DNA from: Nitrosospira sp. Nl5
GTDB lineage: Bacteria; Pseudomonadota; Gammaproteobacteria; Burkholderiales; Nitrosomonadaceae
Assembly: GCF_900102495.1 (NCBI RefSeq)
Contig: NZ_FMVQ01000001.1
Coordinates: forward strand, 372,001 to 436,000
Direction of reading: 5' to 3'
Length of the DNA: 64,000 nucleotides
Under the pieces are notes generated by a model. It saw only the letters and a program-made list of their open reading frames with translations. It was not told where the DNA came from and did no database searches. The position numbers were made by a program, and so were the translations under genes. Each line of letters starts with the position of its first letter. Position 1 is the stretch's first letter. Below are positions 1-64,000 of the stretch, in pieces.

Positions 1-204
1 AGCGAGACCGGCGCGCCGAATACATATAACGATACGGCCGGGCCGTTCTTCAAGACGGGATTTTACAAATACTACGGTCCGCTCTCGCCGATAACGCGCG
101 TCCGTTACAGCAAAGGCGTGGTGATTGGCGACAGCACATCGTCTTACCTTGAGGTAACCGGTCATTCCGCACTCGAAGCCGCGACCATCAGGCGGACAAC
201 GTGA
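1..204 (+). CDS. 3' end of phage tail/polysaccharide-lyase-like protein (partial)
   Basis: This is the last 67 codons of an open frame that enters from the left edge and ends with TGA at 202-204. The visible residues include a GPFFKTGFYKYYGP stretch that resembles the C-terminal strand of concanavalin-like polysaccharide lyases found in phage tail or appendage proteins. It sits directly upstream of small membrane proteins and a lysis cassette, where late tail genes are usual. The N-terminal bulk is outside the window, so the family call is tentative; the coding nature is well supported by the GTGA overlap with the next gene. Confidence 0.55.
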   Translation, partial: SETGAPNTYNDTAGPFFKTGFYKYYGPLSPITRVRYSKGVVIGDSTSSYLEVTGHSALEAATIRRTT

Positions 205-422
205 ACAAAGAAATCATCGACCAGACAGCGCATTTCACTGTTGCGTTCGCTTTTATGTGCGCTTTCATGTGGCCTCTGCCGTGGTGGGAAGCTGCGCTTC
301 TCGTCATGCTCGGCGCGTTCATGCGCGAATTGAATCAACATGATTGGGATTGGCGAAGGGTCGGAACGCTGGACTTATCATTTTTCGCAATAGGGGCCGC
401 ATCTGCGGCCTTTTTACTTTAG
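201..422 (+). CDS. Small phage membrane protein
   Basis: A 73-residue protein begins with GTG overlapping the stop of the preceding gene (GTGA). It has two hydrophobic stretches, about residues 12-40 and 58-73, separated by a charged loop rich in W, D and R (HDWDWRRVG). No family is recognised with certainty. Its position among coupled late genes suggests a prophage accessory or lysis-related membrane protein. The Shine-Dalgarno AGGAGA of the next gene overlaps this gene's stop, so translation of the two is probably coupled. Confidence 0.7.
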   Translation: MNKEIIDQTAHFTVAFAFMCAFMWPLPWWEAALLVMLGAFMRELNQHDWDWRRVGTLDLSFFAIGAASAAFLL

Positions 423-431
423 GAGATCGAA

Positions 432-608
432 ATGCCGAGAGCCGTGTGGGAAAAAGTGAAAACCGAGGCCGAGAAATTCAATGATGTTTTGGATGACAAG
501 GCCGACGAGCAGCTGCAGAAGGTAAAAGAGTCGCGCTATACCGGCCTGATTCTGGGCGGGGTCGCCCTGATCGCTATTGCGCTGATTGTCCTGCTGGCAG
601 CCTATTAA
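432..608 (+). CDS. 58-residue tail-anchored phage membrane protein
   Basis: This short frame starts at ATG 432 after TTAGGAGATCGAA, a strong ribosome site, and ends with TAA at 606-608. The product has a charged helical N-terminal part (VWEKVKTEAEKFNDVLDDKA) and one hydrophobic C-terminal segment from about residue 38 to 58, so it is predicted to be anchored by its C-terminus. The antisense frame over this interval is a shadow. Function is unknown; a role in the lysis module is inferred only from position. Confidence 0.65.
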   Translation: MPRAVWEKVKTEAEKFNDVLDDKADEQLQKVKESRYTGLILGGVALIAIALIVLLAAY

Positions 609-610
609 TC

Positions 611-781
611 GTGGATGCGAATGTCGTGATGTGGGTTGCCGGACAGTTAATTGTGGCAGCTGCGATTTACGGCGGGATACGCGCCGACATACGCAGCATC
701 CATCAACGCATTGAACACGCCGAAAAATCTCTGGTCGAGGCGCATACGCGAATCGATCGCATGCTGGAGCGCGGACATTGA
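611..781 (+). CDS. Small phage protein with N-terminal membrane segment and coiled coil
   Basis: A 56-residue frame starts at GTG 611, two bases after the upstream stop, and ends with TGA 779-781. Residues 5-22 are hydrophobic (VVMWVAGQLIVAAAIYGG) and the rest is a charged helix with heptad-like spacing (IRSIHQRIEHAEKSLVEAHTRIDRM). This N-in, single-span plus coiled-coil layout is common for small prophage proteins between tail and lysis genes. The next gene's TTG start overlaps the stop (TTGA). No family is recognised. Confidence 0.6.
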   Translation: MDANVVMWVAGQLIVAAAIYGGIRADIRSIHQRIEHAEKSLVEAHTRIDRMLERGH

Positions 782-984
782 AGCAGAAGCGGAAGAGTAA
801 GACGCTCTGGTTTAATGGTCTGCTTGGCGCTTTATCTACCGGGCTCGCCGGGCTGGAATTCTTCACCGGCTTCTTGAAAGAATTTGTACCCGGCTGGGTG
901 TATGTCGCGCTGCTCCTGGTATGCGCGGCGAATAACGCTATCAACTGGCTCCTGCGGCTTAAGACTACGGAGGCCGTGAAATGA
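778..984 (+). CDS. Candidate holin (small phage membrane protein)
   Basis: This 68-residue protein starts with TTG at 778, overlapping the previous stop. It has a basic N-terminus (KQKRKSK) and two hydrophobic helices, about residues 14-31 and 40-58, joined by a short loop containing FVPGW. A small two-span protein with a charged N-terminus lying just before an endolysin is what a class II holin or pinholin looks like. The name rests on topology and context, not on sequence similarity that I can verify. Confidence 0.6.
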   Translation: MKQKRKSKTLWFNGLLGALSTGLAGLEFFTGFLKEFVPGWVYVALLLVCAANNAINWLLRLKTTEAVK

Positions 985-1163
985 AATTCGTTCTGAAGCA
1001 ATTGAAAGTGGGGCGGTACGCGGGGCAATGGCGCTTCGCAATCGTCGCCGCGAATAATGAAAAGATCGATCCGCGGCAACTGTACAACGAACGTGAAGGC
1101 GCTGAGCGCGCGATAGAGCTAATACGGTCGATGAGGGACGCTCCTGTGGAGGTGATCGAGTGA
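981..1163 (+). CDS. DUF1508/YegP-like protein
   Basis: A 60-residue protein starts at ATG 981 with ACGGAGG upstream, and its ATGA overlaps the holin candidate's stop. The segment GQWRFAIVAANNEKIDPRQLYNE, followed by a helix beginning with EGAERAIELI, fits one repeat of the DUF1508 (YegP) fold, in which a short beta-hairpin unit reads 'W-rwrl-aaNge-i-s--Y-sk--a---i'. YegP-type proteins are small and soluble; their function is unknown. Its place inside the lysis module is unusual but such genes are found in prophages. Confidence 0.6.
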   Translation: MKFVLKQLKVGRYAGQWRFAIVAANNEKIDPRQLYNEREGAERAIELIRSMRDAPVEVIE

Positions 1164-1675
1164 TCAAGCCATCTCCAACACAAATCCGGCAAGCCCGGTC
1201 CGCGGTTGCTGTCATGGTTCTGGCGGCGTCGACGCTTGTCGGGATCGCCGTACACGAGGGCTATAAAGATGAGGCATACATTCCTGTTGTGGGTGATGTT
1301 CCTACTATCGGTTTTGGTAGCACCGATGGCGTTCGTATGGGCGACCGCATTACTCCTCCACGTGCGCTTGTAAGACTGCTCGATGAAGTCGAGGGCGTCT
1401 ATGCCGCCGGAGTGAAAAAGTGCGTCACTGTGCCGCTATACCAGCACGAATATGAAGCATATGTGAGCCTGGTTTATAACATTGGGGTTGCGGCCTTCTG
1501 CCGCAAGGCAAAGCCCGGCAAACCGCCTAATCTGATTGACCTGATCAATGCCGGGAAATATTCGGAAGCCTGCGAGCGCATCAATGCATTCAAGTATGGG
1601 CCGGGTAGGAAAGTATTGCCTGGGCTGGTGAAACGGCGGGCGGAGGAAAGCAAGTTGTGCAGGGGCGAGGCATGA
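1160..1675 (+). CDS. Endolysin, GH24 lysozyme with N-terminal signal-arrest-like segment
   Basis: This 171-residue phage lysozyme cleaves peptidoglycan glycan strands during host lysis. E33 in HEGYKDEAY and T49 in GDVPTIGFGST match the GH24 active-site region; the position equivalent to the canonical catalytic Asp is Pro42 (AYIPVVGD), as in a phage subfamily with the AYIP-GD signature. Residues about 14-31 are a weakly hydrophobic stretch rich in Ala, Val and Gly just before the catalytic Glu. That is the layout of SAR endolysins, which are exported by the host Sec system and released from the membrane when a pinholin collapses the membrane potential. It starts at GTG 1160, overlapping the upstream TGA. 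Confidence 0.88.
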   Translation: MIKPSPTQIRQARSAVAVMVLAASTLVGIAVHEGYKDEAYIPVVGDVPTIGFGSTDGVRMGDRITPPRALVRLLDEVEGVYAAGVKKCVTVPLYQHEYEAYVSLVYNIGVAAFCRKAKPGKPPNLIDLINAGKYSEACERINAFKYGPGRKVLPGLVKRRAEESKLCRGEA

Positions 1676-1998
1676 GCCATGCAGTTACCTTCTGCTGGCG
1701 CAATGGAGCGACAACCGTGGAAGTCTTGCCAGAGGGACAAAAGTCCTTCCTGTTCCGCTTCCACGTTGACGCGAGCCAGATCCCCGGGGACGTCCTTTCT
1801 GCCTGCGTGGTGGCCGAGGTTGACGAATACGAATGCGAGATCAAGGCATGGGGTGGAAGGCGCGGCCCGACGACCGCTGACCGGAAAGCGATCGCCGAGT
1901 TTTGCCGGATGCGCGGATATGTCGAGGTTTACTGGTGGCGCTACAAAAACGGATGCGCGCCGAAAAAGGTTTGGCTGTATCAGGTATTTCCGGTTTGA
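1672..1998 (+). CDS. Phage protein of unknown function
   Basis: A 108-residue protein starts at ATG 1672, where ATGA overlaps the endolysin stop; an in-frame start 15 bases upstream is less likely. It is soluble, with no signal peptide, and contains aromatic clusters (GYVEVYWWRYKNG, KKVWLYQVF) and a central RGPTTADRKAIAEFCRMRG helix. I do not recognise the family. Translational coupling to the endolysin puts it inside the late lysis transcript. Confidence 0.65.
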   Translation: MSHAVTFCWRNGATTVEVLPEGQKSFLFRFHVDASQIPGDVLSACVVAEVDEYECEIKAWGGRRGPTTADRKAIAEFCRMRGYVEVYWWRYKNGCAPKKVWLYQVFPV

Positions 1999-2080
1999 TG
2001 TAGCAAATGGGGCGTCTTGCCCGCAACCCGCCGACCGTGAGGGTTACTTACACAAATGGCAACCTAAAGGAGAAGTAAAG

Positions 2081-2284
2081 ATGGCTCAAATCGTAATCAC
2101 AAGTGAACTGAAAGCAGACGACAGCGAGAACGCGAAAGTCAAAGCTGATCTTCGCGTCCGTTGTTTTGACATGGATGACGAAACCACCCTGGCGGTGGAA
2201 GGCGAAGTCGTCGGCCTGGTAGGCGGATTGCTGAATCTGGGCAAAGCCGGAGCCGCGAAAAAGGCCGCTGCGACAGCAGGCTAA
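2081..2284 (+). CDS. Small phage protein of unknown function
   Basis: The start chosen is ATG 2081, preceded by AAAGGAGAAG at good spacing; longer in-frame versions only read through another gene's shadow. The 67-residue product is acidic in its first two thirds (SELKADDSENAKV, CFDMDDETT) and ends with a Gly/Ala-rich helix (LVGGLLNLGKAGAAKKAAATAG). The C-terminal part could be amphipathic or membrane-associating. No family is recognised. Confidence 0.6.
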   Translation: MAQIVITSELKADDSENAKVKADLRVRCFDMDDETTLAVEGEVVGLVGGLLNLGKAGAAKKAAATAG

Positions 2285-2306
2285 AGCAAAGAAAGGGGCG
2301 TCAGTA

Positions 2307-2381
2307 ATGGCGCTCCAATTGCCTAAAAATCGGGCGATTATAAAGCCCTACAATCGATTTAAATACAGCCGGATAGGGTAA
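2307..2381 (+). CDS. Possible 24-residue leader or spurious ORF
   Basis: ATG 2307 follows GAAAGGGGCG and opens a 24-codon basic frame ending in TAA just before the Rz gene. The ribosome-site spacing is acceptable and the frame ends eight bases before the next ATG, so it could be a leader peptide. It is too short for composition or homology to support it. Confidence 0.2.
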   Translation: MALQLPKNRAIIKPYNRFKYSRIG

Positions 2382-2388
2382 GGTAACC

Positions 2389-2877
2389 ATGCCAATTTTC
2401 GCTATTTTCGGGATTATCGCCGTAGTCTCATTTGGCATAGGAATGTATGCTGGCGTCAAGTGGGATAGCGCATCTCACAAGGCTGAGACCATCACGGCTC
2501 AGAAAGAAGAGATCAGGATCGATCAGGCCCAGGATGAAGTAACTGCCGACGCTGGAACGCAAGCGGTAATCGTGCAGGAGAAGATCAGGACAGTTTTCAG
2601 AGATCGTATTGTTTATCGAGACAGAGAGGTTCCATATGAAGTCACCCTACGCACTGATTCTGGCTGCGTCATTCCTAATTACTTTGTCGGCCTGTGGAAT
2701 AGCGCCAATCAAGGGACAGTTCCCGACGCCTCCCGCGGAATTGATGAAAGCCCCTCAGGAGTTACACTCACAGACGTTGAGCGCCAGAAAGAGCGGGAAA
2801 CCGAAATCTGTCTTGCCAACACAGAGCAACTAATTGGGTTGCAAGGGTGGGTCAGGGATCAGCAGGCAGTGGAGTAG
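2389..2877 (+). CDS. Rz: Rz-like inner-membrane spanin subunit
   Basis: This 162-residue protein is the probable i-spanin that, with Rz1, fuses the inner and outer membranes in the last step of lysis of a Gram-negative host. Residues 3-22 form a single N-terminal membrane anchor (FAIFGIIAVVSFGIGMYAG). A charged, coiled-coil-prone region follows (about 25-85, including RDRIVYRDREVPYEV). The C-terminal part (VGLWNSANQG, SGVTLTDVE, CLANTEQLIGLQGWV) matches the pattern of Rz-like proteins of betaproteobacterial phages, where a W-N-A segment precedes a 'C-x-N-x-x-QL-x-LQ-W' helix. A second gene is nested in another frame. Confidence 0.82.
   Translation: MPIFAIFGIIAVVSFGIGMYAGVKWDSASHKAETITAQKEEIRIDQAQDEVTADAGTQAVIVQEKIRTVFRDRIVYRDREVPYEVTLRTDSGCVIPNYFVGLWNSANQGTVPDASRGIDESPSGVTLTDVERQKERETEICLANTEQLIGLQGWVRDQQAVE
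2636..2833 (+). CDS. Rz1: Rz1-like outer-membrane spanin lipoprotein, nested inside Rz
   Basis: ATG 2636, preceded by GAGAGGTTCCAT, opens a 65-residue frame lying wholly within the Rz gene in a different frame. It encodes a signal peptide with a lipobox (LITLSAC, lipidated Cys about residue 19) and a short mature part containing the Pro-rich segment GQFPTPPAELMKAP that is typical of o-spanins. The longer in-frame version beginning at 2609 would place nine extra residues before the signal peptide and is less likely. Full nesting of Rz1 in Rz is a known layout. Confidence 0.8.
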   Translation: MKSPYALILAASFLITLSACGIAPIKGQFPTPPAELMKAPQELHSQTLSARKSGKPKSVLPTQSN

Positions 2878-2899
2878 CGATATGGGAATTCCCATATCG
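2878..2899. repeat. Perfect 22-bp palindrome at the end of the prophage
   Basis: The sequence CGATATGGGAATTCCCATAT plus CG reads the same on both strands over 22 bases. It starts at the last bases of the Rz stop region and is the first feature after the phage genes. It could be an operator or recombination-related site. It lacks a T-run, so it is not a typical terminator. Confidence 0.85.
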
Positions 2900-3089
2900 G
2901 ATCATTTCGTTGACGTCACCAACATGATCCCAATTCCCTCGAAATCGATGGTTTTAAAATGGTGGAATTACACCGAATTACAGTCGTACGGTTTTTTCGT
3001 ACAACTGAATAATGAGAATAATTGCGGAGCAAACCCTATTTTGCGGAGCAGAATTTTTACTTAGAAATCGCTGAAAGGCTTGCTGTTAT

Positions 3090-3165
3090 TGGCTCCCCGA
3101 CCAGGGCTCGAACCTGGGACCTGCGGATTAACAGTCCGTCGCTCTACCGACTGAGCTATCGGGGA
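3090..3165 (-). tRNA. tRNA-Asn (anticodon GTT)
   Basis: On the minus strand a cloverleaf begins TCCCCGA, pairs with TCGGGGA near the 3' end, and has discriminator G with an encoded CCA at 3090-3092. The anticodon loop CTGTTAA gives GTT, for Asn. The T-loop is GGTTCGAGCCC. The 3' end of the tRNA faces the prophage genes, the usual relationship when a tRNA gene serves as a phage attachment site. Confidence 0.95.
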
Positions 3166-3460
3166 ATTGGAAGAGGTGCATATACTAATTGTTTGAGGTC
3201 CCCCGGTCAATTAAATAAGCCCGGAATGCCCGGTTTACGGGGAGTATTTGCATTACGTCCGGTCCTATCGTCATACTCAAACTGTTACGTCTGGAATGAA
3301 TTTCAATTTTTGAATACTGCAGTCGTTCTTTAGAGTAATTGCGCACAACGCTACCGCTCACTCCGTTGACCACGTCGATCCAGCTGTTTGGTCACCCTGA
3401 TGATTTTGTAGAATATAAACTGATTGCGGTAATATTCTCGGATCGAATTAGGGAAACAAT

Positions 3461-3700
3461 GTGGATACCGGTTTTGTAATCAGTGGCCTGACACTCCTGG
3501 TTGGTCTCGTTTGCCTGGGCGTGTGGATTTTCAGGAAGGTCATGCAAGGTGAAAGCGGGGTCAGCGCCAGCACGGTGTTGTTGGCGCTGCTCGTGGTTAT
3601 CCTGCTCGTGCCTTTCGCGATGAATCTTTCAGCACATTTTCTCTATCAGAAAATGCACCACCCGTCAGACGTTACGGAAGAGGCTGTTGAATCGAACTGA
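3461..3700 (+). CDS. Small two-span membrane protein
   Basis: A 79-residue frame starts at GTG 3461, after GGGAAACAAT; the overlapping ATG at 3459 is out of frame. There are two hydrophobic helices, about residues 4-24 and 39-59, separated by the polar segment FRKVMQGESGVSAST. Its end overlaps the convergent transaldolase gene by 29 bases. No family is recognised and no partner gene is evident. Confidence 0.55.
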   Translation: MDTGFVISGLTLLVGLVCLGVWIFRKVMQGESGVSASTVLLALLVVILLVPFAMNLSAHFLYQKMHHPSDVTEEAVESN

Positions 3701-4802
3701 GGAGTTTTTCGTGCGCGGCGTTAAATTGTTTGACTCCCTCGGATAACAATTTGCCGGCGATATCGTCGAGTGAAATGCGCAGCGTTTTGAGCGTGCTAAG
3801 CTGGATAGCTGCGTTTGCCATGTTTTCCTGCAAGGTATCACGCACTCTTCCGCGCTCGCGGAAGGCTGCCAGGGTCGCGGGACCAATTGTGGTTATGGTG
3901 TCGGGACCGATCAGTTCCTCGATGTACTTTACGTCCCGGTAAGCGGGATTTTTTATGCCGGTACTGGCCCAGAGAAGCCGCTGCTTCCGTGCTCCCTGCG
4001 CAGCTAGGACGTCCCAGCGGGGACCGGAAAAAATAGCTTGATAGCGCTCGTTAGCGACTTTGGCGTTGGCGATGCCCACCTTTCCCAGCAGGTTTCTGAG
4101 CGATTCCCGTTCCAGGGCGTCATATATCTTGATCCAGCCGCACTGATTCAGATGAGAGGTGATGATGGCATCGACCGTGGTATCGATGCGGCTGACGAAG
4201 AAGCTGGCTATGCCGGTGACGTTGGCCGGGTTTCCGCCGCCTGCAATGCGTTGCTCCAATCCGTCCAGATAAGCCTGAGCGGCGCGTTCGTATTGGGCTT
4301 GGGAAAAGAGCAGGGTAACGTTGACGTTAATGCCATCGGCAGTCAACTGTGTAATGGCAGGGAATCCGGCTTCGGTAGCCGGGATCTTGATCAAAAGATT
4401 TTCGCGGGCGACTTCCCGCCATAAGCGCCGCGTTTCGGCTATTGTCTTCCCCGCATCGTCGGCCAGGGCTGGCGCGATTTGCAGCGAGACGTAACCGTCG
4501 CGCCGGCACGTTGCTTCATGGATCGGGCGCAGAATATCGGCGGTTGCGCGAATATCCGCGATGACAAGTTTCTCCAGCGCGGCCGCAGGCGTTTGCCCCT
4601 GGCTGGACAGGATGCGTATATCCTCAGCATATCCGGCATCAGAACCAACCGCTTTTGCAAGGATGGCGGGATTGGTGGTCACGCCACATATTTCTCCTTT
4701 ATCCACCATTTCTTTCAATTCACCGCTGCGGATAAGGTGACGATCGGTGTGATCAAGCCAGACAGACTGCCCGTGTTCTTTCAACTGGCGTAGTATATTC
4801 AT
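3672..4802 (-). CDS. tal: Transaldolase (copy 1)
   Basis: This 376-residue enzyme transfers a dihydroxyacetone unit between sedoheptulose-7-phosphate and glyceraldehyde-3-phosphate in the non-oxidative pentose phosphate pathway. The N-terminal SVWLDHTDRHLIRSGEL, followed by CGVTTNPAI, and the Schiff-base lysine segment LLIKIPATEAG are diagnostic, as are FFVSRID and the late STGIKNPAY. The start is taken at ATG 4802 (MNILRQLKEHG), which aligns with the second copy at 23347-24471; the longer frame to 4955 adds 51 residues with no family similarity. It is divergent from the lactonase gene. Two copies in one neighbourhood suggest an old duplication or separate acquisition. Confidence 0.92.
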   Translation of the reverse strand: MNILRQLKEHGQSVWLDHTDRHLIRSGELKEMVDKGEICGVTTNPAILAKAVGSDAGYAEDIRILSSQGQTPAAALEKLVIADIRATADILRPIHEATCRRDGYVSLQIAPALADDAGKTIAETRRLWREVARENLLIKIPATEAGFPAITQLTADGINVNVTLLFSQAQYERAAQAYLDGLEQRIAGGGNPANVTGIASFFVSRIDTTVDAIITSHLNQCGWIKIYDALERESLRNLLGKVGIANAKVANERYQAIFSGPRWDVLAAQGARKQRLLWASTGIKNPAYRDVKYIEELIGPDTITTIGPATLAAFRERGRVRDTLQENMANAAIQLSTLKTLRISLDDIAGKLLSEGVKQFNAAHEKLLSSIQQPLP

Positions 4803-4920
4803 GAGTACCCTCGTGAGTACTGTTTTGCAGGTCGGAGAGCTTTGCGATAGCGTATCGAAGATTAACGTATTTGTGCCAGAGTTTGCATTAGTCCGCACTA
4901 CTTTCTCCAGGAGTTTCATC

Positions 4921-5703
4921 ATGCCTCGCGCCCTGAAGGTCTGGCCACTGCTCACAGGCTCGATTCGCTATGAGAAAACCATCTCGACGCGCAACTGCGG
5001 CCATGGTGAGTTCATCGACGCGCCGATCCTCGCCTATCTGATTGAGACATCCCACGGACGCATCCTCTACGACGTGGGATGCGACTATCGTAAGGTGGCA
5101 GATCCAGCCCTGCGTGCCACGTATTTCGACCCCATGCGTCCGCAAGTGGAGCCGCCCAAAATGCAGGAAGGACAACGCATTCCAAGCTACCTTGCTCAGT
5201 TGGGACTCACGGCATCCGATATCGACCTCGTGTTTATCGGCCATTTGCATTTTGATCACGCGGGCGGGCTTTGCGATTTGCCGGGCTGCGACGTGCATAT
5301 CCAGGGCGATGAATTGGCTGCGGCGCGTACCGGCCTGGATGGCGCTGTGTTTGCGGATGAACTGGCCAACGCGGATCAGTGGCGGATAAAAACGGGTGAA
5401 TATGCCGTGGCGCCGGGTGTACAGACGATCGCCAGTCCGGGTCATACGGCTGGTCATATGTCGCTATTTATTGAATTGCCGAGGCACGGACCGGTCATTC
5501 TTTGTGGTGATGCAGCCGACCTGAGCGAGAATCTGGTCGAGGAGATTGCTCCGGGATTCTGCTGGCAAGATAACGAAGCGCTGGCTCTTGCCAGCATTCG
5601 TAAACTGAAAGCGCTGGCACGAACGGAAGACGCCCAGCTCTGGCCCAACCATGACATTGATTTCTTCCGGGGTTTACCCGGTTTTCCGGCGTGGAGAGAT
5701 TAG
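4921..5703 (+). CDS. Metallo-beta-lactamase-fold hydrolase, N-acyl homoserine lactonase-like
   Basis: A 260-residue protein starts at ATG 4921 with CCAGGAG upstream. The zinc-binding motif HLHFDHAGG, the later SPGHTAGH and CGDAAD, and the final NHD place it in the metallo-beta-lactamase fold. The spacing and the N-terminal HGEFIDAPILAYLIET-type start are like the AiiA/AttM lactonase branch, which opens the homoserine-lactone ring of quorum signals. Substrate cannot be decided from sequence. It is transcribed away from the transaldolase. Confidence 0.78.
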   Translation: MPRALKVWPLLTGSIRYEKTISTRNCGHGEFIDAPILAYLIETSHGRILYDVGCDYRKVADPALRATYFDPMRPQVEPPKMQEGQRIPSYLAQLGLTASDIDLVFIGHLHFDHAGGLCDLPGCDVHIQGDELAAARTGLDGAVFADELANADQWRIKTGEYAVAPGVQTIASPGHTAGHMSLFIELPRHGPVILCGDAADLSENLVEEIAPGFCWQDNEALALASIRKLKALARTEDAQLWPNHDIDFFRGLPGFPAWRD

Positions 5704-5813
5704 TGAAACTGAAAGGTTTGTTCGATGAAACGCAGGAAACGGCCAAGCGGAAAACTGGTGTCCATGACGCATGGGTAGGCGGGTTTTACGATTTTAACAA
5801 CTTAAAACGTAAA

Positions 5814-5858
5814 ACCCCTTGTCCGGTGCGCCATGCGAGCGCAACCGGCAAGGGGTAA
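5814..5858. terminator. Strong hairpin between convergent genes
   Basis: ACCCCTTGTCCGGT pairs with ACCGGCAAGGGGT across a GC-rich loop, with one bulged base. It lies between the lactonase gene and the convergent lipoprotein gene, so it can end transcription from both sides. A-rich sequence precedes it on the plus strand, giving a U-run for minus-strand transcripts. Confidence 0.65.
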
Positions 5859-5885
5859 GGTAACGAAAGCCCAGCTTCGTCTATT

Positions 5886-6314
5886 TCAATTGTGATCTAC
5901 ACGTGGTTTCGCTGCGTCGCTTACGATCGGGCCCTCTTTGCCTGCGTGACGCTGCGCTGCTTCTTGCGCCATTTGCCGGTGAAGGGCCGCTTCTTTTATG
6001 CTTGCTTCTTCGGTTTCCTGGTATTTGCGCAGTAAAGCGAACGTATGCGATTTCAAATCCTGGGCTTGCCGGCCATAGAGGTAGCTTTTTTCCTCGTAAT
6101 GCTCCAGCAATTTCTTTTGTTCCTCAGCCTTTGCATGCAATTCCCTGGCTGTATCTTCAAAATACTTTGCCAACGCGTCGTGATCGCCCCGCGTTCTGGC
6201 GTTCTGGGAAGCTTTGCGAACATTTGTGTTCTGAACCGCCTCGAGGGGCGTGATCTGAGCACAGGAAGCCAACAAACCGAGAGACATGGCTGCCAATAAT
6301 GTCCTTGTTTTCAT
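5886..6314 (-). CDS. Coiled-coil lipoprotein, paralogue 1 of the KSYLYGR family
   Basis: This 142-residue lipoprotein has a signal peptide with lipobox LLASC (Cys about residue 18). The mature part is helical and charged: a segment of YFEDTARELHAKAEEQKKLL type, then the signature KSYLYGRQAQDLKSH, ALLRKYQ, and KEAALHRQMA. The same signature occurs in the products of 10328-10747 and 14999-15436. AAAGGAGATACC precedes the start. Transcription probably begins at the boxed promoter at 6387-6433. Function is unknown; periplasmic or outer-membrane location is inferred from the lipobox. Confidence 0.8.
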   Translation of the reverse strand: MKTRTLLAAMSLGLLASCAQITPLEAVQNTNVRKASQNARTRGDHDALAKYFEDTARELHAKAEEQKKLLEHYEEKSYLYGRQAQDLKSHTFALLRKYQETEEASIKEAALHRQMAQEAAQRHAGKEGPIVSDAAKPRVDHN

Positions 6315-6386
6315 AATGGTATCTCCTTTAAAATCCGATCCATTGACAAAGCAAAAAACAGTTATATTATCCCGATCTTTGGGGGA

Positions 6387-6433
6387 ACTATAAGAGATCG
6401 ACGCTATTTTGTCAACTTTTTTATGTTTAAAGT
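6387..6433 (-). promoter_or_regulatory. Shared-box promoter, copy 1
   Basis: Read on the minus strand: ACTTTAAACATAA, then AAAAA, GTTGACA as the -35 element, 17 bases, and TATAGT as the -10 element. The upstream box and the spacing recur before three other genes (10832-10878, 15508-15554, 21657-21703). The box abuts the -35 element, where a class II activator or an UP-type element would act. Confidence 0.8.
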
Positions 6434-6523
6434 GTCCATATGGTATATAGTGGCATTAGTAACGAGGTGTTCCATAACAATTTCATATAACTAAACCAAT
6501 AGGGAGAACGGAGGGAAAGCCAA

Positions 6524-7183
6524 ATGCTTAATACAATGGGAGAGCGGCAAAGACAGCTGCTTAAGCTGTTGCGTAGGAGCAAGCCGGGCCTGAGTGTGGA
6601 TGAGCTTTCGAAAGGACTTGAAATTACGCGAAACGCAGTGCGGCAACATCTTGCCGCACTGGAAGGGTCGGGATTTGTGCAAGGCGGGGCCATGCGGCCT
6701 TCAGGGGGAGGACGCCCCCAACAGCTTTACGTCATAACCGAGCGTGGCGAAGAAACTTTTCCGCGCCAATACTCGTGGCTTGCGCAGTTAATGGTGTCAT
6801 CGATCCAGCATGAAGAAGGTGCTGAAAATATGGGCAAGCGCCTGAATGAAATCGGGGCTGGCGTTGCACGGCAGATACGCAGCGAGTATCCCGGTTTGAG
6901 GACGCACAAGGAGAAGGTGGAAAAGCTGGCCGAGGTAATGGACCAGCTAGGTTACAACGCTAAAAATACCACCTTGCCGGGGGGCGAGCCGGTAATCGAA
7001 GCCGATAACTGCGTGTTTCACAGGATGGCGGTAAAAGACGTGGAAATTTGCCATCTGGACATGGGGCTGATGGAAACCTTTACCGACAGCAAGGTTGAAC
7101 ACCATGAATGCATGGCCCGTGGCGGCGATGTGTGCAGGTTCAGATTCAAGGAACAAGACGAGCCAAAAGACGAAAGCCGCTAA
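6524..7183 (+). CDS. Winged-helix regulator with C-terminal Cys cluster (SufR/COG2345-like)
   Basis: This 219-residue protein has an N-terminal winged helix (about residues 7-75; recognition helix in TRNAVRQHLAALEGSG, wing in GGGRPQQLYVIT). The C-terminal half carries C163-x2-H166, C176-H177, H193/H194-x-C196 and C204 in the arrangement ARGGDVC. This pattern matches the SufR-like branch, where cysteines hold an Fe-S cluster that senses iron or redox state. It is transcribed away from the coiled-coil lipoprotein gene across a 210-bp region holding the shared-box promoter. Its targets are unknown. Confidence 0.78.
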   Translation: MLNTMGERQRQLLKLLRRSKPGLSVDELSKGLEITRNAVRQHLAALEGSGFVQGGAMRPSGGGRPQQLYVITERGEETFPRQYSWLAQLMVSSIQHEEGAENMGKRLNEIGAGVARQIRSEYPGLRTHKEKVEKLAEVMDQLGYNAKNTTLPGGEPVIEADNCVFHRMAVKDVEICHLDMGLMETFTDSKVEHHECMARGGDVCRFRFKEQDEPKDESR

Positions 7184-7198
7184 TCCGTCAAATCCACT

Positions 7199-7240
7199 AA
7201 ATCCGCTGGTTACGCTAACCGGCGGATTTACGTTTGTTTT
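7199..7240 (+). terminator. Rho-independent terminator after the HTH regulator
   Basis: AAATCCGCTGGTTA pairs with TAACCGGCGGATTT around CGC, followed by ACGTTTGTTTT. It lies 16 bases after the regulator stop and is well placed to end that transcript. Confidence 0.8.
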
Positions 7241-7412
7241 ACCCATCTTGGCCTAGGCTCACATCCGAAGTGTTATAGGCAGGGAATCGAAGGCGCATTC
7301 CCGGTTCGCCTATTCGCACTCACACATCAGTCAGGAACGGGTTGGCGGCGGTGAAGCGATGAGGTTTTTGGGAGACGATAAGTTGCCCTTCGCTTCAACC
7401 ATCCTACCTTGG

Positions 7413-8177
7413 CTACTTTTGCGGCGATAGCAGGGCGGATTCCAGCAGCACATCGACGCCTGTCTCCGAGGCTATTGCGCTTGCAGGAATATTTTCGCCG
7501 GCACGCCACTGCGCCACCGCATCCCGCTTGGATTCTCCGCTAACCAGAAATATTACCTGCCGTGAACGGCTGAGCCGGGCAGCACTCAATGAGACGCGCT
7601 GCGGCGGTGGCTTGGGCGAATCCAGTATCGCCAGCGTGTCGGGTGAGTCGGATTCGGTTCCCCATTCGTGGCCGGGAAACAGACTTGCGGTATGTCCGTC
7701 GTCTCCGAGCCCAAGCAGGGTCAAATCGAAGATGCCGACGTTATTCAAGGTCTGTGCGTATTCGCAAGCCGCCAGATCCGCGCCGAGTTCACCTGGAATC
7801 GTATACAGCTGGTCCGCGGGGATCTGGACATAATCGAGCCAGGCCTCTCCGGCCATGAGGGAGTTGCGCCGCGGATCGGTTGGCGGCACACATCGTTCAT
7901 CGCCGAAATAGATATGCCAGGCCGACCAGTCGGTCTGTACCGCCCGCAGTTTTTTATAGATTGCGCGCGGTGTATCGCCACCGGCGAGTACCAGGTGAAA
8001 CTCTCCGCGTTTCTGGATTGCCGCAGCGGCGCTGGCGAGAATCATGCTCAACGCGATATCGTTCAGCTCAGCCGGATTGGCGACGGAACGCCACCGGCAC
8101 TGATCGGCTTTGGGGGAATTCGCGTTGATGGAATTCATGAGTTTTGAAGAGCCTACATCCATTAGCAATTTGTCCAT
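7413..8177 (-). CDS. pgl: 6-phosphogluconolactonase
   Basis: This enzyme (up to 254 residues) hydrolyses 6-phosphogluconolactone in the oxidative pentose phosphate pathway. Diagnostic segments are LVLAGGDTPRAIY, YFGDERCVPP, NSLMAGEAWLD and LLGLGDDGHTASLFPG. The start is uncertain: ATG 8177 gives the full length, while ATG 8138 removes 13 residues and also leaves the domain intact. No zwf or edd gene is adjacent; the other pathway genes lie at 3672, 22293 and 23347 on the same strand. Confidence 0.93.
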   Translation of the reverse strand: MDKLLMDVGSSKLMNSINANSPKADQCRWRSVANPAELNDIALSMILASAAAAIQKRGEFHLVLAGGDTPRAIYKKLRAVQTDWSAWHIYFGDERCVPPTDPRRNSLMAGEAWLDYVQIPADQLYTIPGELGADLAACEYAQTLNNVGIFDLTLLGLGDDGHTASLFPGHEWGTESDSPDTLAILDSPKPPPQRVSLSAARLSRSRQVIFLVSGESKRDAVAQWRAGENIPASAIASETGVDVLLESALLSPQK

Positions 8178-8225
8178 AAAATGGCCTAGTGGGCTGCCGC
8201 ATTCAGGTTCAAGTCCGGCAGGCCG

Positions 8226-8311
8226 CTAGTGTAGTGAGTCAGAGAACGTTTACATAACCGATTCAAATGAATAAACCGGGAAGTAACGATATCTCTGACT
8301 CACTATACTAG
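8226..8311. repeat. 86-bp MITE-like inverted-repeat element
   Basis: CTAGTGTAGTGAGTCAGAGA at 8226-8245 is the inverse of 8292-8311 with one mismatch. The 46 bases between are AT-rich with no ORF. The right arm supplies the stop codon of the DoxX gene. A related core, CTGACTCACTACACT, recurs at 35768-35782, upstream of the ion channel gene. Confidence 0.65.
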
Positions 8312-8712
8312 TCTGGTCTAATCGCCATTCTACCGCTACCAAGGAATAATATCGCAAGGCCGGAAAATAAATAAAAACCTTGCAATTCGAGTGCCCAGCC
8401 GCCAGTGCCGGTTAACGAAAATAACTGGCTGCGGTGTGCCAGCACCAATGCGAATATCATGTTGCCAAAAACGAGCAAACCGCCAAGGCGTGAAAAAATT
8501 CCCAGGATAATCATGAGCGGTGCAATGACTTCGCCCACGTAGACTCCGTAAGCCAGCGCAGTGGGCAAATTAATGTTCGCAAGTTGTACTTTGATGAAAT
8601 CGAGAGAACCGGGATTGAGTATCTTGAATATTCCGTGGAACAGTATCAGGAAGCCTACCGTAAGGCGCAGGATCAACTTGCCCAAGGCATCATTTTGCAA
8701 TGGATTGCGCAT
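8308..8712 (-). CDS. DoxX-family membrane protein
   Basis: A 134-residue protein with four hydrophobic helices, starting after AGAAGGAACGCGCG. The N-terminal LILRLTVGFLILFHGIFKI and the later YVGEVIAPLMIILGIFSRLGG match the DoxX/SURF4-like family. Such proteins are quinone-linked or redox-associated membrane components, but no specific reaction can be assigned here. Its stop codon lies inside the right arm of the adjacent inverted repeat. Confidence 0.85.
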   Translation of the reverse strand: MRNPLQNDALGKLILRLTVGFLILFHGIFKILNPGSLDFIKVQLANINLPTALAYGVYVGEVIAPLMIILGIFSRLGGLLVFGNMIFALVLAHRSQLFSLTGTGGWALELQGFYLFSGLAILFLGSGRMAIRPD

Positions 8713-9012
8713 CGCGCGTTCCTTCTAAAGTTTAACGATCGAATTCAAGATATAGGGTGAAAAGCGCGACAAACTGCTTAGATAGCTTATCGCCTCCACG
8801 AAGAAGACGACAATCAAAGTATTGGATCCCGGCAAACGTTTAAAGGCTTTATATTTAGTCCCGGACAAACGTCTGTCGGTTCCATTTTTTTCAGATTTTA
8901 ATTCATGGATGAATTTTCATATCCCAGTGCGCGATGAATGTTCGCGTAGATCATCGGAGCGCCAGCAGAAGTTGGAGATTCACGAGGGTTCCTTATACTC
9001 CGTTTTCCGGCT
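8713..9012. other. 300-bp gap without a supported gene
   Basis: This region lies upstream of the DoxX gene and downstream of the ferredoxin-like gene. A 120-codon plus-strand frame here overlaps the ferredoxin gene and has no ribosome site or family signal. I see no repeat or RNA structure that stands out. Confidence 0.5.
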
Positions 9013-9201
9013 TTATCGCTGGCAATGTTCTATTTGCAACGCCCCTGACGGGCACCGGCCAACAACGGACATAATCTCCTCCTCGGTTGCTGCGGATGGG
9101 TTAATAATAAATTTGCCATCCTGTACCTTAAAAACCTCCGGTAGCGAACTAACGCAAACGCCGGCATGGCAACATATATTCTGATCCCAGGTTATTTGCA
9201 T
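9013..9201 (-). CDS. Divergent 4Fe-4S mono-cluster protein
   Basis: This 62-residue protein begins WDQNICCHAGVC and later carries VVGRCPSGALQI and a final EHC. The cysteines at 10, 11, 16, 50 and 60, with H12, fit the divergent single-cluster ferredoxin domain (Fer4_19 type). It follows the DUF4242 gene by 25 bases on the same strand, so the two are probably one transcript under the TetR-family regulator upstream. An electron-transfer or sensor role is inferred. Confidence 0.8.
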   Translation of the reverse strand: MQITWDQNICCHAGVCVSSLPEVFKVQDGKFIINPSAATEEEIMSVVGRCPSGALQIEHCQR

Positions 9202-9226
9202 GGCGGTCCTCTTATTGGCGTGGTAA

Positions 9227-9502
9227 TTAATTTTCGGCGGTGGTCGGGTCGATTACGGATTTAATGCGAGAAATGCGGTTGGCGGGAAAGCCGCCTTGTT
9301 CGGCATGTGCCCTGACAGCGGCTTCATCAGGCGCGATATAGATACAGTAGACTTTATCCTCCGTCACGTAGCTTTCCAGCCACTGGACTTGCGAGCCCAT
9401 GCCGCTCAGGACACCGCATGATTTCCGGGAAATAGCCTGTAGATCCTGGGGAGTCAGTGAGCCGGCCCCGGGAATTTCACGTTCAATAAGATATTTTGGC
9501 AT
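9227..9502 (-). CDS. DUF4242 family protein
   Basis: A 91-residue protein starting after CCAGGAGACAGACA. The beginning MPKYLIEREIPGAG, the W-x-x-SYVTEDKVYCIYIAPDEAAVR core and the GFPANRISRIKSVIDP end are characteristic of DUF4242, small ferredoxin-like-fold proteins of which one is a described nickel-binding protein. The start lies 28 bases downstream of an operator copy that is also found before the TetR-type gene. Confidence 0.85.
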   Translation of the reverse strand: MPKYLIEREIPGAGSLTPQDLQAISRKSCGVLSGMGSQVQWLESYVTEDKVYCIYIAPDEAAVRAHAEQGGFPANRISRIKSVIDPTTAEN

Positions 9503-9529
9503 TGTCTGTCTCCTGGTAAAATTTTAGTA

Positions 9530-9544
9530 TATGACCGGTCGTCT
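9530..9544. promoter_or_regulatory. Putative TetR-type operator, copy 1
   Basis: TATGACCGGTCGTCT occurs here, upstream of the DUF4242 gene, and again identically at 10171-10185 upstream of the regulator gene. The core GACCGGTC is a perfect palindrome. On the minus strand a -10-like TATACT lies just downstream, so a bound repressor would block the promoter. Confidence 0.75.
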
Positions 9545-9563
9545 TATAATAGATGAAAAAAAA

Positions 9564-10160
9564 TCAAGGCTTGAAAAAATCACCCAGTAAATCCTGGCAA
9601 CACTGTTTAACCGGCGCGGATGATTTTTCTATTTTCATCCTTAATAAAGCCCCCTGCCAGGTGTTCAATAGCAGGTCAGCCATTTCTTCAGCTGATTTAT
9701 CCAGTCTTACCGTGCCTTGTTGTTGCGCCTTGGCCAAGCCGGATTTTAATAAATCCCGATAGCGATTAACGGCCGATTGGAGAGATTTTTGGCAGACATC
9801 ACTGGTATCTCCTATTTCTCCCATCAAATTCCCCAGCAGGCAACCACCTTTAAACCTGTTCTTCTCGAGCTCCGCAATGAGCTCATCGAAGTAACGCTGT
9901 ATTCCACCCAGCGCATCCTTATCGGATTGTTGCAAATGGGCGGTTAATTGGGTAATAAATGGATCAATGTAGTGTTGAATGACTTCCGCGCCAAAATTTT
10001 CCTTGCTGCCAAAGTAATTATAAAAAGAACCTTTGGGAATATTCACGGCAGCTAGAACTTGCTGCAACCCGGTGCCATGATAACCCTGCTCCATCAACAT
10101 CGTAACACCCTGGCTTAACAGGCTTTCTCTATTAATCTCTTTTTTGGTTGGCGTGAGCAT
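9564..10160 (-). CDS. TetR/AcrR-family transcriptional regulator
   Basis: About 198 residues from ATG 10160 (MLTPTKKEINRESLL). The N-terminal helix-turn-helix is GLQQVLAAVNIPKGSFYNYFGSKENF, near the family consensus. The C-terminal ligand domain contains KGGCLLGNLMGEIGD and ends with conserved NTWQGALLRMK, like the AcuR/NemR branch that responds to reactive electrophiles. The longer frame to 10199 would run through the operator at 10171-10185 and is not used. Likely autoregulated and controls the DUF4242/ferredoxin pair. Confidence 0.85.
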   Translation of the reverse strand: MLTPTKKEINRESLLSQGVTMLMEQGYHGTGLQQVLAAVNIPKGSFYNYFGSKENFGAEVIQHYIDPFITQLTAHLQQSDKDALGGIQRYFDELIAELEKNRFKGGCLLGNLMGEIGDTSDVCQKSLQSAVNRYRDLLKSGLAKAQQQGTVRLDKSAEEMADLLLNTWQGALLRMKIEKSSAPVKQCCQDLLGDFFKP

Positions 10161-10170
10161 AAGGCAATAA

Positions 10171-10185
10171 TATGACCGGTCGTCT
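10171..10185. promoter_or_regulatory. Putative TetR-type operator, copy 2
   Basis: The same 15 bases as at 9530-9544, TATGACCGGTCGTCT, lie 11 bases upstream of the TetR-type start. Two identical copies flanking the regulator gene indicate autoregulation. Confidence 0.75.
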
Positions 10186-10327
10186 CGAATGTCAAACAAA
10201 AAAAGGAAGGGCGCTGGATCAGACGTCTTGGATTGATAGGAATCAGGAAATCGGGATCAATACGCAATGCAAGCCGGGTTAGCAAAGCATAACCGGCTTG
10301 CCGATACTTCCGATATTATCACGGATA

Positions 10328-10747
10328 TTATTCCGAGCGGGACGCGCCAACGGTAACAAGTTGTTGCGAGTCAGATGCGGCGTGGTCGCTTTGTCCGAGC
10401 CTTGAAGCCATTTGCCGGTGGGCGGCGGCTTCCTTTATGTCTTCATTCACGATTTGTTCGTACTTGCGCAATAACGCTACGGTATGCGATTGCAGATCCT
10501 GTGCTTGCCTGCCATAGAGATAGCTTTTGTTCTCATACTGCTCAAGCAATCCTTTCTGCTCTTCTACTTTTGCCTGTATCTGCCTGGCCTCGTCTTCATA
10601 GAATTTTGCGACAGCTTCGTGATCGCTGCGGGTTACGGCATTCTTGGCAGCGCTAAGGATTTCCGGATTTTCGGTCGCAGTTGCGAGCGGGCTTGCCAGT
10701 AAGCCGATTACGGATAAGACTCCAAAAATATTCTTAGTCTTCATCAT
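10328..10747 (-). CDS. Secreted coiled-coil protein, paralogue 2 of the KSYLYGR family
   Basis: A 139-residue protein with a Sec signal peptide (hydrophobic residues about 7-22, likely cleavage after ATA) and no lipobox. The mature helix includes FYEDEARQIQAKVEEQKGLL, then the family signature KSYLYGRQAQDLQSH, VALLRKYE and KEAAAHRQMAS. It is collinear with the products of 5886-6314 and 14999-15436. Its transcript starts at the shared-box promoter 10832-10878. No catalytic residues are evident; an envelope structural or stress role is inferred. Confidence 0.78.
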   Translation of the reverse strand: MMKTKNIFGVLSVIGLLASPLATATENPEILSAAKNAVTRSDHEAVAKFYEDEARQIQAKVEEQKGLLEQYENKSYLYGRQAQDLQSHTVALLRKYEQIVNEDIKEAAAHRQMASRLGQSDHAASDSQQLVTVGASRSE

Positions 10748-10831
10748 TTATCTCGTGAGGTTATTCTTTAACCCGGATGTCTTTACCCAGGGGCAGATCG
10801 TTTCTTTTCATTTCCAGCTTTCCTGATTCGA

Positions 10832-10878
10832 ATCTTACCCAATTCAAAATACTTTGTCAACTTAATTATGTTTAAACT
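10832..10878 (-). promoter_or_regulatory. Shared-box promoter, copy 2
   Basis: On the minus strand: AGTTTAAACATAA, then TTAA, GTTGACA (-35), 17 bases and TAAGAT (-10). The box differs from copy 1 at very few positions, although the rest of the upstream DNA is unrelated. Confidence 0.8.
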
Positions 10879-11067
10879 ATTTTATATTGCGGAAGTTGAG
10901 GTTTTTTTGCAAAAATAGCGGCAGCGTTGGACTGTAGTGGCGGCAGAGCTAGACCGATGCACTCTACCGTGCCCTGGAAGATATAAAGACGCATCAATTG
11001 TGGTAACAGGAGATGTAATAGAAGGCTTCGAGGAAGTGAGCCAGGTTTTACCGCAAGCGGCGGTTTT

Positions 11068-13851
11068 TCAGGCTGGCCTGGACGGCTTTTGCGCTCCTGG
11101 TTCAGGTTCCACCAGAGACCCCGCTGTCGACGCTTGCGGGATTCGCGGATTTTTGCAACAGCAGCGTTCGATGATCCTGTTCAGCCGACGAACTAATTCG
11201 CGTGCCTCTTTGCAATCGTCGTGGCCGCCGGTTCCATCCTGGCCGTCCGGCCTGCCGGGATAGAAGATGAGCCCTGTGAACTGCCGGAAGCGCGTCACGC
11301 GATTTCCGCCTGGAGAGGTCGCCGACACTTCGGTGGAGAATGTATAGGGGCCTACGAGAGGCGTATCGGTAAAGTTTCCACGGTATTCTCCATTTGCGCC
11401 GGGATCGAGCACCAGCGTGCGCAGGACATTGTCGGGCCTGATGACCTGGACCTCCGGCGGCGTGTTGAGCTTGATCGGCTGGCCGTATACGGTTGGCTCC
11501 AAAACCACTGTCATGGTAGAGCCGGGCGCGTAGCTGGATTGAACGAGGTACCCTCCCAAGTGCAGATCGCTGCGCGACTTGCACATCACCGAGTAGTAAA
11601 AAGGTTCGCCACCGCTTGCCGAACCGGCCGCCGTCCCAACTGTCGGCCGTTGCCTGGCGAAATTTTCCACCCACACCCGCCAGCGTCCGATATGCGCTGT
11701 CGGCCGGTCAGGGAAGGCGGGAAATACCCAGCGGAAGAACATGTGGGACTTCCCGGCGACGAAATCGACATTGGGTAGCGCTCCCGCATCGTTCGGGGTG
11801 ACAATTGTGCCGTCCGGCGCTTCCAGCCAGACGCGTATGTACTTGGGATACACGAACGTCCGCCGGAAGACGACGATGAAATCCGCTGCCACGTCGACTT
11901 CGCCCAGGTACACTTTTGTTGCCCGTTTCTGGCCAGGAAGCACGATGCCCAGCGGGTCTTTGACAAAAGCCTCGTCGCTGACATCGCTGAGAATCTGGAC
12001 ATAGAGTTTCTGCAACAAAAACTCCTTGTAACCAACCAGCTCACCGGTGATGTGGGCAACGCCATTGGTCACGCTTGCGATCTGCACGAGTTTGTCTTCG
12101 AGCTGATTCAGCCCCAGCCCCACCGCGAACACGCGTTGTTTCGGCATCTTGGTTGAGACTGTAGCCGTTGCTTCGGGAATATCCGGCGGCGTGTTCTGAA
12201 TACCGTCGGTCAAGACAATCAGGGCACGGCTGTCGGCGACCGCTCCATCCAGTACATCGCTGCCCAGTAGAATGCCCGCGCCGATCGAGGTATTGCCGGA
12301 TGGATTAAGATTGGCCGGAGTCAGGATATTGGTAGCGTTATCGCGCCCCATCCCATCACCCTGCGCGCCGGCGACTTCCATATCCAGCAGGATGTCTCCC
12401 GGATCATTGGCAACGTTATTAAAGCGCACCACGCCTATACGATCGTTATCCTTGATAAGCGCGGCATAAAGCTTGCCCGCCTCGATGGCGAGGTCGACTT
12501 TTCGCTGGCCCGGAACGCCGGTCGGTTCGCCCATGCTGCCCGACCTGTCAAAGACCAGTACGGTATCGATGGGCATCGGTGGTATCGCTTGCGCCAGCAG
12601 ATCCACTGTCTCCAGGGGATTTGCGGGGTCGTCAGGCGTTGTGACCTGAAGGCTGCCGGGGAAGCTTGGCCCGCCCACATCGGTCGAAGTGAAGGCGATG
12701 AAGATTCGCCGCGCGGTGTAGGGCTCGTTGACGGGCGCGGGGAGTGTGAAACTCAGGTCCGTGTCGGGAATATAATTGAACTGTCCGGTGATGGCCGAGA
12801 GGTTGACACGCAGGGTGCCAGGAAAACCGACGCGATTATTGCGCACTTCGAAAAAGCGATGCATCGTCAGGCCGTGGACGACCTGGCCGAAATCCAGCAG
12901 CAGCGATCCGTTGCCGGTAACAACTTCCATGCGCGGAGTGGGCGAGATAAATTCGGCGAGCCTGTCCGCGATTCCCTGAATGCAGACTCCGCAGAAGGGT
13001 TCTTTCGACACGCGCATCCGGCAAAGATAAGCGGGCCGGTAAAGCCCGCAATGGTAATAGCCGGCCCCCTCGAATAAGCCGATCTGGAAATCGCTGTCCA
13101 GGACGTTTGGGCTCTCGTCTTCCGCCGTACAGTCCGGATTTTGCATGGTGGGGATCGGCACCTCGGGTGCCACCATTTCCGTCCAGAGCAGCTTGACCGG
13201 ATGGCCGGTAGCGGCGAGGTCGGCGAGGGTGGTGGCCGCTGTTATGTTTGGCTTGAACGGTTCGCCTGCCGGCGCGTTGTTTCCCTCGCCATAAGGATAT
13301 TCATCGGCCAGGCTGAAAGCCGCGTGACCAAATTCGTGCAGGGCGATGTCGGTCCAGCTTTCGCCGGAACTGGCGCCCAAACCAGTGGCAAAAATCCGGT
13401 CTCCGGAAGACGCGCAGCCGCCGCGCTTGGGCGTATTGACAATGACTGCGCCGGCATACCACACCGGGACATTGGCAGTAAGCGTTGTTTTCACCAGCAA
13501 AAAATCGGGTGCGAGGCACCGGTGGATATCGCTGGTGCAGAAAGTGGCGTCGAAGTAAGTGTCGGCGACGGTCCCGTCCCCGGCCTGGTCGGGACAGTCA
13601 GCCGGATCATCTGCGCCCACATCGGTTGATGTGACGTTGAGCTTCCAGACATTGATTGCTCCGCCGACAGCCGGATACCACGGCTCAGCCTCCAGTGCGG
13701 CGACGAATTCATCGCACAAATTATCGAACTCGGTTTGCTGCGGGCCAGCCTGAAAACCCTCCGCTACCAGCACGATATTCATGCGCTGGTCGTCAGGCCC
13801 GTTATCGAGGATCTTTGACGAACCGAGGACCATGCCGTCATTGATGCCCAT
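11068..13851 (-). CDS. M64-type metallopeptidase fused to a von Willebrand factor A domain
   Basis: This 927-residue protein starts after AAAGGAGGCGAAC. Residues about 20-310 form an IgA-peptidase M64-like domain with the zinc motif HEFGH (172-176) followed by ADEYPYGEG. About 310-425 is a beta-rich linker of the kind seen in extracellular anchor modules. About 428-620 is a vWA domain with an intact MIDAS (DRSGS, 435-439) and VLTDGIQN. The last 300 residues hold further beta-sandwich-like sequence and a Cys-rich end (RCCCKNP). There is no obvious signal peptide. It is co-transcribed with, and overlaps by 14 bases, the companion gene upstream. Confidence 0.8.
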   Translation of the reverse strand: MGINDGMVLGSSKILDNGPDDQRMNIVLVAEGFQAGPQQTEFDNLCDEFVAALEAEPWYPAVGGAINVWKLNVTSTDVGADDPADCPDQAGDGTVADTYFDATFCTSDIHRCLAPDFLLVKTTLTANVPVWYAGAVIVNTPKRGGCASSGDRIFATGLGASSGESWTDIALHEFGHAAFSLADEYPYGEGNNAPAGEPFKPNITAATTLADLAATGHPVKLLWTEMVAPEVPIPTMQNPDCTAEDESPNVLDSDFQIGLFEGAGYYHCGLYRPAYLCRMRVSKEPFCGVCIQGIADRLAEFISPTPRMEVVTGNGSLLLDFGQVVHGLTMHRFFEVRNNRVGFPGTLRVNLSAITGQFNYIPDTDLSFTLPAPVNEPYTARRIFIAFTSTDVGGPSFPGSLQVTTPDDPANPLETVDLLAQAIPPMPIDTVLVFDRSGSMGEPTGVPGQRKVDLAIEAGKLYAALIKDNDRIGVVRFNNVANDPGDILLDMEVAGAQGDGMGRDNATNILTPANLNPSGNTSIGAGILLGSDVLDGAVADSRALIVLTDGIQNTPPDIPEATATVSTKMPKQRVFAVGLGLNQLEDKLVQIASVTNGVAHITGELVGYKEFLLQKLYVQILSDVSDEAFVKDPLGIVLPGQKRATKVYLGEVDVAADFIVVFRRTFVYPKYIRVWLEAPDGTIVTPNDAGALPNVDFVAGKSHMFFRWVFPAFPDRPTAHIGRWRVWVENFARQRPTVGTAAGSASGGEPFYYSVMCKSRSDLHLGGYLVQSSYAPGSTMTVVLEPTVYGQPIKLNTPPEVQVIRPDNVLRTLVLDPGANGEYRGNFTDTPLVGPYTFSTEVSATSPGGNRVTRFRQFTGLIFYPGRPDGQDGTGGHDDCKEARELVRRLNRIIERCCCKNPRIPQASTAGSLVEPEPGAQKPSRPA

Positions 13852-14353
13852 GTTCGCCTCCTTTCTCGCCGTGCAGGTGTATCACGGCAATGCGCTCGGC
13901 CTTGCGTTCCCTGGGCATTTCCTGCGCTTCCACTTCATGGGGCGAAGGCTTGTTGCTTGAGTAGATATGAAGCGCGTCGAGGTCCGGCACATCCGGTACC
14001 AGGATTTCCAGGCTAACCTGGCGGTGTAGCGTTTTAATTCTTCTGATCCTGCCATTGTCGCTATTGCCGCCGTTGCCGCGATTGCCACCATTGCCGCCAT
14101 TGCCACCGAAGACCTCCATACCGAGAAATGGGTCTTCCATCACTTGCCGGTAGATGGTGCGGCCCTGTCTATCGACGGCTTCGTACCAGAAGCCTGTCAC
14201 GCCACGGCCACGCGCGGCTTCGGGCAGCTCGTCGGATTTGGGAAGGGTCATGCTCCTGACGCGGATATCATTCTCGATAATCCACGCGCCCTCCCGCCAG
14301 ACGACGCTGATGCGGCGGACGGGACAAGGGAATGTGATCTTGCGGCTCACCAT
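13838..14353 (-). CDS. Companion protein of the M64-vWA gene, with Gly-Asn repeat tract
   Basis: A 171-residue protein starting after AGGGAGAACAAAAC and overlapping the peptidase gene by 14 bases. The N-terminal half (about 1-82) is soluble and beta-rich (ISVVWREGAWIIENDIRV). Residues about 83-100 are a low-complexity tract of GGN units. The C-terminal part contains LHRQVSLEILVPDVPDLDALHIYS and ends HGEKGGEHGHQ. I do not recognise a family. Tight coupling suggests that it acts with the peptidase, for example as a chaperone or structural partner. Confidence 0.6.
   Translation of the reverse strand: MVSRKITFPCPVRRISVVWREGAWIIENDIRVRSMTLPKSDELPEAARGRGVTGFWYEAVDRQGRTIYRQVMEDPFLGMEVFGGNGGNGGNRGNGGNSDNGRIRRIKTLHRQVSLEILVPDVPDLDALHIYSSNKPSPHEVEAQEMPRERKAERIAVIHLHGEKGGEHGHQ
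14054..14110. repeat. In-frame 9-bp microsatellite (ATTGCCGCC units)
   Basis: About six imperfect copies of ATTGCCGCC/ATTGCCACC encode Gly-Gly-Asn units of the companion gene on the minus strand. The unit is a multiple of three, so length changes would alter the tract without shifting the frame. Confidence 0.75.
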
Positions 14354-14582
14354 GTTTTGTTCTCCCTATCGCTGTGGGGCTGTGGAAATTGGTCACTGGA
14401 ATCGCCTGGTTCCTTCCATTTATAGTTCAAAAAACAGAAAAGGAAAGAATTTTGCGTTTTAAATGACCTCTTCCGCCAGCAGCTGCGTGTGGGCTTTGTG
14501 CCGGGCTCTCGACGAACGTACGGAATAGCGTACTATCATGACGGTGATGAGACTTGCCTGGAGGTAATCATGACTGTCTGGC

Positions 14583-14816
14583 ATGACAGCAAGTGAAGCC
14601 CGCGCCAATCTGTATCGGCCGATTGATGCTGCTGCGTCCTCACATCAGCCGCTGGCTATCTCGGGCAGGTGAAATCGAGCTGTTCTTATTGCTGAAGAGG
14701 AGTGGGCTGCGATACAGGAAACGTTGTCTCTCCTGTCAGTCCCCGGTATACGTGAGTCGATTCGGGACGACCTGGACACCCCCGTGGATGCATTCATGGA
14801 GGAACCGGGCTGGTGA
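14583..14816 (+). pseudogene. YefM/Phd-type antitoxin interrupted by a nonsense codon
   Basis: ATG 14583 begins MTASEARANLYRPIDAAASS, the hallmark start of YefM/Phd antitoxins, and continues HQPLAISGR before an in-frame TGA. The same frame then resumes NRAVLIAEEEWAAIQETL and ends IRDDLDTPVDAFMEEPGW. A single change of the stop (CGA to TGA is the simplest) explains it. The DNA-binding half would still be made as a short peptide. The decayed toxin follows with a GTGA overlap. Confidence 0.82.
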
Positions 14817-14917
14817 ATTGGCCGCTTGTATACACTAGGCAGGCGCAAAACAATGCCAAAAAGCTGGCTGCATCGGATTTGAAACTGAAAGCGCTTCTGA
14901 CAGGGTGCTTAGAATGA
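14813..14917 (+). pseudogene. Truncated RelE/YoeB-type toxin remnant
   Basis: GTG 14813 overlaps the antitoxin stop and opens VNWPLVYTRQAQNNAKKLAASDLKLKALL, which resembles the N-terminal helix of RelE/YoeB-family mRNA interferases ('W-lvyTrqAqkdakKl-asgLk-k---Ll'). The frame then ends at TGA 14915-14917, well short of the family's usual length of about 85-100 residues, so all catalytic residues are missing. Confidence 0.7.
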
Positions 14918-14998
14918 GTCCGCCAGGGGGAGAAGGGCGGATATGCGCAACAGGACGTAACGATCAGGTAACGAATCATTGCCGTCGAACTACTTTCT

Positions 14999-15436
14999 TC
15001 AGCTCGACTTGCCGCTATTCTCTTTAATCTTCGAAGCCATCTGCCGATGCAAAGCGGCTTCTTTCAGGTTTGCCTTTGCGGCTTCCTCGTACTTGCGGAC
15101 CAGGGCGTCGGCGTGGGCTTGCAGATCCTGGGCCCGTCTGCCATAAAGATAGCTTTTATCTTCGTAATGCGCCAATAGCTGTTTTTGTTCCTGAATCTTT
15201 GCCTGTAATTCCTTGGCTACATCTTCGTAGTGTTTGGCCACGGCCTCATGCATCTTGCTCGACTCATCTTCATAGGATTTGACCACGGCCTTGGGATCGC
15301 TTTGCGGCGCAGCATTCCCGGAAGCGGGACGAGTATCGGGGGCTTCAGCGGTCCCGGCCGCGATCGAGAACGCACTCCACCCTGCAAGCAAGCAGAACAA
15401 CGGCAAGCTGACAATTGTATTTCGCGCTTTCATCAT
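14999..15436 (-). CDS. Secreted coiled-coil protein, paralogue 3 of the KSYLYGR family
   Basis: A 145-residue protein with a Sec signal peptide (about residues 5-27, ending SIAAG) and a Pro/Ala-rich linker. The mature region has two copies of a Y-E-D motif (VVKSYEDESSKMHEA, VAKHYEDVAKELQA), suggesting a small internal duplication, then KSYLYGRRAQDLQAH, ALVRKYEEA and KEAALHRQMAS. It shares the promoter box at 15508-15554. Both terminal tails differ from the other paralogues, as expected for a divergent family. Confidence 0.78.
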   Translation of the reverse strand: MMKARNTIVSLPLFCLLAGWSAFSIAAGTAEAPDTRPASGNAAPQSDPKAVVKSYEDESSKMHEAVAKHYEDVAKELQAKIQEQKQLLAHYEDKSYLYGRRAQDLQAHADALVRKYEEAAKANLKEAALHRQMASKIKENSGKSS

Positions 15437-15507
15437 CGGACTTTTTTATTCACTGGTATTCTTAATGGAGCTATACGTTCTCAAGCGTGGGAATTACACG
15501 TAGATGA

Positions 15508-15554
15508 ACAATACCGAAACTCCGAGACATTGTCAACGTTATTATGTTTAAAGT
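15508..15554 (-). promoter_or_regulatory. Shared-box promoter, copy 3
   Basis: On the minus strand: ACTTTAAACATAA, then TAAC, GTTGACA (-35), 17 bases and TATTGT (-10). The box and spacing are the same as in copies 1, 2 and 4. Confidence 0.8.
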
Positions 15555-15618
15555 AGAGGAGAGAAAGTGTGACAGCGTAACTCCACGGTATTCATTAGCA
15601 GTTCGGGAAAACGCTGTT

Positions 15619-16653
15619 CTATTTTTGTCCCGCCTTATTGAGCAAGCTATCACCGCTAAAACGTTCGCTCGACAGCACGGTGTTACGCAGCAGGCGCGAT
15701 TGCTCGGTCGCGACACGCGCATGCTCAAGAAATACCGCCGCGGCCTTATTCTCTCCTTCCTTGGCGAAATCCTTGCCTGTCTGCTCAAGCAGCATGGCGG
15801 CTTCTTCCAGGCTGCGCATCGCCGCCCAGTAACTTTCATCTATTTTTTCCATTACGCCGGAAAGCAGCGCGCTGGTGGAATAGGCGTGCCCGGTGTGACA
15901 GCGGAACCGGTTAAGCCTCCCTTCGTTTAGCTTTACCAATACGCCCTGGCACTCCGGGCAGGTAAAAGGAGTGAGAGGTCCGACATCCATGATGCCTTTC
16001 TCAAACGCGTCGCCATCCACAGCGACGCTGACTTCGATCCCCATTTTTCGCCTGTCGTTCGCCACGTCATATGTTGGCTCTTTCAACGCTTGCTGCGTAA
16101 GATGTTTCAACAGCGCGCCCATTTGATGGACCGACACGCAGTGGTCGATTTCAACCTGGCTGAGCGCACTTGACGGCATTGAATCAAAGGAGGCTTCAGT
16201 AGGGTCTTGGGTAATCGTGATTCCGTTCATGCGCTTGATACTCCACAAACCGGAGGTACCATCATCCAGTGCCCCGGAAAGAACGATACCAATGACTCGA
16301 GAGCCATGAGAATAGGCGGCGGAGCGAAATAGTGCGTCGACAGATGGCCGGTTGCGATTTTCCTTGGGGCCCCTGGTTACGAGAACACGGTTGGCCTCGA
16401 TCAGCAAGTGGTGATCGGGCGCGGCGACATAGATTCGCCCCCGCTCGATCTCATCCCCATCCGCCGGATGTACTGCCTTTAGCGGCCCCTTTTTACACAG
16501 GATCTCCGGCAAGGTACTCACGAAATTTGCAGGAATGTGCAAGACCACAAAAATTGCCGCATCCAAATCGGCAGGCAATGATGCAACCAGGGCAGACAGG
16601 CTTTCCACTCCGCCGGCTGATGCACCTATGGTTACAATGCGTGCTGGCAACAT
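15619..16653 (-). CDS. Orphan CheB-type methylesterase with C-terminal zinc-ribbon-like motif
   Basis: This 344-residue protein starts at ATG 16653 after GCGAGGAG; the upstream extension to 16752 has no family similarity. The CheB catalytic residues are present: S12 in GASAGG, H39 in VVLHIPANF and D130/D131 in SGALDDGTSG. There is no receiver domain. The C-terminal extension contains C232-x2-C235 and C252-H-T-G-H256, a zinc-ribbon-like set typical of stand-alone CheB homologues, then a helical tail. No che genes are nearby, so a role outside chemotaxis is likely. Confidence 0.87.
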   Translation of the reverse strand: MLPARIVTIGASAGGVESLSALVASLPADLDAAIFVVLHIPANFVSTLPEILCKKGPLKAVHPADGDEIERGRIYVAAPDHHLLIEANRVLVTRGPKENRNRPSVDALFRSAAYSHGSRVIGIVLSGALDDGTSGLWSIKRMNGITITQDPTEASFDSMPSSALSQVEIDHCVSVHQMGALLKHLTQQALKEPTYDVANDRRKMGIEVSVAVDGDAFEKGIMDVGPLTPFTCPECQGVLVKLNEGRLNRFRCHTGHAYSTSALLSGVMEKIDESYWAAMRSLEEAAMLLEQTGKDFAKEGENKAAAVFLEHARVATEQSRLLRNTVLSSERFSGDSLLNKAGQK

Positions 16654-16936
16654 ATTCTTAGTCTCCTCGCTGAAAGTAATAGAGATGAGAAGGGATAAGA
16701 ACTCTTCGCCTGAATCCAGCCATTGAAAATGCCGCTTTTTAAGGGATTGCACGCAAGTATAACAAGGATGAGATAGGGTCGGACGTGCAGAACTTCATTA
16801 AATTACTAGCCGCTATGAGGAGCGAGGTAGTCTCTACATCCGGAGGATGGCTTGAGGCTCTGCATCAAGTGGAAGGAGCGCATTGGGCTCACGTGCGCCG
16901 CAATGAATCAGCTTTTTAACATTCTGCTACCAGGAG

Positions 16937-17833
16937 TTACACCTCCCGTTTTGAGAATTCAACCCGGTTGCGGCCTGCTCTTTTTGCCCGGTAAAGCGCC
17001 TCATCAGCGGCGGCGATGAGCATGCCGGCGTCCTCGCCAGTCCGGTTGCCACCGACCGCGACACCCAGGCTGGCGGTCATGGGAATCACTCCTGACTGGC
17101 AGTCGACAGGCCCTGCGCTGATGGAATCACGAATTCGTTCGGCCAGGGCCATCGCTTCACTTAACGTGCACCCCGGCGCCGTGACGAGGAATTCCTCGCC
17201 GCCGTAACGCCCGATCCGGTCGTAAGGACGCAGCGCCAGGCGCATGCGGCGCGCTGCCTCTTGCAATACCGCGTCGCCCGTGGGATGTCCATGCGTATCA
17301 TTGACCCGCTTGAAGTGATCGAGGTCGGCCAGTACAACGCCAACGCGGCTGCTTTCGCGCGCCGCCCGTCCCAGCTCCCTTTCCAGGCAGTCCATGATTG
17401 CGGCACGATTCCATACGCCGGTGAGGCGGTCGTGCGTCGCCTGCACATGCAGCTTCTTGTGCAGGGCAAGTATTCGTTCGGCGACCCGTAGCCGGGCTGC
17501 CAGCTGCTCTTCATCGAAAGGCTTGGTGATGAAATCGTCGGCACCCGCGTCCATGCCTTCGAGATAGCTGCCCTTGCTGTCCAGTGCGGTAAGAAGAATG
17601 ATATACGTATATTGCAGGCTGGGTTCGGCACGGATCATCCTGCATAACTCCAGTCCATCGATATCCGGCATCATCCAGTCAGAGATAAGCAGGGAGTGCC
17701 CGTCTTGTTTCCATGCATCCCAAGCCTTCTGCCCGTTCTCCACCGCCGTTACCGCGTATCCGAGTTTCCTGAGGGTTGCGCCGAACAGAAGGCGCGAGGT
17801 GGTATCATCTTCCGCGATCAGTATCTTCATCAC
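16937..17833 (-). CDS. Response regulator with GGDEF diguanylate cyclase domain
   Basis: A 298-residue protein. Residues 1-125 are a receiver domain with D9/D10 and the phosphorylation site D52 (LLISDWMMPD). Residues about 130-295 are a GGDEF domain with GGEEF at 211-215 and an RxxD product-inhibition site at 202-205. It should make cyclic di-GMP on phosphorylation and be feedback-inhibited. It overlaps the hybrid kinase gene by four bases, so the kinase is the probable phosphodonor. Confidence 0.93.
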   Translation of the reverse strand: MMKILIAEDDTTSRLLFGATLRKLGYAVTAVENGQKAWDAWKQDGHSLLISDWMMPDIDGLELCRMIRAEPSLQYTYIILLTALDSKGSYLEGMDAGADDFITKPFDEEQLAARLRVAERILALHKKLHVQATHDRLTGVWNRAAIMDCLERELGRAARESSRVGVVLADLDHFKRVNDTHGHPTGDAVLQEAARRMRLALRPYDRIGRYGGEEFLVTAPGCTLSEAMALAERIRDSISAGPVDCQSGVIPMTASLGVAVGGNRTGEDAGMLIAAADEALYRAKRAGRNRVEFSKREV

Positions 17834-20800
17834 AGGGCCTTGCCTGATAACGGTTCGGGCTGCATATCGAGCGCGGCAATTTCGACCTTCACCCGTTCAA
17901 ATTCGCCTTCAATCTGTTTTATCAGCGCAGCAGCTTCCGTCACGCTGCGAGTTTTATCGAGAGCCTCCAGTTGCTGGGCAATATCGGCCAAATGCTGCGC
18001 GCCCACGCTGCCACAAGCTCCTCTGAAGGCGTGGGCTGTCTTGCCCAGGAGCCCGGCATCCCCCTCACTCGCAGCATTCCGCAAAACAACAATGCGTTCG
18101 GCGCCCTCCTTCAGGAAAGTCGCAAATATCCGGCTCATCAAGGTCGGTTCTGCGGTCTCTTTTCCCAGTGTTCGTAAACGTGCAACGACTTCGGCGTTTA
18201 GCGAAGATGAAACTTTGGGAAGAAATGAAGAGATCGGAGTTAAAGGGGCGACCAGGCTCTCAACGGCAGCGTCGTTCTCATTCCTGGTGCGATACTGTTG
18301 TGCCTCGCTCTTCCGCTCCCCTCGTACTGCAGGCGTCCATTTTTTCAGGGTGGCCGCAAAGTCTTCCTGTTTAACCGGCTTGCTGATGTAATCATCCATT
18401 CCGGCAAGCAGGCAGTACTCCTTATCTCCTTGCATCGCTTGCGCCGTTACCGCAACGATTGGAAGCGGGGATTTGTTGCCAGTCCGGCGGCGAATTGCAG
18501 CAGTGGCCTCGAAGCCGTCCATTTCGGGCATCTCGCAATCCATGAACACGATATCGTAGGAGGCCGTTTCGGTCCTTTGCACGGCTTCCCGGCCGTTGGT
18601 GGCGACATCAACGTCGCAGCCCAGATTTCGCAGCATTGTCGCCCCGACAATTTGATTGGTCATGTTATCCTCCGCAAGCAGCACGCGTATACCGGAAAAC
18701 GGCGGACCTGTAAGGTCACTTGTATGTGCCCCATGGGCTCCTGGAAGGAGTTGATGATCGCTGATAAGATCGATGGGCCGGCGATTGCAGTAGGCTTCCC
18801 ACACATGTACCAGGGTCGACAACAGTTCCGATTGGCGCGCCGGTTTGACCAGATAGGCGGCAAAACCGATACTCTTTAGCCGGTCCCTGATATCGCCCTG
18901 TTGTCCCAGCGAACTTAACATCACTAACTGGATATCGTGAAGCAAAGGATCCGTTTTGATGGCCTGGCCCAGCATTTCTCCATCCATGTCAGGCATTTGA
19001 TAATCGAGGATCGCAATCTGATACGGGTCGCCGGCGGCCTGAGCAGCACGTAACGCCCGGAGCGCTTCGGCTGCTGATATGGAAGTTCCGATGCGCATCT
19101 TCCAGACGCGGATCTGCTCTTGCAATACCAGGCGGTTAACTGCGTTATCGTCCACGATCAGCACGCGAACACGTGCCAGTTCCGTGTGCGACCTCACCTC
19201 AACCGGCTGTTTCCCCTGCAGCGGCAAGCGGAGGGTAAACCAGAACGTCGATCCGGCCCCTACACGGCTTTTCGCAGCGATGGTCCCCCCCATCAATTTC
19301 ACCAATTGCTTGCTGATGGCCAAGCCCAAGCCGGTGCCTCCGTAGCGGCGGGTGGTGGAGGTATCGGCCTGCGTGAACTTATTGAAGAGATCTCCCAATT
19401 TAGCTTCCGCGATCCCCAGGCCGCTATCCTCGACACTGATGCGAACCGTGACCTCGTCTTCGGAGACAGAATCAGATTCGACATTGATAAGCACATGGCC
19501 CTTATCAGTGAACTTGATGGCATTGTTCGTCAAATTCGTCAGTATTTGACGAATACGCCCCAAGTCACCGATTACATTGCGTGGCACGTCGGGAAGGTAG
19601 CGTACGATGACATTCACGTCTTTCTTCCTCGTTGGCTGCATGGCGATCATGCCGGCTACATCTTCAACAGCCTGGAGCAGGTCAAATGGAATAGGCGCAA
19701 TAACCAGCTTACCAGCCTCGATTTTAGAGAAATCAAGGATGTCGTTAATGATGGTGAGCAGTGTCTCCCCGCTTGCGCGCGCCAATCCTGCCAATTCGCG
19801 CTGAGAAGCAGTTAACGGAGTATTCAAAAGCAGGCCGACAGTGCCGAGCACGCCATTCATGGGGGTGCGAATCTCATGGCTCATATTTGCCAGAAACTCG
19901 CTCTTGGCCCTACTGGCAGCCTCGGCCGATTTACGCGCCTTGTGCAGTTCCGTTTCGATACTCTTCCTTGCCGTAATATCCTGGCCGGAAAAATAGAATT
20001 CACGCACTTCCTGCACGGCAGTTATATTCCATAAAATCCAGCGGGAAGAGCCGTCCTTGCAGCACATCGGGGTTTCAAAGGAAACGGGAATGCCCATGAT
20101 CAGCTTGTCCAATTCCGCCGCGGTCTCCGCGCGGGACCCGGACATCACGAAGTCCAGGAACGGTCGAGACAGCAACTCCTCTTGCGTGAAGCCGAAAACG
20201 GTTTTCCATGCCGGGTTCAAGCGCTTGAAGCAGCCGCCGAAATCCGAGATGGCAAGAAAATTGAGAGACTCGTTAAAGTAGCGGTCGCGTTCCGTCTGGG
20301 CGGCAGTAAAGGCACGGGCAAGATTACTTATCTCGTCGTCCGAATCGATCTCGAATTGAAAGGCACGATCGGTTGTTCCGCTGTTCCGGGTCGCATCTTC
20401 GAGTTGCACCAGTTTTTGTACCTTTCGCCACACGATATGGGACGAAAGAACGAGCCAGGCTACGAGAAGGGCAAGCGTGAGGAAGACACCGAAAATATAG
20501 AGCTGAGTGCGGTGTTGTGCGGCCGCAACTGCCTCGAACGTGCGCGCGTCGAACAATTCGTGGAATTTGTTTACCTGTTGCATGATCTCGGCTTTCGCGA
20601 GGTGATAGCTCTCGTCATACATAATGCGGTGCGCCAGTTCTGGGTCGGGGGTATCTTTCACGCCGAATTGGCCTGTCGAGTCCGGACGCAGCCCTTTCAT
20701 CGCATTAAACGCCTTGTATTCGGACTGGACCAGGCGGTTGGAATTATTTTCGGCTTCCTGAAGTTTTGCAAATTCCGCCGCAGTGAATCCGAGTCCCTTC

Positions 20801-21171
20801 ATTTGCTCCTGTAAAGAAATCTTCTGTCCGCTTGATCTTGGCTGGAAATCCGTATCGCCGGCCATGAGATCCCAGTAACTGCGCTCATAGTGCAGCGGTC
20901 GCTCCTTTTCGCCGTTACGGATTGCAAGTATTTCCCAATAAAAACGCTCGAACTTCGGGTCCCCGGTGGCAACATAAGTACGCGCCATGCGCGTCAGATC
21001 ATCGGAAGACTGGCGCAGCTCGTCGGCAACGAGGAACGACGCAAAGCGGACGTCCTGGACGTGATTCAATTCCCGCTGCCCCAAGAAGCGGAGCACGCTG
21101 AAAAGAACAAGCAGGGAGAGAAGCACTCCGGTCACGAGATAAAAGATGTTACTTAACCTCCGGATTGTCAC
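17830..21171 (-). CDS. Hybrid sensor histidine kinase (HisKA-HATPase-REC-REC-HPt)
   Basis: A 1113-residue inner-membrane kinase. There are membrane spans at about 9-29 and 224-245 with a helical periplasmic sensor between them; a HAMP-like linker, a PAS domain (about 295-405), HisKA with H432 (NMSHEIRTP), HATPase (about 540-650; NLTNNAIKFTD, GTGLGLAISK), receiver 1 (about 668-790, D723), receiver 2 (about 828-945, D878) and HPt with H1047 (TAHAFRGACGS). All phosphorelay residues are intact. It lies immediately upstream of the diguanylate cyclase regulator, which it probably controls. Confidence 0.93.
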   Translation of the reverse strand: MTIRRLSNIFYLVTGVLLSLLVLFSVLRFLGQRELNHVQDVRFASFLVADELRQSSDDLTRMARTYVATGDPKFERFYWEILAIRNGEKERPLHYERSYWDLMAGDTDFQPRSSGQKISLQEQMKGLGFTAAEFAKLQEAENNSNRLVQSEYKAFNAMKGLRPDSTGQFGVKDTPDPELAHRIMYDESYHLAKAEIMQQVNKFHELFDARTFEAVAAAQHRTQLYIFGVFLTLALLVAWLVLSSHIVWRKVQKLVQLEDATRNSGTTDRAFQFEIDSDDEISNLARAFTAAQTERDRYFNESLNFLAISDFGGCFKRLNPAWKTVFGFTQEELLSRPFLDFVMSGSRAETAAELDKLIMGIPVSFETPMCCKDGSSRWILWNITAVQEVREFYFSGQDITARKSIETELHKARKSAEAASRAKSEFLANMSHEIRTPMNGVLGTVGLLLNTPLTASQRELAGLARASGETLLTIINDILDFSKIEAGKLVIAPIPFDLLQAVEDVAGMIAMQPTRKKDVNVIVRYLPDVPRNVIGDLGRIRQILTNLTNNAIKFTDKGHVLINVESDSVSEDEVTVRISVEDSGLGIAEAKLGDLFNKFTQADTSTTRRYGGTGLGLAISKQLVKLMGGTIAAKSRVGAGSTFWFTLRLPLQGKQPVEVRSHTELARVRVLIVDDNAVNRLVLQEQIRVWKMRIGTSISAAEALRALRAAQAAGDPYQIAILDYQMPDMDGEMLGQAIKTDPLLHDIQLVMLSSLGQQGDIRDRLKSIGFAAYLVKPARQSELLSTLVHVWEAYCNRRPIDLISDHQLLPGAHGAHTSDLTGPPFSGIRVLLAEDNMTNQIVGATMLRNLGCDVDVATNGREAVQRTETASYDIVFMDCEMPEMDGFEATAAIRRRTGNKSPLPIVAVTAQAMQGDKEYCLLAGMDDYISKPVKQEDFAATLKKWTPAVRGERKSEAQQYRTRNENDAAVESLVAPLTPISSFLPKVSSSLNAEVVARLRTLGKETAEPTLMSRIFATFLKEGAERIVVLRNAASEGDAGLLGKTAHAFRGACGSVGAQHLADIAQQLEALDKTRSVTEAAALIKQIEGEFERVKVEIAALDMQPEPLSGKAL

Positions 21172-21656
21172 GATCTCTCCGGCGGCACGCGCCGCACTGC
21201 GCCGAAAGCTCCAGGACGAACGATATTTGCTCCCGTCGCTGCGCCAAACGGAGCATTATTCGCTACTGTGCTTTGGATTTGGGCCAATGCGGCTGGCGCG
21301 AGTACGTATTGTTTGGGTCTGCGGTGGCTCATATTCTTTATTTACGAAGATGTAAAGGCTTTGCAGGCCTTACCCGTAAAGGTATGGCTGTGGTAAGCCG
21401 TGCTCAAGCGGATCTGGCTGATGGCAGGCCTGGTAGATGCTTCGCCCGCCCCGTCGCCAGACCTAAATCCGCCTGCTCTGATCAACCATTAGATAACGGA
21501 GAGCTGTTCCTGGATAGCTGTAACATCTTACAGGGGGGTTGCGATACCTTTTAACCGGCATATTTCAAAGGAGGTGGGGTTTTTATATGGCGCGATGCGC
21601 TTCGCTTATTGACGCCCTACAACCGGCCCGGCGCCGTTGCAATTCACACTTAATAC
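21172..21656. other. 485-bp gap without a supported gene
   Basis: The region upstream of the kinase gene holds short frames with no ribosome site or family signal. Near its right end, 21589-21620, is one copy of a dispersed 32-bp repeat that recurs at 49645-49676. Confidence 0.5.
21589..21620. repeat. Dispersed 32-bp repeat, copy 1
   Basis: GGCGCGATGCGCTTCGCTTA continues with TTGACGCCCTAC. The copy at 49645-49676 differs at two positions. Both are in intergenic DNA. The inner GCGCTTCGC is suggestive of a REP fragment. Confidence 0.6.
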
Positions 21657-21703
21657 ACTTTAAACATAAATAAGTTGACAAAGTATTTTTCCCCCGGTAG
21701 GAT
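21657..21703 (+). promoter_or_regulatory. Shared-box promoter, copy 4
   Basis: On the plus strand: ACTTTAAACATAA, then ATAA, GTTGACA (-35, ending at 21680), 17 bases and TAGGAT (-10, 21698-21703). The start codon of the downstream gene is 53 bases beyond the -10 element. Confidence 0.8.
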
Positions 21704-21755
21704 ACGATCATTGGGCATGTTGATTCTCGTTAACCAAAATGCGAAAGGACGTATC

Positions 21756-22094
21756 ATGATGGGAACGAAAAATAGCTTTGCGGCTTTACCCGTATTCTTT
21801 TCACTGGCGTTAGGTATTGCGTTTCCCAGTTCAGGCGCGGCCGCTGAGAAGGACTATCCTTTGTGCACCGTAGGCGGTTACTTTTCCGGATCGGGCGACA
21901 AGTTTTTGAGCGAATTAGCGAAAAATATCGCACAAAAGCGGAATATTTTTGGCGACCCCATATGCAACGCCGCCTGGAAGAATGGATACAAAACCGGTGA
22001 AAACTTTTCGAAAACGGGAAAACCTAAAAACCAGGCGGAAAAATTCGTCTCTCAGCAGGCCGCTGAATTCAGGGCACAGGTGGTTAATCCGTAG
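21756..22094 (+). CDS. Small secreted protein under the shared-box promoter
   Basis: A 112-residue protein starting at ATG 21756 after GCGAAAGGAC. It has a signal peptide (hydrophobic about 8-25, cleavage near GAAAE) and a mature part with two cysteines (YPLCTVGGYFSGSGDKF, GDPICNAAWKNGYKTG) likely to form a disulphide in the periplasm. The rest is charged and helical. It is not a member of the KSYLYGR family but shares the promoter box with those three genes. Function is unknown. Confidence 0.75.
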   Translation: MMGTKNSFAALPVFFSLALGIAFPSSGAAAEKDYPLCTVGGYFSGSGDKFLSELAKNIAQKRNIFGDPICNAAWKNGYKTGENFSKTGKPKNQAEKFVSQQAAEFRAQVVNP

Positions 22095-22252
22095 CACCTG
22101 TCGAACTTGAAGAATCGAAGCTAAAAAGTGATGGTGTGAGAGTAGGTCTTGACGTTTAAGGGCTAATGGTCATTCGATTGGCCGAGAAAGCGGCGAAATA
22201 GGAACGAGCCGAGGCTTTTGCAGCCGATTTCCTTTAAGTAGGTGGGTTACCC

Positions 22253-22280
22253 GAAAAGCGGATCTGCTGGTCCGCTTTTC
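22253..22280. terminator. Hairpin between convergent genes
   Basis: GAAAAGCGGA and TCCGCTTTTC form a perfect ten-base stem around TCTGCTGG. It lies between the small secreted protein gene and the convergent gnd gene and can serve both, as the stem ends in A/T runs. Confidence 0.8.
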
Positions 22281-22292
22281 CGGTTTATGTGG

Positions 22293-23198
22293 TTATACCT
22301 TCTTCATTGCGTGGCCGCCGAACTGGTTGCGCAACGCCGACAGCAGCTTATTCGAGAATGCTTCGGAATCCCGCGACTGCAACCGTTGCAATAGCGCCAG
22401 GGTAATGACCGGTGCGGCAACGTCGAGGTCGATTGCCTCGGCGACCGTCCAGCGTCCCTCGCCGGAATCGGGCACGTAAGGAGCGATCCCTTCAAGGCCG
22501 GGATTTTCCGCCAATGCGGCAGCGGTCAAATCGAGCAGCCATGACTGCACCACGCTGCCGTCGCGCCAGATCTCGGCGACCTGGTGCAAATCCAGGTCGA
22601 ATTCCTTCTTGTGGCGCAGGATCGCAAACCCCTCGCCATAAGCCTGCATCATGCCGTACTCAATGCCATTGTGGATCATTTTGGTGAAATGGCCGGCGCC
22701 ACTCGGGCCGACGCGCCCCCATCCCTTGTCCGGCGCGGGCGCGAGGGTTTCGAAAATAGGGTGCAGCTTTTCGACCACCTGTTCGTCGCCGCCCACCATG
22801 ATGCTATAGCCGTTTTCAAGCCCCCATACGCCGCCGCTTGTGCCTGTATCGACATAGTGAATCCGGTTCGCTTTCAGCATTTGCGCGCGGCGTTGGGTAT
22901 CCTTGTAATTCGAATTGCCGCCGTCGATGATGATGTCATCCGCCGAGAGCAATGGTAATAGGGCCGCGATCGTTTCATCCACGGCGGCGCCCGCGGGGAT
23001 CATCAGCCAGATCACGCGCGGTGCTTTCAGTTCATTGGTTAGCGCTTCCAGGGTTGTCACAGGCGCGATGCCTTTTTCTTCTGCTTCCTGGAGCGCTGCC
23101 GCGTTGCGGACGAAGCCGGCGACGCGATGGCCACCGCGTATCAGCCGTTGTGCCATGTTGCCGCCCATGCGTCCGAGGCCGATCATTCCGAGTTCCAT
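22293..23198 (-). CDS. gnd: 6-phosphogluconate dehydrogenase, decarboxylating (short form)
   Basis: This 301-residue enzyme oxidises 6-phosphogluconate to ribulose-5-phosphate. The N-terminal GMIGLGRMGGNMAQRL binds the dinucleotide. DGGNSNYKDTQRR, VDTGTSGGVWGLENG and KMIHNGIEYGMMQAYGEG carry the substrate and catalytic residues. The length is that of the short GntZ/YqeC-like class, often NAD-dependent, rather than the 470-residue class. It is followed on the same strand, upstream, by the second transaldolase. Confidence 0.93.
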   Translation of the reverse strand: MELGMIGLGRMGGNMAQRLIRGGHRVAGFVRNAAALQEAEEKGIAPVTTLEALTNELKAPRVIWLMIPAGAAVDETIAALLPLLSADDIIIDGGNSNYKDTQRRAQMLKANRIHYVDTGTSGGVWGLENGYSIMVGGDEQVVEKLHPIFETLAPAPDKGWGRVGPSGAGHFTKMIHNGIEYGMMQAYGEGFAILRHKKEFDLDLHQVAEIWRDGSVVQSWLLDLTAAALAENPGLEGIAPYVPDSGEGRWTVAEAIDLDVAAPVITLALLQRLQSRDSEAFSNKLLSALRNQFGGHAMKKV

Positions 23199-23346
23199 TT
23201 ATTTCCTCCCATGTTGTTAAAAAGCGCACCTGAGGCAGCGATGCCCCGGTTTTGATGGATGACTGCGCTTTGCTTTGTTGCATATCGCAGGCGGCGGGGC
23301 GGTTGTTTGCTTTGCTTCACCCATCCTATATAACGCTACGCAACGC

Positions 23347-24471
23347 TCAAGCGACGTGGTTGGCGAGGATCTCCTGCCGCTTGGGTTTCAGTGCGGCAAG
23401 CAGTTTGTCGTAAGATGCCGCGAAAGCAGCCACGCCGTCATCCTGTAGTTTTCGGGTGATGGCATCCAGATCGATGCCGAGTTCCTGCAGCCGCGCGATA
23501 TCCGCTTCCGCTTGCGCAATATTTTCAGTCAGTGTTTCATGGACGTGGCCGTGATCGCGAAATGCGGCGAGGGTTTTTGGCGGCAAGGTATTGATGGTAT
23601 CAGGCCCGATCAATTGCTCCACGTAGAGCACGTCTGAATAAGCGGGATTCTTGGTGCCGGTGCTGCCCCACAGTGGGCGCTGTATGCGTGCGCCTTTGCT
23701 GCGCAACGCTGCAAACGGCTCGCCGTAGAATGTTTCCCGAAAGCGCTGGTAAGCCAGTTTGGCGTTGGCGATTGCGATCTTGCCGCGCAGGCCGAGCGCT
23801 GCGGGCGAACTGATTTTTTCCAGCAGGGGATCGACCACTCCATCGATGCGGCTGACAAAAAATGACGCCACCGAAACCGGCCACCGGGTTCCTTTGCCTC
23901 GTGACTCCGCTATGGCCCGCAGCCCGCCAATATAAGCCTGCGCCACGTCCGCATAGTGCTGGAGCGAAAACATCAAGGTCACGTTGATATTGATGCCTGC
24001 GGCGATCGACTGCGTAATTGCGGGAATACCGGGCGGGGTGGCGGGTATTTTTATCATCAGGTTGGGGCGCTGCACCGCATCCCATAGCCGCTTCGCTTCG
24101 GCGATAGTACCGGCCGTATCGTAGGCAAGATGTGGGGAGACTTCGAGGCTGACGTAGCCATCGCCACCGTCTGTTTCGTCGTAGACGGGCCGCAGGACGT
24201 CGGTAGCCATGCGAATATCGGCGACCGCCAGTGCTTCGAACAGGGCCTTGTCGGTTTGCCGCTCGTCGGCTCGCAGCACTTGGCGCAGCGCATTGTCGTA
24301 GCTATTGCCGTGAGCGATTGCTTGTTCGAAAATGGTTGGATTGCTGGTCACGCCGCGCAACTTGTCTTCGTTTACCAGCCGTTGCAATTCTCCGCTATTG
24401 ATGAGATCGCGGCTGATCGAATCCAGCCAGATGGATTGGCCGCACCGCAGGACCTGTTGTAATGGATTCAT
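23347..24471 (-). CDS. tal: Transaldolase (copy 2)
   Basis: A 374-residue enzyme starting at ATG 24471 after GGGAGATTAAACTAC. CGQSIWLDSISRDLI, LRGVTSNPTIFEQAI, the lysine segment LMIKIPATPPG and STGTKNPAYSDVLYVE are diagnostic. It is collinear with copy 1 at 3672-4802 but clearly divergent, so the two are old paralogues or one came by transfer. It lies just upstream of gnd on the same strand with about 150 bases between, so the two may be co-transcribed. Confidence 0.94.
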   Translation of the reverse strand: MNPLQQVLRCGQSIWLDSISRDLINSGELQRLVNEDKLRGVTSNPTIFEQAIAHGNSYDNALRQVLRADERQTDKALFEALAVADIRMATDVLRPVYDETDGGDGYVSLEVSPHLAYDTAGTIAEAKRLWDAVQRPNLMIKIPATPPGIPAITQSIAAGININVTLMFSLQHYADVAQAYIGGLRAIAESRGKGTRWPVSVASFFVSRIDGVVDPLLEKISSPAALGLRGKIAIANAKLAYQRFRETFYGEPFAALRSKGARIQRPLWGSTGTKNPAYSDVLYVEQLIGPDTINTLPPKTLAAFRDHGHVHETLTENIAQAEADIARLQELGIDLDAITRKLQDDGVAAFAASYDKLLAALKPKRQEILANHVA

Positions 24472-24823
24472 GTAGTTTAATCTCCCATGTTTGTCGTTAT
24501 GGATAAACAATCCAGGCGGAAAAAGGCATTTCCGCCTTTACGCCGTGACGCAACGAGTGGCCGGATTGAGTGACTGCATTCGCACCTGGCGGTGCGCTGC
24601 CGCGCTTAACGAAGTAAAGCACACTCTTATGACAATGCAAGCGCGCGATCATTCACATTGTTTGATAAGGGCTTTATACGCATTCGCGGTTTAGGGCTTA
24701 TGCCGAAATGATGGAGCAAGGGCATAATCCATCGAAACCATATAAAAAAGACATGCCAACCACGGAAATGGGGGGAGCACGGCGGGACAAGCGACCGCGG
24801 AGGGGTGCGGAAGCCGATTGATT
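24472..24823. other. 352-bp gap without a supported gene
   Basis: Upstream of the second transaldolase. Short frames here have no ribosome site or recognisable product. The region runs into the dispersed repeat that starts at 24824. Confidence 0.5.
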
Positions 24824-24992
24824 GATGGGTTGCGCTTCGCTTCACCCATCTACAAAGTTTCGTCATTCCCGCGAAAGCGGGAATCTACGGATTCTCGGTC
24901 GCCCGAATTCACCTACTGCAGAATGACGGCTGTTCCAGCCAGCGTCTGGATTCCCGCTTTCGCGGGAATGACAGGGTAAAGGGGAAGCAGGT
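24824..24992. repeat. Composite palindromic repeat, partial copy A
   Basis: It begins GATGGGTTGCGCTTCGC, includes CATTCCCGCGAAAGCGGGAA and its inverse TTCCCGCTTTCGCGGGAATG, and ends AAAGGGGAAGCAGGT. It has the same order of parts as copy B (30952-31188) but lacks the distal part containing TGCCTGCATAAAGAAAAA. Confidence 0.8.
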
Positions 24993-25037
24993 ATTTCGGA
25001 AGGAATGATGGCGAAATCTTGAAATAGCGGGAGCGTG

Positions 25038-25829
25038 CTAAAAATGATTTTTCCAGTCCCGAAGCGCCGCAAACACGCTGACAGGATCGGATAATGGCTT
25101 GCCCGTATAAACGCCGGCATTCCGGATGATTTCGGGCTGATCGCAACGCAGGAACGGATTGATGGCTTTTTCCATCCCGATTGTTGAGGGCAGGGTGGGA
25201 ATATTCTGTTTGCGCAATGCTTCGACGGCTATTTCGCGTTCGATCAATGCCTGGTTGCCGGGCTCGACCACCCTGGCAAAGCGGATATTGTTCAGCGTGT
25301 ATTCGTGACCGCAATAAACCTCGGTTTCCTTGGGCAAATCCGCCAGTTTCCGCAGCGAATCAACCATTTGTTGGGCGGTGCCCTCGAATAGCCGTCCGCA
25401 GCCGCAAGCAAACAGGGTATCACCACAAAACAGCAGGTTTGCGCCATAATACGCAATATGCCCGGCGGTATGCCCTGGAATATCCAGCGCCCTGAGGGTA
25501 AGCGAGAAGTCCGGGAGATAGGCGTTGCCCTCCTCGTTCTCATGGTCGGGGCATTCCTTCAGAGGGCGCGTGACGGTGGGAATGGATTCGCTTGCGGGGC
25601 CGTAAACCGGTACTGTAAATTCCCGCAGCAGCGCGGCGTTGCCTCCTACGTGGTCATTGTGGTGATGGGTGTTGAGAATGGCGACGAGTTTCAGTTCTTC
25701 CTGTTGCAGGTAGTCCAGCACGGGCGAGGCTTCGCCTGGATCGATCACGGCGGCGTGATAGTGATCACGGATCATCCAGATGTAATTGTCGGTGAAAGCG
25801 CGAATCGCAACGATATGCGGAATAGTCAT
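25038..25829 (-). CDS. gloB: Hydroxyacylglutathione hydrolase (glyoxalase II)
   Basis: A 263-residue binuclear-metal hydrolase that converts S-lactoylglutathione to lactate and glutathione. NTHHHNDHVGG is the metal site, with IPGHTAGH and FCGDTLFACGCGRLFEG following. It starts MTIPHIVAIRAFTDNYIW, typical of GloB. It is divergent from the methyltransferase/rnhA/dnaQ genes, an arrangement conserved in many Betaproteobacteria. Confidence 0.95.
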   Translation of the reverse strand: MTIPHIVAIRAFTDNYIWMIRDHYHAAVIDPGEASPVLDYLQQEELKLVAILNTHHHNDHVGGNAALLREFTVPVYGPASESIPTVTRPLKECPDHENEEGNAYLPDFSLTLRALDIPGHTAGHIAYYGANLLFCGDTLFACGCGRLFEGTAQQMVDSLRKLADLPKETEVYCGHEYTLNNIRFARVVEPGNQALIEREIAVEALRKQNIPTLPSTIGMEKAINPFLRCDQPEIIRNAGVYTGKPLSDPVSVFAALRDWKNHF

Positions 25830-26182
25830 GGCAGTTGCCGAATATGTTGTAGTGAGGAAGGTGATGAGGTGGGCTGGAGGAACAAATAAGTATTCATATT
25901 AGTCCATAATCCTAAATCCGTCAGTTGACCGCTCGTTTTTTAATTTAGTTGTAGTGATTCACAAAGATTTTTTATGTCACTTGACGTTCACAAATAAGGT
26001 GAGTTCGCTACAGGGCGGATTGCACGGTTTTTGCGGCACATGGCTGCGTTGCAACTCCTTGGAATGGAATGGCCATTCCGCGTCGTTGCGCCTTGTCCTG
26101 TACTCCAAAAACCGCACACTCCACCCTGTCCAAATGCCGGATTTAGGATAATTGAGTCCTTTTTGTCGTTTTGACGTGATAC
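25830..26182. promoter_or_regulatory. Divergent promoter region holding a large palindrome
   Basis: This 353-bp region separates gloB from the methyltransferase gene. The only strong structure is the 120-bp imperfect inverted repeat at 26010-26129. No ORF is supported. Confidence 0.5.
26010..26129. repeat. 120-bp imperfect inverted repeat
   Basis: The left end ACAGGGCGGATTGCACGGTT is the inverse of the right end with few mismatches, and inner arms containing GTTGCAACTCCTTGGAATGG and AATGGCCATTCC are also inverted. The whole element could fold into one long hairpin. It has no coding capacity and looks like a MITE or REP-type cluster. Confidence 0.7.
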
Positions 26183-26971
26183 ATGCCAACAAAAAATAAG
26201 CCGGAATGGTTTGATACTTGCCTGGGCCAGTATTTGCTGGAGCGGGAGCAAAGCCATTTCGATCAAGCCGTGGGCGATGTGTTCGGCTACAATGCCATGC
26301 AGGTCGGGTTTCCCCAATATGATTTTTTGCGTGCCAATCGCATGCCGTTGCAGTTTTGCGCGGCAATCGAGGAAGGGGCGGCGGTGCGAGCGGCCCCTGA
26401 CTTTCTGCCGATTGAAACGAACAGTATCGACCTGGTGCTGCTGCCTCACGTCCTCGAATTCAGTACCAATCCACATCAGATTCTGCGCGAGGTGCAGCGG
26501 GTGCTGATGCCCGAGGGCCACGTCATTGTCTGCGGCTTTAATCCCCGCAGCCTTTGGGGCGTGCGGGGATTTTTCGGTTCGACGGAGGACAAATTTCCCT
26601 GGCGAGGTAATTTCATTTCGCTGCCGCGGCTCAAGGATTGGCTGACGTTGCTGGACTTCGAAATTACCAAAGACCAGTTATGCTGCTACGCGCCCCCATT
26701 CAGTCAGGAAAAATGGCTGAAGCGGTTTAACTTCATGGAAGCTGCCGGTGATCGGTGGTGGCCGTTTTCCGGCGGCATCTATTTCCTGACGGCTGTCAAG
26801 CGCGTGCATGGAATGCGTGTCATCAAGCCCGAATGGAAAAAGGTGCGCGCAGCCAGGAAAGGCATGGCGCCGGTTGCGCAAAAGCTCGGCGGCAACGCGT
26901 CGGGGAAAGAACAGCGGCAGGCAGCGCGCAGCGAGACCACCGTGAAAACCGTAGCGCAGGGCCGAAAGTAA
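26183..26971 (+). CDS. SAM-dependent methyltransferase (type 11-like)
   Basis: A 262-residue protein. The central part [20 protein letters not shown] with [29 protein letters not shown] has the late motifs of the class I fold, where the LVLLPHVLE strand and the 'L-pgG-lii' strand are conserved. The usual glycine-rich motif I is weakly preserved in the first hundred residues. The C-terminal tail is basic. It lies between gloB and rnhA, where such a gene is common in Betaproteobacteria; the substrate is unknown. Confidence 0.82.
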
Positions 26972-26973
26972 AG

Positions 26974-27444
26974 GTGAAAGCAAAGCGTGGGCCTGTGGAA
27001 ATATTTACCGATGGAGCATGCAAGGGTAATCCGGGCATTGGCGGCTGGGGCGCGCTGCTGCAATACAACGGGCATACGCGGGAATTGTGGGGCGGCGAGA
27101 AACTGACGACCAATAACCGCATGGAGCTGCTTGCGGTGATCCGCGCGCTGGAAGCACTGACAAAGCCATGCGACGTGCGGCTGCACACCGACTCCCAATA
27201 TGTGCAAAAGGGCATCAGCGAATGGATTCATTCCTGGAAAAAACGCGATTGGCGCACCGCCGGTAAGAAACCCGTAAAAAATGATGATCTATGGAAGGAA
27301 CTCGATCTGTTGACACAACGCCACCGGATAGAATGGTTCTGGGTGCGCGGTCATTCCGGCCACGACGGCAACGAACAGGCAGATAAGTTGGCAAATCGCG
27401 GCGTGCAATCCGTGTTGGAGGCTTCCGTGCTGGCGAAGGGATAG
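26974..27444 (+). CDS. rnhA: Ribonuclease HI
   Basis: A 156-residue enzyme that cleaves RNA in RNA-DNA hybrids. The start chosen is GTG 26974, two bases after the methyltransferase stop; it gives the usual length, whereas the longer frame to 26755 only reads over the neighbour. [12 protein letters not shown] holds the first Asp, [11 protein letters not shown] the Glu, LHTDSQYV the second Asp, and [12 protein letters not shown] the last. A downstream gap of 84 bases leads to dnaQ. Confidence 0.95.
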
Positions 27445-27528
27445 AAAGCGAGAAATTAGAAGAACATAGGCGAAATTGGATCGCTTTAGCGACAGAAGCA
27501 TGTTGTGAAACGAATAGGATATCAATCC

Positions 27529-28359
27529 ATGCGCCAGATTTTTATTGACACAGAAACTACGGGTCTGGAACCCAGGCTCGGCCATCGCATTATTGAAATT
27601 GCAGCGGTGGAAATGCTGAGCCGAAGGCTGACGGGCCGCCGCTTTCATCGCTATCTGAATCCGGAGCGGGAGAGCGAGGATGGCGCGTTGCAGGTTCACG
27701 GGTTGACCACGGAATTTCTCCAGGATAAGCCGAAATTCCGCGACGTCGTGACTGAATTACTGGACTTTGTTGAGGGGGCGGAGCTCATCATGCACAACGC
27801 CGCTTTTGACGTGGCGTTTCTCGATCATGAGTTGGGATTGGCCGAGTTGCAGCCATTGAGCGAATATTGCCACTCGGTCACCGATACCTTAAAAATGGCC
27901 AAGGATTTGCATCCCGGCAAAAGGAATAATCTGGACACCCTGTGTGAACGTTATGAGGTGGATAACTCCAGGCGTACCTTGCACGGCGCGTTACTGGACG
28001 CGGAACTGCTGGCGGAAGTCTATCTCGCCATGACGCGGGGCCAGGACAGCCTCCTGATTGAACTGGAAGCCTGGCCCGCGCTGGATACGGTGGCCAGCCT
28101 GGGTGACTTGCAACTGGTCGTATTGCCTGCCAGCGATGATGAACTTGCAGCCCACACGCAGCAGCTGGAAATGATCGAACGCGAAAGCAAGGGCAAGTGC
28201 TTATGGAAGCGGCTGGAAGCGGAAACAATGGCAGAGGCGGTTATGGACGGCGCCGTGATCGTGGAGTTCGTGGAGAACGCCAAGATCACAATTGATGAGC
28301 CGGTACGGCAGCCCGGTGAAGCGTTGGGCGGGCCGACAAGCGCGAGCGCAGGCCGCTAA
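27529..28359 (+). CDS. dnaQ: DNA polymerase III epsilon subunit (3'-5' exonuclease)
   Basis: A 276-residue protein starting at ATG 27529 (MRQIFIDTETTGLEP); an in-frame GTG at 27505 adds eight residues without support. The DEDDh exonuclease motifs are present: FIDTETTG, HNAAFDVAFLDHE and HGALLDAELLAEVY. The C-terminal part that binds the alpha subunit follows. It provides proofreading. Its end overlaps the convergent radical SAM gene by four bases. Confidence 0.95.
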   Translation: MRQIFIDTETTGLEPRLGHRIIEIAAVEMLSRRLTGRRFHRYLNPERESEDGALQVHGLTTEFLQDKPKFRDVVTELLDFVEGAELIMHNAAFDVAFLDHELGLAELQPLSEYCHSVTDTLKMAKDLHPGKRNNLDTLCERYEVDNSRRTLHGALLDAELLAEVYLAMTRGQDSLLIELEAWPALDTVASLGDLQLVVLPASDDELAAHTQQLEMIERESKGKCLWKRLEAETMAEAVMDGAVIVEFVENAKITIDEPVRQPGEALGGPTSASAGR

Positions 28360-29630
28360 AACAGCTCGAACTGTCCGTCCGGATTCCCTACCTTGCCGGT
28401 TTTTTTTCGCCTCCCCGTAGGGGCAGACGTCGATATTGCCGCCGGTGTTATCGCTGAAGGCGTTATCCTCGGGGCAACTGAAGGCGGACGGAAACGCGAC
28501 GTATCCAGCGCCCTGAAGCGGCCCGAGCGCACTTCCATGCCGAGACGCGCGACTGCTTTTTCAAAGCGCTGGCGGATCATATCGGCCCATACCCCTTCGC
28601 CATGCATGCGCTTGCCGAAGGTAGCGTCATAGTCCTTGCCGCCGCGCATATCTCGCACCCGGTTCATGACGCGCTGTGCCCGATCAGGGAAGTGCGCTTC
28701 CAGCCACTGCCGGAACAGCGGGCTCACTTCCCAGGGCAGGCGCAGCACCACATAGCTCGCATTGATGGCCCCGGCTTCCGCCGCTGCCGCCATCACCCGC
28801 TCCAGATCGGGCTCGGTAACGAAAGGAATCACCGGCGCTATGCTGACTCCGACCGGAATGCCGGCGTCAGTCAAAGTGCGGATCGTGCGCAAGCGGCGCG
28901 CCGGGGCTGCTGCGCGCGGCTCCAAGGTGCGTGCTACTGTGTGGTCGAGCGTGGTGAGCGTTACGGCAACCGCGGTCTGCCGCTTGGACGCCATCTCCGC
29001 CAGCAGATCGATGTCGCGCTCGATCAGGGAAGACTTGGTAATCAGTACCACCGGGTGCTCGCACGCATGCAGCACTTCCAGCACGCGGCGCGTCAACCGC
29101 AATCCGCGCTCGCACGGCTGGTAGGCATCGGTGTTGACGCCGAGCGCAATCGGCTCCGGCACATGGGATTTTTTCGCCAGTTCATGCCGCAGTAATTCCG
29201 GCGCATTCACCTTGGCAAAGATTTTGCTCTCGAAATCCAGCCCCGGCGACAGGCCAAGATAACTGTGAGTGGGGCGGGCGAAGCAATAGATACAGCCGTG
29301 CTCGCAGCCACGATAGGGATTGAGCGACACGCTGAACGGCACATCGGGAGATTGATTGCGGCTTAAAATGGATTTGGCGCGCTCTTCGATTACCTGCGTT
29401 TTCAAGGCGGGGGCATTATCCGCTTCCATATTTTCATCCGCATTGGCATCCGCCTCGGTATCTGCTTCTCCGCTATTGTGCGACCAGCCATCGTCGATAT
29501 CCTCTCGTGCCAGCACTTCATAGCGGCCTTGCAGATTTGACACCGCGCCCCGCCCTTTTTGCGCTTTCAGAGGCGGCTGCACAAATGGCGGCCGCGCTTC
29601 CCGCTCTATATCGGAATTATCTTCAGACAT
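28356..29630 (-). CDS. PA0069-family radical SAM protein
   Basis: A 424-residue protein. SLNPYRGCEHGCIYCFARPTH contains the radical-SAM C-x3-C-x2-C cluster, and GLSPGLDFESKIFAKVNAPE and LGVNTDAYQP follow, as in the SplB-related PA0069 family. An N-terminal polar extension of about 100 residues, rich in D and E, and a Ser/Thr/Pro-rich basic tail are poorly conserved. The substrate is unknown; a nucleic-acid-related role is only inferred from the relation to spore photoproduct lyase. Confidence 0.9.
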   Translation of the reverse strand: MSEDNSDIEREARPPFVQPPLKAQKGRGAVSNLQGRYEVLAREDIDDGWSHNSGEADTEADANADENMEADNAPALKTQVIEERAKSILSRNQSPDVPFSVSLNPYRGCEHGCIYCFARPTHSYLGLSPGLDFESKIFAKVNAPELLRHELAKKSHVPEPIALGVNTDAYQPCERGLRLTRRVLEVLHACEHPVVLITKSSLIERDIDLLAEMASKRQTAVAVTLTTLDHTVARTLEPRAAAPARRLRTIRTLTDAGIPVGVSIAPVIPFVTEPDLERVMAAAAEAGAINASYVVLRLPWEVSPLFRQWLEAHFPDRAQRVMNRVRDMRGGKDYDATFGKRMHGEGVWADMIRQRFEKAVARLGMEVRSGRFRALDTSRFRPPSVAPRITPSAITPAAISTSAPTGRRKKTGKVGNPDGQFELF

Positions 29631-29986
29631 GATGTGTTCGCATATGCTGTTGTAGAGAGAAGGTCTCAGAATGCCGAAGGGAGCTCAAGTGAAACAATGG
29701 AGCATCGCAAGGTAAGGGTATCACGGCGATGCTGGGAACGGAATTGCCGGGGCCGCTTCGCTCACTTATCAGTATTCGTGAGTCGAGGAGCCAGTGCCGC
29801 GAGAGTATCGTGTTGACACATTAATATGGTGAGCGTAAATTTTTGGCGAGAACTGCCGCATGCAATGAGGCCTGCAAGGTCTGTTCGTTAAAATGCTACC
29901 GTGCCGCTGATGGAAGTATTAAGAGCACAGCAATATGTATTCCGGGCGCAGCAATACGGCGTTGCGGGTTAACTTCGAGGCAATTC

Positions 29987-30808
29987 ATGGCTATTGCGTT
30001 TGATCGCGGTTATTACAAGCAGCCGTTCGCCAGGCTGGTCGCCGAGTACCCGGCGGAAGACGTGTATCCCAGCGCTGACTTTCGGGTGGAATGGGGGCCG
30101 GTTTTTCATCGTGGGCGGTTGGATGGAAGCGCCCGTGTTCTCATCATTGGCCAGGACCCCGCGCAGCACGAGGCCATCGCACGGCGAGTTCTCGTCGGCA
30201 CGGCGGGCAAACGCGCCCAAGGTCTCCTGAAGCGCCTGAGTATTACGCGAAGCTACGTTTTCATCAACACGTTCCTCTACAGCGTGTATGGCCAGGGCGG
30301 CGGGAACAGGCATATTGCAAACGCTGCGATTGCGGCCTACCGCAACCGCTGGATTGCGGCGATTCTGAAGCGCGGCTCCATCGAAGCGGTAGTGGCCTTC
30401 GGCGGACTCGCCAATACGGCGTGGCAGGATTGGCTAGCATCTTCCGCCGCTGCGGGGCATGCTCCATTGCCATTCCGTCACCTGACGCACCCGACCTGGC
30501 CGGAAAGTTCCGCCCGCACCAATGCGGAGCGGCAGGCAGCGGTGACGAAACTGCTTGAGAACTGGAACGATGGACTGCGAGCGCTCAAACCCGTCATTCA
30601 GCAGCCGGATGTGGCAGGTGCGCTTGAATTGTATGGAACAGCTTTTGTCCCCGGCGATCTGCCGGACATCCTTCCGGATGATTTGCCGCCAGGCCTGCCG
30701 GCATGGATGCGCACCGAGGAAGGCTGGGCGGACCGAAAAGGCGAAACGTTACTGGAGAAACGCAGAACCATCGTCGTGCGTGTGCCCAAGGGCGTGCTTC
30801 CAGATTAA
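29987..30808 (+). CDS. Uracil-DNA glycosylase superfamily protein
   Basis: A 273-residue protein starting at ATG 29987 after TTCGAGGCAATTC; the frame extends to 29843 but that part has no similarity. ARVLIIGQDPAQHEAIARR matches the motif 1 region (G-x-D-P), and the C-terminal FRHLTHPTWP matches the motif 2 His-Pro. This suggests a base-excision-like fold, although the catalytic details of motif 1 differ from UNG. The acidic, Pro-rich tail is not part of the domain. Confidence 0.75.
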   Translation: MAIAFDRGYYKQPFARLVAEYPAEDVYPSADFRVEWGPVFHRGRLDGSARVLIIGQDPAQHEAIARRVLVGTAGKRAQGLLKRLSITRSYVFINTFLYSVYGQGGGNRHIANAAIAAYRNRWIAAILKRGSIEAVVAFGGLANTAWQDWLASSAAAGHAPLPFRHLTHPTWPESSARTNAERQAAVTKLLENWNDGLRALKPVIQQPDVAGALELYGTAFVPGDLPDILPDDLPPGLPAWMRTEEGWADRKGETLLEKRRTIVVRVPKGVLPD

Positions 30809-30871
30809 CGCGTTAGCATATATTTCATTCTTGTATATCCATGAATCATTCCCGGTTCGAGGATTATGTAG

Positions 30872-31188
30872 GATGGGTAAAGCATAGCGTAACCCATCAA
30901 GCGCGCAATATTCATTGCTGGTCGCCGGCAGCATCAACGCAGCGTTTTTGCGATGGGTTGCGCTTTGCCCCACACCATCCTACAAAGCTTCGTCATTCCC
31001 GCGAAAGCAGGAATCTAGCCGCTGACGGGAACAGGCCGGCATCCTGCAGTGGGTGAATTCGGGCAACCGAAACCCATGATTCCCGCTTTCGCGGGAATGA
31101 CAGGGTAAAGGGGGGAAGTAGGTGTAGGGAATGTGCCTGCATAAAGAAAAAAATCAAAAATATTGTTGACAGTGAACAGAGTATCCAC
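30872..31188. repeat. Composite palindromic repeat, full copy B, with an extra GATGGGT hairpin
   Basis: The repeat proper is 30952-31188: GATGGGTTGCGCTTTGCC, a TTCCCGCGAAAGC palindrome pair, CAGGGTAAAGGGG, then TGCCTGCATAAAGAAAAAAA and GTATCCAC. It matches copy C at 52818-53048 in inverse orientation over its whole length. A hairpin GATGGGTAAAGC-GTAACCCATC at 30872-30898 precedes it. The region fills the 412-bp gap before the amidohydrolase gene. Confidence 0.85.
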
Positions 31189-31220
31189 GAAAAACGTATA
31201 GAGCGTATATTGGTTGGCCT

Positions 31221-32786
31221 ATGAGCCTGGTCCTTGCCGGTCGAATTGTTCCGCTAAGCCGTGACACGAAAGTGGCGCGCAGCGAGACTGCGAGTTTCCA
31301 GGGCAAGGTATGGATTGGCGATGACGGGCGCATTGCCGCCGTGACGAAAGGTACAAGGGGTTCCAGGCAAGATCCTGCCGGGTTCGAAACCGCACCGGTG
31401 GTTGATGCCGGCAACGATCTTGTCGTTCCCGGATTTATCGATTTGCATAGCCATCTCGCCTATGCGACGCTTCCCCTCTGGGTCGAGCCCGGCCGCACTG
31501 AGCCATTCCTCCATCACAATACCTGGCCCACGCGCCCGACCTATCCCGAAAGCATAACGTGGCCCGCGTACGCATTTATCGAGGCGGCGCCGGCGGAACT
31601 GCTGGCTTATGCCGAGATCCGTGCGCTGATTGGCGGCACCACCAGCATCCAGGGCTCGCCGCCCAGCAATCGTCCGCTTGATGGCTGGCTGGTGCGCAAT
31701 ATAGAGGATGAAACCTTGCGGGGTGAGGTCGGACGCCACCAGATACTGGCGTCGACACTCACGCTCAAATCGGAGCAGCTCGGCGAGCGGGCAACCCGCA
31801 TGCGCCAGGGTGCGACGTTCATTTACCATTGTGCCGAGGGCCGTCCGGGCTCGATCGCTCAGCGGGAGTATCTCGCGACCCGTACCGCCGGATGCTTGCA
31901 GCGCGAGCTGGTCGCAATTCACACCAATGCCGTCGATCCCGCAGCCTATGGTACGTGGCAGGAACCGGGCGCGATTGTCTGGTCGCCTTTTTCGAACCTG
32001 TGGCTGTACGGCACAACGACCGATGTCCCAGCGGCGCTGGCGCGTGGGATCACGCTGTGCGTGGGCTCCGACTGGGGGCCGTCCGGAACGCGAAACGTGC
32101 TCGGCGAACTGAAGGTTGCTTCCCTGGTGAGTGAAGCGAAGGGATGGGGACTTGCGCCCCTCGATCTCGTTAAAATGATTACCGCCAATCCGGGCGATGT
32201 ACTTGCCCGGGCGTGGCAGCGCCAAGCCGGCCGCCTGCAACCCGGCGCGCTGGGGGATGTCGCCGTGATCGCGGCCGGTGCAAAAGGCGGGGCCAGAGGT
32301 GACCCCTTCAAGACAATTCTCCATGCTACCGAAGCCGACGTGCGGCTGGTGGTGGTGGACGGGCGGCCGCTGTACGGGACCAAAGAACTCATGGAGCAGG
32401 CCGGCGCGACGCGAACCAGCGAGATCAGCCTTGGTGGACAGCCATGCCGGCTCGCCCTCACCAGGTTCGATGCCGCCAGGCAGCCCTGGTCCTTTAAAGA
32501 TATTCTCAAGCGGCTCGAAGAAGTCCGGGACGACCCAAAGACGGCAATCGAGAATTCACGCCGCCGCGCATTTGCGGCGGTTCGCGCCGGCGGCGCGCCA
32601 CCGCTGCGCTTGGCTCTGGACATGCCTACCGGCCGGGTGCCGGTGGGCGGCCTGCCAAAAAATCTGGGAACGATTGTTGTCCCGCCGATCCAGCCACTCA
32701 TGCACGAGCGCGCTTTTTTTTCCTCGATTCCCGGACGGGGGTTCCACGGCGGGCTGCTTGACGGATTGGCGGATTTTTATGCATAG
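31221..32786 (+). CDS. Amidohydrolase-family protein
   Basis: A 521-residue protein of the metal-dependent amidohydrolase superfamily. VVPGFIDLHSHLAY holds the metal-binding H76-x-H78, IHTNAV the later His, and LCVGSDWGPSG the Asp. GALGDVAVI and the N-terminal VDAGNDLVVPG are also typical. The C-terminal 130 residues extend beyond the usual barrel. Substrate is unknown. The gene is 15 bases before an S41 peptidase gene, implying one transcript and a shared pathway. Confidence 0.85.
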   Translation: MSLVLAGRIVPLSRDTKVARSETASFQGKVWIGDDGRIAAVTKGTRGSRQDPAGFETAPVVDAGNDLVVPGFIDLHSHLAYATLPLWVEPGRTEPFLHHNTWPTRPTYPESITWPAYAFIEAAPAELLAYAEIRALIGGTTSIQGSPPSNRPLDGWLVRNIEDETLRGEVGRHQILASTLTLKSEQLGERATRMRQGATFIYHCAEGRPGSIAQREYLATRTAGCLQRELVAIHTNAVDPAAYGTWQEPGAIVWSPFSNLWLYGTTTDVPAALARGITLCVGSDWGPSGTRNVLGELKVASLVSEAKGWGLAPLDLVKMITANPGDVLARAWQRQAGRLQPGALGDVAVIAAGAKGGARGDPFKTILHATEADVRLVVVDGRPLYGTKELMEQAGATRTSEISLGGQPCRLALTRFDAARQPWSFKDILKRLEEVRDDPKTAIENSRRRAFAAVRAGGAPPLRLALDMPTGRVPVGGLPKNLGTIVVPPIQPLMHERAFFSSIPGRGFHGGLLDGLADFYA

Positions 32787-32801
32787 AAATTCTCGTTACC
32801 G

Positions 32802-34766
32802 ATGGCCGATATGACCGCCAGGGGCGCCAGCGCCAAGCTCCTGGAAGCCCAGACCGGGCAGCTTCTCAGCGAATTCCTGCTGCGCGTGCCGCAACCGGGG
32901 CGGCGGACGAAACAGGCCGGCGCGAAAACTGCGGCCAAAGGCGCGGCTGCCGCCCTAGCCGAGCACGCATACGTGCTGGATGGCGGCGAGCGTTTGCAAA
33001 TCATCGATGCCCTGATGACCGTTATCGGCGGCGCATATTGCCATCTCATCCAGAAGCGGGCCGCCTATGCGCTTGATCCGGTGCAGGCGTTGCAGCTGTT
33101 GCGCAGCCGCGTGGCGGGATTGTCAGAGGGGGAATTTCACTTGGCGCTGACTTCGATTGTCGCGGGCCTGCGCGATGCGCATACCCGCTACACCGGACCA
33201 AGGGCGGGGCAAGGAGCGGTGGCAACCCTGCCGTTCCTGGTCGAGCAGTATGGCCCACATGGCAATCCCACTTTCGTCGTTTCGAAAGTGTCGGCGCCGG
33301 CGCTGATACGCGATACTAAATTTGTGGCGGGAGTTGTGCTTGAGAGCTGGAATAGCATCCCTTTTGCCCGGGCGGTGGATTTGTACTCGGACCGGGAAAC
33401 GGGCGGGCGTCCCGACGCGCGCCGTGCCAGGGCACTGGAGTCCCTCACGTTCCGGGCGCTTGAGTGCGGGCCGCCCCCCGACGAGATGATGGTGGATATC
33501 GGCTACCGAACCTCGCCCGGAAGCGCATTGCGGGAAGTTCGCATTCCCTGGCGTGTCGTCTGTCCCGCCAAGGCGGAGACCAGCCAGCGTCCCGGATCGC
33601 GTGCCTCGCGCTACATCGCCGCGAACCCGGCGGCGGAAGCGGTGCGGCGCGGGAAGAAATTGATGTTTTCAGGCAACGTGTGGCAGGCCGAGCGCAGTGG
33701 CGCCGCAGCTGTTGCGCGCGAGAAAGGGTGGATCGAGACCCGGTTTCAGGACACGCTCGCCGCCCGAACGGTCAAAACCCATACTGCGGGCGATCTGGCG
33801 TACCTGCGCATCTGGAGCTTCGACGTCGATGACGATGATGCTTTTATCGCCGAGGTGATCCGGCTGCTGGATCTTTTGCCGGACACCGGCTTGATCCTCG
33901 ATCTGCGCGGCAACCCGGGGGGATTGATCTGGGCGGCGGAACGGTTGCTGCAACTGTTCACGCCGAATGCGATCACCCCTGCACGGTTCAGCTTGCTCGC
34001 TACTCCACTGACCCGCGCCATGGCCCGCAGCCCCTTCAACCGGATGGAGTTCGAAGCCTGGTTGCCGTCTCTTGAGGCTGCGATTGCCACCGGCGAGCCT
34101 TATTCGCAACCATTGCCGTTGACCGACCCGGCCTGGTGCAACGATACCGGTCAGCGATATAGCGGGCCGGTCGTGTGCGTGACCGACCCCAATACCTATT
34201 CGGCGGGGGATCTATTCGCCGCTGGTTTTGTCGACAACGAGATAGGCACGCTGGTATGCGTGGGGGAGGCAAGCGGCGCGGGCGGGGCCAACGTCTGGAC
34301 GCACTACGATCTTCGCGAAGCCCTGGTGGATACGCCTTTTGCACTTGGGGAACTGCCCGCTGACGCCGGCTATACAATTGCGATTCGCCGTGCACTCCGC
34401 AGCGGCGCTGCCGATGGTCTGCCGATAGAGGATTTGGGCATTCCGGGAATCCCGTACGAGATGACCCTCGACGATCTGCTCCACGAAAACCAGGACCTGA
34501 TCAGGTTTTGCAGCGGACTTCTTGCGGGTATTTCGCGCACCACGATGAAAGTTGATGTCGGCGATAGCACGGTGACCGTGACCACAACCGGCCTGGATGA
34601 ACTGGAGACGTACGCCGATGGCCGGCCGCTTGAAGCCGTGCGCAGGATCAGCGATGGAATTCAGCAACTGCCGCGGCCGGACGCGCAGATGATTGAATTC
34701 GTCGGCCGCCGGCGTGGAGAAATCCGCCAGCGGAGGAGGGTGTTATTGCGTGGCGCCGGAGGCTGA
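32802..34766 (+). CDS. S41-family peptidase
   Basis: A 654-residue protein (an alternative ATG lies 9 bases downstream). Residues about 325-545 form the S41 (C-terminal processing protease-like) domain, with ILDLRGNPGG (365-374) and the nucleophile S467 in NTYSAGDLFAAGF. The N-terminal 320 residues, with an AHTRYTGP motif, resemble the accessory domain of related peptidases. There is no signal peptide, so it is probably cytoplasmic. It is coupled to the amidohydrolase upstream. Confidence 0.85.
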   Translation: MADMTARGASAKLLEAQTGQLLSEFLLRVPQPGRRTKQAGAKTAAKGAAAALAEHAYVLDGGERLQIIDALMTVIGGAYCHLIQKRAAYALDPVQALQLLRSRVAGLSEGEFHLALTSIVAGLRDAHTRYTGPRAGQGAVATLPFLVEQYGPHGNPTFVVSKVSAPALIRDTKFVAGVVLESWNSIPFARAVDLYSDRETGGRPDARRARALESLTFRALECGPPPDEMMVDIGYRTSPGSALREVRIPWRVVCPAKAETSQRPGSRASRYIAANPAAEAVRRGKKLMFSGNVWQAERSGAAAVAREKGWIETRFQDTLAARTVKTHTAGDLAYLRIWSFDVDDDDAFIAEVIRLLDLLPDTGLILDLRGNPGGLIWAAERLLQLFTPNAITPARFSLLATPLTRAMARSPFNRMEFEAWLPSLEAAIATGEPYSQPLPLTDPAWCNDTGQRYSGPVVCVTDPNTYSAGDLFAAGFVDNEIGTLVCVGEASGAGGANVWTHYDLREALVDTPFALGELPADAGYTIAIRRALRSGAADGLPIEDLGIPGIPYEMTLDDLLHENQDLIRFCSGLLAGISRTTMKVDVGDSTVTVTTTGLDELETYADGRPLEAVRRISDGIQQLPRPDAQMIEFVGRRRGEIRQRRRVLLRGAGG

Positions 34767-34891
34767 TGTAGTCGATAAAAGAAGAACGCGGCACGGCGCT
34801 GCCGTGCTTCGCGCCAAACAGGCGCGCTTTACTTACGGCAAGTGAGGATATTCGGGAGCGGCACCCGCCAGCACGGGGAAGGGAACGTCGG

Positions 34892-35701
34892 TCATCCTCT
34901 CAGCCCCCGGATGTCATCGCGCAGCGCCGCAATCTCCGCCTGAAGCGCGGCGATCGATGCTGCTCCCGCCAACTCGGCCTCTTCGTTTTCCGCATCGCGG
35001 CCAATGAAGAAAGTCGCCAGCGTCGCGGTCACGTAACCGAACACCGCGAAACTATACAGCGCCAGGAAGAAGCCCAGCACCCTGCCCTCAGCCGTCTGCG
35101 GCCAATACTCCGAGCCCATTGTTGTCATGATCATGGCGGTCCACCACAGAGCGTCGCTGTAGCTGGTCAGGCTGCGGCCCCCGGCATTGCTGTTTTCGAA
35201 GCCGTACATCCCCGCCGCGCCAGCCAGGGTGACGATCAGCGTCAACAATACGACGTAGCCGAAACCCCGGCGGCTCATGCTCGCGCCAAGGGCGTGCATG
35301 CCGCGGTTGACACTGCTCAGCACCCGCAGGAGGCGCAAGCCCCGCGTCAGGCCGCCTATCCTCGACAGGCGCGTCAAGCGCAGGAGGTTAACGATCCTAA
35401 AAACGCGCAGCGCGGGAGCCAGGAGCGAAATGCCGCTGAGCCAATTCTGTCTAAGATATTCCAGTTTGCGCGGAGCCAGCCATAATTCCAGGCCGAAATC
35501 AAGAATAAATACTATCCAGATAACGTAGCCCGTCGATTCCAGCAAAGGACTCAACCCCCATACTATCTCGACCACCAGCAATGCGAGCCAAATGAAAGCC
35601 AGCACCAGCATGGGCATCTCCAGCCAGTCTTGGAGTTGCCGGAGGAGCACCTGGCGTTGGTTTGCGATATCTTCCCGCGAGGGGAGCAACTGTTCGTCCA
35701 T
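34892..35701 (-). CDS. Voltage-gated ion channel family protein with an unusual pore filter
   Basis: A 269-residue membrane protein with six hydrophobic segments. The S4-like helix (about 98-129) carries regularly spaced Arg (RVFRIVNLLRLTRLSR). The pore loop reads TTMGSEYWP (193-201) in place of the potassium-channel TVGYGD, so selectivity may differ from that of K+ channels. The C-terminus is a coiled coil (AALQAEIAALRDDIRGL) likely to direct tetramer assembly. No neighbour suggests a partner. Confidence 0.82.
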   Translation of the reverse strand: MDEQLLPSREDIANQRQVLLRQLQDWLEMPMLVLAFIWLALLVVEIVWGLSPLLESTGYVIWIVFILDFGLELWLAPRKLEYLRQNWLSGISLLAPALRVFRIVNLLRLTRLSRIGGLTRGLRLLRVLSSVNRGMHALGASMSRRGFGYVVLLTLIVTLAGAAGMYGFENSNAGGRSLTSYSDALWWTAMIMTTMGSEYWPQTAEGRVLGFFLALYSFAVFGYVTATLATFFIGRDAENEEAELAGAASIAALQAEIAALRDDIRGLRG

Positions 35702-35740
35702 AAGTCATATCCTCTAAATAGTGGAATGGTGTTTGGAAGC

Positions 35741-35782
35741 GTCAGGCATGCTTTCGAATGAAAAGCCTGACTCACTACACTG
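35741..35782. repeat. Hairpin with a CTGACTCACTACACT core
   Basis: GTCAGGC at 35741-35747 pairs with GCCTGAC at 35765-35771. The right arm continues into CTGACTCACTACACT, which matches the arms of the inverted repeat at 8226-8311. It lies 40 bases upstream of the ion channel start. Confidence 0.5.
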
Positions 35783-35911
35783 GCTATCATGACGCATCTC
35801 GCAGGAGGATAGAAGTCGACCGGCTGGGGAACGTCATTCGAGGGAAGTCGGTTTTGGCGGTTCTGGCGGTTTTTGTTATGGGGGCCCAATTCCAATCGCT
35901 CAGGGCTATCT

Positions 35912-36790
35912 TCAGTTGGTTTCGGGGGGCGCTCGCTTGCTCGAGCTGATCGCCTTGAGATAGGCGATCAGCTCTTCCGTGATCTTCCGCCGGTTGGGGA
36001 TCTCTTTTGCAAGTCCCGGCATTGTGGTGTTGTACCGGATGCTTATGGGATTCTCGATCCAGCGCTTCAGGTATTCGGGCTTGATGTATTCCACTACGCT
36101 TGCCGGATAATTGAGTTCCGGCGCTTTGCCCCCGCCTTCGCCGTTGATCGTATGGCATGCCATGCAGTGTTTGCGGAAATGCATAAATCCGCTTTGCGCC
36201 TCTGCCGAGGAGCCTGACGGAGGCGACATGTTTGAAAGGTCGGACGTGGATTCAAGCGCGACGCGCTTGATCTGATAAGACATGTCCGATGCACCGGCCG
36301 CTAGCAGCGCTTTTGAATCGATGTTGTCCCAGACCAGGTAGAGCGGCCCCAGCTGCACGGTTTCGTTGTTCTGGAGCGTGTTGGTCAGCGTAAACGGCGT
36401 GCCATCTTCATACGCGAAGGCGAGGTAGGCGTCGTGCGCGAGGAACTTGGCGACGGGGATGCTCGGCCGGTACCCGTCGATGGAAGTGAATACGATCTCC
36501 CGCACCTTTTTCCAATCTTTACCGAACACGTAATCAAGTACAGGGCGAGCCGGAAAAGCCCGATAGGTACGTTCCACGTTTTCGTGTATTTCGAAAACTT
36601 TCAGGGAGACCGCCGGCGTGATAGCGCGAAGTTCGTCCAGGGAGAGAACCTTGATGCTTTCGCCCGCGCCTCTGAATTCTATGTTGATATCATTTTGGGC
36701 AAATGCGGGCGCGAGCGGGAAAGCACCGGCGAGAATGCCGCTGAACATGACCAATAGATATTGTAGAGTTCTTGGGAGGGAAATACCCAC
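35912..36790 (-). CDS. Secreted c-type cytochrome with N-terminal molybdopterin-oxidoreductase-like domain
   Basis: A 292-residue protein starting at GTG 36790, nine bases after GGAG; the longer frame to 36844 places 18 residues ahead of the signal peptide. The signal peptide is about residues 5-31 (ending PAFAQ). Residues about 35-190 (FRGAGESIKVLSLDELRAI, FTSIDGYRPSIP) resemble the substrate-binding fold seen in SuoX-like proteins. Heme c is bound by C209-M-A-C212-H213, with the distal ligand probably Met258 (TTMPGL). It should act in the periplasm in electron transfer. Confidence 0.82.
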   Translation of the reverse strand: MGISLPRTLQYLLVMFSGILAGAFPLAPAFAQNDINIEFRGAGESIKVLSLDELRAITPAVSLKVFEIHENVERTYRAFPARPVLDYVFGKDWKKVREIVFTSIDGYRPSIPVAKFLAHDAYLAFAYEDGTPFTLTNTLQNNETVQLGPLYLVWDNIDSKALLAAGASDMSYQIKRVALESTSDLSNMSPPSGSSAEAQSGFMHFRKHCMACHTINGEGGGKAPELNYPASVVEYIKPEYLKRWIENPISIRYNTTMPGLAKEIPNRRKITEELIAYLKAISSSKRAPPETN

Positions 36791-37205
36791 GACGGATTTC
36801 TCCTTCTTCCGGCAATATGACGGTGAAAGTATACCCTGCGTCACGCATATCGTTTCTGAACCATCCCTAGTTGTCTTGCTTTCACCCGAGGCCAGAACTT
36901 GATTTAAGTACCATCACGGCAAATACCGCAAGCAATTCCGGTTTAATCCACTATCATTAAAACAAAGACGAACAAAAACAATGGATATGAAAAATCTTCC
37001 TCGTCCTGGCGGTCTGATCCGCGTCCACGTATTGAATCGCCGGTTAAACCGCGTCGAAAGCGCTAGATTGAAGTAGCGCAACAACCGAGGGTTGCTATCG
37101 ATATCGTATTCCGCGGTTTCTCATATTGCGTGCCATTTTATGGGTAACGAAGCCGATGAAGGGTTGTCACAAAGGATTGGCCTGCGCGGAAAGAGAGGTC
37201 ACGGG
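36791..37205. other. 415-bp divergent intergenic region
   Basis: This lies between the cytochrome gene and the PEP-utilising enzyme and must hold the promoters of both. A 31-codon frame from 36981 is not supported. No repeat or conserved RNA stands out. Confidence 0.5.
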
Positions 37206-39761
37206 ATGACAACGCAATTGGCAATCCTCGACTGGCAAAGCGTTCTGGCCGCTGATAGGGCGACGGTAGGAGGCAAAGCCTGGCAATTGGCGCGGCTAAA
37301 GCAATTTGGCCTGCCGGTGCCGGATGGCCTGGTGATTCCCGCTGGGTGGTGTGCCCTGCAAGACGGGGCGGCGGTGCTTTCCCCTGAATTGTCAGGCGCG
37401 CTGCAGGAGGCCCTGGCCGCTCATGATTGGTTGAATAGGCCACTGGCTATACGCTCTTCGGCCGCCGGGGAGGATTCGGCCAAGGCCTCCTTTGCCGGCA
37501 TTTACCGCTCCTGCCTGAACGTGCGCGGCATCGAACAGGTACAGTCGGCGCTTCGCGAGGTCTGGGCCTCGTTGTGGTCCCCGGCTGCTATCGCTTATCG
37601 TCAAAAGCTGGGACTGGCGGAAGGCGGTACGGCGGGCGATACGGTTCCAGCCATGGCAGTGATCGTCATGCCCTTGCTGCCCGCCGTCGCCTCCGGCATC
37701 GCTTTTACCTGCGACCCCATCAGCGGCCGTGATGACCGGCTGGTCATTCACGCACAATGGGGCTTTGGCGAATCGCTGGTCGGTGGGAAGGCAAATGGCG
37801 ATGAATACATTTTTGCCGAAGATCCGCTCGATGATCACTGGACACTGCTTCACCAGCAGTTGGGCAGCAAAACAGCCAAAGCGGTCGTCCGGCCGGGCGG
37901 CGGAACAGACATGGTGCCTACACCGGCGGCGCAAGCCGGAGCATTCGTGCTTTCTTCCGATCAAGCATCGCAACTCGCGGAATTGCTGCACGACGCGGCT
38001 GTGGCGTTGGATTTCACCCATTCCTTTCATGATCTGGAATGGGTGTGGGACGGCAACTGGTTTTGGGTGACTCAGGCTCGGCCGGTTACCGCAAGGCCCC
38101 ATTACACCTATAGCGCATTGCAAACCCAGGCTACCTACTGGACGCGCGGTAATACCTGCGAGGTAGTGCCCGAGCCGATGTCGCCCATCGACTGGAGCAG
38201 TGCACGCAAGATGGTTAATGCACTACTCGTGCAGAGCTACCTCCTGGCTGGCTATCCCCTGCTGCCAGGGGCGCAACGCGTCGCACTCTTCCACGGCCGG
38301 CTTTATCTCGAGCTTTCTTTATTGCAGTGGGAGGTTTTTGATGCTTTTGGCATGATTCCCAGCGCAACGAATGCGCTCATCGGCGGCCGCCAGCCGGAAA
38401 TCGCGGTGCCTCCAACCAGCTTTGTCGGCCACCTTGCGCGTTTGCAAAGAGCGGTGCGTTATATGCTGCGGGCCCCAGCCCGCCGCCGCCGGGGCATGCG
38501 TGCCATTACGCAGGCGATGACCGAGGCAAGCGAGTGGCGGAAACAAACGCTCCCCGAGGACGCATCAGGACTGCGCACGGAAATTCTTCGCCAGTTTCAT
38601 GTGGTACGGGGTGCGGTCGATTTATTTTTCTTGCAGGGGTCTGGCGGTGGAAGCCTGGCAATGCTCGTTGAGCAGTTGAACAAATGTTTTCCGGGTGAAG
38701 GGTATGCGCTGGCCACGGCCTTGCTCGCCGGCGGTGAACCGAGCATTACGGCCCGTCAAAGTTATGATTTGATGGCGCTGGGGCGCTTGTTGCAAGAAAG
38801 CGTCCAGGGGGAAAGCGATGGCGGGTCCGGTTGCGGTCAGTATCCGGAAAATCCAAAATTCCAGCATGCGTTCGATGCGTTTCTCGATCATTACGGCCAC
38901 CGTGGATTGTACGAAAGCTATTTCCGGAATCCCCGGTGGCGGGAGGCGCCGGAATACTTGCTGTCAACATTGGCCCAACTGGCCGAGGTCGATGAAGCGG
39001 CTTTGCGGGCTCGCCAACAGGCGGCGGTGGCTGATGCGCTGGCGCGCATCAAGGCTGGCGCCCCGTTCTGGAAACACGTATTTATCCGGCGATTGGCAAA
39101 AGCGGCGCACCTGGAATGCAACCAGCGCGAAGCCGCACGCAGCGCACTGATTGCCCACGTGGAACCAGGGCGCCGGATTTTGCTGGCAGCCGGGCGCTAC
39201 CTCGTCGCACGGGGAGCGCTGGCCCAGGAAACGGATATCTTTCAGCTCATGCTCTCTGAAATATTGCGTGCGCTTGACGGCGACATTCCGGCGGCTGGCG
39301 TAAGAGCGCGCGTGGCCGACCGGAACAGGCTATTCGAGCAATGGTCGAGGGAAATACCACCGGATGTCCTGGTTGAGGCCTCCCAGCATTCAACAGTGGA
39401 CTGGCACGCGCTCGATATGGTTGCGCCAATGGATAATTCGCGACGCTATCAAGGTATCCCAACCGGTACAGGCCGCGCCACGGGCAAAGCGTGTCTTTTG
39501 CGCCACCCGTCCGATGGATACAAGTTGCAGCCAGGCGATATTCTCATCGCCCCCTCCACCGATCCCGGCTGGACACCGCTTTTCCTCAGGGCGGGCGGAT
39601 TGGTTGTAGAGACCGGGGGTTATATGTCGCACGGCGCGATCGTTGCCCGTGAATTTGCTATTCCGGCGGTAGTTAACGTGCCGGGGATACTGGCGAGAAT
39701 CAAGGATGGGGACGTGGTGGAGGTTGACGGCATGAGCGGTGTGGTGGCGCTGCTTGAGTAG
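37206..39761 (+). CDS. PEP-utilising enzyme (PEP synthase/rifampicin phosphotransferase-like)
   Basis: An 851-residue protein starting at ATG 37206 (MTTQLAILDWQSV). The N-terminal ATP-binding domain (about 1-330) contains VGGKAWQLARLKQFGLPVPDG, LAIRSSAAGEDSAKASFAGIY and HDLEWVWDG. The C-terminal domain carries the mobile swivelling histidine, H809 in GGYMSHGAIVAREF. A long central region unlike PEP synthase or pyruvate phosphate dikinase fits the antibiotic phosphotransferase branch. The substrate is unknown; resistance should not be assumed. Confidence 0.85.
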   Translation: MTTQLAILDWQSVLAADRATVGGKAWQLARLKQFGLPVPDGLVIPAGWCALQDGAAVLSPELSGALQEALAAHDWLNRPLAIRSSAAGEDSAKASFAGIYRSCLNVRGIEQVQSALREVWASLWSPAAIAYRQKLGLAEGGTAGDTVPAMAVIVMPLLPAVASGIAFTCDPISGRDDRLVIHAQWGFGESLVGGKANGDEYIFAEDPLDDHWTLLHQQLGSKTAKAVVRPGGGTDMVPTPAAQAGAFVLSSDQASQLAELLHDAAVALDFTHSFHDLEWVWDGNWFWVTQARPVTARPHYTYSALQTQATYWTRGNTCEVVPEPMSPIDWSSARKMVNALLVQSYLLAGYPLLPGAQRVALFHGRLYLELSLLQWEVFDAFGMIPSATNALIGGRQPEIAVPPTSFVGHLARLQRAVRYMLRAPARRRRGMRAITQAMTEASEWRKQTLPEDASGLRTEILRQFHVVRGAVDLFFLQGSGGGSLAMLVEQLNKCFPGEGYALATALLAGGEPSITARQSYDLMALGRLLQESVQGESDGGSGCGQYPENPKFQHAFDAFLDHYGHRGLYESYFRNPRWREAPEYLLSTLAQLAEVDEAALRARQQAAVADALARIKAGAPFWKHVFIRRLAKAAHLECNQREAARSALIAHVEPGRRILLAAGRYLVARGALAQETDIFQLMLSEILRALDGDIPAAGVRARVADRNRLFEQWSREIPPDVLVEASQHSTVDWHALDMVAPMDNSRRYQGIPTGTGRATGKACLLRHPSDGYKLQPGDILIAPSTDPGWTPLFLRAGGLVVETGGYMSHGAIVAREFAIPAVVNVPGILARIKDGDVVEVDGMSGVVALLE

Positions 39762-39802
39762 CGGATTGTCGCTTCGCGACGCACTCGCAAACCTGGATAA
39801 CA

Positions 39803-39997
39803 AATGGGTTATGAGCGCGGCATCAAACTGGACTTCAGTCATCCGGGCAAACCGCCGACAACACCAACGTGGAAAGCTTCAATGGGTGGGAGCAAGCAAA
39901 GTGTTTCAACGCACACTGGTTCTTGTCTTCAGAGGACGCCAGATGCAAGATTGACGTGTGGCAGTACTATAACGAAATTCGTCCCGCTCTCCGTTGA
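39803..39997 (+). pseudogene. IS3-family transposase C-terminal scar
   Basis: Across a frameshift the segment encodes YERGIKLDFSHPGKP, then DNTNVESFNG, CFNAHWFLSSEDARCKIDVWQYYNEIRP, the end of the rve/DDE domain of an IS3-type OrfB, including the final catalytic Glu in ESFNG. Upstream parts of the transposase and both IS ends are missing, so this is a relic. Confidence 0.78.
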
Positions 39998-40166
39998 GCA
40001 ACACGCGGAACTGGCACAGCCAGGCAAGGAAAAAGGCTTGTCCTGGCAGGCTTGTGGGGCAGTAATTTTCCACTTTTGGTATTGCGTCCGGGCACGGCTC
40101 AGATCGCTATCAGGATGATGATATTCATCCCCTATCCATTATCAGATTCTACTCGGAGAAAACATC

Positions 40167-40664
40167 ATGCAAATTGTTCAAAAGATCACCCCGTGTTTGT
40201 GGTTCGATGACCAAGCCGAAGAGGCAGCCAAGTTTTATACCGCGGTCTTTAAGAATTCAAAGATCACGAGCATCGCGCGTTACGGAGAAGCGGGACGTGA
40301 GGTCCATGGAAAACCGGCGGGATCGATAATGGTCGTGGCGTTTGAACTTGATGGCCAGTCATTTACCGCGCTCAACGGCGGCCCGACGTTCAAATTCAAC
40401 GAGGCCATCTCGTTGCAGATCAATTGCGAGACCCAGGAAGAAGTGGACTATTACTGGGAGAAATTATCCGAGGGCGGAGATGAAAAGGCGCAGCAGTGCG
40501 GCTGGCTGAAGGACAAGTATGGCGTTTCATGGCAAGTAGTTCCAACGGTCTTGCCTGAGATGGTTGATAACCCCGATTCCGAGAAATCTCAAAGGGCCAT
40601 GAGCGCAATGCTTCAAATGAAGAAAATCGACATTGCCGGGCTAAAGCGGGCGTTTGCCGGATAG
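40167..40664 (+). CDS. VOC-superfamily protein (PhnB-like)
   Basis: A 165-residue protein. It starts MQIVQKITPCLWFDDQAEEAAKFYTAVFKNSKI and later has GQSFTALNGGPTFKFNEAISLQINCETQEEVDYYW, the typical pattern of the 'PhnB/3-demethylubiquinone methyltransferase-like' VOC group. Such proteins are usually small metal-binding or stress-related enzymes without assigned substrates. GVSWQVVPTVLPEM near the end is also family-typical. Confidence 0.88.
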   Translation: MQIVQKITPCLWFDDQAEEAAKFYTAVFKNSKITSIARYGEAGREVHGKPAGSIMVVAFELDGQSFTALNGGPTFKFNEAISLQINCETQEEVDYYWEKLSEGGDEKAQQCGWLKDKYGVSWQVVPTVLPEMVDNPDSEKSQRAMSAMLQMKKIDIAGLKRAFAG

Positions 40665-40772
40665 CATTTGATACGAGTCAGGAAGACGGTAATGTTATCG
40701 CTCGTGCCATCGGTCCCTGTAATTTCCTGAAATTGCATGGCAGGGTGACTTTGGTCCCCAGCACGCCGATTT

Positions 40773-41009
40773 CTAGTTTTCGGGACTGGATATTGGCGGG
40801 ACCTGAAGGTTTTGCGTCACGCGCAAGCGCCGAACAACAAGCTCGTCAATCTCCAGCCGTCTGATCCGGGCGCGCCGGATTGCCAGCTTGCCGACGGCTA
40901 TCGCACCGATAGCCAATGCGCCGATGGCGACTGCACCCACCGCCAAGGCGCCAAGCGTCCGGGATGCGGCTGCGATTCTCGGGATTTCGCGAGTGTGAGG
41001 AGTATTCAT
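40773..41009 (-). CDS. Small Ala-Ile-Gly repeat protein
   Basis: A 78-residue protein from ATG 41009. The middle part repeats a five-residue unit (GALAVGAVAIGALAIGAIAVG), continuing as RRARIRRLEIDELVVRRLRV with the same period. A five-residue periodicity is like that of pentapeptide or short beta-helix repeats, so it may form a beta-helix rather than a membrane helix. No clear ribosome site. Function is unknown. Confidence 0.45.
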   Translation of the reverse strand: MNTPHTREIPRIAAASRTLGALAVGAVAIGALAIGAIAVGKLAIRRARIRRLEIDELVVRRLRVTQNLQVPPISSPEN

Positions 41010-41365
41010 AGTATCCAAACTATACCCATACGATTCAATCCAGAGGTACGGAAGTGTGTAAGGATTCCTTGCCGGTCACAAGACATGGCGACATGCGCTG
41101 ATAATCCAAACAGCCATTTATCTACCGTTGCGAGAGCTGAAGATGGGATTCCTTTGGGCTACTCGACCCAGTAGACGTTGAAGAGCGGGAATCGGGGCGC
41201 CGCCGCTGCAAAGACAAACACCGGCGAGCAGGCCGAGGCGACAAACGTGATCCGGGCGGAAGACGCTGAGCACGCGGCGTAGTGCTGCCGGGCAGCGGTC
41301 GACATGCTCATGGGCACAACAGCGCCTTGCAGCTTCGCCGCGCAGGCCCTCTGGCTCGACCGTCG
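41010..41365. other. 356-bp gap without a supported gene
   Basis: Several frames run through this gap but none has a start signal or recognisable product. No repeat or RNA is seen. Confidence 0.45.
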
Positions 41366-42136
41366 CTATACTGTCTGGCCACCGTCGACAACGATAGCGC
41401 TCCCGACGACGAAGCTGGCTGCATCCGAACACAACCATACAACCGTCGCGGCAATCTCCTCAGGCCTTCCCATTCTCCCGACTGGTTCCTGCGCAATTAC
41501 CGCCTGCCGCCCCTCAGGGGTCGCCCCACTGAAGCGATCCATCATCGGCGTGTCGATGATCCCCGGGCACACGGCGTTGATACGGATGTTCGACTGCGCG
41601 TAGTCGAGAGCCGCCGCCTTGGTCAAACCAACCACGCCGTGCTTCGCAGCGACGTAGGCGGCGCCCCCTTTGAAACCTCTAATCCCGGCGCCCGAAGAGG
41701 TGTTGACGATTGCGCCACCCCCTTGCTCGAGCATCAGCCGAATTTCGTGCTTCATGCACAGAAACACGCCACGCAGGTCGATATCGATGATTCGGTCCCA
41801 TTCCTCCTCGGTGATGTCCGCCGCGGGCTTGATGGTGTATTCGATACCGGCATTGTTGAACGCGAAGTCCAGTCGTCCGAAGGTTTCGATGGTTGCGTTC
41901 AGCGCCCGCTGTATGTCCTCGTTCCGCCTCACGTCGCACGTAACGGCGAGTGCATGCCCGCCGAGTTCCTGGATCATGCGCGCTGTGTCTTGATTGTTCT
42001 GTTCGGAAACGTCGGCCACGACCACGCTTGCGCCCTCGCGGGCAAATGCCAGCGCCGCCGCGCGGCCGATGCCGTTCGCTGCACCAGTCACGAACGCGAC
42101 CTTTCCGGCGAAATCTCTTTTTCCAGTCGTATCCAT
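41366..42136 (-). CDS. SDR-family oxidoreductase
   Basis: A 256-residue NAD(P)-dependent dehydrogenase/reductase starting at ATG 42136 after GATGAGGCCGAA. It has the cofactor motif VTGAANGIGRAAA, an NNAG motif (AFNNAGIEYT), catalytic S in VNTSSGAG and Y-x3-K in AAYVAAKHG, and ends VVGSAIVVDGGQTV. This is the classical SDR set, all intact. The substrate cannot be inferred; no linked operon is seen. Confidence 0.9.
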   Translation of the reverse strand: MDTTGKRDFAGKVAFVTGAANGIGRAAALAFAREGASVVVADVSEQNNQDTARMIQELGGHALAVTCDVRRNEDIQRALNATIETFGRLDFAFNNAGIEYTIKPAADITEEEWDRIIDIDLRGVFLCMKHEIRLMLEQGGGAIVNTSSGAGIRGFKGGAAYVAAKHGVVGLTKAAALDYAQSNIRINAVCPGIIDTPMMDRFSGATPEGRQAVIAQEPVGRMGRPEEIAATVVWLCSDAASFVVGSAIVVDGGQTV

Positions 42137-42301
42137 TTCGGCCTCATCGGATACGTGATAGTATTTCCACAGCGAATGCAACCCCATTTGCGGATAATGT
42201 AAGCTAGCGTGCTCTGTGAGTTGCAGTTATTCTGAGCCCGAAAATGGGTGGAAATGCGAGCACAATCGGTTTCAAACGCAAGCCGTTAAATTAGGCAGAC
42301 A

Positions 42302-42781
42302 TTAATCGTGATCGGGCATGTCGCAGCCGGCAGCATAACGGGCGGCATTATCAGCGGTAGCGGGAATAATGTCGATTCCGACATTTTCCAAGCGTATTCG
42401 TGCCCCTACCTGATTGAAGATGGAGTCGCTTCCACTTGCTGAGATGTAAACCTTATAGCGACGATATCGGTCAGGCGACTCAGGATCATTTGTGTACCAG
42501 TTGTCCGGCGTGAATTTCTTGCTGGTCGCAAACCCTCCTTCATGCGCGAGGTTGTACACTACCTTGCATGCCTGCCAACCTGGCGGCGCGTCGAGATCTT
42601 TTGTTGCCGTGCAGGAACCGGCGTTCCATGCAACGTCGCATTCGATCGATTTCCACAGTATCAAACGCTCCTTCTGTATCGAACGCTCCTTTTGGGCTGA
42701 ACTCTTTTTCTGAGCAAAGGCAGTTACAGAGCCGACAGAAGTTAGAAAGATAACGACTAAGAGCAAGATATTGCGCAGCAT
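42302..42781 (-). CDS. Secreted protein of unknown function
   Basis: A 159-residue protein with a signal peptide (hydrophobic residues 5-20, cleavage after AFA). The mature part has four cysteines (IECDVAWNAGSC, GWQACKVV, AAGCDMP) and a segment GGFATSKKFTPDNWYTNDPESPDRYRRYKVYISASGSDS. Disulphides in the periplasm are likely. No family is recognised. The N-terminal repeat of SIQKERLI-like sequence is low complexity. Confidence 0.65.
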   Translation of the reverse strand: MLRNILLLVVIFLTSVGSVTAFAQKKSSAQKERSIQKERLILWKSIECDVAWNAGSCTATKDLDAPPGWQACKVVYNLAHEGGFATSKKFTPDNWYTNDPESPDRYRRYKVYISASGSDSIFNQVGARIRLENVGIDIIPATADNAARYAAGCDMPDHD

Positions 42782-43136
42782 ACGTATCTCCTTGTTAAGT
42801 TCGAATTTGTATAGAAATATACGCTATCGGTATGCATCAAATCTTCGGCAAATAGTCACAGGATTTAAGTGTCTTATGACGCCCGGTTTTTGGATCTAGA
42901 ATGGACCAATATAAATCTAATGACCTCGGCAGCAATTTTGATAAATTAAACTATTTTCCAGAAGCCGTCCATGAGCATACAAGCGCAAAGAGATATTTTC
43001 CGAAAACCGAAGGTGTTCGAACATGCTTCTGGCTCTGGAGGCAGTATCAAATTTCAGAGTTGTTAATCTCTGCTACAGGACTACCTCCAATCCAAGGAAA
43101 AACTGGGCGCGATGCGGGGTTTAGGCATTGTAAGCA
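42782..43136. other. 355-bp gap before tRNA-Val
   Basis: A 99-codon frame from 42901 runs into the tRNA and is not a gene. I see no other feature here. Confidence 0.5.
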
Positions 43137-43211
43137 TGGTGGGCGGTACTGGGATCGAACCAGTGGCTTCCACCGTGTGAAGGTGGCACTCTACCGCTGA
43201 GTTAACCGCCC
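43137..43211 (-). tRNA. tRNA-Val (anticodon CAC)
   Basis: The minus strand gives GGGCGGT at the 5' end pairing with ACCGCCC, discriminator A and an encoded CCA at 43137-43139. The anticodon loop TTCACAC presents CAC, reading GUG (Val). The T-loop is GGTTCGATCCC. Confidence 0.94.
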
Positions 43212-43392
43212 GCTGAGCTGGTTGAGGGTAACGCTCGGGGAGGCGCAATTAGAGCATGAATCCGCGCTTTCGGTCAACGCGCGGGCATCCTTAGAAAGCA
43301 CATAGCAATGTTAAGTCGCCAATGACTCAGCATTATCCCGTTGGCTCGCGTAAAATAGCACGCTTTCGCAATCGCCAACATCGGCATCGCTC

Positions 43393-44793
43393 ATGATCCG
43401 CACCCGTTTTGCTCCCAGCCCCACCGGTTATCTCCACATTGGCGGGGCACGCACCGCGCTGTTTTCCTGGGCTTATGCCCGCAGGCATGGCGGCAAATTC
43501 ATTCTGCGAATCGAGGACACTGACCTTGAACGTTCCACCGCACAATCCACGCAGGCGATACTCGACGGCATGGCCTGGCTGGGGCTGGATTATGACGAGG
43601 GGCCGTTTTACCAGATGCAGCGGCTGGCGCGTTATCACGAGGCGGCGGAGCAGTTGTTGCGCGCGGGCCGCGCATATTATTGCTACGCCAGCAGGGACGA
43701 GCTGGATACCATGCGCGAACAGCAGCGCGCGGCGGGACTGAAGCCACGATACGACGGGCGCTGGCGTGATTCCAAACAAACGCCGCCTACCGGGGTGAAA
43801 CCTGTGGTGCGCCTGAAGAATCCTCTGGAGGGAGCGGTCACGTTCAATGACCTGGTCAAGGGCGAGATTACCGTCGCCAACAGCGAACTCGACGACCTGG
43901 TGCTGCTGCGCGCCGATGGGGTTCCAACTTACAACTTCGGCGTGGTGATCGATGATCTGGATATGAACATCACCCACGTGATCCGGGGTGACGATCACGT
44001 CAACAACACGCCGCGCCAAATCAATATCCTCAAGGCGCTCGGCGCTCCATTGCCGCAATACGGCCATGTGCCGATGATTCTTGGGGCGGATGGCGAGCGG
44101 CTTTCCAAGCGCCATGGCGCGGTTTCCGTGGTGCAGTACCGTGATGATGGCTATCTGCCCGAGGCGCTGGTGAATTACCTGGCGCGGCTTGGCTGGTCGC
44201 ATGGCGACGACGAAATATTCAGTCGTGAACAGCTGGTCGAGTGGTTTGACTTGGCTTCTATTAACTGTTCGCCAGCGAAGTTCAACCCGGAGAAGCTGCA
44301 ATGGATCAACCAGCAGTATCTCAAGACCGCAGATAACGCGCGACTGGCGGAACTGGCAGCACCTTTTCTTGAAGCGGATGGCTGCAATACGACGGCCGGG
44401 CCAAGTCTGCCGGATCTGCCGGCGGTAGTGAATCTCCTGAAGGAGCGGGTTAACACAGTGGCGGAGCTGGCTGATGCTGCGGTATATTTTTTTCGTACGC
44501 TGGAACCTTCCGAAGAGCTTAAGGGGCAGTATTTCAATGCCGAGGCGAAACCCGTGCTGGTCAATCTGGTGGAACGGTTCGCCGTTATCGAATGGGAGAG
44601 TCACGCCATCCATGACGCCATTAAAACCGCCGCTAAGGCTCACGGCATGAAGCTGCCTAAAGTGGCGATGCCGCTGCGGGTGATGGTGACAGGCGAAGCA
44701 CAGACGCCGGCGATAAACGCGGTGCTGGAGTTGCTCGGCAGGGAAGAAACGATCAAGCGCATGAATGACCGGCTTGCCGGTTTTCCCGCCTGA
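43393..44793 (+). CDS. gltX: Glutamyl-tRNA synthetase
   Basis: A 466-residue class I synthetase. It starts MIRTRFAPSPTGYLHIGGAR, with the HIGH-type motif at about 15-18, and RLSKRHG in the GDGERLSKRHGAVSV region is the KMSKS loop. HVIRGDDHVNNTPRQ and the C-terminal anticodon-binding helices are intact. It is followed by tRNA-Ala and tRNA-Glu on the same strand. The long antisense frame through it is a codon-bias shadow. Confidence 0.97.
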   Translation: MIRTRFAPSPTGYLHIGGARTALFSWAYARRHGGKFILRIEDTDLERSTAQSTQAILDGMAWLGLDYDEGPFYQMQRLARYHEAAEQLLRAGRAYYCYASRDELDTMREQQRAAGLKPRYDGRWRDSKQTPPTGVKPVVRLKNPLEGAVTFNDLVKGEITVANSELDDLVLLRADGVPTYNFGVVIDDLDMNITHVIRGDDHVNNTPRQINILKALGAPLPQYGHVPMILGADGERLSKRHGAVSVVQYRDDGYLPEALVNYLARLGWSHGDDEIFSREQLVEWFDLASINCSPAKFNPEKLQWINQQYLKTADNARLAELAAPFLEADGCNTTAGPSLPDLPAVVNLLKERVNTVAELADAAVYFFRTLEPSEELKGQYFNAEAKPVLVNLVERFAVIEWESHAIHDAIKTAAKAHGMKLPKVAMPLRVMVTGEAQTPAINAVLELLGREETIKRMNDRLAGFPA

Positions 44794-44912
44794 CCCGGTT
44801 CATCGTTAACTTTGTTGGTCCTTGTTGACCTTCAAAGGCCGCCGCGACCGCTTTACGTTGACTGGAGCAGGGGGGCTCAGTATAATTCGCCTTCTTTTTG
44901 TCGGGGTATGCC

Positions 44913-44988
<76 letters not shown>

Positions 44989-45055
44989 GATTCCGGCAAT
45001 AGTCGTTGCAATGAAGCCGCAAATAGCTGTAAATCCGTTTCAAAAAAGTCCTTTA

Positions 45056-45131
45056 GTCCCCATCGTCTAGAGGCCTAGGACATCACCCTTTCACGGTGAG
45101 TACGGGGGTTCGAATCCCCCTGGGGACGCCA
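45056..45131 (+). tRNA. tRNA-Glu (anticodon TTC)
   Basis: GTCCCCA pairs with TGGGGAC, followed by G and an encoded CCA at 45129-45131. The anticodon loop CTTTCAC gives TTC. A decayed integrase gene begins 93 bases after its 3' end, so this tRNA probably served as an attachment site. Confidence 0.96.
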
Positions 45132-45223
45132 GTTCAGACTCAACTGCTTGATAAGAAAATATATTCAGGCAAATCAATAGGTTCAATTTTCAAGCGTATC
45201 GCTTAACTGTTACACTTGGGAGC

Positions 45224-45656
45224 ATGGACTTGCCTTCACAAATTTATGTATTTAACGCAACGGAACATACTGTTTCCATGAGGGCGTCCCTAAAGACCTC
45301 CTAAGCCTTTACCCTTCAAGACAGGTGATTTTCAGCCTTGAAGCTAAGGACCGGAAAGAAGCGGACAGGCTAGCTCGTGCTAAATCCGTAAAGCTCGATC
45401 AAGAGTTCCAACGACATCGTGCTCATCCAATCACCCACTCGGATGCTCAGTTATCGGACGAGGACATTGAGCACATATATGCGTTATGGATAGCGGAACG
45501 ATTGGAAGAGGAGAGGAAATCCGCATGGAGGGCTTAACGGATAGGGATTATCGAAAGTGGTCTGAATCGCTAAATATTGCAGATGCTGGCTCAAGATATG
45601 AACGTGCTAAAGGTGACACTGAAGGCATTGAAGGTTTATATCCTATCGTTTCATGA
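45224..45656 (+). pseudogene. Decayed N-terminus of a tyrosine integrase (DUF6538-type)
   Basis: Three successive frames encode MDLPSQIYVF, then RNGTYCFHEGVPKDLLSLYPS and VIFSLEAKDRKEADRLARAK, running on to ALWIAERLEEERKS, then RMEGLTDRDYRKWSESLNIAD. Together they reproduce the N-terminal arm-binding region of phage/island integrases, where 'sLkT-DrrEA-rlAr' is typical. Frameshifts near 45258 and 45530 break it, and the catalytic domain is missing. Its place just after tRNA-Glu marks a former integrated element. Confidence 0.78.
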
Positions 45657-45858
45657 AGACCGTGGCGCCGAGGACGTGCGGGCCACTCTTGATCCGTCGA
45701 AGCTACGGGTAATGCTCGCAGATATGTGCGCTCGTTATGATCCGGAGGATCAGGATCGGTTGGCACAGGCGCTGAGTTCGGAAAAATGCCCTCGAGAGGG
45801 GATAAGGCTTACTAGAGACTGGGGTGGCCCAACCCTTCATATAGCGGACCTTGAATAA
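45595..45858 (+). CDS. Small protein of unknown function downstream of the integrase relic
   Basis: A frame that overlaps the end of the integrase relic. From ATG 45595 it gives about 87 residues (MNVLKVTLKALKVYILSFHEDRG..., DPSKLRVMLADMCARYDPEDQDRLAQAL). There is no signal peptide. It may be a genuine cargo gene or a fortuitous frame. I do not recognise a family and no strong ribosome site precedes it. Confidence 0.35.
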   Translation, partial: DMNVLKVTLKALKVYILSFHEDRGAEDVRATLDPSKLRVMLADMCARYDPEDQDRLAQALSSEKCPREGIRLTRDWGGPTLHIADLE

Positions 45859-45950
45859 GCGATTTCGATAAGAGATCATTGCAATTCCCCACCCACCCTA
45901 TCCGGTGGGTTTTTGCTTTTTCTGGCCTGCCAATTTCGGTGGGCTTTTTT

Positions 45951-46217
45951 ATGGGCGCTCGTATTAGCTCTGGCTTTCGCTCTCGCATACACCACGATGC
46001 TCGCCGTAGCGTTGATTGGCCCGGTGGCGCACTAAATGTTCCTGGGTATAGAATTGCCGTCGCCGCGGTTATTGGCTTCGGCGGCGGCTGGGGCATTAAG
46101 GGCTGGAAGGACGGCGCGAGGTTGCCCTTGGCAGTAGCCGCAAAAGAGAAGGTCGAATCGCGCATGCGACCCTGGAAGTGGCAAACGCCACCTGCGCTAC
46201 CGATATCCCCTGATTAA
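45951..46217 (+). pseudogene. Possible phage membrane/lysis gene remnant
   Basis: The frame contains YRIAVAAVIGFGGGWGIKGWKDG, a membrane-helix-like segment of the kind that starts small Rz-like proteins, followed by AVAAKEKVES. One base out of frame the DNA encodes ATLEVANATCATDIP and stops, which resembles the coiled-coil start of Rz-type genes. Together they suggest a frameshifted spanin relic. Evidence is weak. Confidence 0.35.
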
Positions 46218-46364
46218 GTAACGACGCTTTCAAGAGCGTGGCCCGCATGCCGTAGCCCGCGTATGGGTAGGGAAGGGGGAGCGTCCACGCGGAGGAACTG
46301 TGTGAGGATCCGCAAGTCACACCTTCAAGAGGGTACGACACTCACCTCCTGAGGAGATTGAGAG

Positions 46365-46484
46365 ATGACAGACGAAGAGAAAAAGCAGCCAGAAGGCGGG
46401 AATTGGCCCGGGATGCTTGCAATCAGATTACTGATTTGGACTCTCATATTCAGCTTTTTGGGAGTTTTCCTGATGGGAAATTAG
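46365..46484 (+). CDS. 39-residue single-span membrane protein
   Basis: ATG 46365 follows GAGGAG at good spacing and opens MTDEEKKQPEGGNWPGMLAI, then a hydrophobic helix (RLLIWTLIFSFLGVFLMGN). The acidic/polar N-terminus and short single span fit a small phage or island membrane protein. It lies within the remnant next to tRNA-Glu. Function is unknown. Confidence 0.5.
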   Translation: MTDEEKKQPEGGNWPGMLAIRLLIWTLIFSFLGVFLMGN

Positions 46485-46677
46485 CTGGAGCGGGGTACAA
46501 AACAAAAACCCGCCGAAAGTGGATTACCAAATCTGTGTCAAACTCGGCTTCTATTTTGGAGGGCGGCGGTTAAACAGTATGTAGCAGTTGCGATTTAATC
46601 TGACAGTAGGTGCCAAAGGCACTGTTCACTTTTTCCCTCCCGCTCTTCAAGCCCGGCGGACCCGCCAGGCATGCCCG

Positions 46678-47166
46678 TCAAAACCAATACTGCATATGGT
46701 ACCCCCTTCTCCAGTGATACGGACTGCCATAGTAGCCGTCGGCGACTGGCCATAAGTAAATCGTTTCGGAAAAAAGCAAAGGCAACCGGACCGTATCCTC
46801 ATCTATCGTGCGTTCGATATCGCCCTTGATTGTTCCCGCAACCGTGATTTCCCTGCCTTCCACATAAATGGCTGGATCAAGAAATTTAGGGCTTTTAATG
46901 ACAAAACGCCCTTCGCTCCGCTCACGCAGGTCTGGACGGTGATAAAAGGTGAGGGGATAGGACAGTACCTGCAATAGAGTGAAGTTTTCTTCATTTTTTA
47001 CATCGACAATGACGCCGCCCCATCGAACAGACGTTCCCTCGTAAGTGTTCAGGTTCCGGCTTGCCAGGGTATAAGAAATGTCTGTCACGGGCACATCTTT
47101 GACTCTCTCGGGCAACCCGGAGCAAGCGCCCAATAGCAGGCAGATCAATGACAAATAGCGTTTCAT
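46678..47166 (-). CDS. Slp-family outer membrane lipoprotein
   Basis: A 162-residue lipoprotein starting at ATG 47166 after AGAGGAAAGCC; the longer frame begins at a TTG without a site. LLLGACSGLPE is the lipobox. GTSVRWGGVIVDVKNEENFTLLQVLSYPL and FLDPAIYVEGREITVAGTIKG match the Slp/YeaY starvation-inducible family. It should be anchored in the outer membrane. The C-terminus is Tyr/Trp rich (GYYGSPYHWRRGYH). Confidence 0.88.
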   Translation of the reverse strand: MKRYLSLICLLLGACSGLPERVKDVPVTDISYTLASRNLNTYEGTSVRWGGVIVDVKNEENFTLLQVLSYPLTFYHRPDLRERSEGRFVIKSPKFLDPAIYVEGREITVAGTIKGDIERTIDEDTVRLPLLFSETIYLWPVADGYYGSPYHWRRGYHMQYWF

Positions 47167-47397
47167 GGCTTTCCTCTTCAACTCTCGGATTGCGATGCCG
47201 GAGGAGCGCTTGTTTCGGTGTCAGCCTCAAAGAGCAGCATTGCTACCGGCAATGAGGTTAGGAAACCGGGACCAATAACCTGCCGGAGGTTAACGGGCAA
47301 ATGAGCGGCTTCAGAGTGAAGCCCGGAAGATGCCGAAAGGATGAATTATTGCTCTTTCCTTCCCTAGCTCCCCGATGTAGCACGAATCTGCGGCCCG

Positions 47398-47721
47398 TTA
47401 GCCCTCGTCAGGGTTAGGGGTGCCCCGGCTCGGCCGTTGATCGAAACGTCTGATTTGCCTTCTCTCGACCAGATGTGACGCACCCGAATGGCGTCCGATT
47501 CCCCTATCGAATTTGAGCAATTTTTCGAGAAGTTCATCCATGGATTTCCGGGCGGACTCCAGCATGGCATGCAGCTCAAGCAGATTTACACCGACGTGCC
47601 TGGCACACGAAGGGCAGGAGAGCTTCGGGCAATACTTCAGCCTGGAAATCGTCTCTTCAAACTTGTTGCCGCAAAAAGGACACCTGATCATGAGCGGCTC
47701 TGAATCAAAATCGAGTGCCAT
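47398..47721 (-). CDS. Zinc-ribbon protein
   Basis: A 107-residue protein. Two cysteine pairs, IRCPFCGNKFEE and LSCPSCARHVG, form a zinc ribbon in residues about 12-45, with another Cys in KYCPKLSC. A helical region follows (LLELHAMLESARKSMDELLEKLLKF), then a basic tail. It may be a small nucleic-acid- or protein-binding adaptor. No operon partner is evident. Confidence 0.7.
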   Translation of the reverse strand: MALDFDSEPLMIRCPFCGNKFEETISRLKYCPKLSCPSCARHVGVNLLELHAMLESARKSMDELLEKLLKFDRGIGRHSGASHLVERRQIRRFDQRPSRGTPNPDEG

Positions 47722-47931
47722 GGTGATCTCACTTGTGATCGAATTTATGTGGAGGCGCTACCTTAGCCTGCTTCCGGCCGGACTTCAACCAGCGACTGGG
47801 CGGAAACACAGCCATCCGCCACCAGTTTTTCATGGAACTGCGAAGGTCTGCCCGCGCAGGTTCCAGCGGGCGGACGCAAGCGTCGGCGTTGAACCCGCTT
47901 TTCCTCATTGAATCCAGCAAGAATCGTTACC

Positions 47932-48456
47932 TTATTTGGTAGAGGCTTCGCAAAATCCCGGACACTTGGCGCCTTCTTCCTGGGGATCGCATTTGTCCTT
48001 GGGGTCATCCACGCAAATCATGCCGCCGGGGCATGTGAGACCGTTAGGTCCGGCACACGGCCGTTTGACACCTGTTTCAGCTCCGGCTACGCAAAATCCA
48101 GGGCACTTGGCGCCATCCTTGGTGGGATCGCACTTGTCCGAGGTGTCATCCACACAGTTCATGCCGCCAGGACATAGCAGCCCGTTGGGTCCGGCGCAGG
48201 GCTGTTTGACGTCGCCCGTTGTCGTGCCGGCTACGCAAACTCCCATGCACTTGGCACCATCCTTCGTGGGATCACACTGGTCTGAAGGATCATCCACGCA
48301 TATTGTCCCGCCGGGACACGTCAGCATATTGGGCCCGCCGCAGGGGCGGTCTGACTTGTATGTGGTCTGGGCATGAACGCCAGCTGTCAAGCCAGCGGTT
48401 AAGATAAAGAGCGCCGCAAAGTGCGCAACCGCCCCTAAAATCGAATAAGGTTTCAT
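47932..48456 (-). CDS. Secreted protein with three tandem Cys-rich repeats
   Basis: A 174-residue protein from ATG 48456; the longer frame adds 21 residues before the signal peptide. After a signal peptide ending GVHAQ there are three tandem units of about 45 residues, each of the form C-x-GPN-x-L-x-CPGG-x2-CVDD-x2-D-x-CDP-x4-GAKC-x-G-x-C. Each unit has six or more cysteines, so an extracellular disulphide-rich (Kazal-like) fold is likely. The repeats are close enough at DNA level to recombine. Confidence 0.75.
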   Translation of the reverse strand: MKPYSILGAVAHFAALFILTAGLTAGVHAQTTYKSDRPCGGPNMLTCPGGTICVDDPSDQCDPTKDGAKCMGVCVAGTTTGDVKQPCAGPNGLLCPGGMNCVDDTSDKCDPTKDGAKCPGFCVAGAETGVKRPCAGPNGLTCPGGMICVDDPKDKCDPQEEGAKCPGFCEASTK

Positions 48457-48853
48457 ATGTAACTCCAGTGGATAAGGAAAGAAAAGGGGATTAGATATCT
48501 CATCCTTCTGCACGAACACCCTCTTGTTCTTCGTGCATGATTTTATTTTAGTGACTGAGAACTAGTGGTCTGTGCGGTGTCACACTAATGAAGAGTTTGA
48601 CTATATTGTCGGGACCAACACTCACGCAAGCCCGTTGATATGAAGACGTCATGTATTTTGCCAGGGAGGATCGGGAGGACAGGCTTCAGGGATACACCTC
48701 GCGGGGTTCTAATAGAATTGGGACATCTGGCGTTTACGGCCCGCTGAACAACGGCTGCACCGATAATTTTTATAGGGTTGGTTCCATGATGCGCAGACAG
48801 GTATTCCGGCTGGTATTTTCAGCGGGCGTCTTGTAAGATATTCGTGTGATCGC
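48457..48853. other. 397-bp gap without a supported gene
   Basis: This is the divergent region between the Cys-rich repeat protein and the HNH protein. A 61-codon frame from 48651 has no supporting signal. No repeat or RNA structure is seen. Confidence 0.45.
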
Positions 48854-49561
48854 ATGGCTTATTATGTTAAGGGCATTACCAGAATGAATGATGACTGGAG
48901 TGACGAAGAGCTGAAAGCTTTGGTCGAAGCTTATATCGAGATGCAACGCAACGAGCGGGCAGGCCAGATTTTCACAAAAAATCCGTACTACAAGAATCTG
49001 GCGCAGACGTTTGGCCGAAGCGAAAAGATATATGAAAATAGCATGCGGAATATTTCGTATGTGCTCTCGCTCATGGGGCGAAGCTGGCTGACGGGTCTCA
49101 AGCCGGAAAAAGCGATTGATGCCGGTGTTGCAGGCAGGATCGAGAAATTAGTGGGGGAGATTGAGCGACAAAGGACGTTGCCCATTGCCGCTTTCGAGAT
49201 TGCGGTGCGTGAGAAAGCCAAGGAAGAAAACCTTGCCGTGCCGGGCGGGAATCCCTATCCCAAATCGAGGCGTGTGCCGGTTACGCAATTTCGACGAAAC
49301 GCCGCAGTAAAGGCATGGGTTTTACAGCAAGCCGCCGGAATTTGCGAAAGCTGCGAGAAGCCCGCACCCTTTAACGGCGCAGATGGCACACCTTATCTTG
49401 AATTGCATTATGTCCGGCAATTGGCGGAGGGCGGGCCTGACACGGTGTCCAATGCGGTTGCCCTGTGCCCTAATTGCCATCGGGAAATACATTATGGTGC
49501 CAGCGCCCAGGCATTGCTCGCATGGCTCTATGATAATGTGGCCAGATTGATCCGGGTGTAA
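48854..49561 (+). CDS. HNH-endonuclease-like protein
   Basis: A 235-residue protein. The C-terminal third has C164-x2-C167, LELHYV, N200 in VSNAVALCPNC and C205-x2-C208-H-R-E-I-H, the HNH (McrA-like) zinc arrangement. The conserved second His of 'VHH' is Tyr186 here. The N-terminal two thirds (LKALVEAYIEM, KNLAQTFGRSEKIYENSMRNISYVLSLMG) is helical and may recognise DNA. It stands alone, with no methyltransferase nearby. Confidence 0.8.
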   Translation: MAYYVKGITRMNDDWSDEELKALVEAYIEMQRNERAGQIFTKNPYYKNLAQTFGRSEKIYENSMRNISYVLSLMGRSWLTGLKPEKAIDAGVAGRIEKLVGEIERQRTLPIAAFEIAVREKAKEENLAVPGGNPYPKSRRVPVTQFRRNAAVKAWVLQQAAGICESCEKPAPFNGADGTPYLELHYVRQLAEGGPDTVSNAVALCPNCHREIHYGASAQALLAWLYDNVARLIRV

Positions 49562-49644
49562 CGCCGTAACCGCGGGGATGCCGTAAGCAGGGGCGAGCGG
49601 TTGTATTCGACTTTTATCGGCTGATGGGATTGATAACGCCATGC

Positions 49645-49676
49645 GGCGCAATGCGCTTCGCTTATTGTCGCCCTAC
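49645..49676. repeat. Dispersed 32-bp repeat, copy 2
   Basis: It matches the copy at 21589-21620 at all but two positions and lies in the gap before a VOC gene. The core is GCAATGCGCTTCGCTTATTG. Confidence 0.6.
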
Positions 49677-49731
49677 ACTTGGGTTGGGTAAGGTAGAGTT
49701 CTTCAGGTCGGCTTAACCAGGGAGACATTTT

Positions 49732-50109
49732 ATGACGATCACGCTTAATCATACTATTGTGCCTGCGCACGACAAGGTCGAATCGGCCAGGTTTTATTCA
49801 AGGATATTCGGTTTCAAATATGTCGGCGAGTTTTCCCGATTTATTGTAGTGAAAGTAAACGATACGCTTTCTCTGGATTTCGATACCAACGACAAATACG
49901 AGACCCATCACTACGCGTTTAAAGTGCCGGAACAGGAGTTCGATGAGATTTTCGAGCGCTTGAAAGCGGAGAATATCAAGTATGGCAGCGGTCCCTTCGA
50001 ACCGGAGAATATGCGTATCAATCATAACGACGGCGGGCGGGGCGTCTATTTCCGCGATCCCGGCGGCCATCTCCTGGAAATGCTGACCGTTGACTATAAG
50101 ATGCCCTGA
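49732..50109 (+). CDS. VOC-superfamily protein (glyoxalase-like)
   Basis: A 125-residue protein starting after CCAGGGAGACATTTT. ITLNHTIVPAHDKVESARFYSRIFGFKYVG and GRGVYFRDPGGHLLEMLTVDY give the paired beta-alpha-beta-beta-beta units of VOC proteins, with H7, the mid-protein HHYAF and E115 as likely metal ligands. The reaction is unknown. It is unlinked to other genes. Confidence 0.87.
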   Translation: MTITLNHTIVPAHDKVESARFYSRIFGFKYVGEFSRFIVVKVNDTLSLDFDTNDKYETHHYAFKVPEQEFDEIFERLKAENIKYGSGPFEPENMRINHNDGGRGVYFRDPGGHLLEMLTVDYKMP

Positions 50110-50406
50110 ACGATATATCAGCTGACGTTCGGACAACAGTTAGTACTCATACAGTAGCGGCAGTACGATGAGTGGCGCCAAGTGCAATCTGCCCTTCGTC
50201 CTTGCTTCATTTCATAAATCCGCTGTTACTTCGTGAGCCTATAACCATTTACAAAAAGTGGTTTTCGTGCTAGAAATAATCGTGTCAGCCCGCGAAAGTT
50301 TGCATATCTGCGGCAGCCGGGGCTGTAAAGCATAATGCAAGGCTGCCGAGCTACGGACGACGCTGGTTGCGCGTATTCCACTTTGCGCATGACCGAGGAG
50401 GTTCAT

Positions 50407-50664
50407 ATGAAAGCCATACATCCAGTGCTTCTTTCCTTACTGATTGCTGCCAGTTTCTCTTCCCCCGCGGGAGCCGGAGAGCCTAATGTCGCAGTTTTTG
50501 GAAATGAGCACTCTAAAGGTAAAATCGATAAGAGTCATACGGGCGGCAATTCGGCGGCAATGCCGAGTGGGGAGTGCCCCCCGAAATCGGCGCATGAAAA
50601 AAATGCGCAGCATACCGGATCACAGCATACCGATGCACAACATACCGGAGTGCTAACAGAGTGA
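50407..50664 (+). CDS. Small secreted His-rich repeat protein
   Basis: An 85-residue protein from ATG 50407 after GAGGAGGTTCAT. A signal peptide (cleavage near GAGEP) precedes a mature part ending in a His-rich tract (NAQHTGSQHTDAQHTGVLTE), three units of QHT separated by four residues. His-rich secreted peptides may bind metals. The gene is followed by a strong terminator. Confidence 0.6.
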   Translation: MKAIHPVLLSLLIAASFSSPAGAGEPNVAVFGNEHSKGKIDKSHTGGNSAAMPSGECPPKSAHEKNAQHTGSQHTDAQHTGVLTE

Positions 50665-50712
50665 CGCAGTCATTCATATTCGTGGCAATTCAATAACCGG
50701 TTTTGTGGCAGT

Positions 50713-50754
50713 GCGCCCTTGCATCCGCCATCCGGTGCATGGGCGCTTTTTTTT
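50713..50754 (+). terminator. Rho-independent terminator
   Basis: GCGCCCTTGCAT and GTGCATGGGCGC form a GC-rich stem followed directly by eight T residues. It ends the transcript of the small secreted gene. Confidence 0.85.
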
Positions 50755-50756
50755 AA

Positions 50757-50811
50757 CCAGATAATCCATTAGGGCGGGTAGGCTCGCAGAGCCGACTAAT
50801 GGATTATCTGG
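50757..50811. repeat. Long perfect palindrome with 16-bp arms
   Basis: CCAGATAATCCATTAG at 50757-50772 is the exact inverse of 50796-50811. A second short inverted pair lies in the loop (GGCTC/GAGCC). It follows the terminator directly and has no T-run of its own. Confidence 0.8.
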
Positions 50812-51045
50812 ATTTATGCCTCATCCAATCTTATTCCATCTCATCCAGCAGTAATCTCGACAGGGAGTTCGCTTTCGTATAAGGTTCATCTCCAGCAAAT
50901 CCGAGAATCTCGAACCAATACGGGAAGAGTGCGGGGGTGTATTGCGCCATGACACCCGTGTCGCTGCGCGCACGATACGGTGTGTGGAATACCTGGATGT
51001 ATTGCCGCGTTTCAGGAAAACAATGTGTTCCGATTGGAAATCTTT
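50812..51045. other. 234-bp intergenic stretch
   Basis: Region upstream of the MepS-like gene. The overlapping frames are not supported and no promoter stands out. Confidence 0.35.
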
Positions 51046-51558
51046 ATGAAAAATAGCCTGTGGATTGCGGGCTTGCTCGGCATTGTTGCGCTTGCCGGCT
51101 GCAGCAGCGTGCCGGAAAGGGGGGCGCCAAGGATCACATCCGTCCCCGGCGCGAAGGTAGACCTTGGCAATACCGCGCTGGTGAAGGAAAACCTGTATGC
51201 GCAATACAGTGACTGGAAAAATACCAGGTACCGGATGGGCGGCTTAAGCAGGAACGGCATTGATTGCTCCGGTTTTGTTTACGTGACATTCAAATCGAAG
51301 CTGGGCGTGGTGCTGCCAAGATCGACGGAGTTCCAGGCGGAGCTGGGCGAGAGCATCGGCAAAAGCCAGTTACGGGCGGGCGACCTCGTTTTTTTCAAGA
51401 CTGGGGGATCTGGGCGGCATGTTGGGGTTTATCTGGAGGACGGCAAGTTCCTGCATGCGTCCACCAGCCAGGGCGTCATGATTTCCGGATTGGACGAGAA
51501 CTACTGGAAGTCCGCGTATTGGAAGGCAAAAAGACTGGAAGTCGATGTGCCTTCGTAA
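51046..51558 (+). CDS. NlpC/P60 murein endopeptidase lipoprotein (MepS/Spr-like)
   Basis: A 170-residue lipoprotein from ATG 51046. ALAGCSS is the lipobox (C19). The NlpC/P60 domain (about 45-165) has the catalytic C74 in IDCSGFV, H125 in GRHVGVY and H137 in FLHAST, plus GDLVFF. It should cleave meso-diaminopimelate cross-links in peptidoglycan. The frame to 50980 adds 22 residues ahead of the signal peptide and is not used. Confidence 0.9.
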   Translation: MKNSLWIAGLLGIVALAGCSSVPERGAPRITSVPGAKVDLGNTALVKENLYAQYSDWKNTRYRMGGLSRNGIDCSGFVYVTFKSKLGVVLPRSTEFQAELGESIGKSQLRAGDLVFFKTGGSGRHVGVYLEDGKFLHASTSQGVMISGLDENYWKSAYWKAKRLEVDVPS

Positions 51559-51828
51559 ATGACGCCCCCTGCCGCTTTATCCTGATAGCTGGCTGGATGC
51601 TCCAGGTATGCCACGCTTGTTAACACTTCCCAATTGATCTTGCAAATATGCTCGATGCGCTATTTCCGCGGCCTGCCGGGAATTATTACACTTTTGCATT
51701 ACCCGTTTTGCCAGACTCGGATAAGGAGTTGTTTTGGCGTAACAAATAAGATTCTTAGTGAATGGCATACAAGTTGCTTGATACAATGTACAGCTTGGTT
51801 ATCTGACTCTGGGGGAGAATCACAAGTA

Positions 51829-52242
51829 ATGCGGACGCAACATGTCATTAACATAGTCGGAATGACTCTTTTTATGCTGGCAGGATGCCAGGGCACCCCC
51901 ACCTCCATACCGGTACCGCAAACTTTCGCGGCTCCATTAAAAACGGAGGTGGGAGAAATCACCAAAAAGACGGCGAAGGAGTACTCGGCCTGCGTCTGGT
52001 CGAACGCCGAAAAGATGAGGGCGGGTTCGGCTGATTCCCGCCTGGTTGTGGATACCGCGGTGAGTTCATGCAAAAAGGGCGTTCAGCGATTACAGCTGGC
52101 ATTGGTTGTCGATAAAACAGACCCTCTTTTCGCAAGGTCATATGTGGACACGATAGTGGAAAACGCAAGAACAGAAGCAATGGTGCTTGTTCTTAAAGGC
52201 AACGCGAAAGACGCGAAAGATAGGGACGCAAAACAGCGGTAG
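51829..52242 (+). CDS. Small lipoprotein of unknown function
   Basis: A 137-residue protein from ATG 51829 after GGGGGAGAATCAC. FMLAGCQG is the lipobox. The mature region is helical with two cysteines (YSACVWSNAE, SSCKKGVQRL) and a charged tail (KDAKDRDAKQR). No family is recognised. The long upstream frame is unsupported. Confidence 0.65.
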   Translation: MRTQHVINIVGMTLFMLAGCQGTPTSIPVPQTFAAPLKTEVGEITKKTAKEYSACVWSNAEKMRAGSADSRLVVDTAVSSCKKGVQRLQLALVVDKTDPLFARSYVDTIVENARTEAMVLVLKGNAKDAKDRDAKQR

Positions 52243-52298
52243 GCTGACTCGTCTCCGGATGCGTTTGTCGGGGGGCGGTCGATTATTTCTTGCTTGGG

Positions 52299-52760
52299 TC
52301 AGGAGGGTTGGCGGGGTTTGACGGTAAGGACCGGGCAGGAAGCGTGCCTGACGACATATTCCGCGATGCTCCCCAACGTTAAATGATTCCACCCGGTATA
52401 GCCATGCGTGCCGAGAATGAGCAGATCGGCGTTGTGTTCGGCGGCGACGCTGACAATGACTTTCCCGGTGCGGCCTTCGACGAAAATCGTCTCGACCTGC
52501 ATGCCCAGCGACTCTGCCAGCTCATCAAGCGATTCTTTTCCTCTCTGGCGGGTCTTTTCGAGGCTGGCGTCCACCCATTCTTCGAAGCCGGGCGTGTAAT
52601 AGTAGGGCGAGGGAACCATCCACCCGCTCGGTTCAAACACATGCAGGAGCTTGAGTTCCACTTTGAGTGACTGAGCCATCCATACGGCATAGCGAACCGC
52701 GTCCTGGGAGGCTTCTGAGAAATCGGTAGCCAGGATGATCTTGCGTATGAGTGGGTCCAT
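52299..52760 (-). CDS. Universal stress protein (UspA family)
   Basis: A 153-residue protein after ATAAGGAGCGCACCC. It starts IRKIILATDFSEASQDAVRYAVWMA and carries the nucleotide-binding G-x2-G-x9-G-S signature (GTHGYTGWNHLTLGS) before CPVLTV. This is the ATP-binding class. It is divergent from composite repeat copy C. Confidence 0.94.
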   Translation of the reverse strand: MDPLIRKIILATDFSEASQDAVRYAVWMAQSLKVELKLLHVFEPSGWMVPSPYYYTPGFEEWVDASLEKTRQRGKESLDELAESLGMQVETIFVEGRTGKVIVSVAAEHNADLLILGTHGYTGWNHLTLGSIAEYVVRHASCPVLTVKPRQPS

Positions 52761-52817
52761 GGGTGCGCTCCTTATTCAGAAAATTTCATGATATCGGCTT
52801 ACATGTAAAGCCTTTAC

Positions 52818-53048
52818 GTGGATACTCTGTTCGCTGCCAACGATATTTTTTTCTTTATGCAGGCACATTACCTTACACCTGCTTCCCTTTACCCTGTCAT
52901 TCCCGCGAAAGCGGGAATCCATGGGTTTTCGGTTGCACGAATTCACCTACTCCCGCGAGATGACGGACTGTTGCAGTCAGTGCCTGGATTCCCGCTTTCG
53001 CGGGAATGACGAAGCTTTGTAGATGGGTAAAGCGCAGGGTAACCCATC
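52818..53048. repeat. Composite palindromic repeat, full copy C
   Basis: Starts GTGGATACTCTGTTC, passes TTCTTTATGCAGGCACATT and a TTCCCGCGAAAGCGGGAA palindrome pair, and ends AACCCATC. It matches 31188-30952 in inverse orientation throughout. It lies between the Usp and Msr genes. Confidence 0.85.
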
Positions 53049-53140
53049 AAAACCGCTGGCGCGACTGCAATTTAGTGAAACACAATGATGGGCTGCGCTC
53101 GCTCTACCTATCTTATGGAAATCAAATCGAGGGACATGAT

Positions 53141-54415
53141 TTACCGGTCCGGGATAAACTTCAGGACATTGCCGTTGATGCAATAGCGCTTGAAGCCGGG
53201 AGCCGGGCCGTCATTGAATACGTGCCCGAGGTGAATGCCGGAGCTTGCGCTGCGCACTTCGACACGCGCCATTCCATGGGAACCGTCCTGATGCAGGGTC
53301 GTGGCGCCTTCAGGCGATTCGAAAAAACTGGGCCAGCCTGTTCCGCTCTCGAATTTGGTATTGCTGAGAAAAAGCGTCGCACCCGTGATGGGGTCGACAA
53401 ATCTCCCCGGGCGCTTTTCGTCAAGATTGGGCGCGGTGAAGGGAGGCTCGGTGCCTTGCTGGAAGGCAATTTTTTGCTGTTCGGGCGACAGCAATTGGAA
53501 GCCCAGCCATTTCCAGAAATTCGACTTCTCGCCGTTATAGCCGGTGTAACGGGTAACCTCTTTGCCATACTTGAACAGCACTACGGTAGGCGCCGCAACC
53601 AAGGGCTTTTCCAATTCCCAGCCAGCGGGGGGGTTGGCGCTTATTGTCGCGGCGACGGGAATTTCGGCTTGCCAATGACTCAGTATGTCTTTTTCGAATA
53701 GTTTGCAAAATTCGCAATTCTCAACTTCGAACACGATTAATTGTTGAGCGAAATTGAGCTCGCTGTCATCCAGGGTTTTGAGGGGATCGAGGGAGTTAAT
53801 GGGTTTGGCCGCAATATCGGCGGAAGCGCTATCCTGCGCAACCTCCCGGCTTGATTCGGGATATTTCACTCCGGTGCCGCCAAGCCCGCAGTAACCGCCG
53901 GGATTCTTCTTCAGGTAGTTCTGATGATAGTCCTCGGCGGTGATGTAATTTTTCAACGGTAAAATTTCGGTGGTAATCCTGCCAAAGCCGGCAGCATCAA
54001 GCGCTCCCTGGTATGCTGCCTGGGTTGCCAGCGCCGTGCTTTTTTGTGCCGGGTCATGATAATAAATGGCGCTGCGGTAATTGCTGCCGATATCGTTACC
54101 CTGGCGATCGCCCTGGGTGGGATTATGGCTTTCCCAGAAGTTGCTTAAAATCTCCTGCAGCGTTACCTGGTCCGGATTGAAAGTGACCTTCACCACTTCC
54201 GCATGGTTGCGGACGCCGGTTCTGCCGATGCGAAGCGCTCTTTCATGATTCAGGATTTCCTGGTAGCCAACGCCCGGGAGATCGCCGCCCGCATAGCCGC
54301 TTTCCACCTCGATCACTCCAGGAATTTCACCCATGCGTTTTTCAGCACCCCAGAAGCAGCCCATGCCCAGGACGATAAAATCTGTTTTCTGACTCTTTGC
54401 CACGGTTTTCTCCAT
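53141..54415 (-). CDS. msrAB: Fused MsrA-thioredoxin-like-MsrB methionine sulfoxide reductase
   Basis: A 424-residue protein from ATG 54415 after AAGGAGCATACGCA. MsrA (about 10-185) has catalytic C20 in GMGCFWGAE and C176 in GGYCGLGG. A thioredoxin-like segment (about 215-305) has C234-E-F-C237. MsrB (about 306-424) has catalytic C412 in RYCING and GHVFNDGPAPG, but the usual zinc cysteines are replaced (DPITG). It should reduce both S- and R-methionine sulfoxide with its own electron relay. No signal peptide is visible, so the location is probably cytoplasmic. Confidence 0.88.
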   Translation of the reverse strand: MEKTVAKSQKTDFIVLGMGCFWGAEKRMGEIPGVIEVESGYAGGDLPGVGYQEILNHERALRIGRTGVRNHAEVVKVTFNPDQVTLQEILSNFWESHNPTQGDRQGNDIGSNYRSAIYYHDPAQKSTALATQAAYQGALDAAGFGRITTEILPLKNYITAEDYHQNYLKKNPGGYCGLGGTGVKYPESSREVAQDSASADIAAKPINSLDPLKTLDDSELNFAQQLIVFEVENCEFCKLFEKDILSHWQAEIPVAATISANPPAGWELEKPLVAAPTVVLFKYGKEVTRYTGYNGEKSNFWKWLGFQLLSPEQQKIAFQQGTEPPFTAPNLDEKRPGRFVDPITGATLFLSNTKFESGTGWPSFFESPEGATTLHQDGSHGMARVEVRSASSGIHLGHVFNDGPAPGFKRYCINGNVLKFIPDR

Positions 54416-54887
54416 TGCGTATGCTCCTTGCGCGATAGCGCGGCACATTTCAGGGCGTCTACAAATCAATCCCGCCGATCGTGGATTCGGGCGAGAGCGC
54501 TAATCTATGTGTCTATGTTACTTGCTTTTTGCGACCATGGGAGCAGCTCATTTCGCACGTCAATAAATGGTCAAAAAATATTATCAGATGATATTATGCA
54601 GGGAAAGTCTAGCCACGCGTGAAACTCTGCCTCATCAAGACTTGGGAGAGGCGTGCAAGATTGCGGCGCGGCATTTGCGATAAACGAAGGCCCTGCATTT
54701 ACCGGTATTCGCAAACACTTCTCGCCTCGATGGGTAAATAAACGGTTTTACTATTTGCCTGTATCCGCCTTTATCTGCACGTACCACACGCTATCCATCC
54801 CATTTATTGATGTTTCCGCGCTTTGATTCAAAGGCTGGGCGATGCTTGCCATCGTCCGCCCGCCCAGGAGAATAATATCAGCACACC
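54416..54887. other. 472-bp divergent region
   Basis: It separates the Msr and antiporter genes and must contain their promoters. Frames within it are shadows, and I do not see a defined operator or repeat. Confidence 0.4.
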
Positions 54888-57872
54888 ATGTCGCTAACCT
54901 GGATTGTCATTCTGCCGTTTGCGGGCAGTCTCTGTGCCGCATTCCTGCCATCCCACGCGCGCAATACCGCAGCCTGGCTGGCAGGCGGAGTTGCACTCGC
55001 CTGCGTCGCCCTGACGTTCCAGTTTTACCCGCAGATGATGGGCGGCGCCGTGGTGCGTGACGTGGTCCAGTGGGCGCCGTCGCTGGGCCTCGACTTCACG
55101 TTTCGCATGGATGGTTTCGCATGGCTGTTTGCCATGCTGGTGACCGTGATGGGCGCGCTGGTGATCCTGTACGCGCGGTATTACATGGCGCCGCAAGATC
55201 CGGTGCCACGTTTTTTCTCTTTTTTCCTGGCCTTCATGGGCGCCATGCTCGGCGTGGTGCTGTCGGGCAACCTGATTCAGCTGGTGGTGTTCTGGGAGTT
55301 GACCAGCCTGACCTCATTCATGCTTATCGCATACTGGTATCACCGTGCCGACGCGCGCCGCGGGGCTCGCATGGCGCTGACAGTCACGGCCGGGGGCGGC
55401 TTATGCCTGCTCGCGGGCGTGCTGATATTGGGGCGCATCGTGGGCAGTTACGACCTGGATGCCGTGCTGGCGTCGGGTGAGCTGGTCCGCGCGCATTCCT
55501 GGTATCTGCCGGCGCTGATTCTGATTGCATTGGGAGCGCTGACCAAGAGCGCCCAATTCCCATTTCATTTCTGGCTGCCGCACGCGATGGCGGCGCCAAC
55601 GCCGGTATCGGTCTATCTGCATTCCGCAACCATGGTCAAGGCGGGGGTGTTCCTGCTGGTGCGGCTCTGGCCCGTGCTTGCCGGCACCGACGCCTGGTTC
55701 TGGATCATCGGCAGCGCGGGCCTTTCCTCGCTGGTCCTGGGCGCATACATGGCAATCTTTCAGCGGGACATGAAGGGCGTGCTGGCGTACTCGACCATCA
55801 GCCATCTGGGCCTGATTACGCTGCTGCTTGGCCTGAACAGCGCGCTTGCGTTGATCGCCGCCATTTTTCATATTGTGAACCACGCCACGTTCAAGGCGTC
55901 GCTGTTCATGGCGGCGGGCATGGTCGACCACGAAACCGGCACGCGCGATCTGTCGCGGCTGAGCGGCCTGTACCGTGCGATGCCTCTGACCGCCACGCTT
56001 GCCACCGTGGGGGCCGCGGCGATGGCTGGGGTGCCGTTGCTCAATGGCTTCATCTCGAAAGAGATGTTTTTCACCGAGACGATATTCATCAGCGGCAACT
56101 TGATCACGCGCCTCGGTTTGCCCGCCATGGCTGTGATCTGGGGGATATTCAGCGTTGCGTATTCGCTGCGTTTTATCCTGCAAGTATTTTTTGGGCCGTC
56201 AGCCCGGGATTTGCCGAGAAATCCGCATGAGCCGCCACGGTGGATGCTGCTGCCCAGCGCGCTGCTGGTGGCGGCCTGCCTGGTGGTTGGCATGGTTCCC
56301 GCGAAAACCATAGAGCCATATCTGGACGTGGCATCGCTGTCCGTGCTGGGGGCAGACATGCCCCTCCACAGCCTGGCGGTATGGCATGGCGTAAGTTTGC
56401 CGCTGATCATGAGCCTGCTGGCGATGGCTGGCGGCGTCCTGCTGTACCGGGCGCTTGGAAAATATCAGCAGGGCACCGCAGTGGTGCCACTGGTCGACCG
56501 GTTCCATCTGGACGGCAAGCGCATTTTTGAATTCCTTCTCGAAAAGCTTGACGTATCGGCCAGAGGGCTGACGCAGTGGCTGTCGACAGAGCGCCTGCAA
56601 GTGCAGTTGCTGCTTCTGATTTGTGCGGCATTCGCGAGCGCGCTGATACCGTTATCGCATGGAGGGCTTCCTGAGGGCGACATGTCCGTGGCGGCAATCG
56701 ATCCGGCCTTCGCCATGATGTGGCTGGTTGGCGCGGTTTGCGCGATCGCCGCCGCAGCCCAGGCCAAGTATCACCGTCTGGCGGCATTGAGCCTGTCGGG
56801 CGCGGCGGGACTGGCTACCTGCATGACGTTCGTCTGGTTTTCAGCGCCCGATCTTGCGCTGACGCAACTCGTGGTGGAGGTGGTGACGCTCGTGTTGATC
56901 CTGCTTGGGTTGCGTTGGCTTCCACCGCGTTATAAATCTATCGACGACGATGCGCGTTCGCTTGGGGCGCGTATCCGCGCCAGAAGCCGGCGGCTGCGAG
57001 ACCTGGGGCTGGCGATTGTTGCCGGCGCCGGAATGACCATACTCAGCTTTGCGGTGCTGACGCGGCAGGCCGGGGAGGGCATTTCGCCGTTCTTCATCGA
57101 GAATTCCCTGCTGTTGGCCGGCGGCGCCAATGTGATCAATGTGATCCTGGTCGATTTTCGCGGTTTCGATACGCTGGGCGAGATTACTGTGCTGGGCATC
57201 GTGGCGCTGACCGTGTTCGCGCTTTTGCGACGGTTCCGCCCCGCGCCCGAGAGCATGGGATTGACGCCCCAGCAGCAAGAGCAGGATGCGCAAACCGGCC
57301 GCTCGCCGCCCGACCCGCACGCGTTGCTGCCAGTTGGACCGATGATGCTGCCGGCGGTGATCGTGCAACTGCTGCTGCCGGTTGCGGGCATGGTAGCGGT
57401 CTTTTTTCTGCTGCGCGGGCACAATGAACCCGGAGGCGGATTTGTCGCCGGGCTGATCGTGACGACGGCGGTTATCCTGCAATACCTGGTAGGCGGTACG
57501 GCCTGGGCGGAATCGCGCACCCGCATTCATCCACAGTACTGGATCGCCCTGGGGCTGTTATGCGCGGCGGGGGCAGGCGTGTCGGCATGGCTGGCGCCAC
57601 GGCAGTTTCTGTCGGCCCTGACGTGGCACACGACGCTGCCGGTGATCGGCGAGTTGCACCTTTCCACCGTGCTGCTGTTCGATCTGGGCGTATTTCTTTT
57701 AGTGGTCGGCGCAGCGGTGCTGATCCTGGTGGCGCTGGCGCACCAATCACGACGCGGACATCGCAAGGCAGCTCCTACCCACGTAGAACCAAAATACGAG
57801 GTGGCGCCAGGCGAAATGCCATCCACACCGGCCACGGCCTACGCTCTGGTTCAGCCCAACAAGGGGGATTGA
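54888..57872 (+). CDS. Mrp-type Na+/H+ antiporter subunit A (A-B fusion)
   Basis: A 994-residue membrane protein. The N-terminal two thirds is a MrpA proton-channel domain with conserved KSAQFPFHFWLP, YSTISHLG and HATFKASLFM. The C-terminal third (about 800-960) is a MrpB-like domain with HNEPGGGFVAGL, so the A and B subunits are fused, as in the PhaAB form. It begins a six-gene operon, with the TGATG overlap into the next gene. It exports Na+ or K+ in exchange for protons. Confidence 0.94.
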   Translation: MSLTWIVILPFAGSLCAAFLPSHARNTAAWLAGGVALACVALTFQFYPQMMGGAVVRDVVQWAPSLGLDFTFRMDGFAWLFAMLVTVMGALVILYARYYMAPQDPVPRFFSFFLAFMGAMLGVVLSGNLIQLVVFWELTSLTSFMLIAYWYHRADARRGARMALTVTAGGGLCLLAGVLILGRIVGSYDLDAVLASGELVRAHSWYLPALILIALGALTKSAQFPFHFWLPHAMAAPTPVSVYLHSATMVKAGVFLLVRLWPVLAGTDAWFWIIGSAGLSSLVLGAYMAIFQRDMKGVLAYSTISHLGLITLLLGLNSALALIAAIFHIVNHATFKASLFMAAGMVDHETGTRDLSRLSGLYRAMPLTATLATVGAAAMAGVPLLNGFISKEMFFTETIFISGNLITRLGLPAMAVIWGIFSVAYSLRFILQVFFGPSARDLPRNPHEPPRWMLLPSALLVAACLVVGMVPAKTIEPYLDVASLSVLGADMPLHSLAVWHGVSLPLIMSLLAMAGGVLLYRALGKYQQGTAVVPLVDRFHLDGKRIFEFLLEKLDVSARGLTQWLSTERLQVQLLLLICAAFASALIPLSHGGLPEGDMSVAAIDPAFAMMWLVGAVCAIAAAAQAKYHRLAALSLSGAAGLATCMTFVWFSAPDLALTQLVVEVVTLVLILLGLRWLPPRYKSIDDDARSLGARIRARSRRLRDLGLAIVAGAGMTILSFAVLTRQAGEGISPFFIENSLLLAGGANVINVILVDFRGFDTLGEITVLGIVALTVFALLRRFRPAPESMGLTPQQQEQDAQTGRSPPDPHALLPVGPMMLPAVIVQLLLPVAGMVAVFFLLRGHNEPGGGFVAGLIVTTAVILQYLVGGTAWAESRTRIHPQYWIALGLLCAAGAGVSAWLAPRQFLSALTWHTTLPVIGELHLSTVLLFDLGVFLLVVGAAVLILVALAHQSRRGHRKAAPTHVEPKYEVAPGEMPSTPATAYALVQPNKGD

Positions 57873-58216
57873 TGGAAGTTGTCTACGCACTGGCTATTGG
57901 AGTGTTGACCGGATCGGGTGTGTGGCTGCTGCTGCGGCCACGCACCTTTCAGGTCATCATGGGCCTCTCTCTGCTATCGTACGCGGTCAATCTGTTCATT
58001 TTCGGGATGGGACGATTGACGGTTGGAAGCGCACCCATTATCGACGCTATCAAGCAAACCGATCCATCTCTTTACGACGATCCTGTACCGCAGGCGCTGG
58101 TGCTGACGGCAATCGTGATCGGCTTCGCCACCACCGCGCTGTTTCTGGTCGTGCTGCTGGCTTCTCGCGGCTTGACAGGTACCGATCATGTCGACGGTGA
58201 AGATTCCGAACCATGA
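57872..58216 (+). CDS. Antiporter subunit C (MnhC/MrpC)
   Basis: A 114-residue subunit with three helices, starting at ATG 57872, where TGATG couples it to subunit A. GLSLLSYAVNLFIFGMG and DPVPQALVLTAIVIGFATTALFL match MrpC, a NuoK-like protein. It ends with an ATGA overlap into the D gene. Confidence 0.93.
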   Translation: MEVVYALAIGVLTGSGVWLLLRPRTFQVIMGLSLLSYAVNLFIFGMGRLTVGSAPIIDAIKQTDPSLYDDPVPQALVLTAIVIGFATTALFLVVLLASRGLTGTDHVDGEDSEP

Positions 58217-59871
58217 GCAACTGGTTGCAACATCTTCCCATATTCCCGGTCGTCATCCCTTTGGTGGCGGGCGCGGCGATGTTGCTGTTCGCCGACGCCC
58301 GGCGCACGGAACGTACCGTTATTGCCCTTTTTGCCACGCTGGCAAATCTGGCGGCAGCGGCTGCGCTGGTCTATATGGCAAGCGAAGGGATGCCGGAGGT
58401 CTGGCCGGGCGGGATTGCGGTCTACCTGCTGGGTGGCTGGCAGGCGCCATTCGGCATCGTGCTGGTGGTGGACCGGTTGGCGGCGGTGATGCTGATGCTG
58501 AACGCGGTGCTGGCGTTGACATCGCTGGTGTATGCGCTGGCACGCTGGAAACGGATGGGGCCGCATTTTCAATCGCTATTCCAGTTCCTGGTCATGGGAA
58601 TAAATGGCGCATTCCTGACCGGCGATCTATTCAATCTGTTCGTATTTGTCGAAGTGTTGCTCGCGGCATCCTATGGGCTCGTGCTGCATGGGCTTGGCGA
58701 ACCCCGGGTCAAGGCGGGGCTGCACTACATTGCCGTCAATCTGGCGGGATCGTTTGTTTTCCTGATCGGAGTTTCATTGATTTATGGCGTGAGCGGTACG
58801 CTGAACATGGCTGATCTCGCCGCTCGGGTGCCAGCGCTGGATGACGGCGACCGTATTCTGTTCGAAACGGGAGCCGCGATCCTGGGCGTGGCGTTTCTGC
58901 TCAAGGCGGGAGCGTGGCCATTGAACTTCTGGTTGTCCTCCGCTTATAGCGCCGCGGCTCCACCTGTGGCGGCCGTATTCTCGATCATGACCAAGGTCGG
59001 AATTTATGCGCTGTTGCGGCTGGGGTCGCTGCTGTCCGACTCATCCGCAGCGGGTGCGCCGGCTCCATTCAATGACGGGTGGCTGTTCGGCATCGGCCTG
59101 GCCACGCTTGCGCTGGGTGCCGCCGGCATGCTGAGCGCGCAGCAACCGCAACGGCTGGCCGCGTATTGTGTCATTGCATCATCCGGTACGTTGCTGGCGG
59201 CGCTCGGGCTGGGCGGCGCCGGGATGAAGAGCGCGGCGTTGTTTTACCTGGTCAGCTCGGTTCTGGCTACCGGCGCTTTTTTCATGCTGAGCGAAATGAT
59301 TGAGCGTACGGAGCGGTTCGGCGAAAACGTGCTGGCGATCACGTTTGAATCATTTGGTCTCGAAGACCCGCTCGATCCCAGCCTTCCTGACGACGTCGTG
59401 GGAACTGTCATCCCCGCGGCCATGGCATTTCTGGGCCTGAGTTTCATCGCTTGCGCCCTCCTGGTGACGGGTTTGCCGCCGCTATCGGGCTTCGTCGCCA
59501 AATTCATGATTCTTTCGGCATCGCTCGGTACCGCGCCGCTTGAGACGCTGCCCATATCGGTATGGATGCTGTGGGCGGCGATACTGGGATCAAGCCTGAC
59601 CGCCGTCATCGCCCTGGGTAAAATGGGAGGACGATTATTCTGGAGCTCGGAGGACATCGTGACACCGCGGCTGCATCTTATCGAGGCGGCGCCGGTCGCC
59701 GTATTGCTGCTGCTGAGCGTGGCGCTGGCGGTAGGGGCTGGCCCGGCTGCGGATTATCTGGTTCTCGCGGGGCATTCGCTGTCTTCGCCACAAACATACA
59801 TCGAGGCGGTATTGGGGAGTGCGCTTTCGCCGCCTCCGTCAACCGGAATTGAGGGAAATTGGGGGAATTGA
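58213..59871 (+). CDS. Antiporter subunit D (MnhD/MrpD)
   Basis: A 552-residue proton-translocating subunit related to NuoM/N. KAGAWPLNFWLSSAY and the region with IMTKVGIYALLR hold the conserved Lys residues in the channel helices. It starts with an ATGA overlap. The subunit pairs with A to form the ion path. Confidence 0.94.
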   Translation: MSNWLQHLPIFPVVIPLVAGAAMLLFADARRTERTVIALFATLANLAAAAALVYMASEGMPEVWPGGIAVYLLGGWQAPFGIVLVVDRLAAVMLMLNAVLALTSLVYALARWKRMGPHFQSLFQFLVMGINGAFLTGDLFNLFVFVEVLLAASYGLVLHGLGEPRVKAGLHYIAVNLAGSFVFLIGVSLIYGVSGTLNMADLAARVPALDDGDRILFETGAAILGVAFLLKAGAWPLNFWLSSAYSAAAPPVAAVFSIMTKVGIYALLRLGSLLSDSSAAGAPAPFNDGWLFGIGLATLALGAAGMLSAQQPQRLAAYCVIASSGTLLAALGLGGAGMKSAALFYLVSSVLATGAFFMLSEMIERTERFGENVLAITFESFGLEDPLDPSLPDDVVGTVIPAAMAFLGLSFIACALLVTGLPPLSGFVAKFMILSASLGTAPLETLPISVWMLWAAILGSSLTAVIALGKMGGRLFWSSEDIVTPRLHLIEAAPVAVLLLLSVALAVGAGPAADYLVLAGHSLSSPQTYIEAVLGSALSPPPSTGIEGNWGN

Positions 59872-59874
59872 GCG

Positions 59875-60363
59875 ATGAAGCGCTGGCCATCCGTAACGCT
59901 GTTTACCGTTACCTTGTTTGTCTTATGGCTCCTGCTCAACAATACGCTGGCGCCTGGGCAGTTGCTGCTGGGCCTGGTGCTGACGGTCGCGGCCGCACTT
60001 GCCACCGCCGCGATACGGCCATTACGCGCCCGTCCCCACCATCTGCCGGTGGCGATCAGGCTGTTTTTCGTTGTGCTGCTTGATATCGCCCGCTCCAATA
60101 TCGCCGTGGCGGACGTTATCCTGGGGCCTGCAAAACGGCGCTTCAATTCGGGCTTCATGAAAATTCCCATTGATTTGCGTGATCCGTACGGGCTCGCGGC
60201 GCTGGCCTGTATAATCACTTCGACGCCGGGAACGGTCTGGGCCGGGCTTACGCCTGATGGAAGCACGCTGACTATCCATGTGCTGGATCTGCAGGACGAG
60301 GAAACCTGGGTCCGCACCATCAAGGACCGCTACGAACATCCGTTGATAGAGATTTTCGAATGA
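59875..60363 (+). CDS. Antiporter subunit E (MnhE/MrpE)
   Basis: A 162-residue subunit, three bases after the D stop. Its N-terminal two hydrophobic helices, ARSNIAVADVILGP, and the soluble C-terminal domain (ITSTPGTVWAGLTPDGSTLTIHVLD) are typical of MrpE. Confidence 0.93.
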   Translation: MKRWPSVTLFTVTLFVLWLLLNNTLAPGQLLLGLVLTVAAALATAAIRPLRARPHHLPVAIRLFFVVLLDIARSNIAVADVILGPAKRRFNSGFMKIPIDLRDPYGLAALACIITSTPGTVWAGLTPDGSTLTIHVLDLQDEETWVRTIKDRYEHPLIEIFE

Positions 60364-60641
60364 CTACACTGTTACCCTGGGCGGTGTCCTTTGCGCTGAT
60401 CGCCCTCGCAATCGCCATGCTATGCGCGGCACTCCGGTTGTTGCGTGGACCGGCAGCGGAAGATCGCGTGTTGGCACTTGACACGCTATATGTCAATTGC
60501 ATGATAGTGACGCTGACGCTGGGCATCCAGTATGGCTCCAGAGTCTATTTTGACATTGCCCTGCTGATTGCATTGTTCGGTTTCGTCGGTTCGGCCGCAA
60601 TGGCGAAATTCCTGTTGCGTGGAGAGGTGATCGAGCCATGA
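60360..60641 (+). CDS. Antiporter subunit F (MnhF/MrpF)
   Basis: A 93-residue, three-helix subunit. LLRGPAAEDRVLALDTLYVN and the FDIALLIALFGFVGSAAMAKFL end are the MrpF pattern. ATGA overlaps with both neighbours indicate translational coupling. Confidence 0.92.
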   Translation: MTTLLPWAVSFALIALAIAMLCAALRLLRGPAAEDRVLALDTLYVNCMIVTLTLGIQYGSRVYFDIALLIALFGFVGSAAMAKFLLRGEVIEP

Positions 60642-60991
60642 CATTGGTCGATATTCCCTTCTGGGCAGATCTGCTGGCGTCATTGCTGCTGGTGCTGGGT
60701 AGCATATTGGCGCTGATCGGTTCGTCCGGCTTGCTGCGGCTGCCTGATTTGTTTGCGCGACTACATGGGCCGACGATGGGCAATACGCTCGGCCTGGGTT
60801 GCGTGCTGCTGGCGTCGATAGTGATTGCTTCTGTAGCGGCCGACCGCCTTGTGTTTCAGGAGCTGCTGATCGCGCTGTTTGTGGTGGCAACGTCTCCCGT
60901 GACAGCGATGCTGCTGATGCGGGCTGGAATATACCGCAGGCGCGCGGATGGCGACAAGAAAGCGATGCCCCGGCCGGAGGAAAACGCCTAG
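60638..60991 (+). CDS. Antiporter subunit G (MnhG/MrpG)
   Basis: A 117-residue subunit with three helices and a charged tail. GSSGLLRLPDLFARLHGPTMGNTLG and VATSPVTAMLLMRAG match MrpG. It is the last gene; the operon order is AB-C-D-E-F-G. Confidence 0.92.
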   Translation: MTLVDIPFWADLLASLLLVLGSILALIGSSGLLRLPDLFARLHGPTMGNTLGLGCVLLASIVIASVAADRLVFQELLIALFVVATSPVTAMLLMRAGIYRRRADGDKKAMPRPEENA

Positions 60992-61102
60992 GAATCCGGT
61001 CCCTGAGCTTTGCATGTGTTGTGAAGTCATGCCGAGCTAACCTGGTTAAACACCTCCAACCCCGGCCCACCGAAATATTACCGGCCTTATACCCTGACCG
61101 CT

Positions 61103-63487
61103 ATGCTGCCATCAAACGCACTACTATCCATTACGCAACGCCTTGCCCTTGAACTCGCTGCCCAGCCTGCACAGGTCGCCGCCGCCATTGCCCTGCTCGA
61201 TGAAGGTGCGACGGTGCCGTTTATCGCCCGTTACCGCAAGGAGGCGACGGGCGGGCTGGACGACATTCAGCTGCGCTTACTGGAAGAACGGCTGACCTAT
61301 CTGCGCGAATTGGAGGACAGGCGCGCGGCAATCATTGCCTCCATCGAAGAGCAGGGCAAAATGACACCAGCCCTGCTGGCTTCGATCACGCAGGCGGAAG
61401 ACAAGACGCGGCTGGAAGACCTGTACCTGCCCTTCAGGAAAAAGCGCCGCACCAAGGCGCAGGTCGCGCTGGAAGCGGGGTTGCAGCCCCTGGCGGATGC
61501 GCTGCTGGCCAACCCGATGCTGCAACCCGAGGAGGAGGCCGTCAAGTATCTCAGGCCTGCTTTCACTACCGATCAGGGCGACAACCCCGGTGTGGAAGAC
61601 GCCAAGGCCGCGCTTGAGGGCGCGCGGCAAATCCTGATGGAGCATTTTGCCGAAGACGCGACGCTGCTTCAGTGGCTGCGTGAATACCTGCTGGCACATG
61701 GCGCGGTGGAGTCAAGGATCATCAAGGGCAAGGAAGAGACGGGGGCAAAGTTTGCCGATTATTTCGACTATGCCGAAACGATTAGCACTGTTCCCTCGCA
61801 CCGCGCCCTGGCGATGCTGCGCGGCCGCCGCGAAGAAATCCTGCATGTCGGCTTGCGGCTCGATTCCGAAGCGGAAAAACCCAAATGGGACGCGCCGCTC
61901 AACCCCTGCGAGACACGTATTGCCGCCCACTTTCGGATCAAGGATCAGGGCAGGCCGGCTGACGCCTGGCTCAGCGATACTGTGCGCTGGACCTGGCGGG
62001 TAAAAAGTTTCCCGCACCTGGAGAATGAATTGATGACCGAACTGCGCAAGCGCGCCGAAACCGAGGCCATCAAGGTTTTTGCGCGCAACCTGAAAGCGCT
62101 GCTGCTGGCTGCTCCCGCCGGTCCACGTGTCACGATGGGCCTTGATCCCGGCCTCCGTACGGGTGTGAAGGTTGCGGTGGTGGACGCGACCGGCAAGGTG
62201 ATGGAAACCGCCGTTATTTATCCTCACCAGCCCAGGAACGATTGGAGCGGTTCACTTCGTATTCTGGAAAAACTGGCGGAGAAACACGGTGTGTCGCTGA
62301 TTTCCATCGGCAACGGCACCGCCTCGCGCGAAACCGACAAGCTGGCAAGAGACTTGATCAAGTCGCGCCCCGACCTCAAGCTGACGTCGATCGTGGTGTC
62401 GGAAGCGGGTGCCTCGGTCTATTCCGCCTCCGAGTTCGCCTCGCGCGAATTGCCCGATATGGACGTGTCGCTGCGCGGTGCGGTATCCATCGCACGGCGA
62501 TTGCAAGACCCGCTGGCGGAATTGGTGAAGGTCGATCCCAAGTCCATCGGCGTCGGCCAATACCAGCACGACGTTGCGCAGACCCAGCTCGCGCGCTCGC
62601 TCGATGCCGTGGTGGAGGATTGCGTCAACGCCGTCGGCGTGGATGTCAACATGGCCTCGCCGCTCTTGCTGGAGCGGGTTTCCGGGCTCAACAGCACAGT
62701 AGCGCAAAGCATCGTCGCCTATCGCGACGCGAAGGGCATATTCACCTCCCGCGCTGCCTTGCGCCAGGTGCCGCGCCTGGGTGACAAAACATTCGAGCAG
62801 GCGGCGGGGTTCCTGCGCATCATGAACGGGGACAATCCGCTGGATGCTTCCGCAGTGCATCCCGAGTCATATCCGCTCGTGGAGAAAATCATCGCCGACC
62901 TCAAGCAGGATATCAAGTCGGTTATCGGCAACAGCCAGCTATTGAAGTCGCTCGATCCGGCAAAGTACGCGGACGACAAATACGGCATACCCACCATCAG
63001 CGATATCCTGGGCGAACTGGAGAAGCCGGGGCGCGACCCGCGCCCCGAATTCACCACCGCGACCTTCAAGGAGGGCGTGAACGAGATGAAGGACCTGCGC
63101 CCGGATATGATCCTCGAAGGGGTAGTGACTAACGTCGCCGCATTCGGCGCCTTCGTCGATATCGGCGTTCACCAGGATGGGCTGGTGCATATCTCCGCGC
63201 TCGCCGACAAGTTCGTGAAAGACCCGCATACCGTAGTCAAGGTAGGGCAGGTAGTGAAGGTCAAGGTGGTGGAGGTTGATGAGAAGCGAAAGCGTATTGC
63301 GCTCACCATGCGGTTGGCGGATGCGGCAGGACAGCGAGAGCAGCGGCAGCGGGAGAACAAGCCTGAGCAGCGTGGCGAATCGAGGGGAAAGGAACCTTCA
63401 CTTCGGACCCAGCTGCAGCAAAAACAAAAACGGGAAGCTGAGCCAGAAAATGCGATGGCTGCCGCTTTTGCAAGGTTAAAAGGTTGA
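61103..63487 (+). CDS. tex: Tex-family RNA-binding transcription factor
   Basis: A 794-residue protein. The Tex N-terminal domain ([16 protein letters not shown]), a YqgF-like nuclease fold ([16 protein letters not shown]), helix-hairpin-helix repeats ([19 protein letters not shown]) and the C-terminal S1 RNA-binding domain ([21 protein letters not shown]) follow in order. It is likely cytoplasmic and acts on transcription or RNA. It is separate from the antiporter operon by 110 bases. Confidence 0.95.
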
Positions 63488-63494
63488 TTCGAGG

Positions 63495-63517
63495 ATCAAT
63501 CGAGTTTGACCCTATTG
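63495..63517. repeat. Left arm of inverted repeat around the SugE gene
   Basis: ATCAATCGAGTTTGACCCTA continues with TTG. The inverse copy, with two mismatches, is at 63952-63974. The two arms bracket the transporter gene. Confidence 0.7.
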
Positions 63518-63547
63518 GTTTTGGTTCTATTGCAGTAGGAGAAGCAG

Positions 63548-63865
63548 ATGAGTTGGGTTTACCTCATTCTCGCCGGGCTGTTCGAGATTGGCTGGCCGGT
63601 GGGGCTGAAGATGGCCCAAGAGCCGGAGACGCGCTGGTCTGGACTCGCGGTAGCTATCGGGTTCATGTGTATCAGCGGTTTCTTGCTATGGCTTGCACAG
63701 CGTAACATCCCCATTGGAACCGCTTATGCGGTCTGGACAGGTATTGGCGCTGCAGGAACGTTCCTGGTTGGGGTGCTGCATTACGGCGACCCGGCGTCCT
63801 TTGCCAGATACATGGGTATCGCGTTGATAATCGCGGGCGTCGTGACGCTCAAACTAGCGCACTAG
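63548..63865 (+). CDS. sugE: SMR-family transporter, SugE/Gdx type
   Basis: A 105-residue protein with four helices after AGTAGGAGAAGCAG. The first helix has the membrane Glu (AGLFEIGWPVGLK), and GTAYAVWTGIGAAGTF and LIIAGVVTLKLAH are family motifs. SugE/Gdx proteins export guanidinium or quaternary compounds by proton exchange. A guanidine riboswitch is not evident upstream. Confidence 0.9.
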   Translation: MSWVYLILAGLFEIGWPVGLKMAQEPETRWSGLAVAIGFMCISGFLLWLAQRNIPIGTAYAVWTGIGAAGTFLVGVLHYGDPASFARYMGIALIIAGVVTLKLAH

Positions 63866-63920
63866 CCTTCAATTCAACTTGCAATTCCGCGCCTATAGAG
63901 GTTGCAGAGGAAACCGCAAA

Positions 63921-63962
63921 AACAGTGGATCAATGGGGTCAAACAGTGGATCAATGGGGTCA
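63921..63962. repeat. Two exact tandem copies of a 21-bp unit
   Basis: AACAGTGGATCAATGGGGTC plus A is repeated once without change. The second copy overlaps the right arm of the inverted repeat at 63952-63974. Confidence 0.85.
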
Positions 63963-63974
63963 GACTCGATTGAT
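63952..63974. repeat. Right arm of inverted repeat around the SugE gene
   Basis: CAATGGGGTCAGACTCGATT continues with GAT, the inverse of 63495-63517 at 21 of 23 positions. Confidence 0.7.
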
Positions 63975-64000
63975 GCGAGTTGTTTGGGCTATCTCTGCCA

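Follow-up and report, generated by a model that had tools for sequence, protein, structure and literature searches.

SufR proteins are repressors that also control their own genes and are often encoded divergently from their targets (PMC8593673, PMC13421787, PMC6034842). The signals described for them are iron shortage and oxidative stress (PMC13421787), and in Rv1460 of M. tuberculosis the cysteines C203, C216 and C244 were shown to be required (PMC6034842). For the cyanobacterial proteins the cysteines are printed as C-X12-C-X13-C-X14-C in one account (PMC8593673) and as C164/C171/C206 in another (PMC13421787), and the former names cyanobacteria and some actinobacteria as the only bacteria in which SufR is known. 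In this study, we analysed a regulator gene of this general type together with a promoter element that it shares with a set of genes for putative secreted proteins. Our findings support a model, to which we assign a probability of about 0.7, where the element is an operator, the genes behind it form a regulon, and the SufR-like gene at 6524-7183 encodes the regulator, acting by repression. What is new here is a SufR-type regulator with a different operator and an expanded set of secreted-protein targets; in a search of the open-licence literature no title dealt with a regulon or motif of this kind in Nitrosospira. We use "SufR-like" throughout for homology and for the spacing of the predicted ligands.

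All four sites in the window (the whole 64-kb stretch of DNA analysed) match TTTAAACATAA-N4-GTTGACA-N17-TAnnnT exactly, and the gene starts at 6314, 10747, 15436 and 21756 fit them (table 1). The sequence-only reading had proposed a common promoter architecture at these four genes, and the statistics bear it out: TTTAAACATAANNNNGTTGACA-N17-TANNNT has four exact matches in the window and none in 100 dinucleotide-preserving shuffles (0.00 expected), and the 22-base core, even when up to three mismatches are allowed, finds the same four matches only (0.02 expected). The short box alone, at two mismatches, is not special (seven matches in the window vs nine expected), so that exactness and joint spacing are what counts. 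The gap behind the box, described earlier as four or five A/T-rich bases, is always four, consisting of A/T throughout in three sites and of TAAC in the fourth, and G always comes next. Three of the four genes do encode one protein family, here called A1, the second and third proteins being 54% and 49% identical to the first. As for the genes being "unlinked", they share no common operon, yet all four lie inside 15.3 kb, a fifth being on another contig.

Table 1. Operators, putative target genes and candidate regulator gene in the window.
Feature	Position	Strand	Site	-35	-10	Model E	Remarks
Operator 1, dyad arms included	6403..6436	-	6387-6431	TTGACA 6410-6415	TATAGT 6387-6392	1.6e-12	in promoter of A1 gene 1
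Operator 2	10848..10881	-	10832-10876	10855-10860	TAAGAT 10832-10837	9.1e-11	
Operator 3	15524..15557	-	15508-15552	15531-15536	TATTGT 15508-15513	1.0e-9	
Operator 4	21654..21687	+	21659-21703	21675-21680	TAGGAT 21698-21703	1.2e-11	
A1 family gene 1	5886..6314	-					142 aa, lipoprotein-like start
A1 family gene 2	10328..10747	-					139 aa
A1 family gene 3	14999..15436	-					145 aa
P1 gene	21756..22094	+					112 aa, signal-like start, unrelated to A1
SufR-like regulator gene	6524..7183	+					219 aa, divergent from operator 1; C163, C176, C196, C204

Across the genome that holds the window (3.03 Mb, 34 contigs) the 22-base core occurs exactly five times and its reversed control not at all. The fifth exact core, on contig C23, stands before a fourth member of the A1 family (51% identical to A1 gene 1); thus, the five exact cores precede four A1 genes and one P1 gene, and the six sites found at E<=1e-3 precede five A1 genes and P1. 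A candidate with two mismatches (C17:22237, locus L006) was discarded as a site, having no -35 and being absent from the nine own-genome model matches; another with three mismatches (C17:11840) is real, a TTATAAC variant lying between a second regulator copy and an A1 gene. Over the 45 bases from box to -10 the five own-genome sites share 67-82% identity, against 51-54% after shuffling. The corresponding values are 50-56% against 51-53% for the 150 bases upstream and 39-53% against 38-50% for the 5' UTRs, in line with the earlier observation that the flanking DNA is unrelated. We read the conservation of these sites as the product of selection, not of recent copying.

The element was followed across the first genus examined, the ammonia oxidisers Nitrosospira/Nitrosovibrio (23 genomes). 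At two mismatches or fewer, the 22-mer, a search pattern that did not include the -10, was found in 22 of the 23 genomes and, outside the genus, in 13 of 102 family members; the latter have a single match each, except for two in G087, all with two mismatches except that in G025 (one), and there the reversed control occasionally matched too. Forty-four sites were taken for training, loci L006 and L008-L020 having been excluded beforehand (other genera; one inside a gene), and with L089:4069 dropped from the alignment the sequence-only model was built from 43. Scanning the 23 genomes with up to 150 candidates scored per genome, and with training sites in the scanned genomes matching by construction, the model identified 93 sites at E<=1e-3, spread over 22 genomes. 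Judged with translated downstream DNA, most (77) lie before an A1 gene, one before an A1 remnant and three before P1, seven adjoin the regulator without a recognisable A1 gene, and five are unexplained; in all, 88 of the 93 go with A1, P1 or the regulator. Among the 77, five were first tagged as possible A1 remnants and then counted as A1 on their long open frames and split profile matches (E 1e-32 to 1e-43), and 27 assignments rest on a list of A1 matches (at least 144 entries for this genus); at least 65 of the 93 sites lie 59-204 nt before an A1 match, among the matches listed. The idea of a small regulon holds up, since in 22 of 23 genomes the motif is found again ahead of genes of one and the same family. 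The promoter geometry recurs as well: at 76 of the 93 sites the distance from the -35 to TAnnnT is exactly 17 bases, even though the -10 was absent from the first search pattern, and TTGACA, a spacer of about 17 bp and TAnnnT together make a promoter of sigma-70 type.

These sites also bear on whether a dedicated regulator need be invoked at all. Either a UP-like element rich in A/T or a promoter carried along as genes were duplicated would suit a box that is AT-rich, abuts the -35 and is carried mostly by paralogues. We consider this highly improbable: positions 6-7 of the box are C and A at 93 of 93 sites and position 8 is T at 90, the own-genome flanks and 5' UTRs stand at or near the shuffled level, the unrelated P1 gene also has the box, and sites persist beside the regulator where no A1 gene is recognisable. 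On this evidence chance, an UP element and a hitch-hiking promoter were all rejected as the origin of the shared box.

The sequence-only reading had called the regulator unknown. A strong candidate is the SufR-like gene at 6524-7183, whose start lies 92 bases from the first box and which is read in the direction leading away from that box. Its product carries an N-terminal helix-turn-helix of the DeoR type (HTH_11, E 8.4e-10, residues 8-51, above cutoff) and a cysteine-bearing C-terminal domain with weak matches to ATC_hydrolase (8.1e-5), MetOD1 (3.2e-4) and V4R (0.002), all below the Pfam gathering scores; the four cysteines listed in table 1 are invariant in 33 copies from the first genus and in eight from a second. 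Regulator and box are distributed together, with 22 of 23 genomes having both and the remaining one, G112, having neither; G112 still has five A1 matches. This absence represents one lineage, and the adjacency of regulator and site is in part inherited gene order. Among the 33 regulator copies of the genus, 28 are preceded by a model site (E<=0.1) at a distance of 77-157 nt, always divergent, and five have none at that threshold; direct reading shows that every first copy (22 of 22) has the box, which agrees with the consensus at 13-17 of 17 positions. The family comprises four genera, and in two of them a search for homologues of the regulator found nothing.

The genes around the site keep their order, so that adjacency by itself could be a matter of inheritance. 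Some other protein might then read the box, for example the product of the TetR-type gene at 9564-10199 or of a more distant regulator gene, with the SufR-like gene as no more than an inherited neighbour. The TetR-type gene adjoins A1 gene 2 in the window and A1 genes in G000, G096, G100, G103 and G109; yet eight box-bearing genomes have no TetR match and the box-less G112 has one, a distribution on which this gene was rejected. More generally, the operator follows the SufR-like gene both to a second locus, where the two have matching variants, and into a second genus, where no A1 gene was found beside it, and we therefore hold another reader of the box to be improbable. We propose instead that the shared element is very probably the operator of the SufR-like regulator.

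The second locus shows operator and regulator varying together. A second regulator copy occurs in 11 genomes of the first genus and forms one clade (support 98/99). By direct reading, eight of the 11 are accompanied by the variant TTATAAC, two by a degenerate form only and one, near a contig end, by none; these last three are among the five copies that lack a model site at E<=0.1. Among the 93 model sites TTATAAC is present at six of six beside the second copy and at 0 of 87 elsewhere.

The second genus, a large one of the same family that we take to be Nitrosomonas, has 37 genomes matching the regulator at E<=1e-10, three of them (G010, G081, G083) only partially, and its homologues are 32-39% identical to the regulator of the first genus. 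Upstream regions were taken from 34 loci in 33 of the 34 genomes with a full-length match (G039 excluded; L197 and L243 from one genome). A pattern search found A[GC]TTTTGACATATTTATATTGCAAAAGT at 34 of 34 loci, in the same register as the box of the first genus, and a TATAGT-like -10 lies one base further away (positions 1, 2, 4 and 6 being T in 33, A in 34, A in 33 and T in 34 of 34). Because this result had used a pattern, the matrix of the first genus was applied without one: in each of the 33 distinct regions its best match fell on the same element, with the right strand and the same register relative to the -35, and scored higher than 95% of shuffles. In a looser test of the arms, which kept the spacer at 18 bases, 27 of the 34 loci have at least nine of ten arm bases, compared with 21 of 1020 shuffles. 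An element model trained on 32 of the 34 sites (L239 and L243, both with a repeated site, excluded), under strict filters for weak matches, hits precisely the genomes in which the regulator match is full-length (34 of 125), with one hit per genome apart from one weak second match in G068. In the eight loci with longer flanks no A1 gene was found beside the regulator; the two genera thus share regulator and operator, not the A1 target. Between them the helix-turn-helix is the best conserved part of the protein (57% vs 21-44% elsewhere, eight homologues). Two loci of this genus were checked with Pfam, and on their divergent side a small membrane-like gene is followed by a gene for a DUF2231 membrane protein.

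The wider alignment changes the outline of the element. In the consensus GA[CT]ACTTTAAACATAAaaaaGTTGACAAAGT[AG]TC, inverted outer arms separated by 18 bases enclose the -35, giving an imperfect dyad of roughly 34 bp, GAYACTTT-N18-AAAGTRTC, with ACAT-N7-TTG inside. The box as first described is the left half of this dyad. In a symmetry scan the best centre was 11.5 in both genera, centre 10.5 being nearly equal in the first (0.143, 0.137). A dimer of the regulator would most likely bind this dyad and, since the dyad encloses the -35 of an otherwise strong sigma-70-type promoter, the bound dimer would block RNA polymerase. The same site lies between the regulator gene and its divergent target, and the regulator probably controls its own gene as well. 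The cysteines of C-X12-C-X27-C would hold an Fe-S cluster, whose loss or change might release the DNA and so turn on the dispersed box-bearing A1 genes and P1 jointly. If the element is the operator of this regulator, the protein is probably a repressor, as suggested by arms that enclose the -35 of a near-consensus promoter and by the repression described for SufR; given that, an Fe-S cluster is its likely ligand, judging from the cysteines. The opposite action would fit the same regulator: an activator bound upstream of and over the -35 could recruit RNA polymerase. Class II activators sit just upstream of the -35, where the best conserved half of the element is also found; conservation, however, runs through and beyond the -35 (AAAGT), TTGACA and a 17-bp spacer are in place without any activator, and repression is the action described for SufR homologues. 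Thus, activation is unlikely, and repression remains the preferred reading.

The target proteins are less easily placed. Both A1 and P1 are probably secreted, with N-terminal starts that look, by eye, signal- or lipoprotein-like. A1 proteins have about 140 residues, and at E<=1e-6 there are 14 matches in the genome that holds the window and three to 24 per genome of the genus, with others in two further genera of the family; relatives also occur in genomes named Methylobacter and Methylomonas. At E<=1e-3, five of the 14 own-genome copies carry a site and nine do not. A different shared element precedes many A1 copies other than the box-bearing ones, and a box-like ACTTTCTACTTAACTAAATTCACA stands before A1 genes in L072, similar sequences being present in L070 and L074. 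Searches with A1 gave no match above cutoff in Pfam or NCBIfam, and a best match of E 0.28 among PDB sequences. The structure alignment used 52 of 55 A1 rows (L075, L078 and L091 excluded). The predicted structure is a hairpin of two long helices (mean pLDDT 83.8); its 259 Foldseek matches include none at E<=0.001, and those ranked highest, to two-helix proteins of the Esx type at E of about 0.7, were judged meaningless. P1-family matches are present in 21 of the 23 genomes, and the box precedes P1 in three only. The first 75 coding bases of P1 are 53-60% identical to A1 genes (50-51% shuffled), which is no more than suggestive of a captured A1 leader.

Overall, we put forward, at roughly even odds, a wider scenario in which a SufR-derived Fe-S sensor (redox or nitric oxide) acquired a new operator in ammonia oxidisers. 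In Nitrosomonas it would act at its own divergent promoter only; in Nitrosospira it would have taken over an expanded, dispersed family of secreted helical proteins, and its second copy would have evolved an operator variant of its own, giving a surface-protein stress regulon separate from Fe-S assembly. Nitric oxide as the signal in an ammonia oxidiser is a guess on our part. If the scenario holds, a SufR-type sensor has moved from Fe-S assembly genes to other targets, and the family offers a natural series from local regulator to regulon, from a genus whose genomes have a single site each, through one with several, to a duplicated regulator with a variant operator. With a candidate regulator, operator and likely signal named, the question of when nitrifiers make A1 proteins becomes testable.

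V4R-type one-component regulators, which include MsvR of methanogens, likewise join a helix-turn-helix to a cysteine-bearing C-terminal domain; it is the cysteine spacing of the present protein that fits Rv1460 exactly. Like SufR of cyanobacteria, Rv1460 and the protein of Streptomyces avermitilis, it has an N-terminal helix-turn-helix, and it aligns with the SufR model (TIGR02702) over residues 12-204, with C163, C176 and C204 spaced C-X12-C-X27-C, identical to C203/C216/C244 of Rv1460 and different from the spacings printed for cyanobacteria. The likeness extends, as far as position goes, to a site in the divergent intergenic region (28 of 33 copies in the first genus, 34 of 34 loci in the second). 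There are differences as well. The score of 54.3 bits misses the curated cutoff of 178.8; the SufR operator is CAAC-N6-GTTG, whereas here the dyad is GAYACTTT-N18-AAAGTRTC, with AAC-N8-GTT inside at the wrong spacing; SufR controls suf genes, whereas the targets here are A1 and P1, with no suf-type gene seen adjoining the own-genome sites; and the hosts are betaproteobacteria, not the cyanobacteria and some actinobacteria named in PMC8593673. Because curated score, operator and target set all depart from those of SufR, we do not file the regulator as SufR itself, and regard it as a relative that shares with Rv1460 the spacing of its putative cluster ligands.

A second shared promoter element, distinct from the operator-like box (the predicted site of the SufR-like regulator), was found at A1 genes, which encode small, probably secreted proteins. 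This element, AAGGGTTTCCCTTA-N4-16-GGGTTTCCCC, occurs at 24 places in 18 of the 23 genus genomes, whereas its reversed control gave 0 matches; in 19 of the 24 it lies 64-86 nt upstream of other A1 copies, and by eye a degenerate ACTT..CATA..GTTG box frequently adjoins it. Thus, the A1 family seems to be divided between two promoter types. A subtype of the box itself, ending in TTGACG rather than TTGACA, precedes longer A1 genes. The A1 profile matches these in two overlapping parts, a split that looks as if a segment had been repeated within them.

In two genomes (G107 and G109), the gene for the other probably secreted protein, P1, and an A1 gene are arranged back to back, each gene with its own box. 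Several A1 genes are followed downstream by short P1-like matches, and the likeness of the signal-like start of P1 to A1 gene starts is weak at the DNA level. Five strong box sites adjoin no intact A1, P1 or regulator gene: both sites in G108 lie 212-245 nt upstream of a small membrane-like gene, and the G102 site precedes what appears, by eye, to be a broken A1 start.

Around the regulator and A1 genes of many relatives, homologues of the 6-phosphogluconolactonase-, DoxX-, 6-phosphogluconate dehydrogenase-, transaldolase- and lactonase-like genes of the window recur. Directly upstream of A1 gene 2, window positions 11068-13851 (-) encode a large protein that carries both peptidase M64 and von Willebrand factor A domains.

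Locations of the features discussed
Feature	Location	Strand	Remark
Second element, AAGGGTTTCCCTTA-N4-16-GGGTTTCCCC	G000:C21:216106-216140	-	also L277-L280
TTGACG-type box sites	G098:C28:33030; G110:C6:641055; G114:C2:641753; G113:C25:49614; G094:C1:3013583
P1 homologues	window 21756-22094; G107:C113; G109:C200
Box sites without intact A1, P1 or regulator gene	G108:C32:106264; G108:C51:968; G104:C16:14899; G110:C6:1292174; G102:C8:20636
Conserved neighbourhood	window 3672-8712 and 22293-24510		most gene names by eye
A1 relatives in methanotrophs	L098, L101, L108, L110-L113, L120

Relatives of A1 are found in ammonia oxidisers and also in methanotrophs (Methylobacter, Methylomonas). At two loci of the second genus (L198 and L202), a gene for a small membrane-like protein, followed by a DUF2231 gene, diverges from the regulator and is perhaps the original target.
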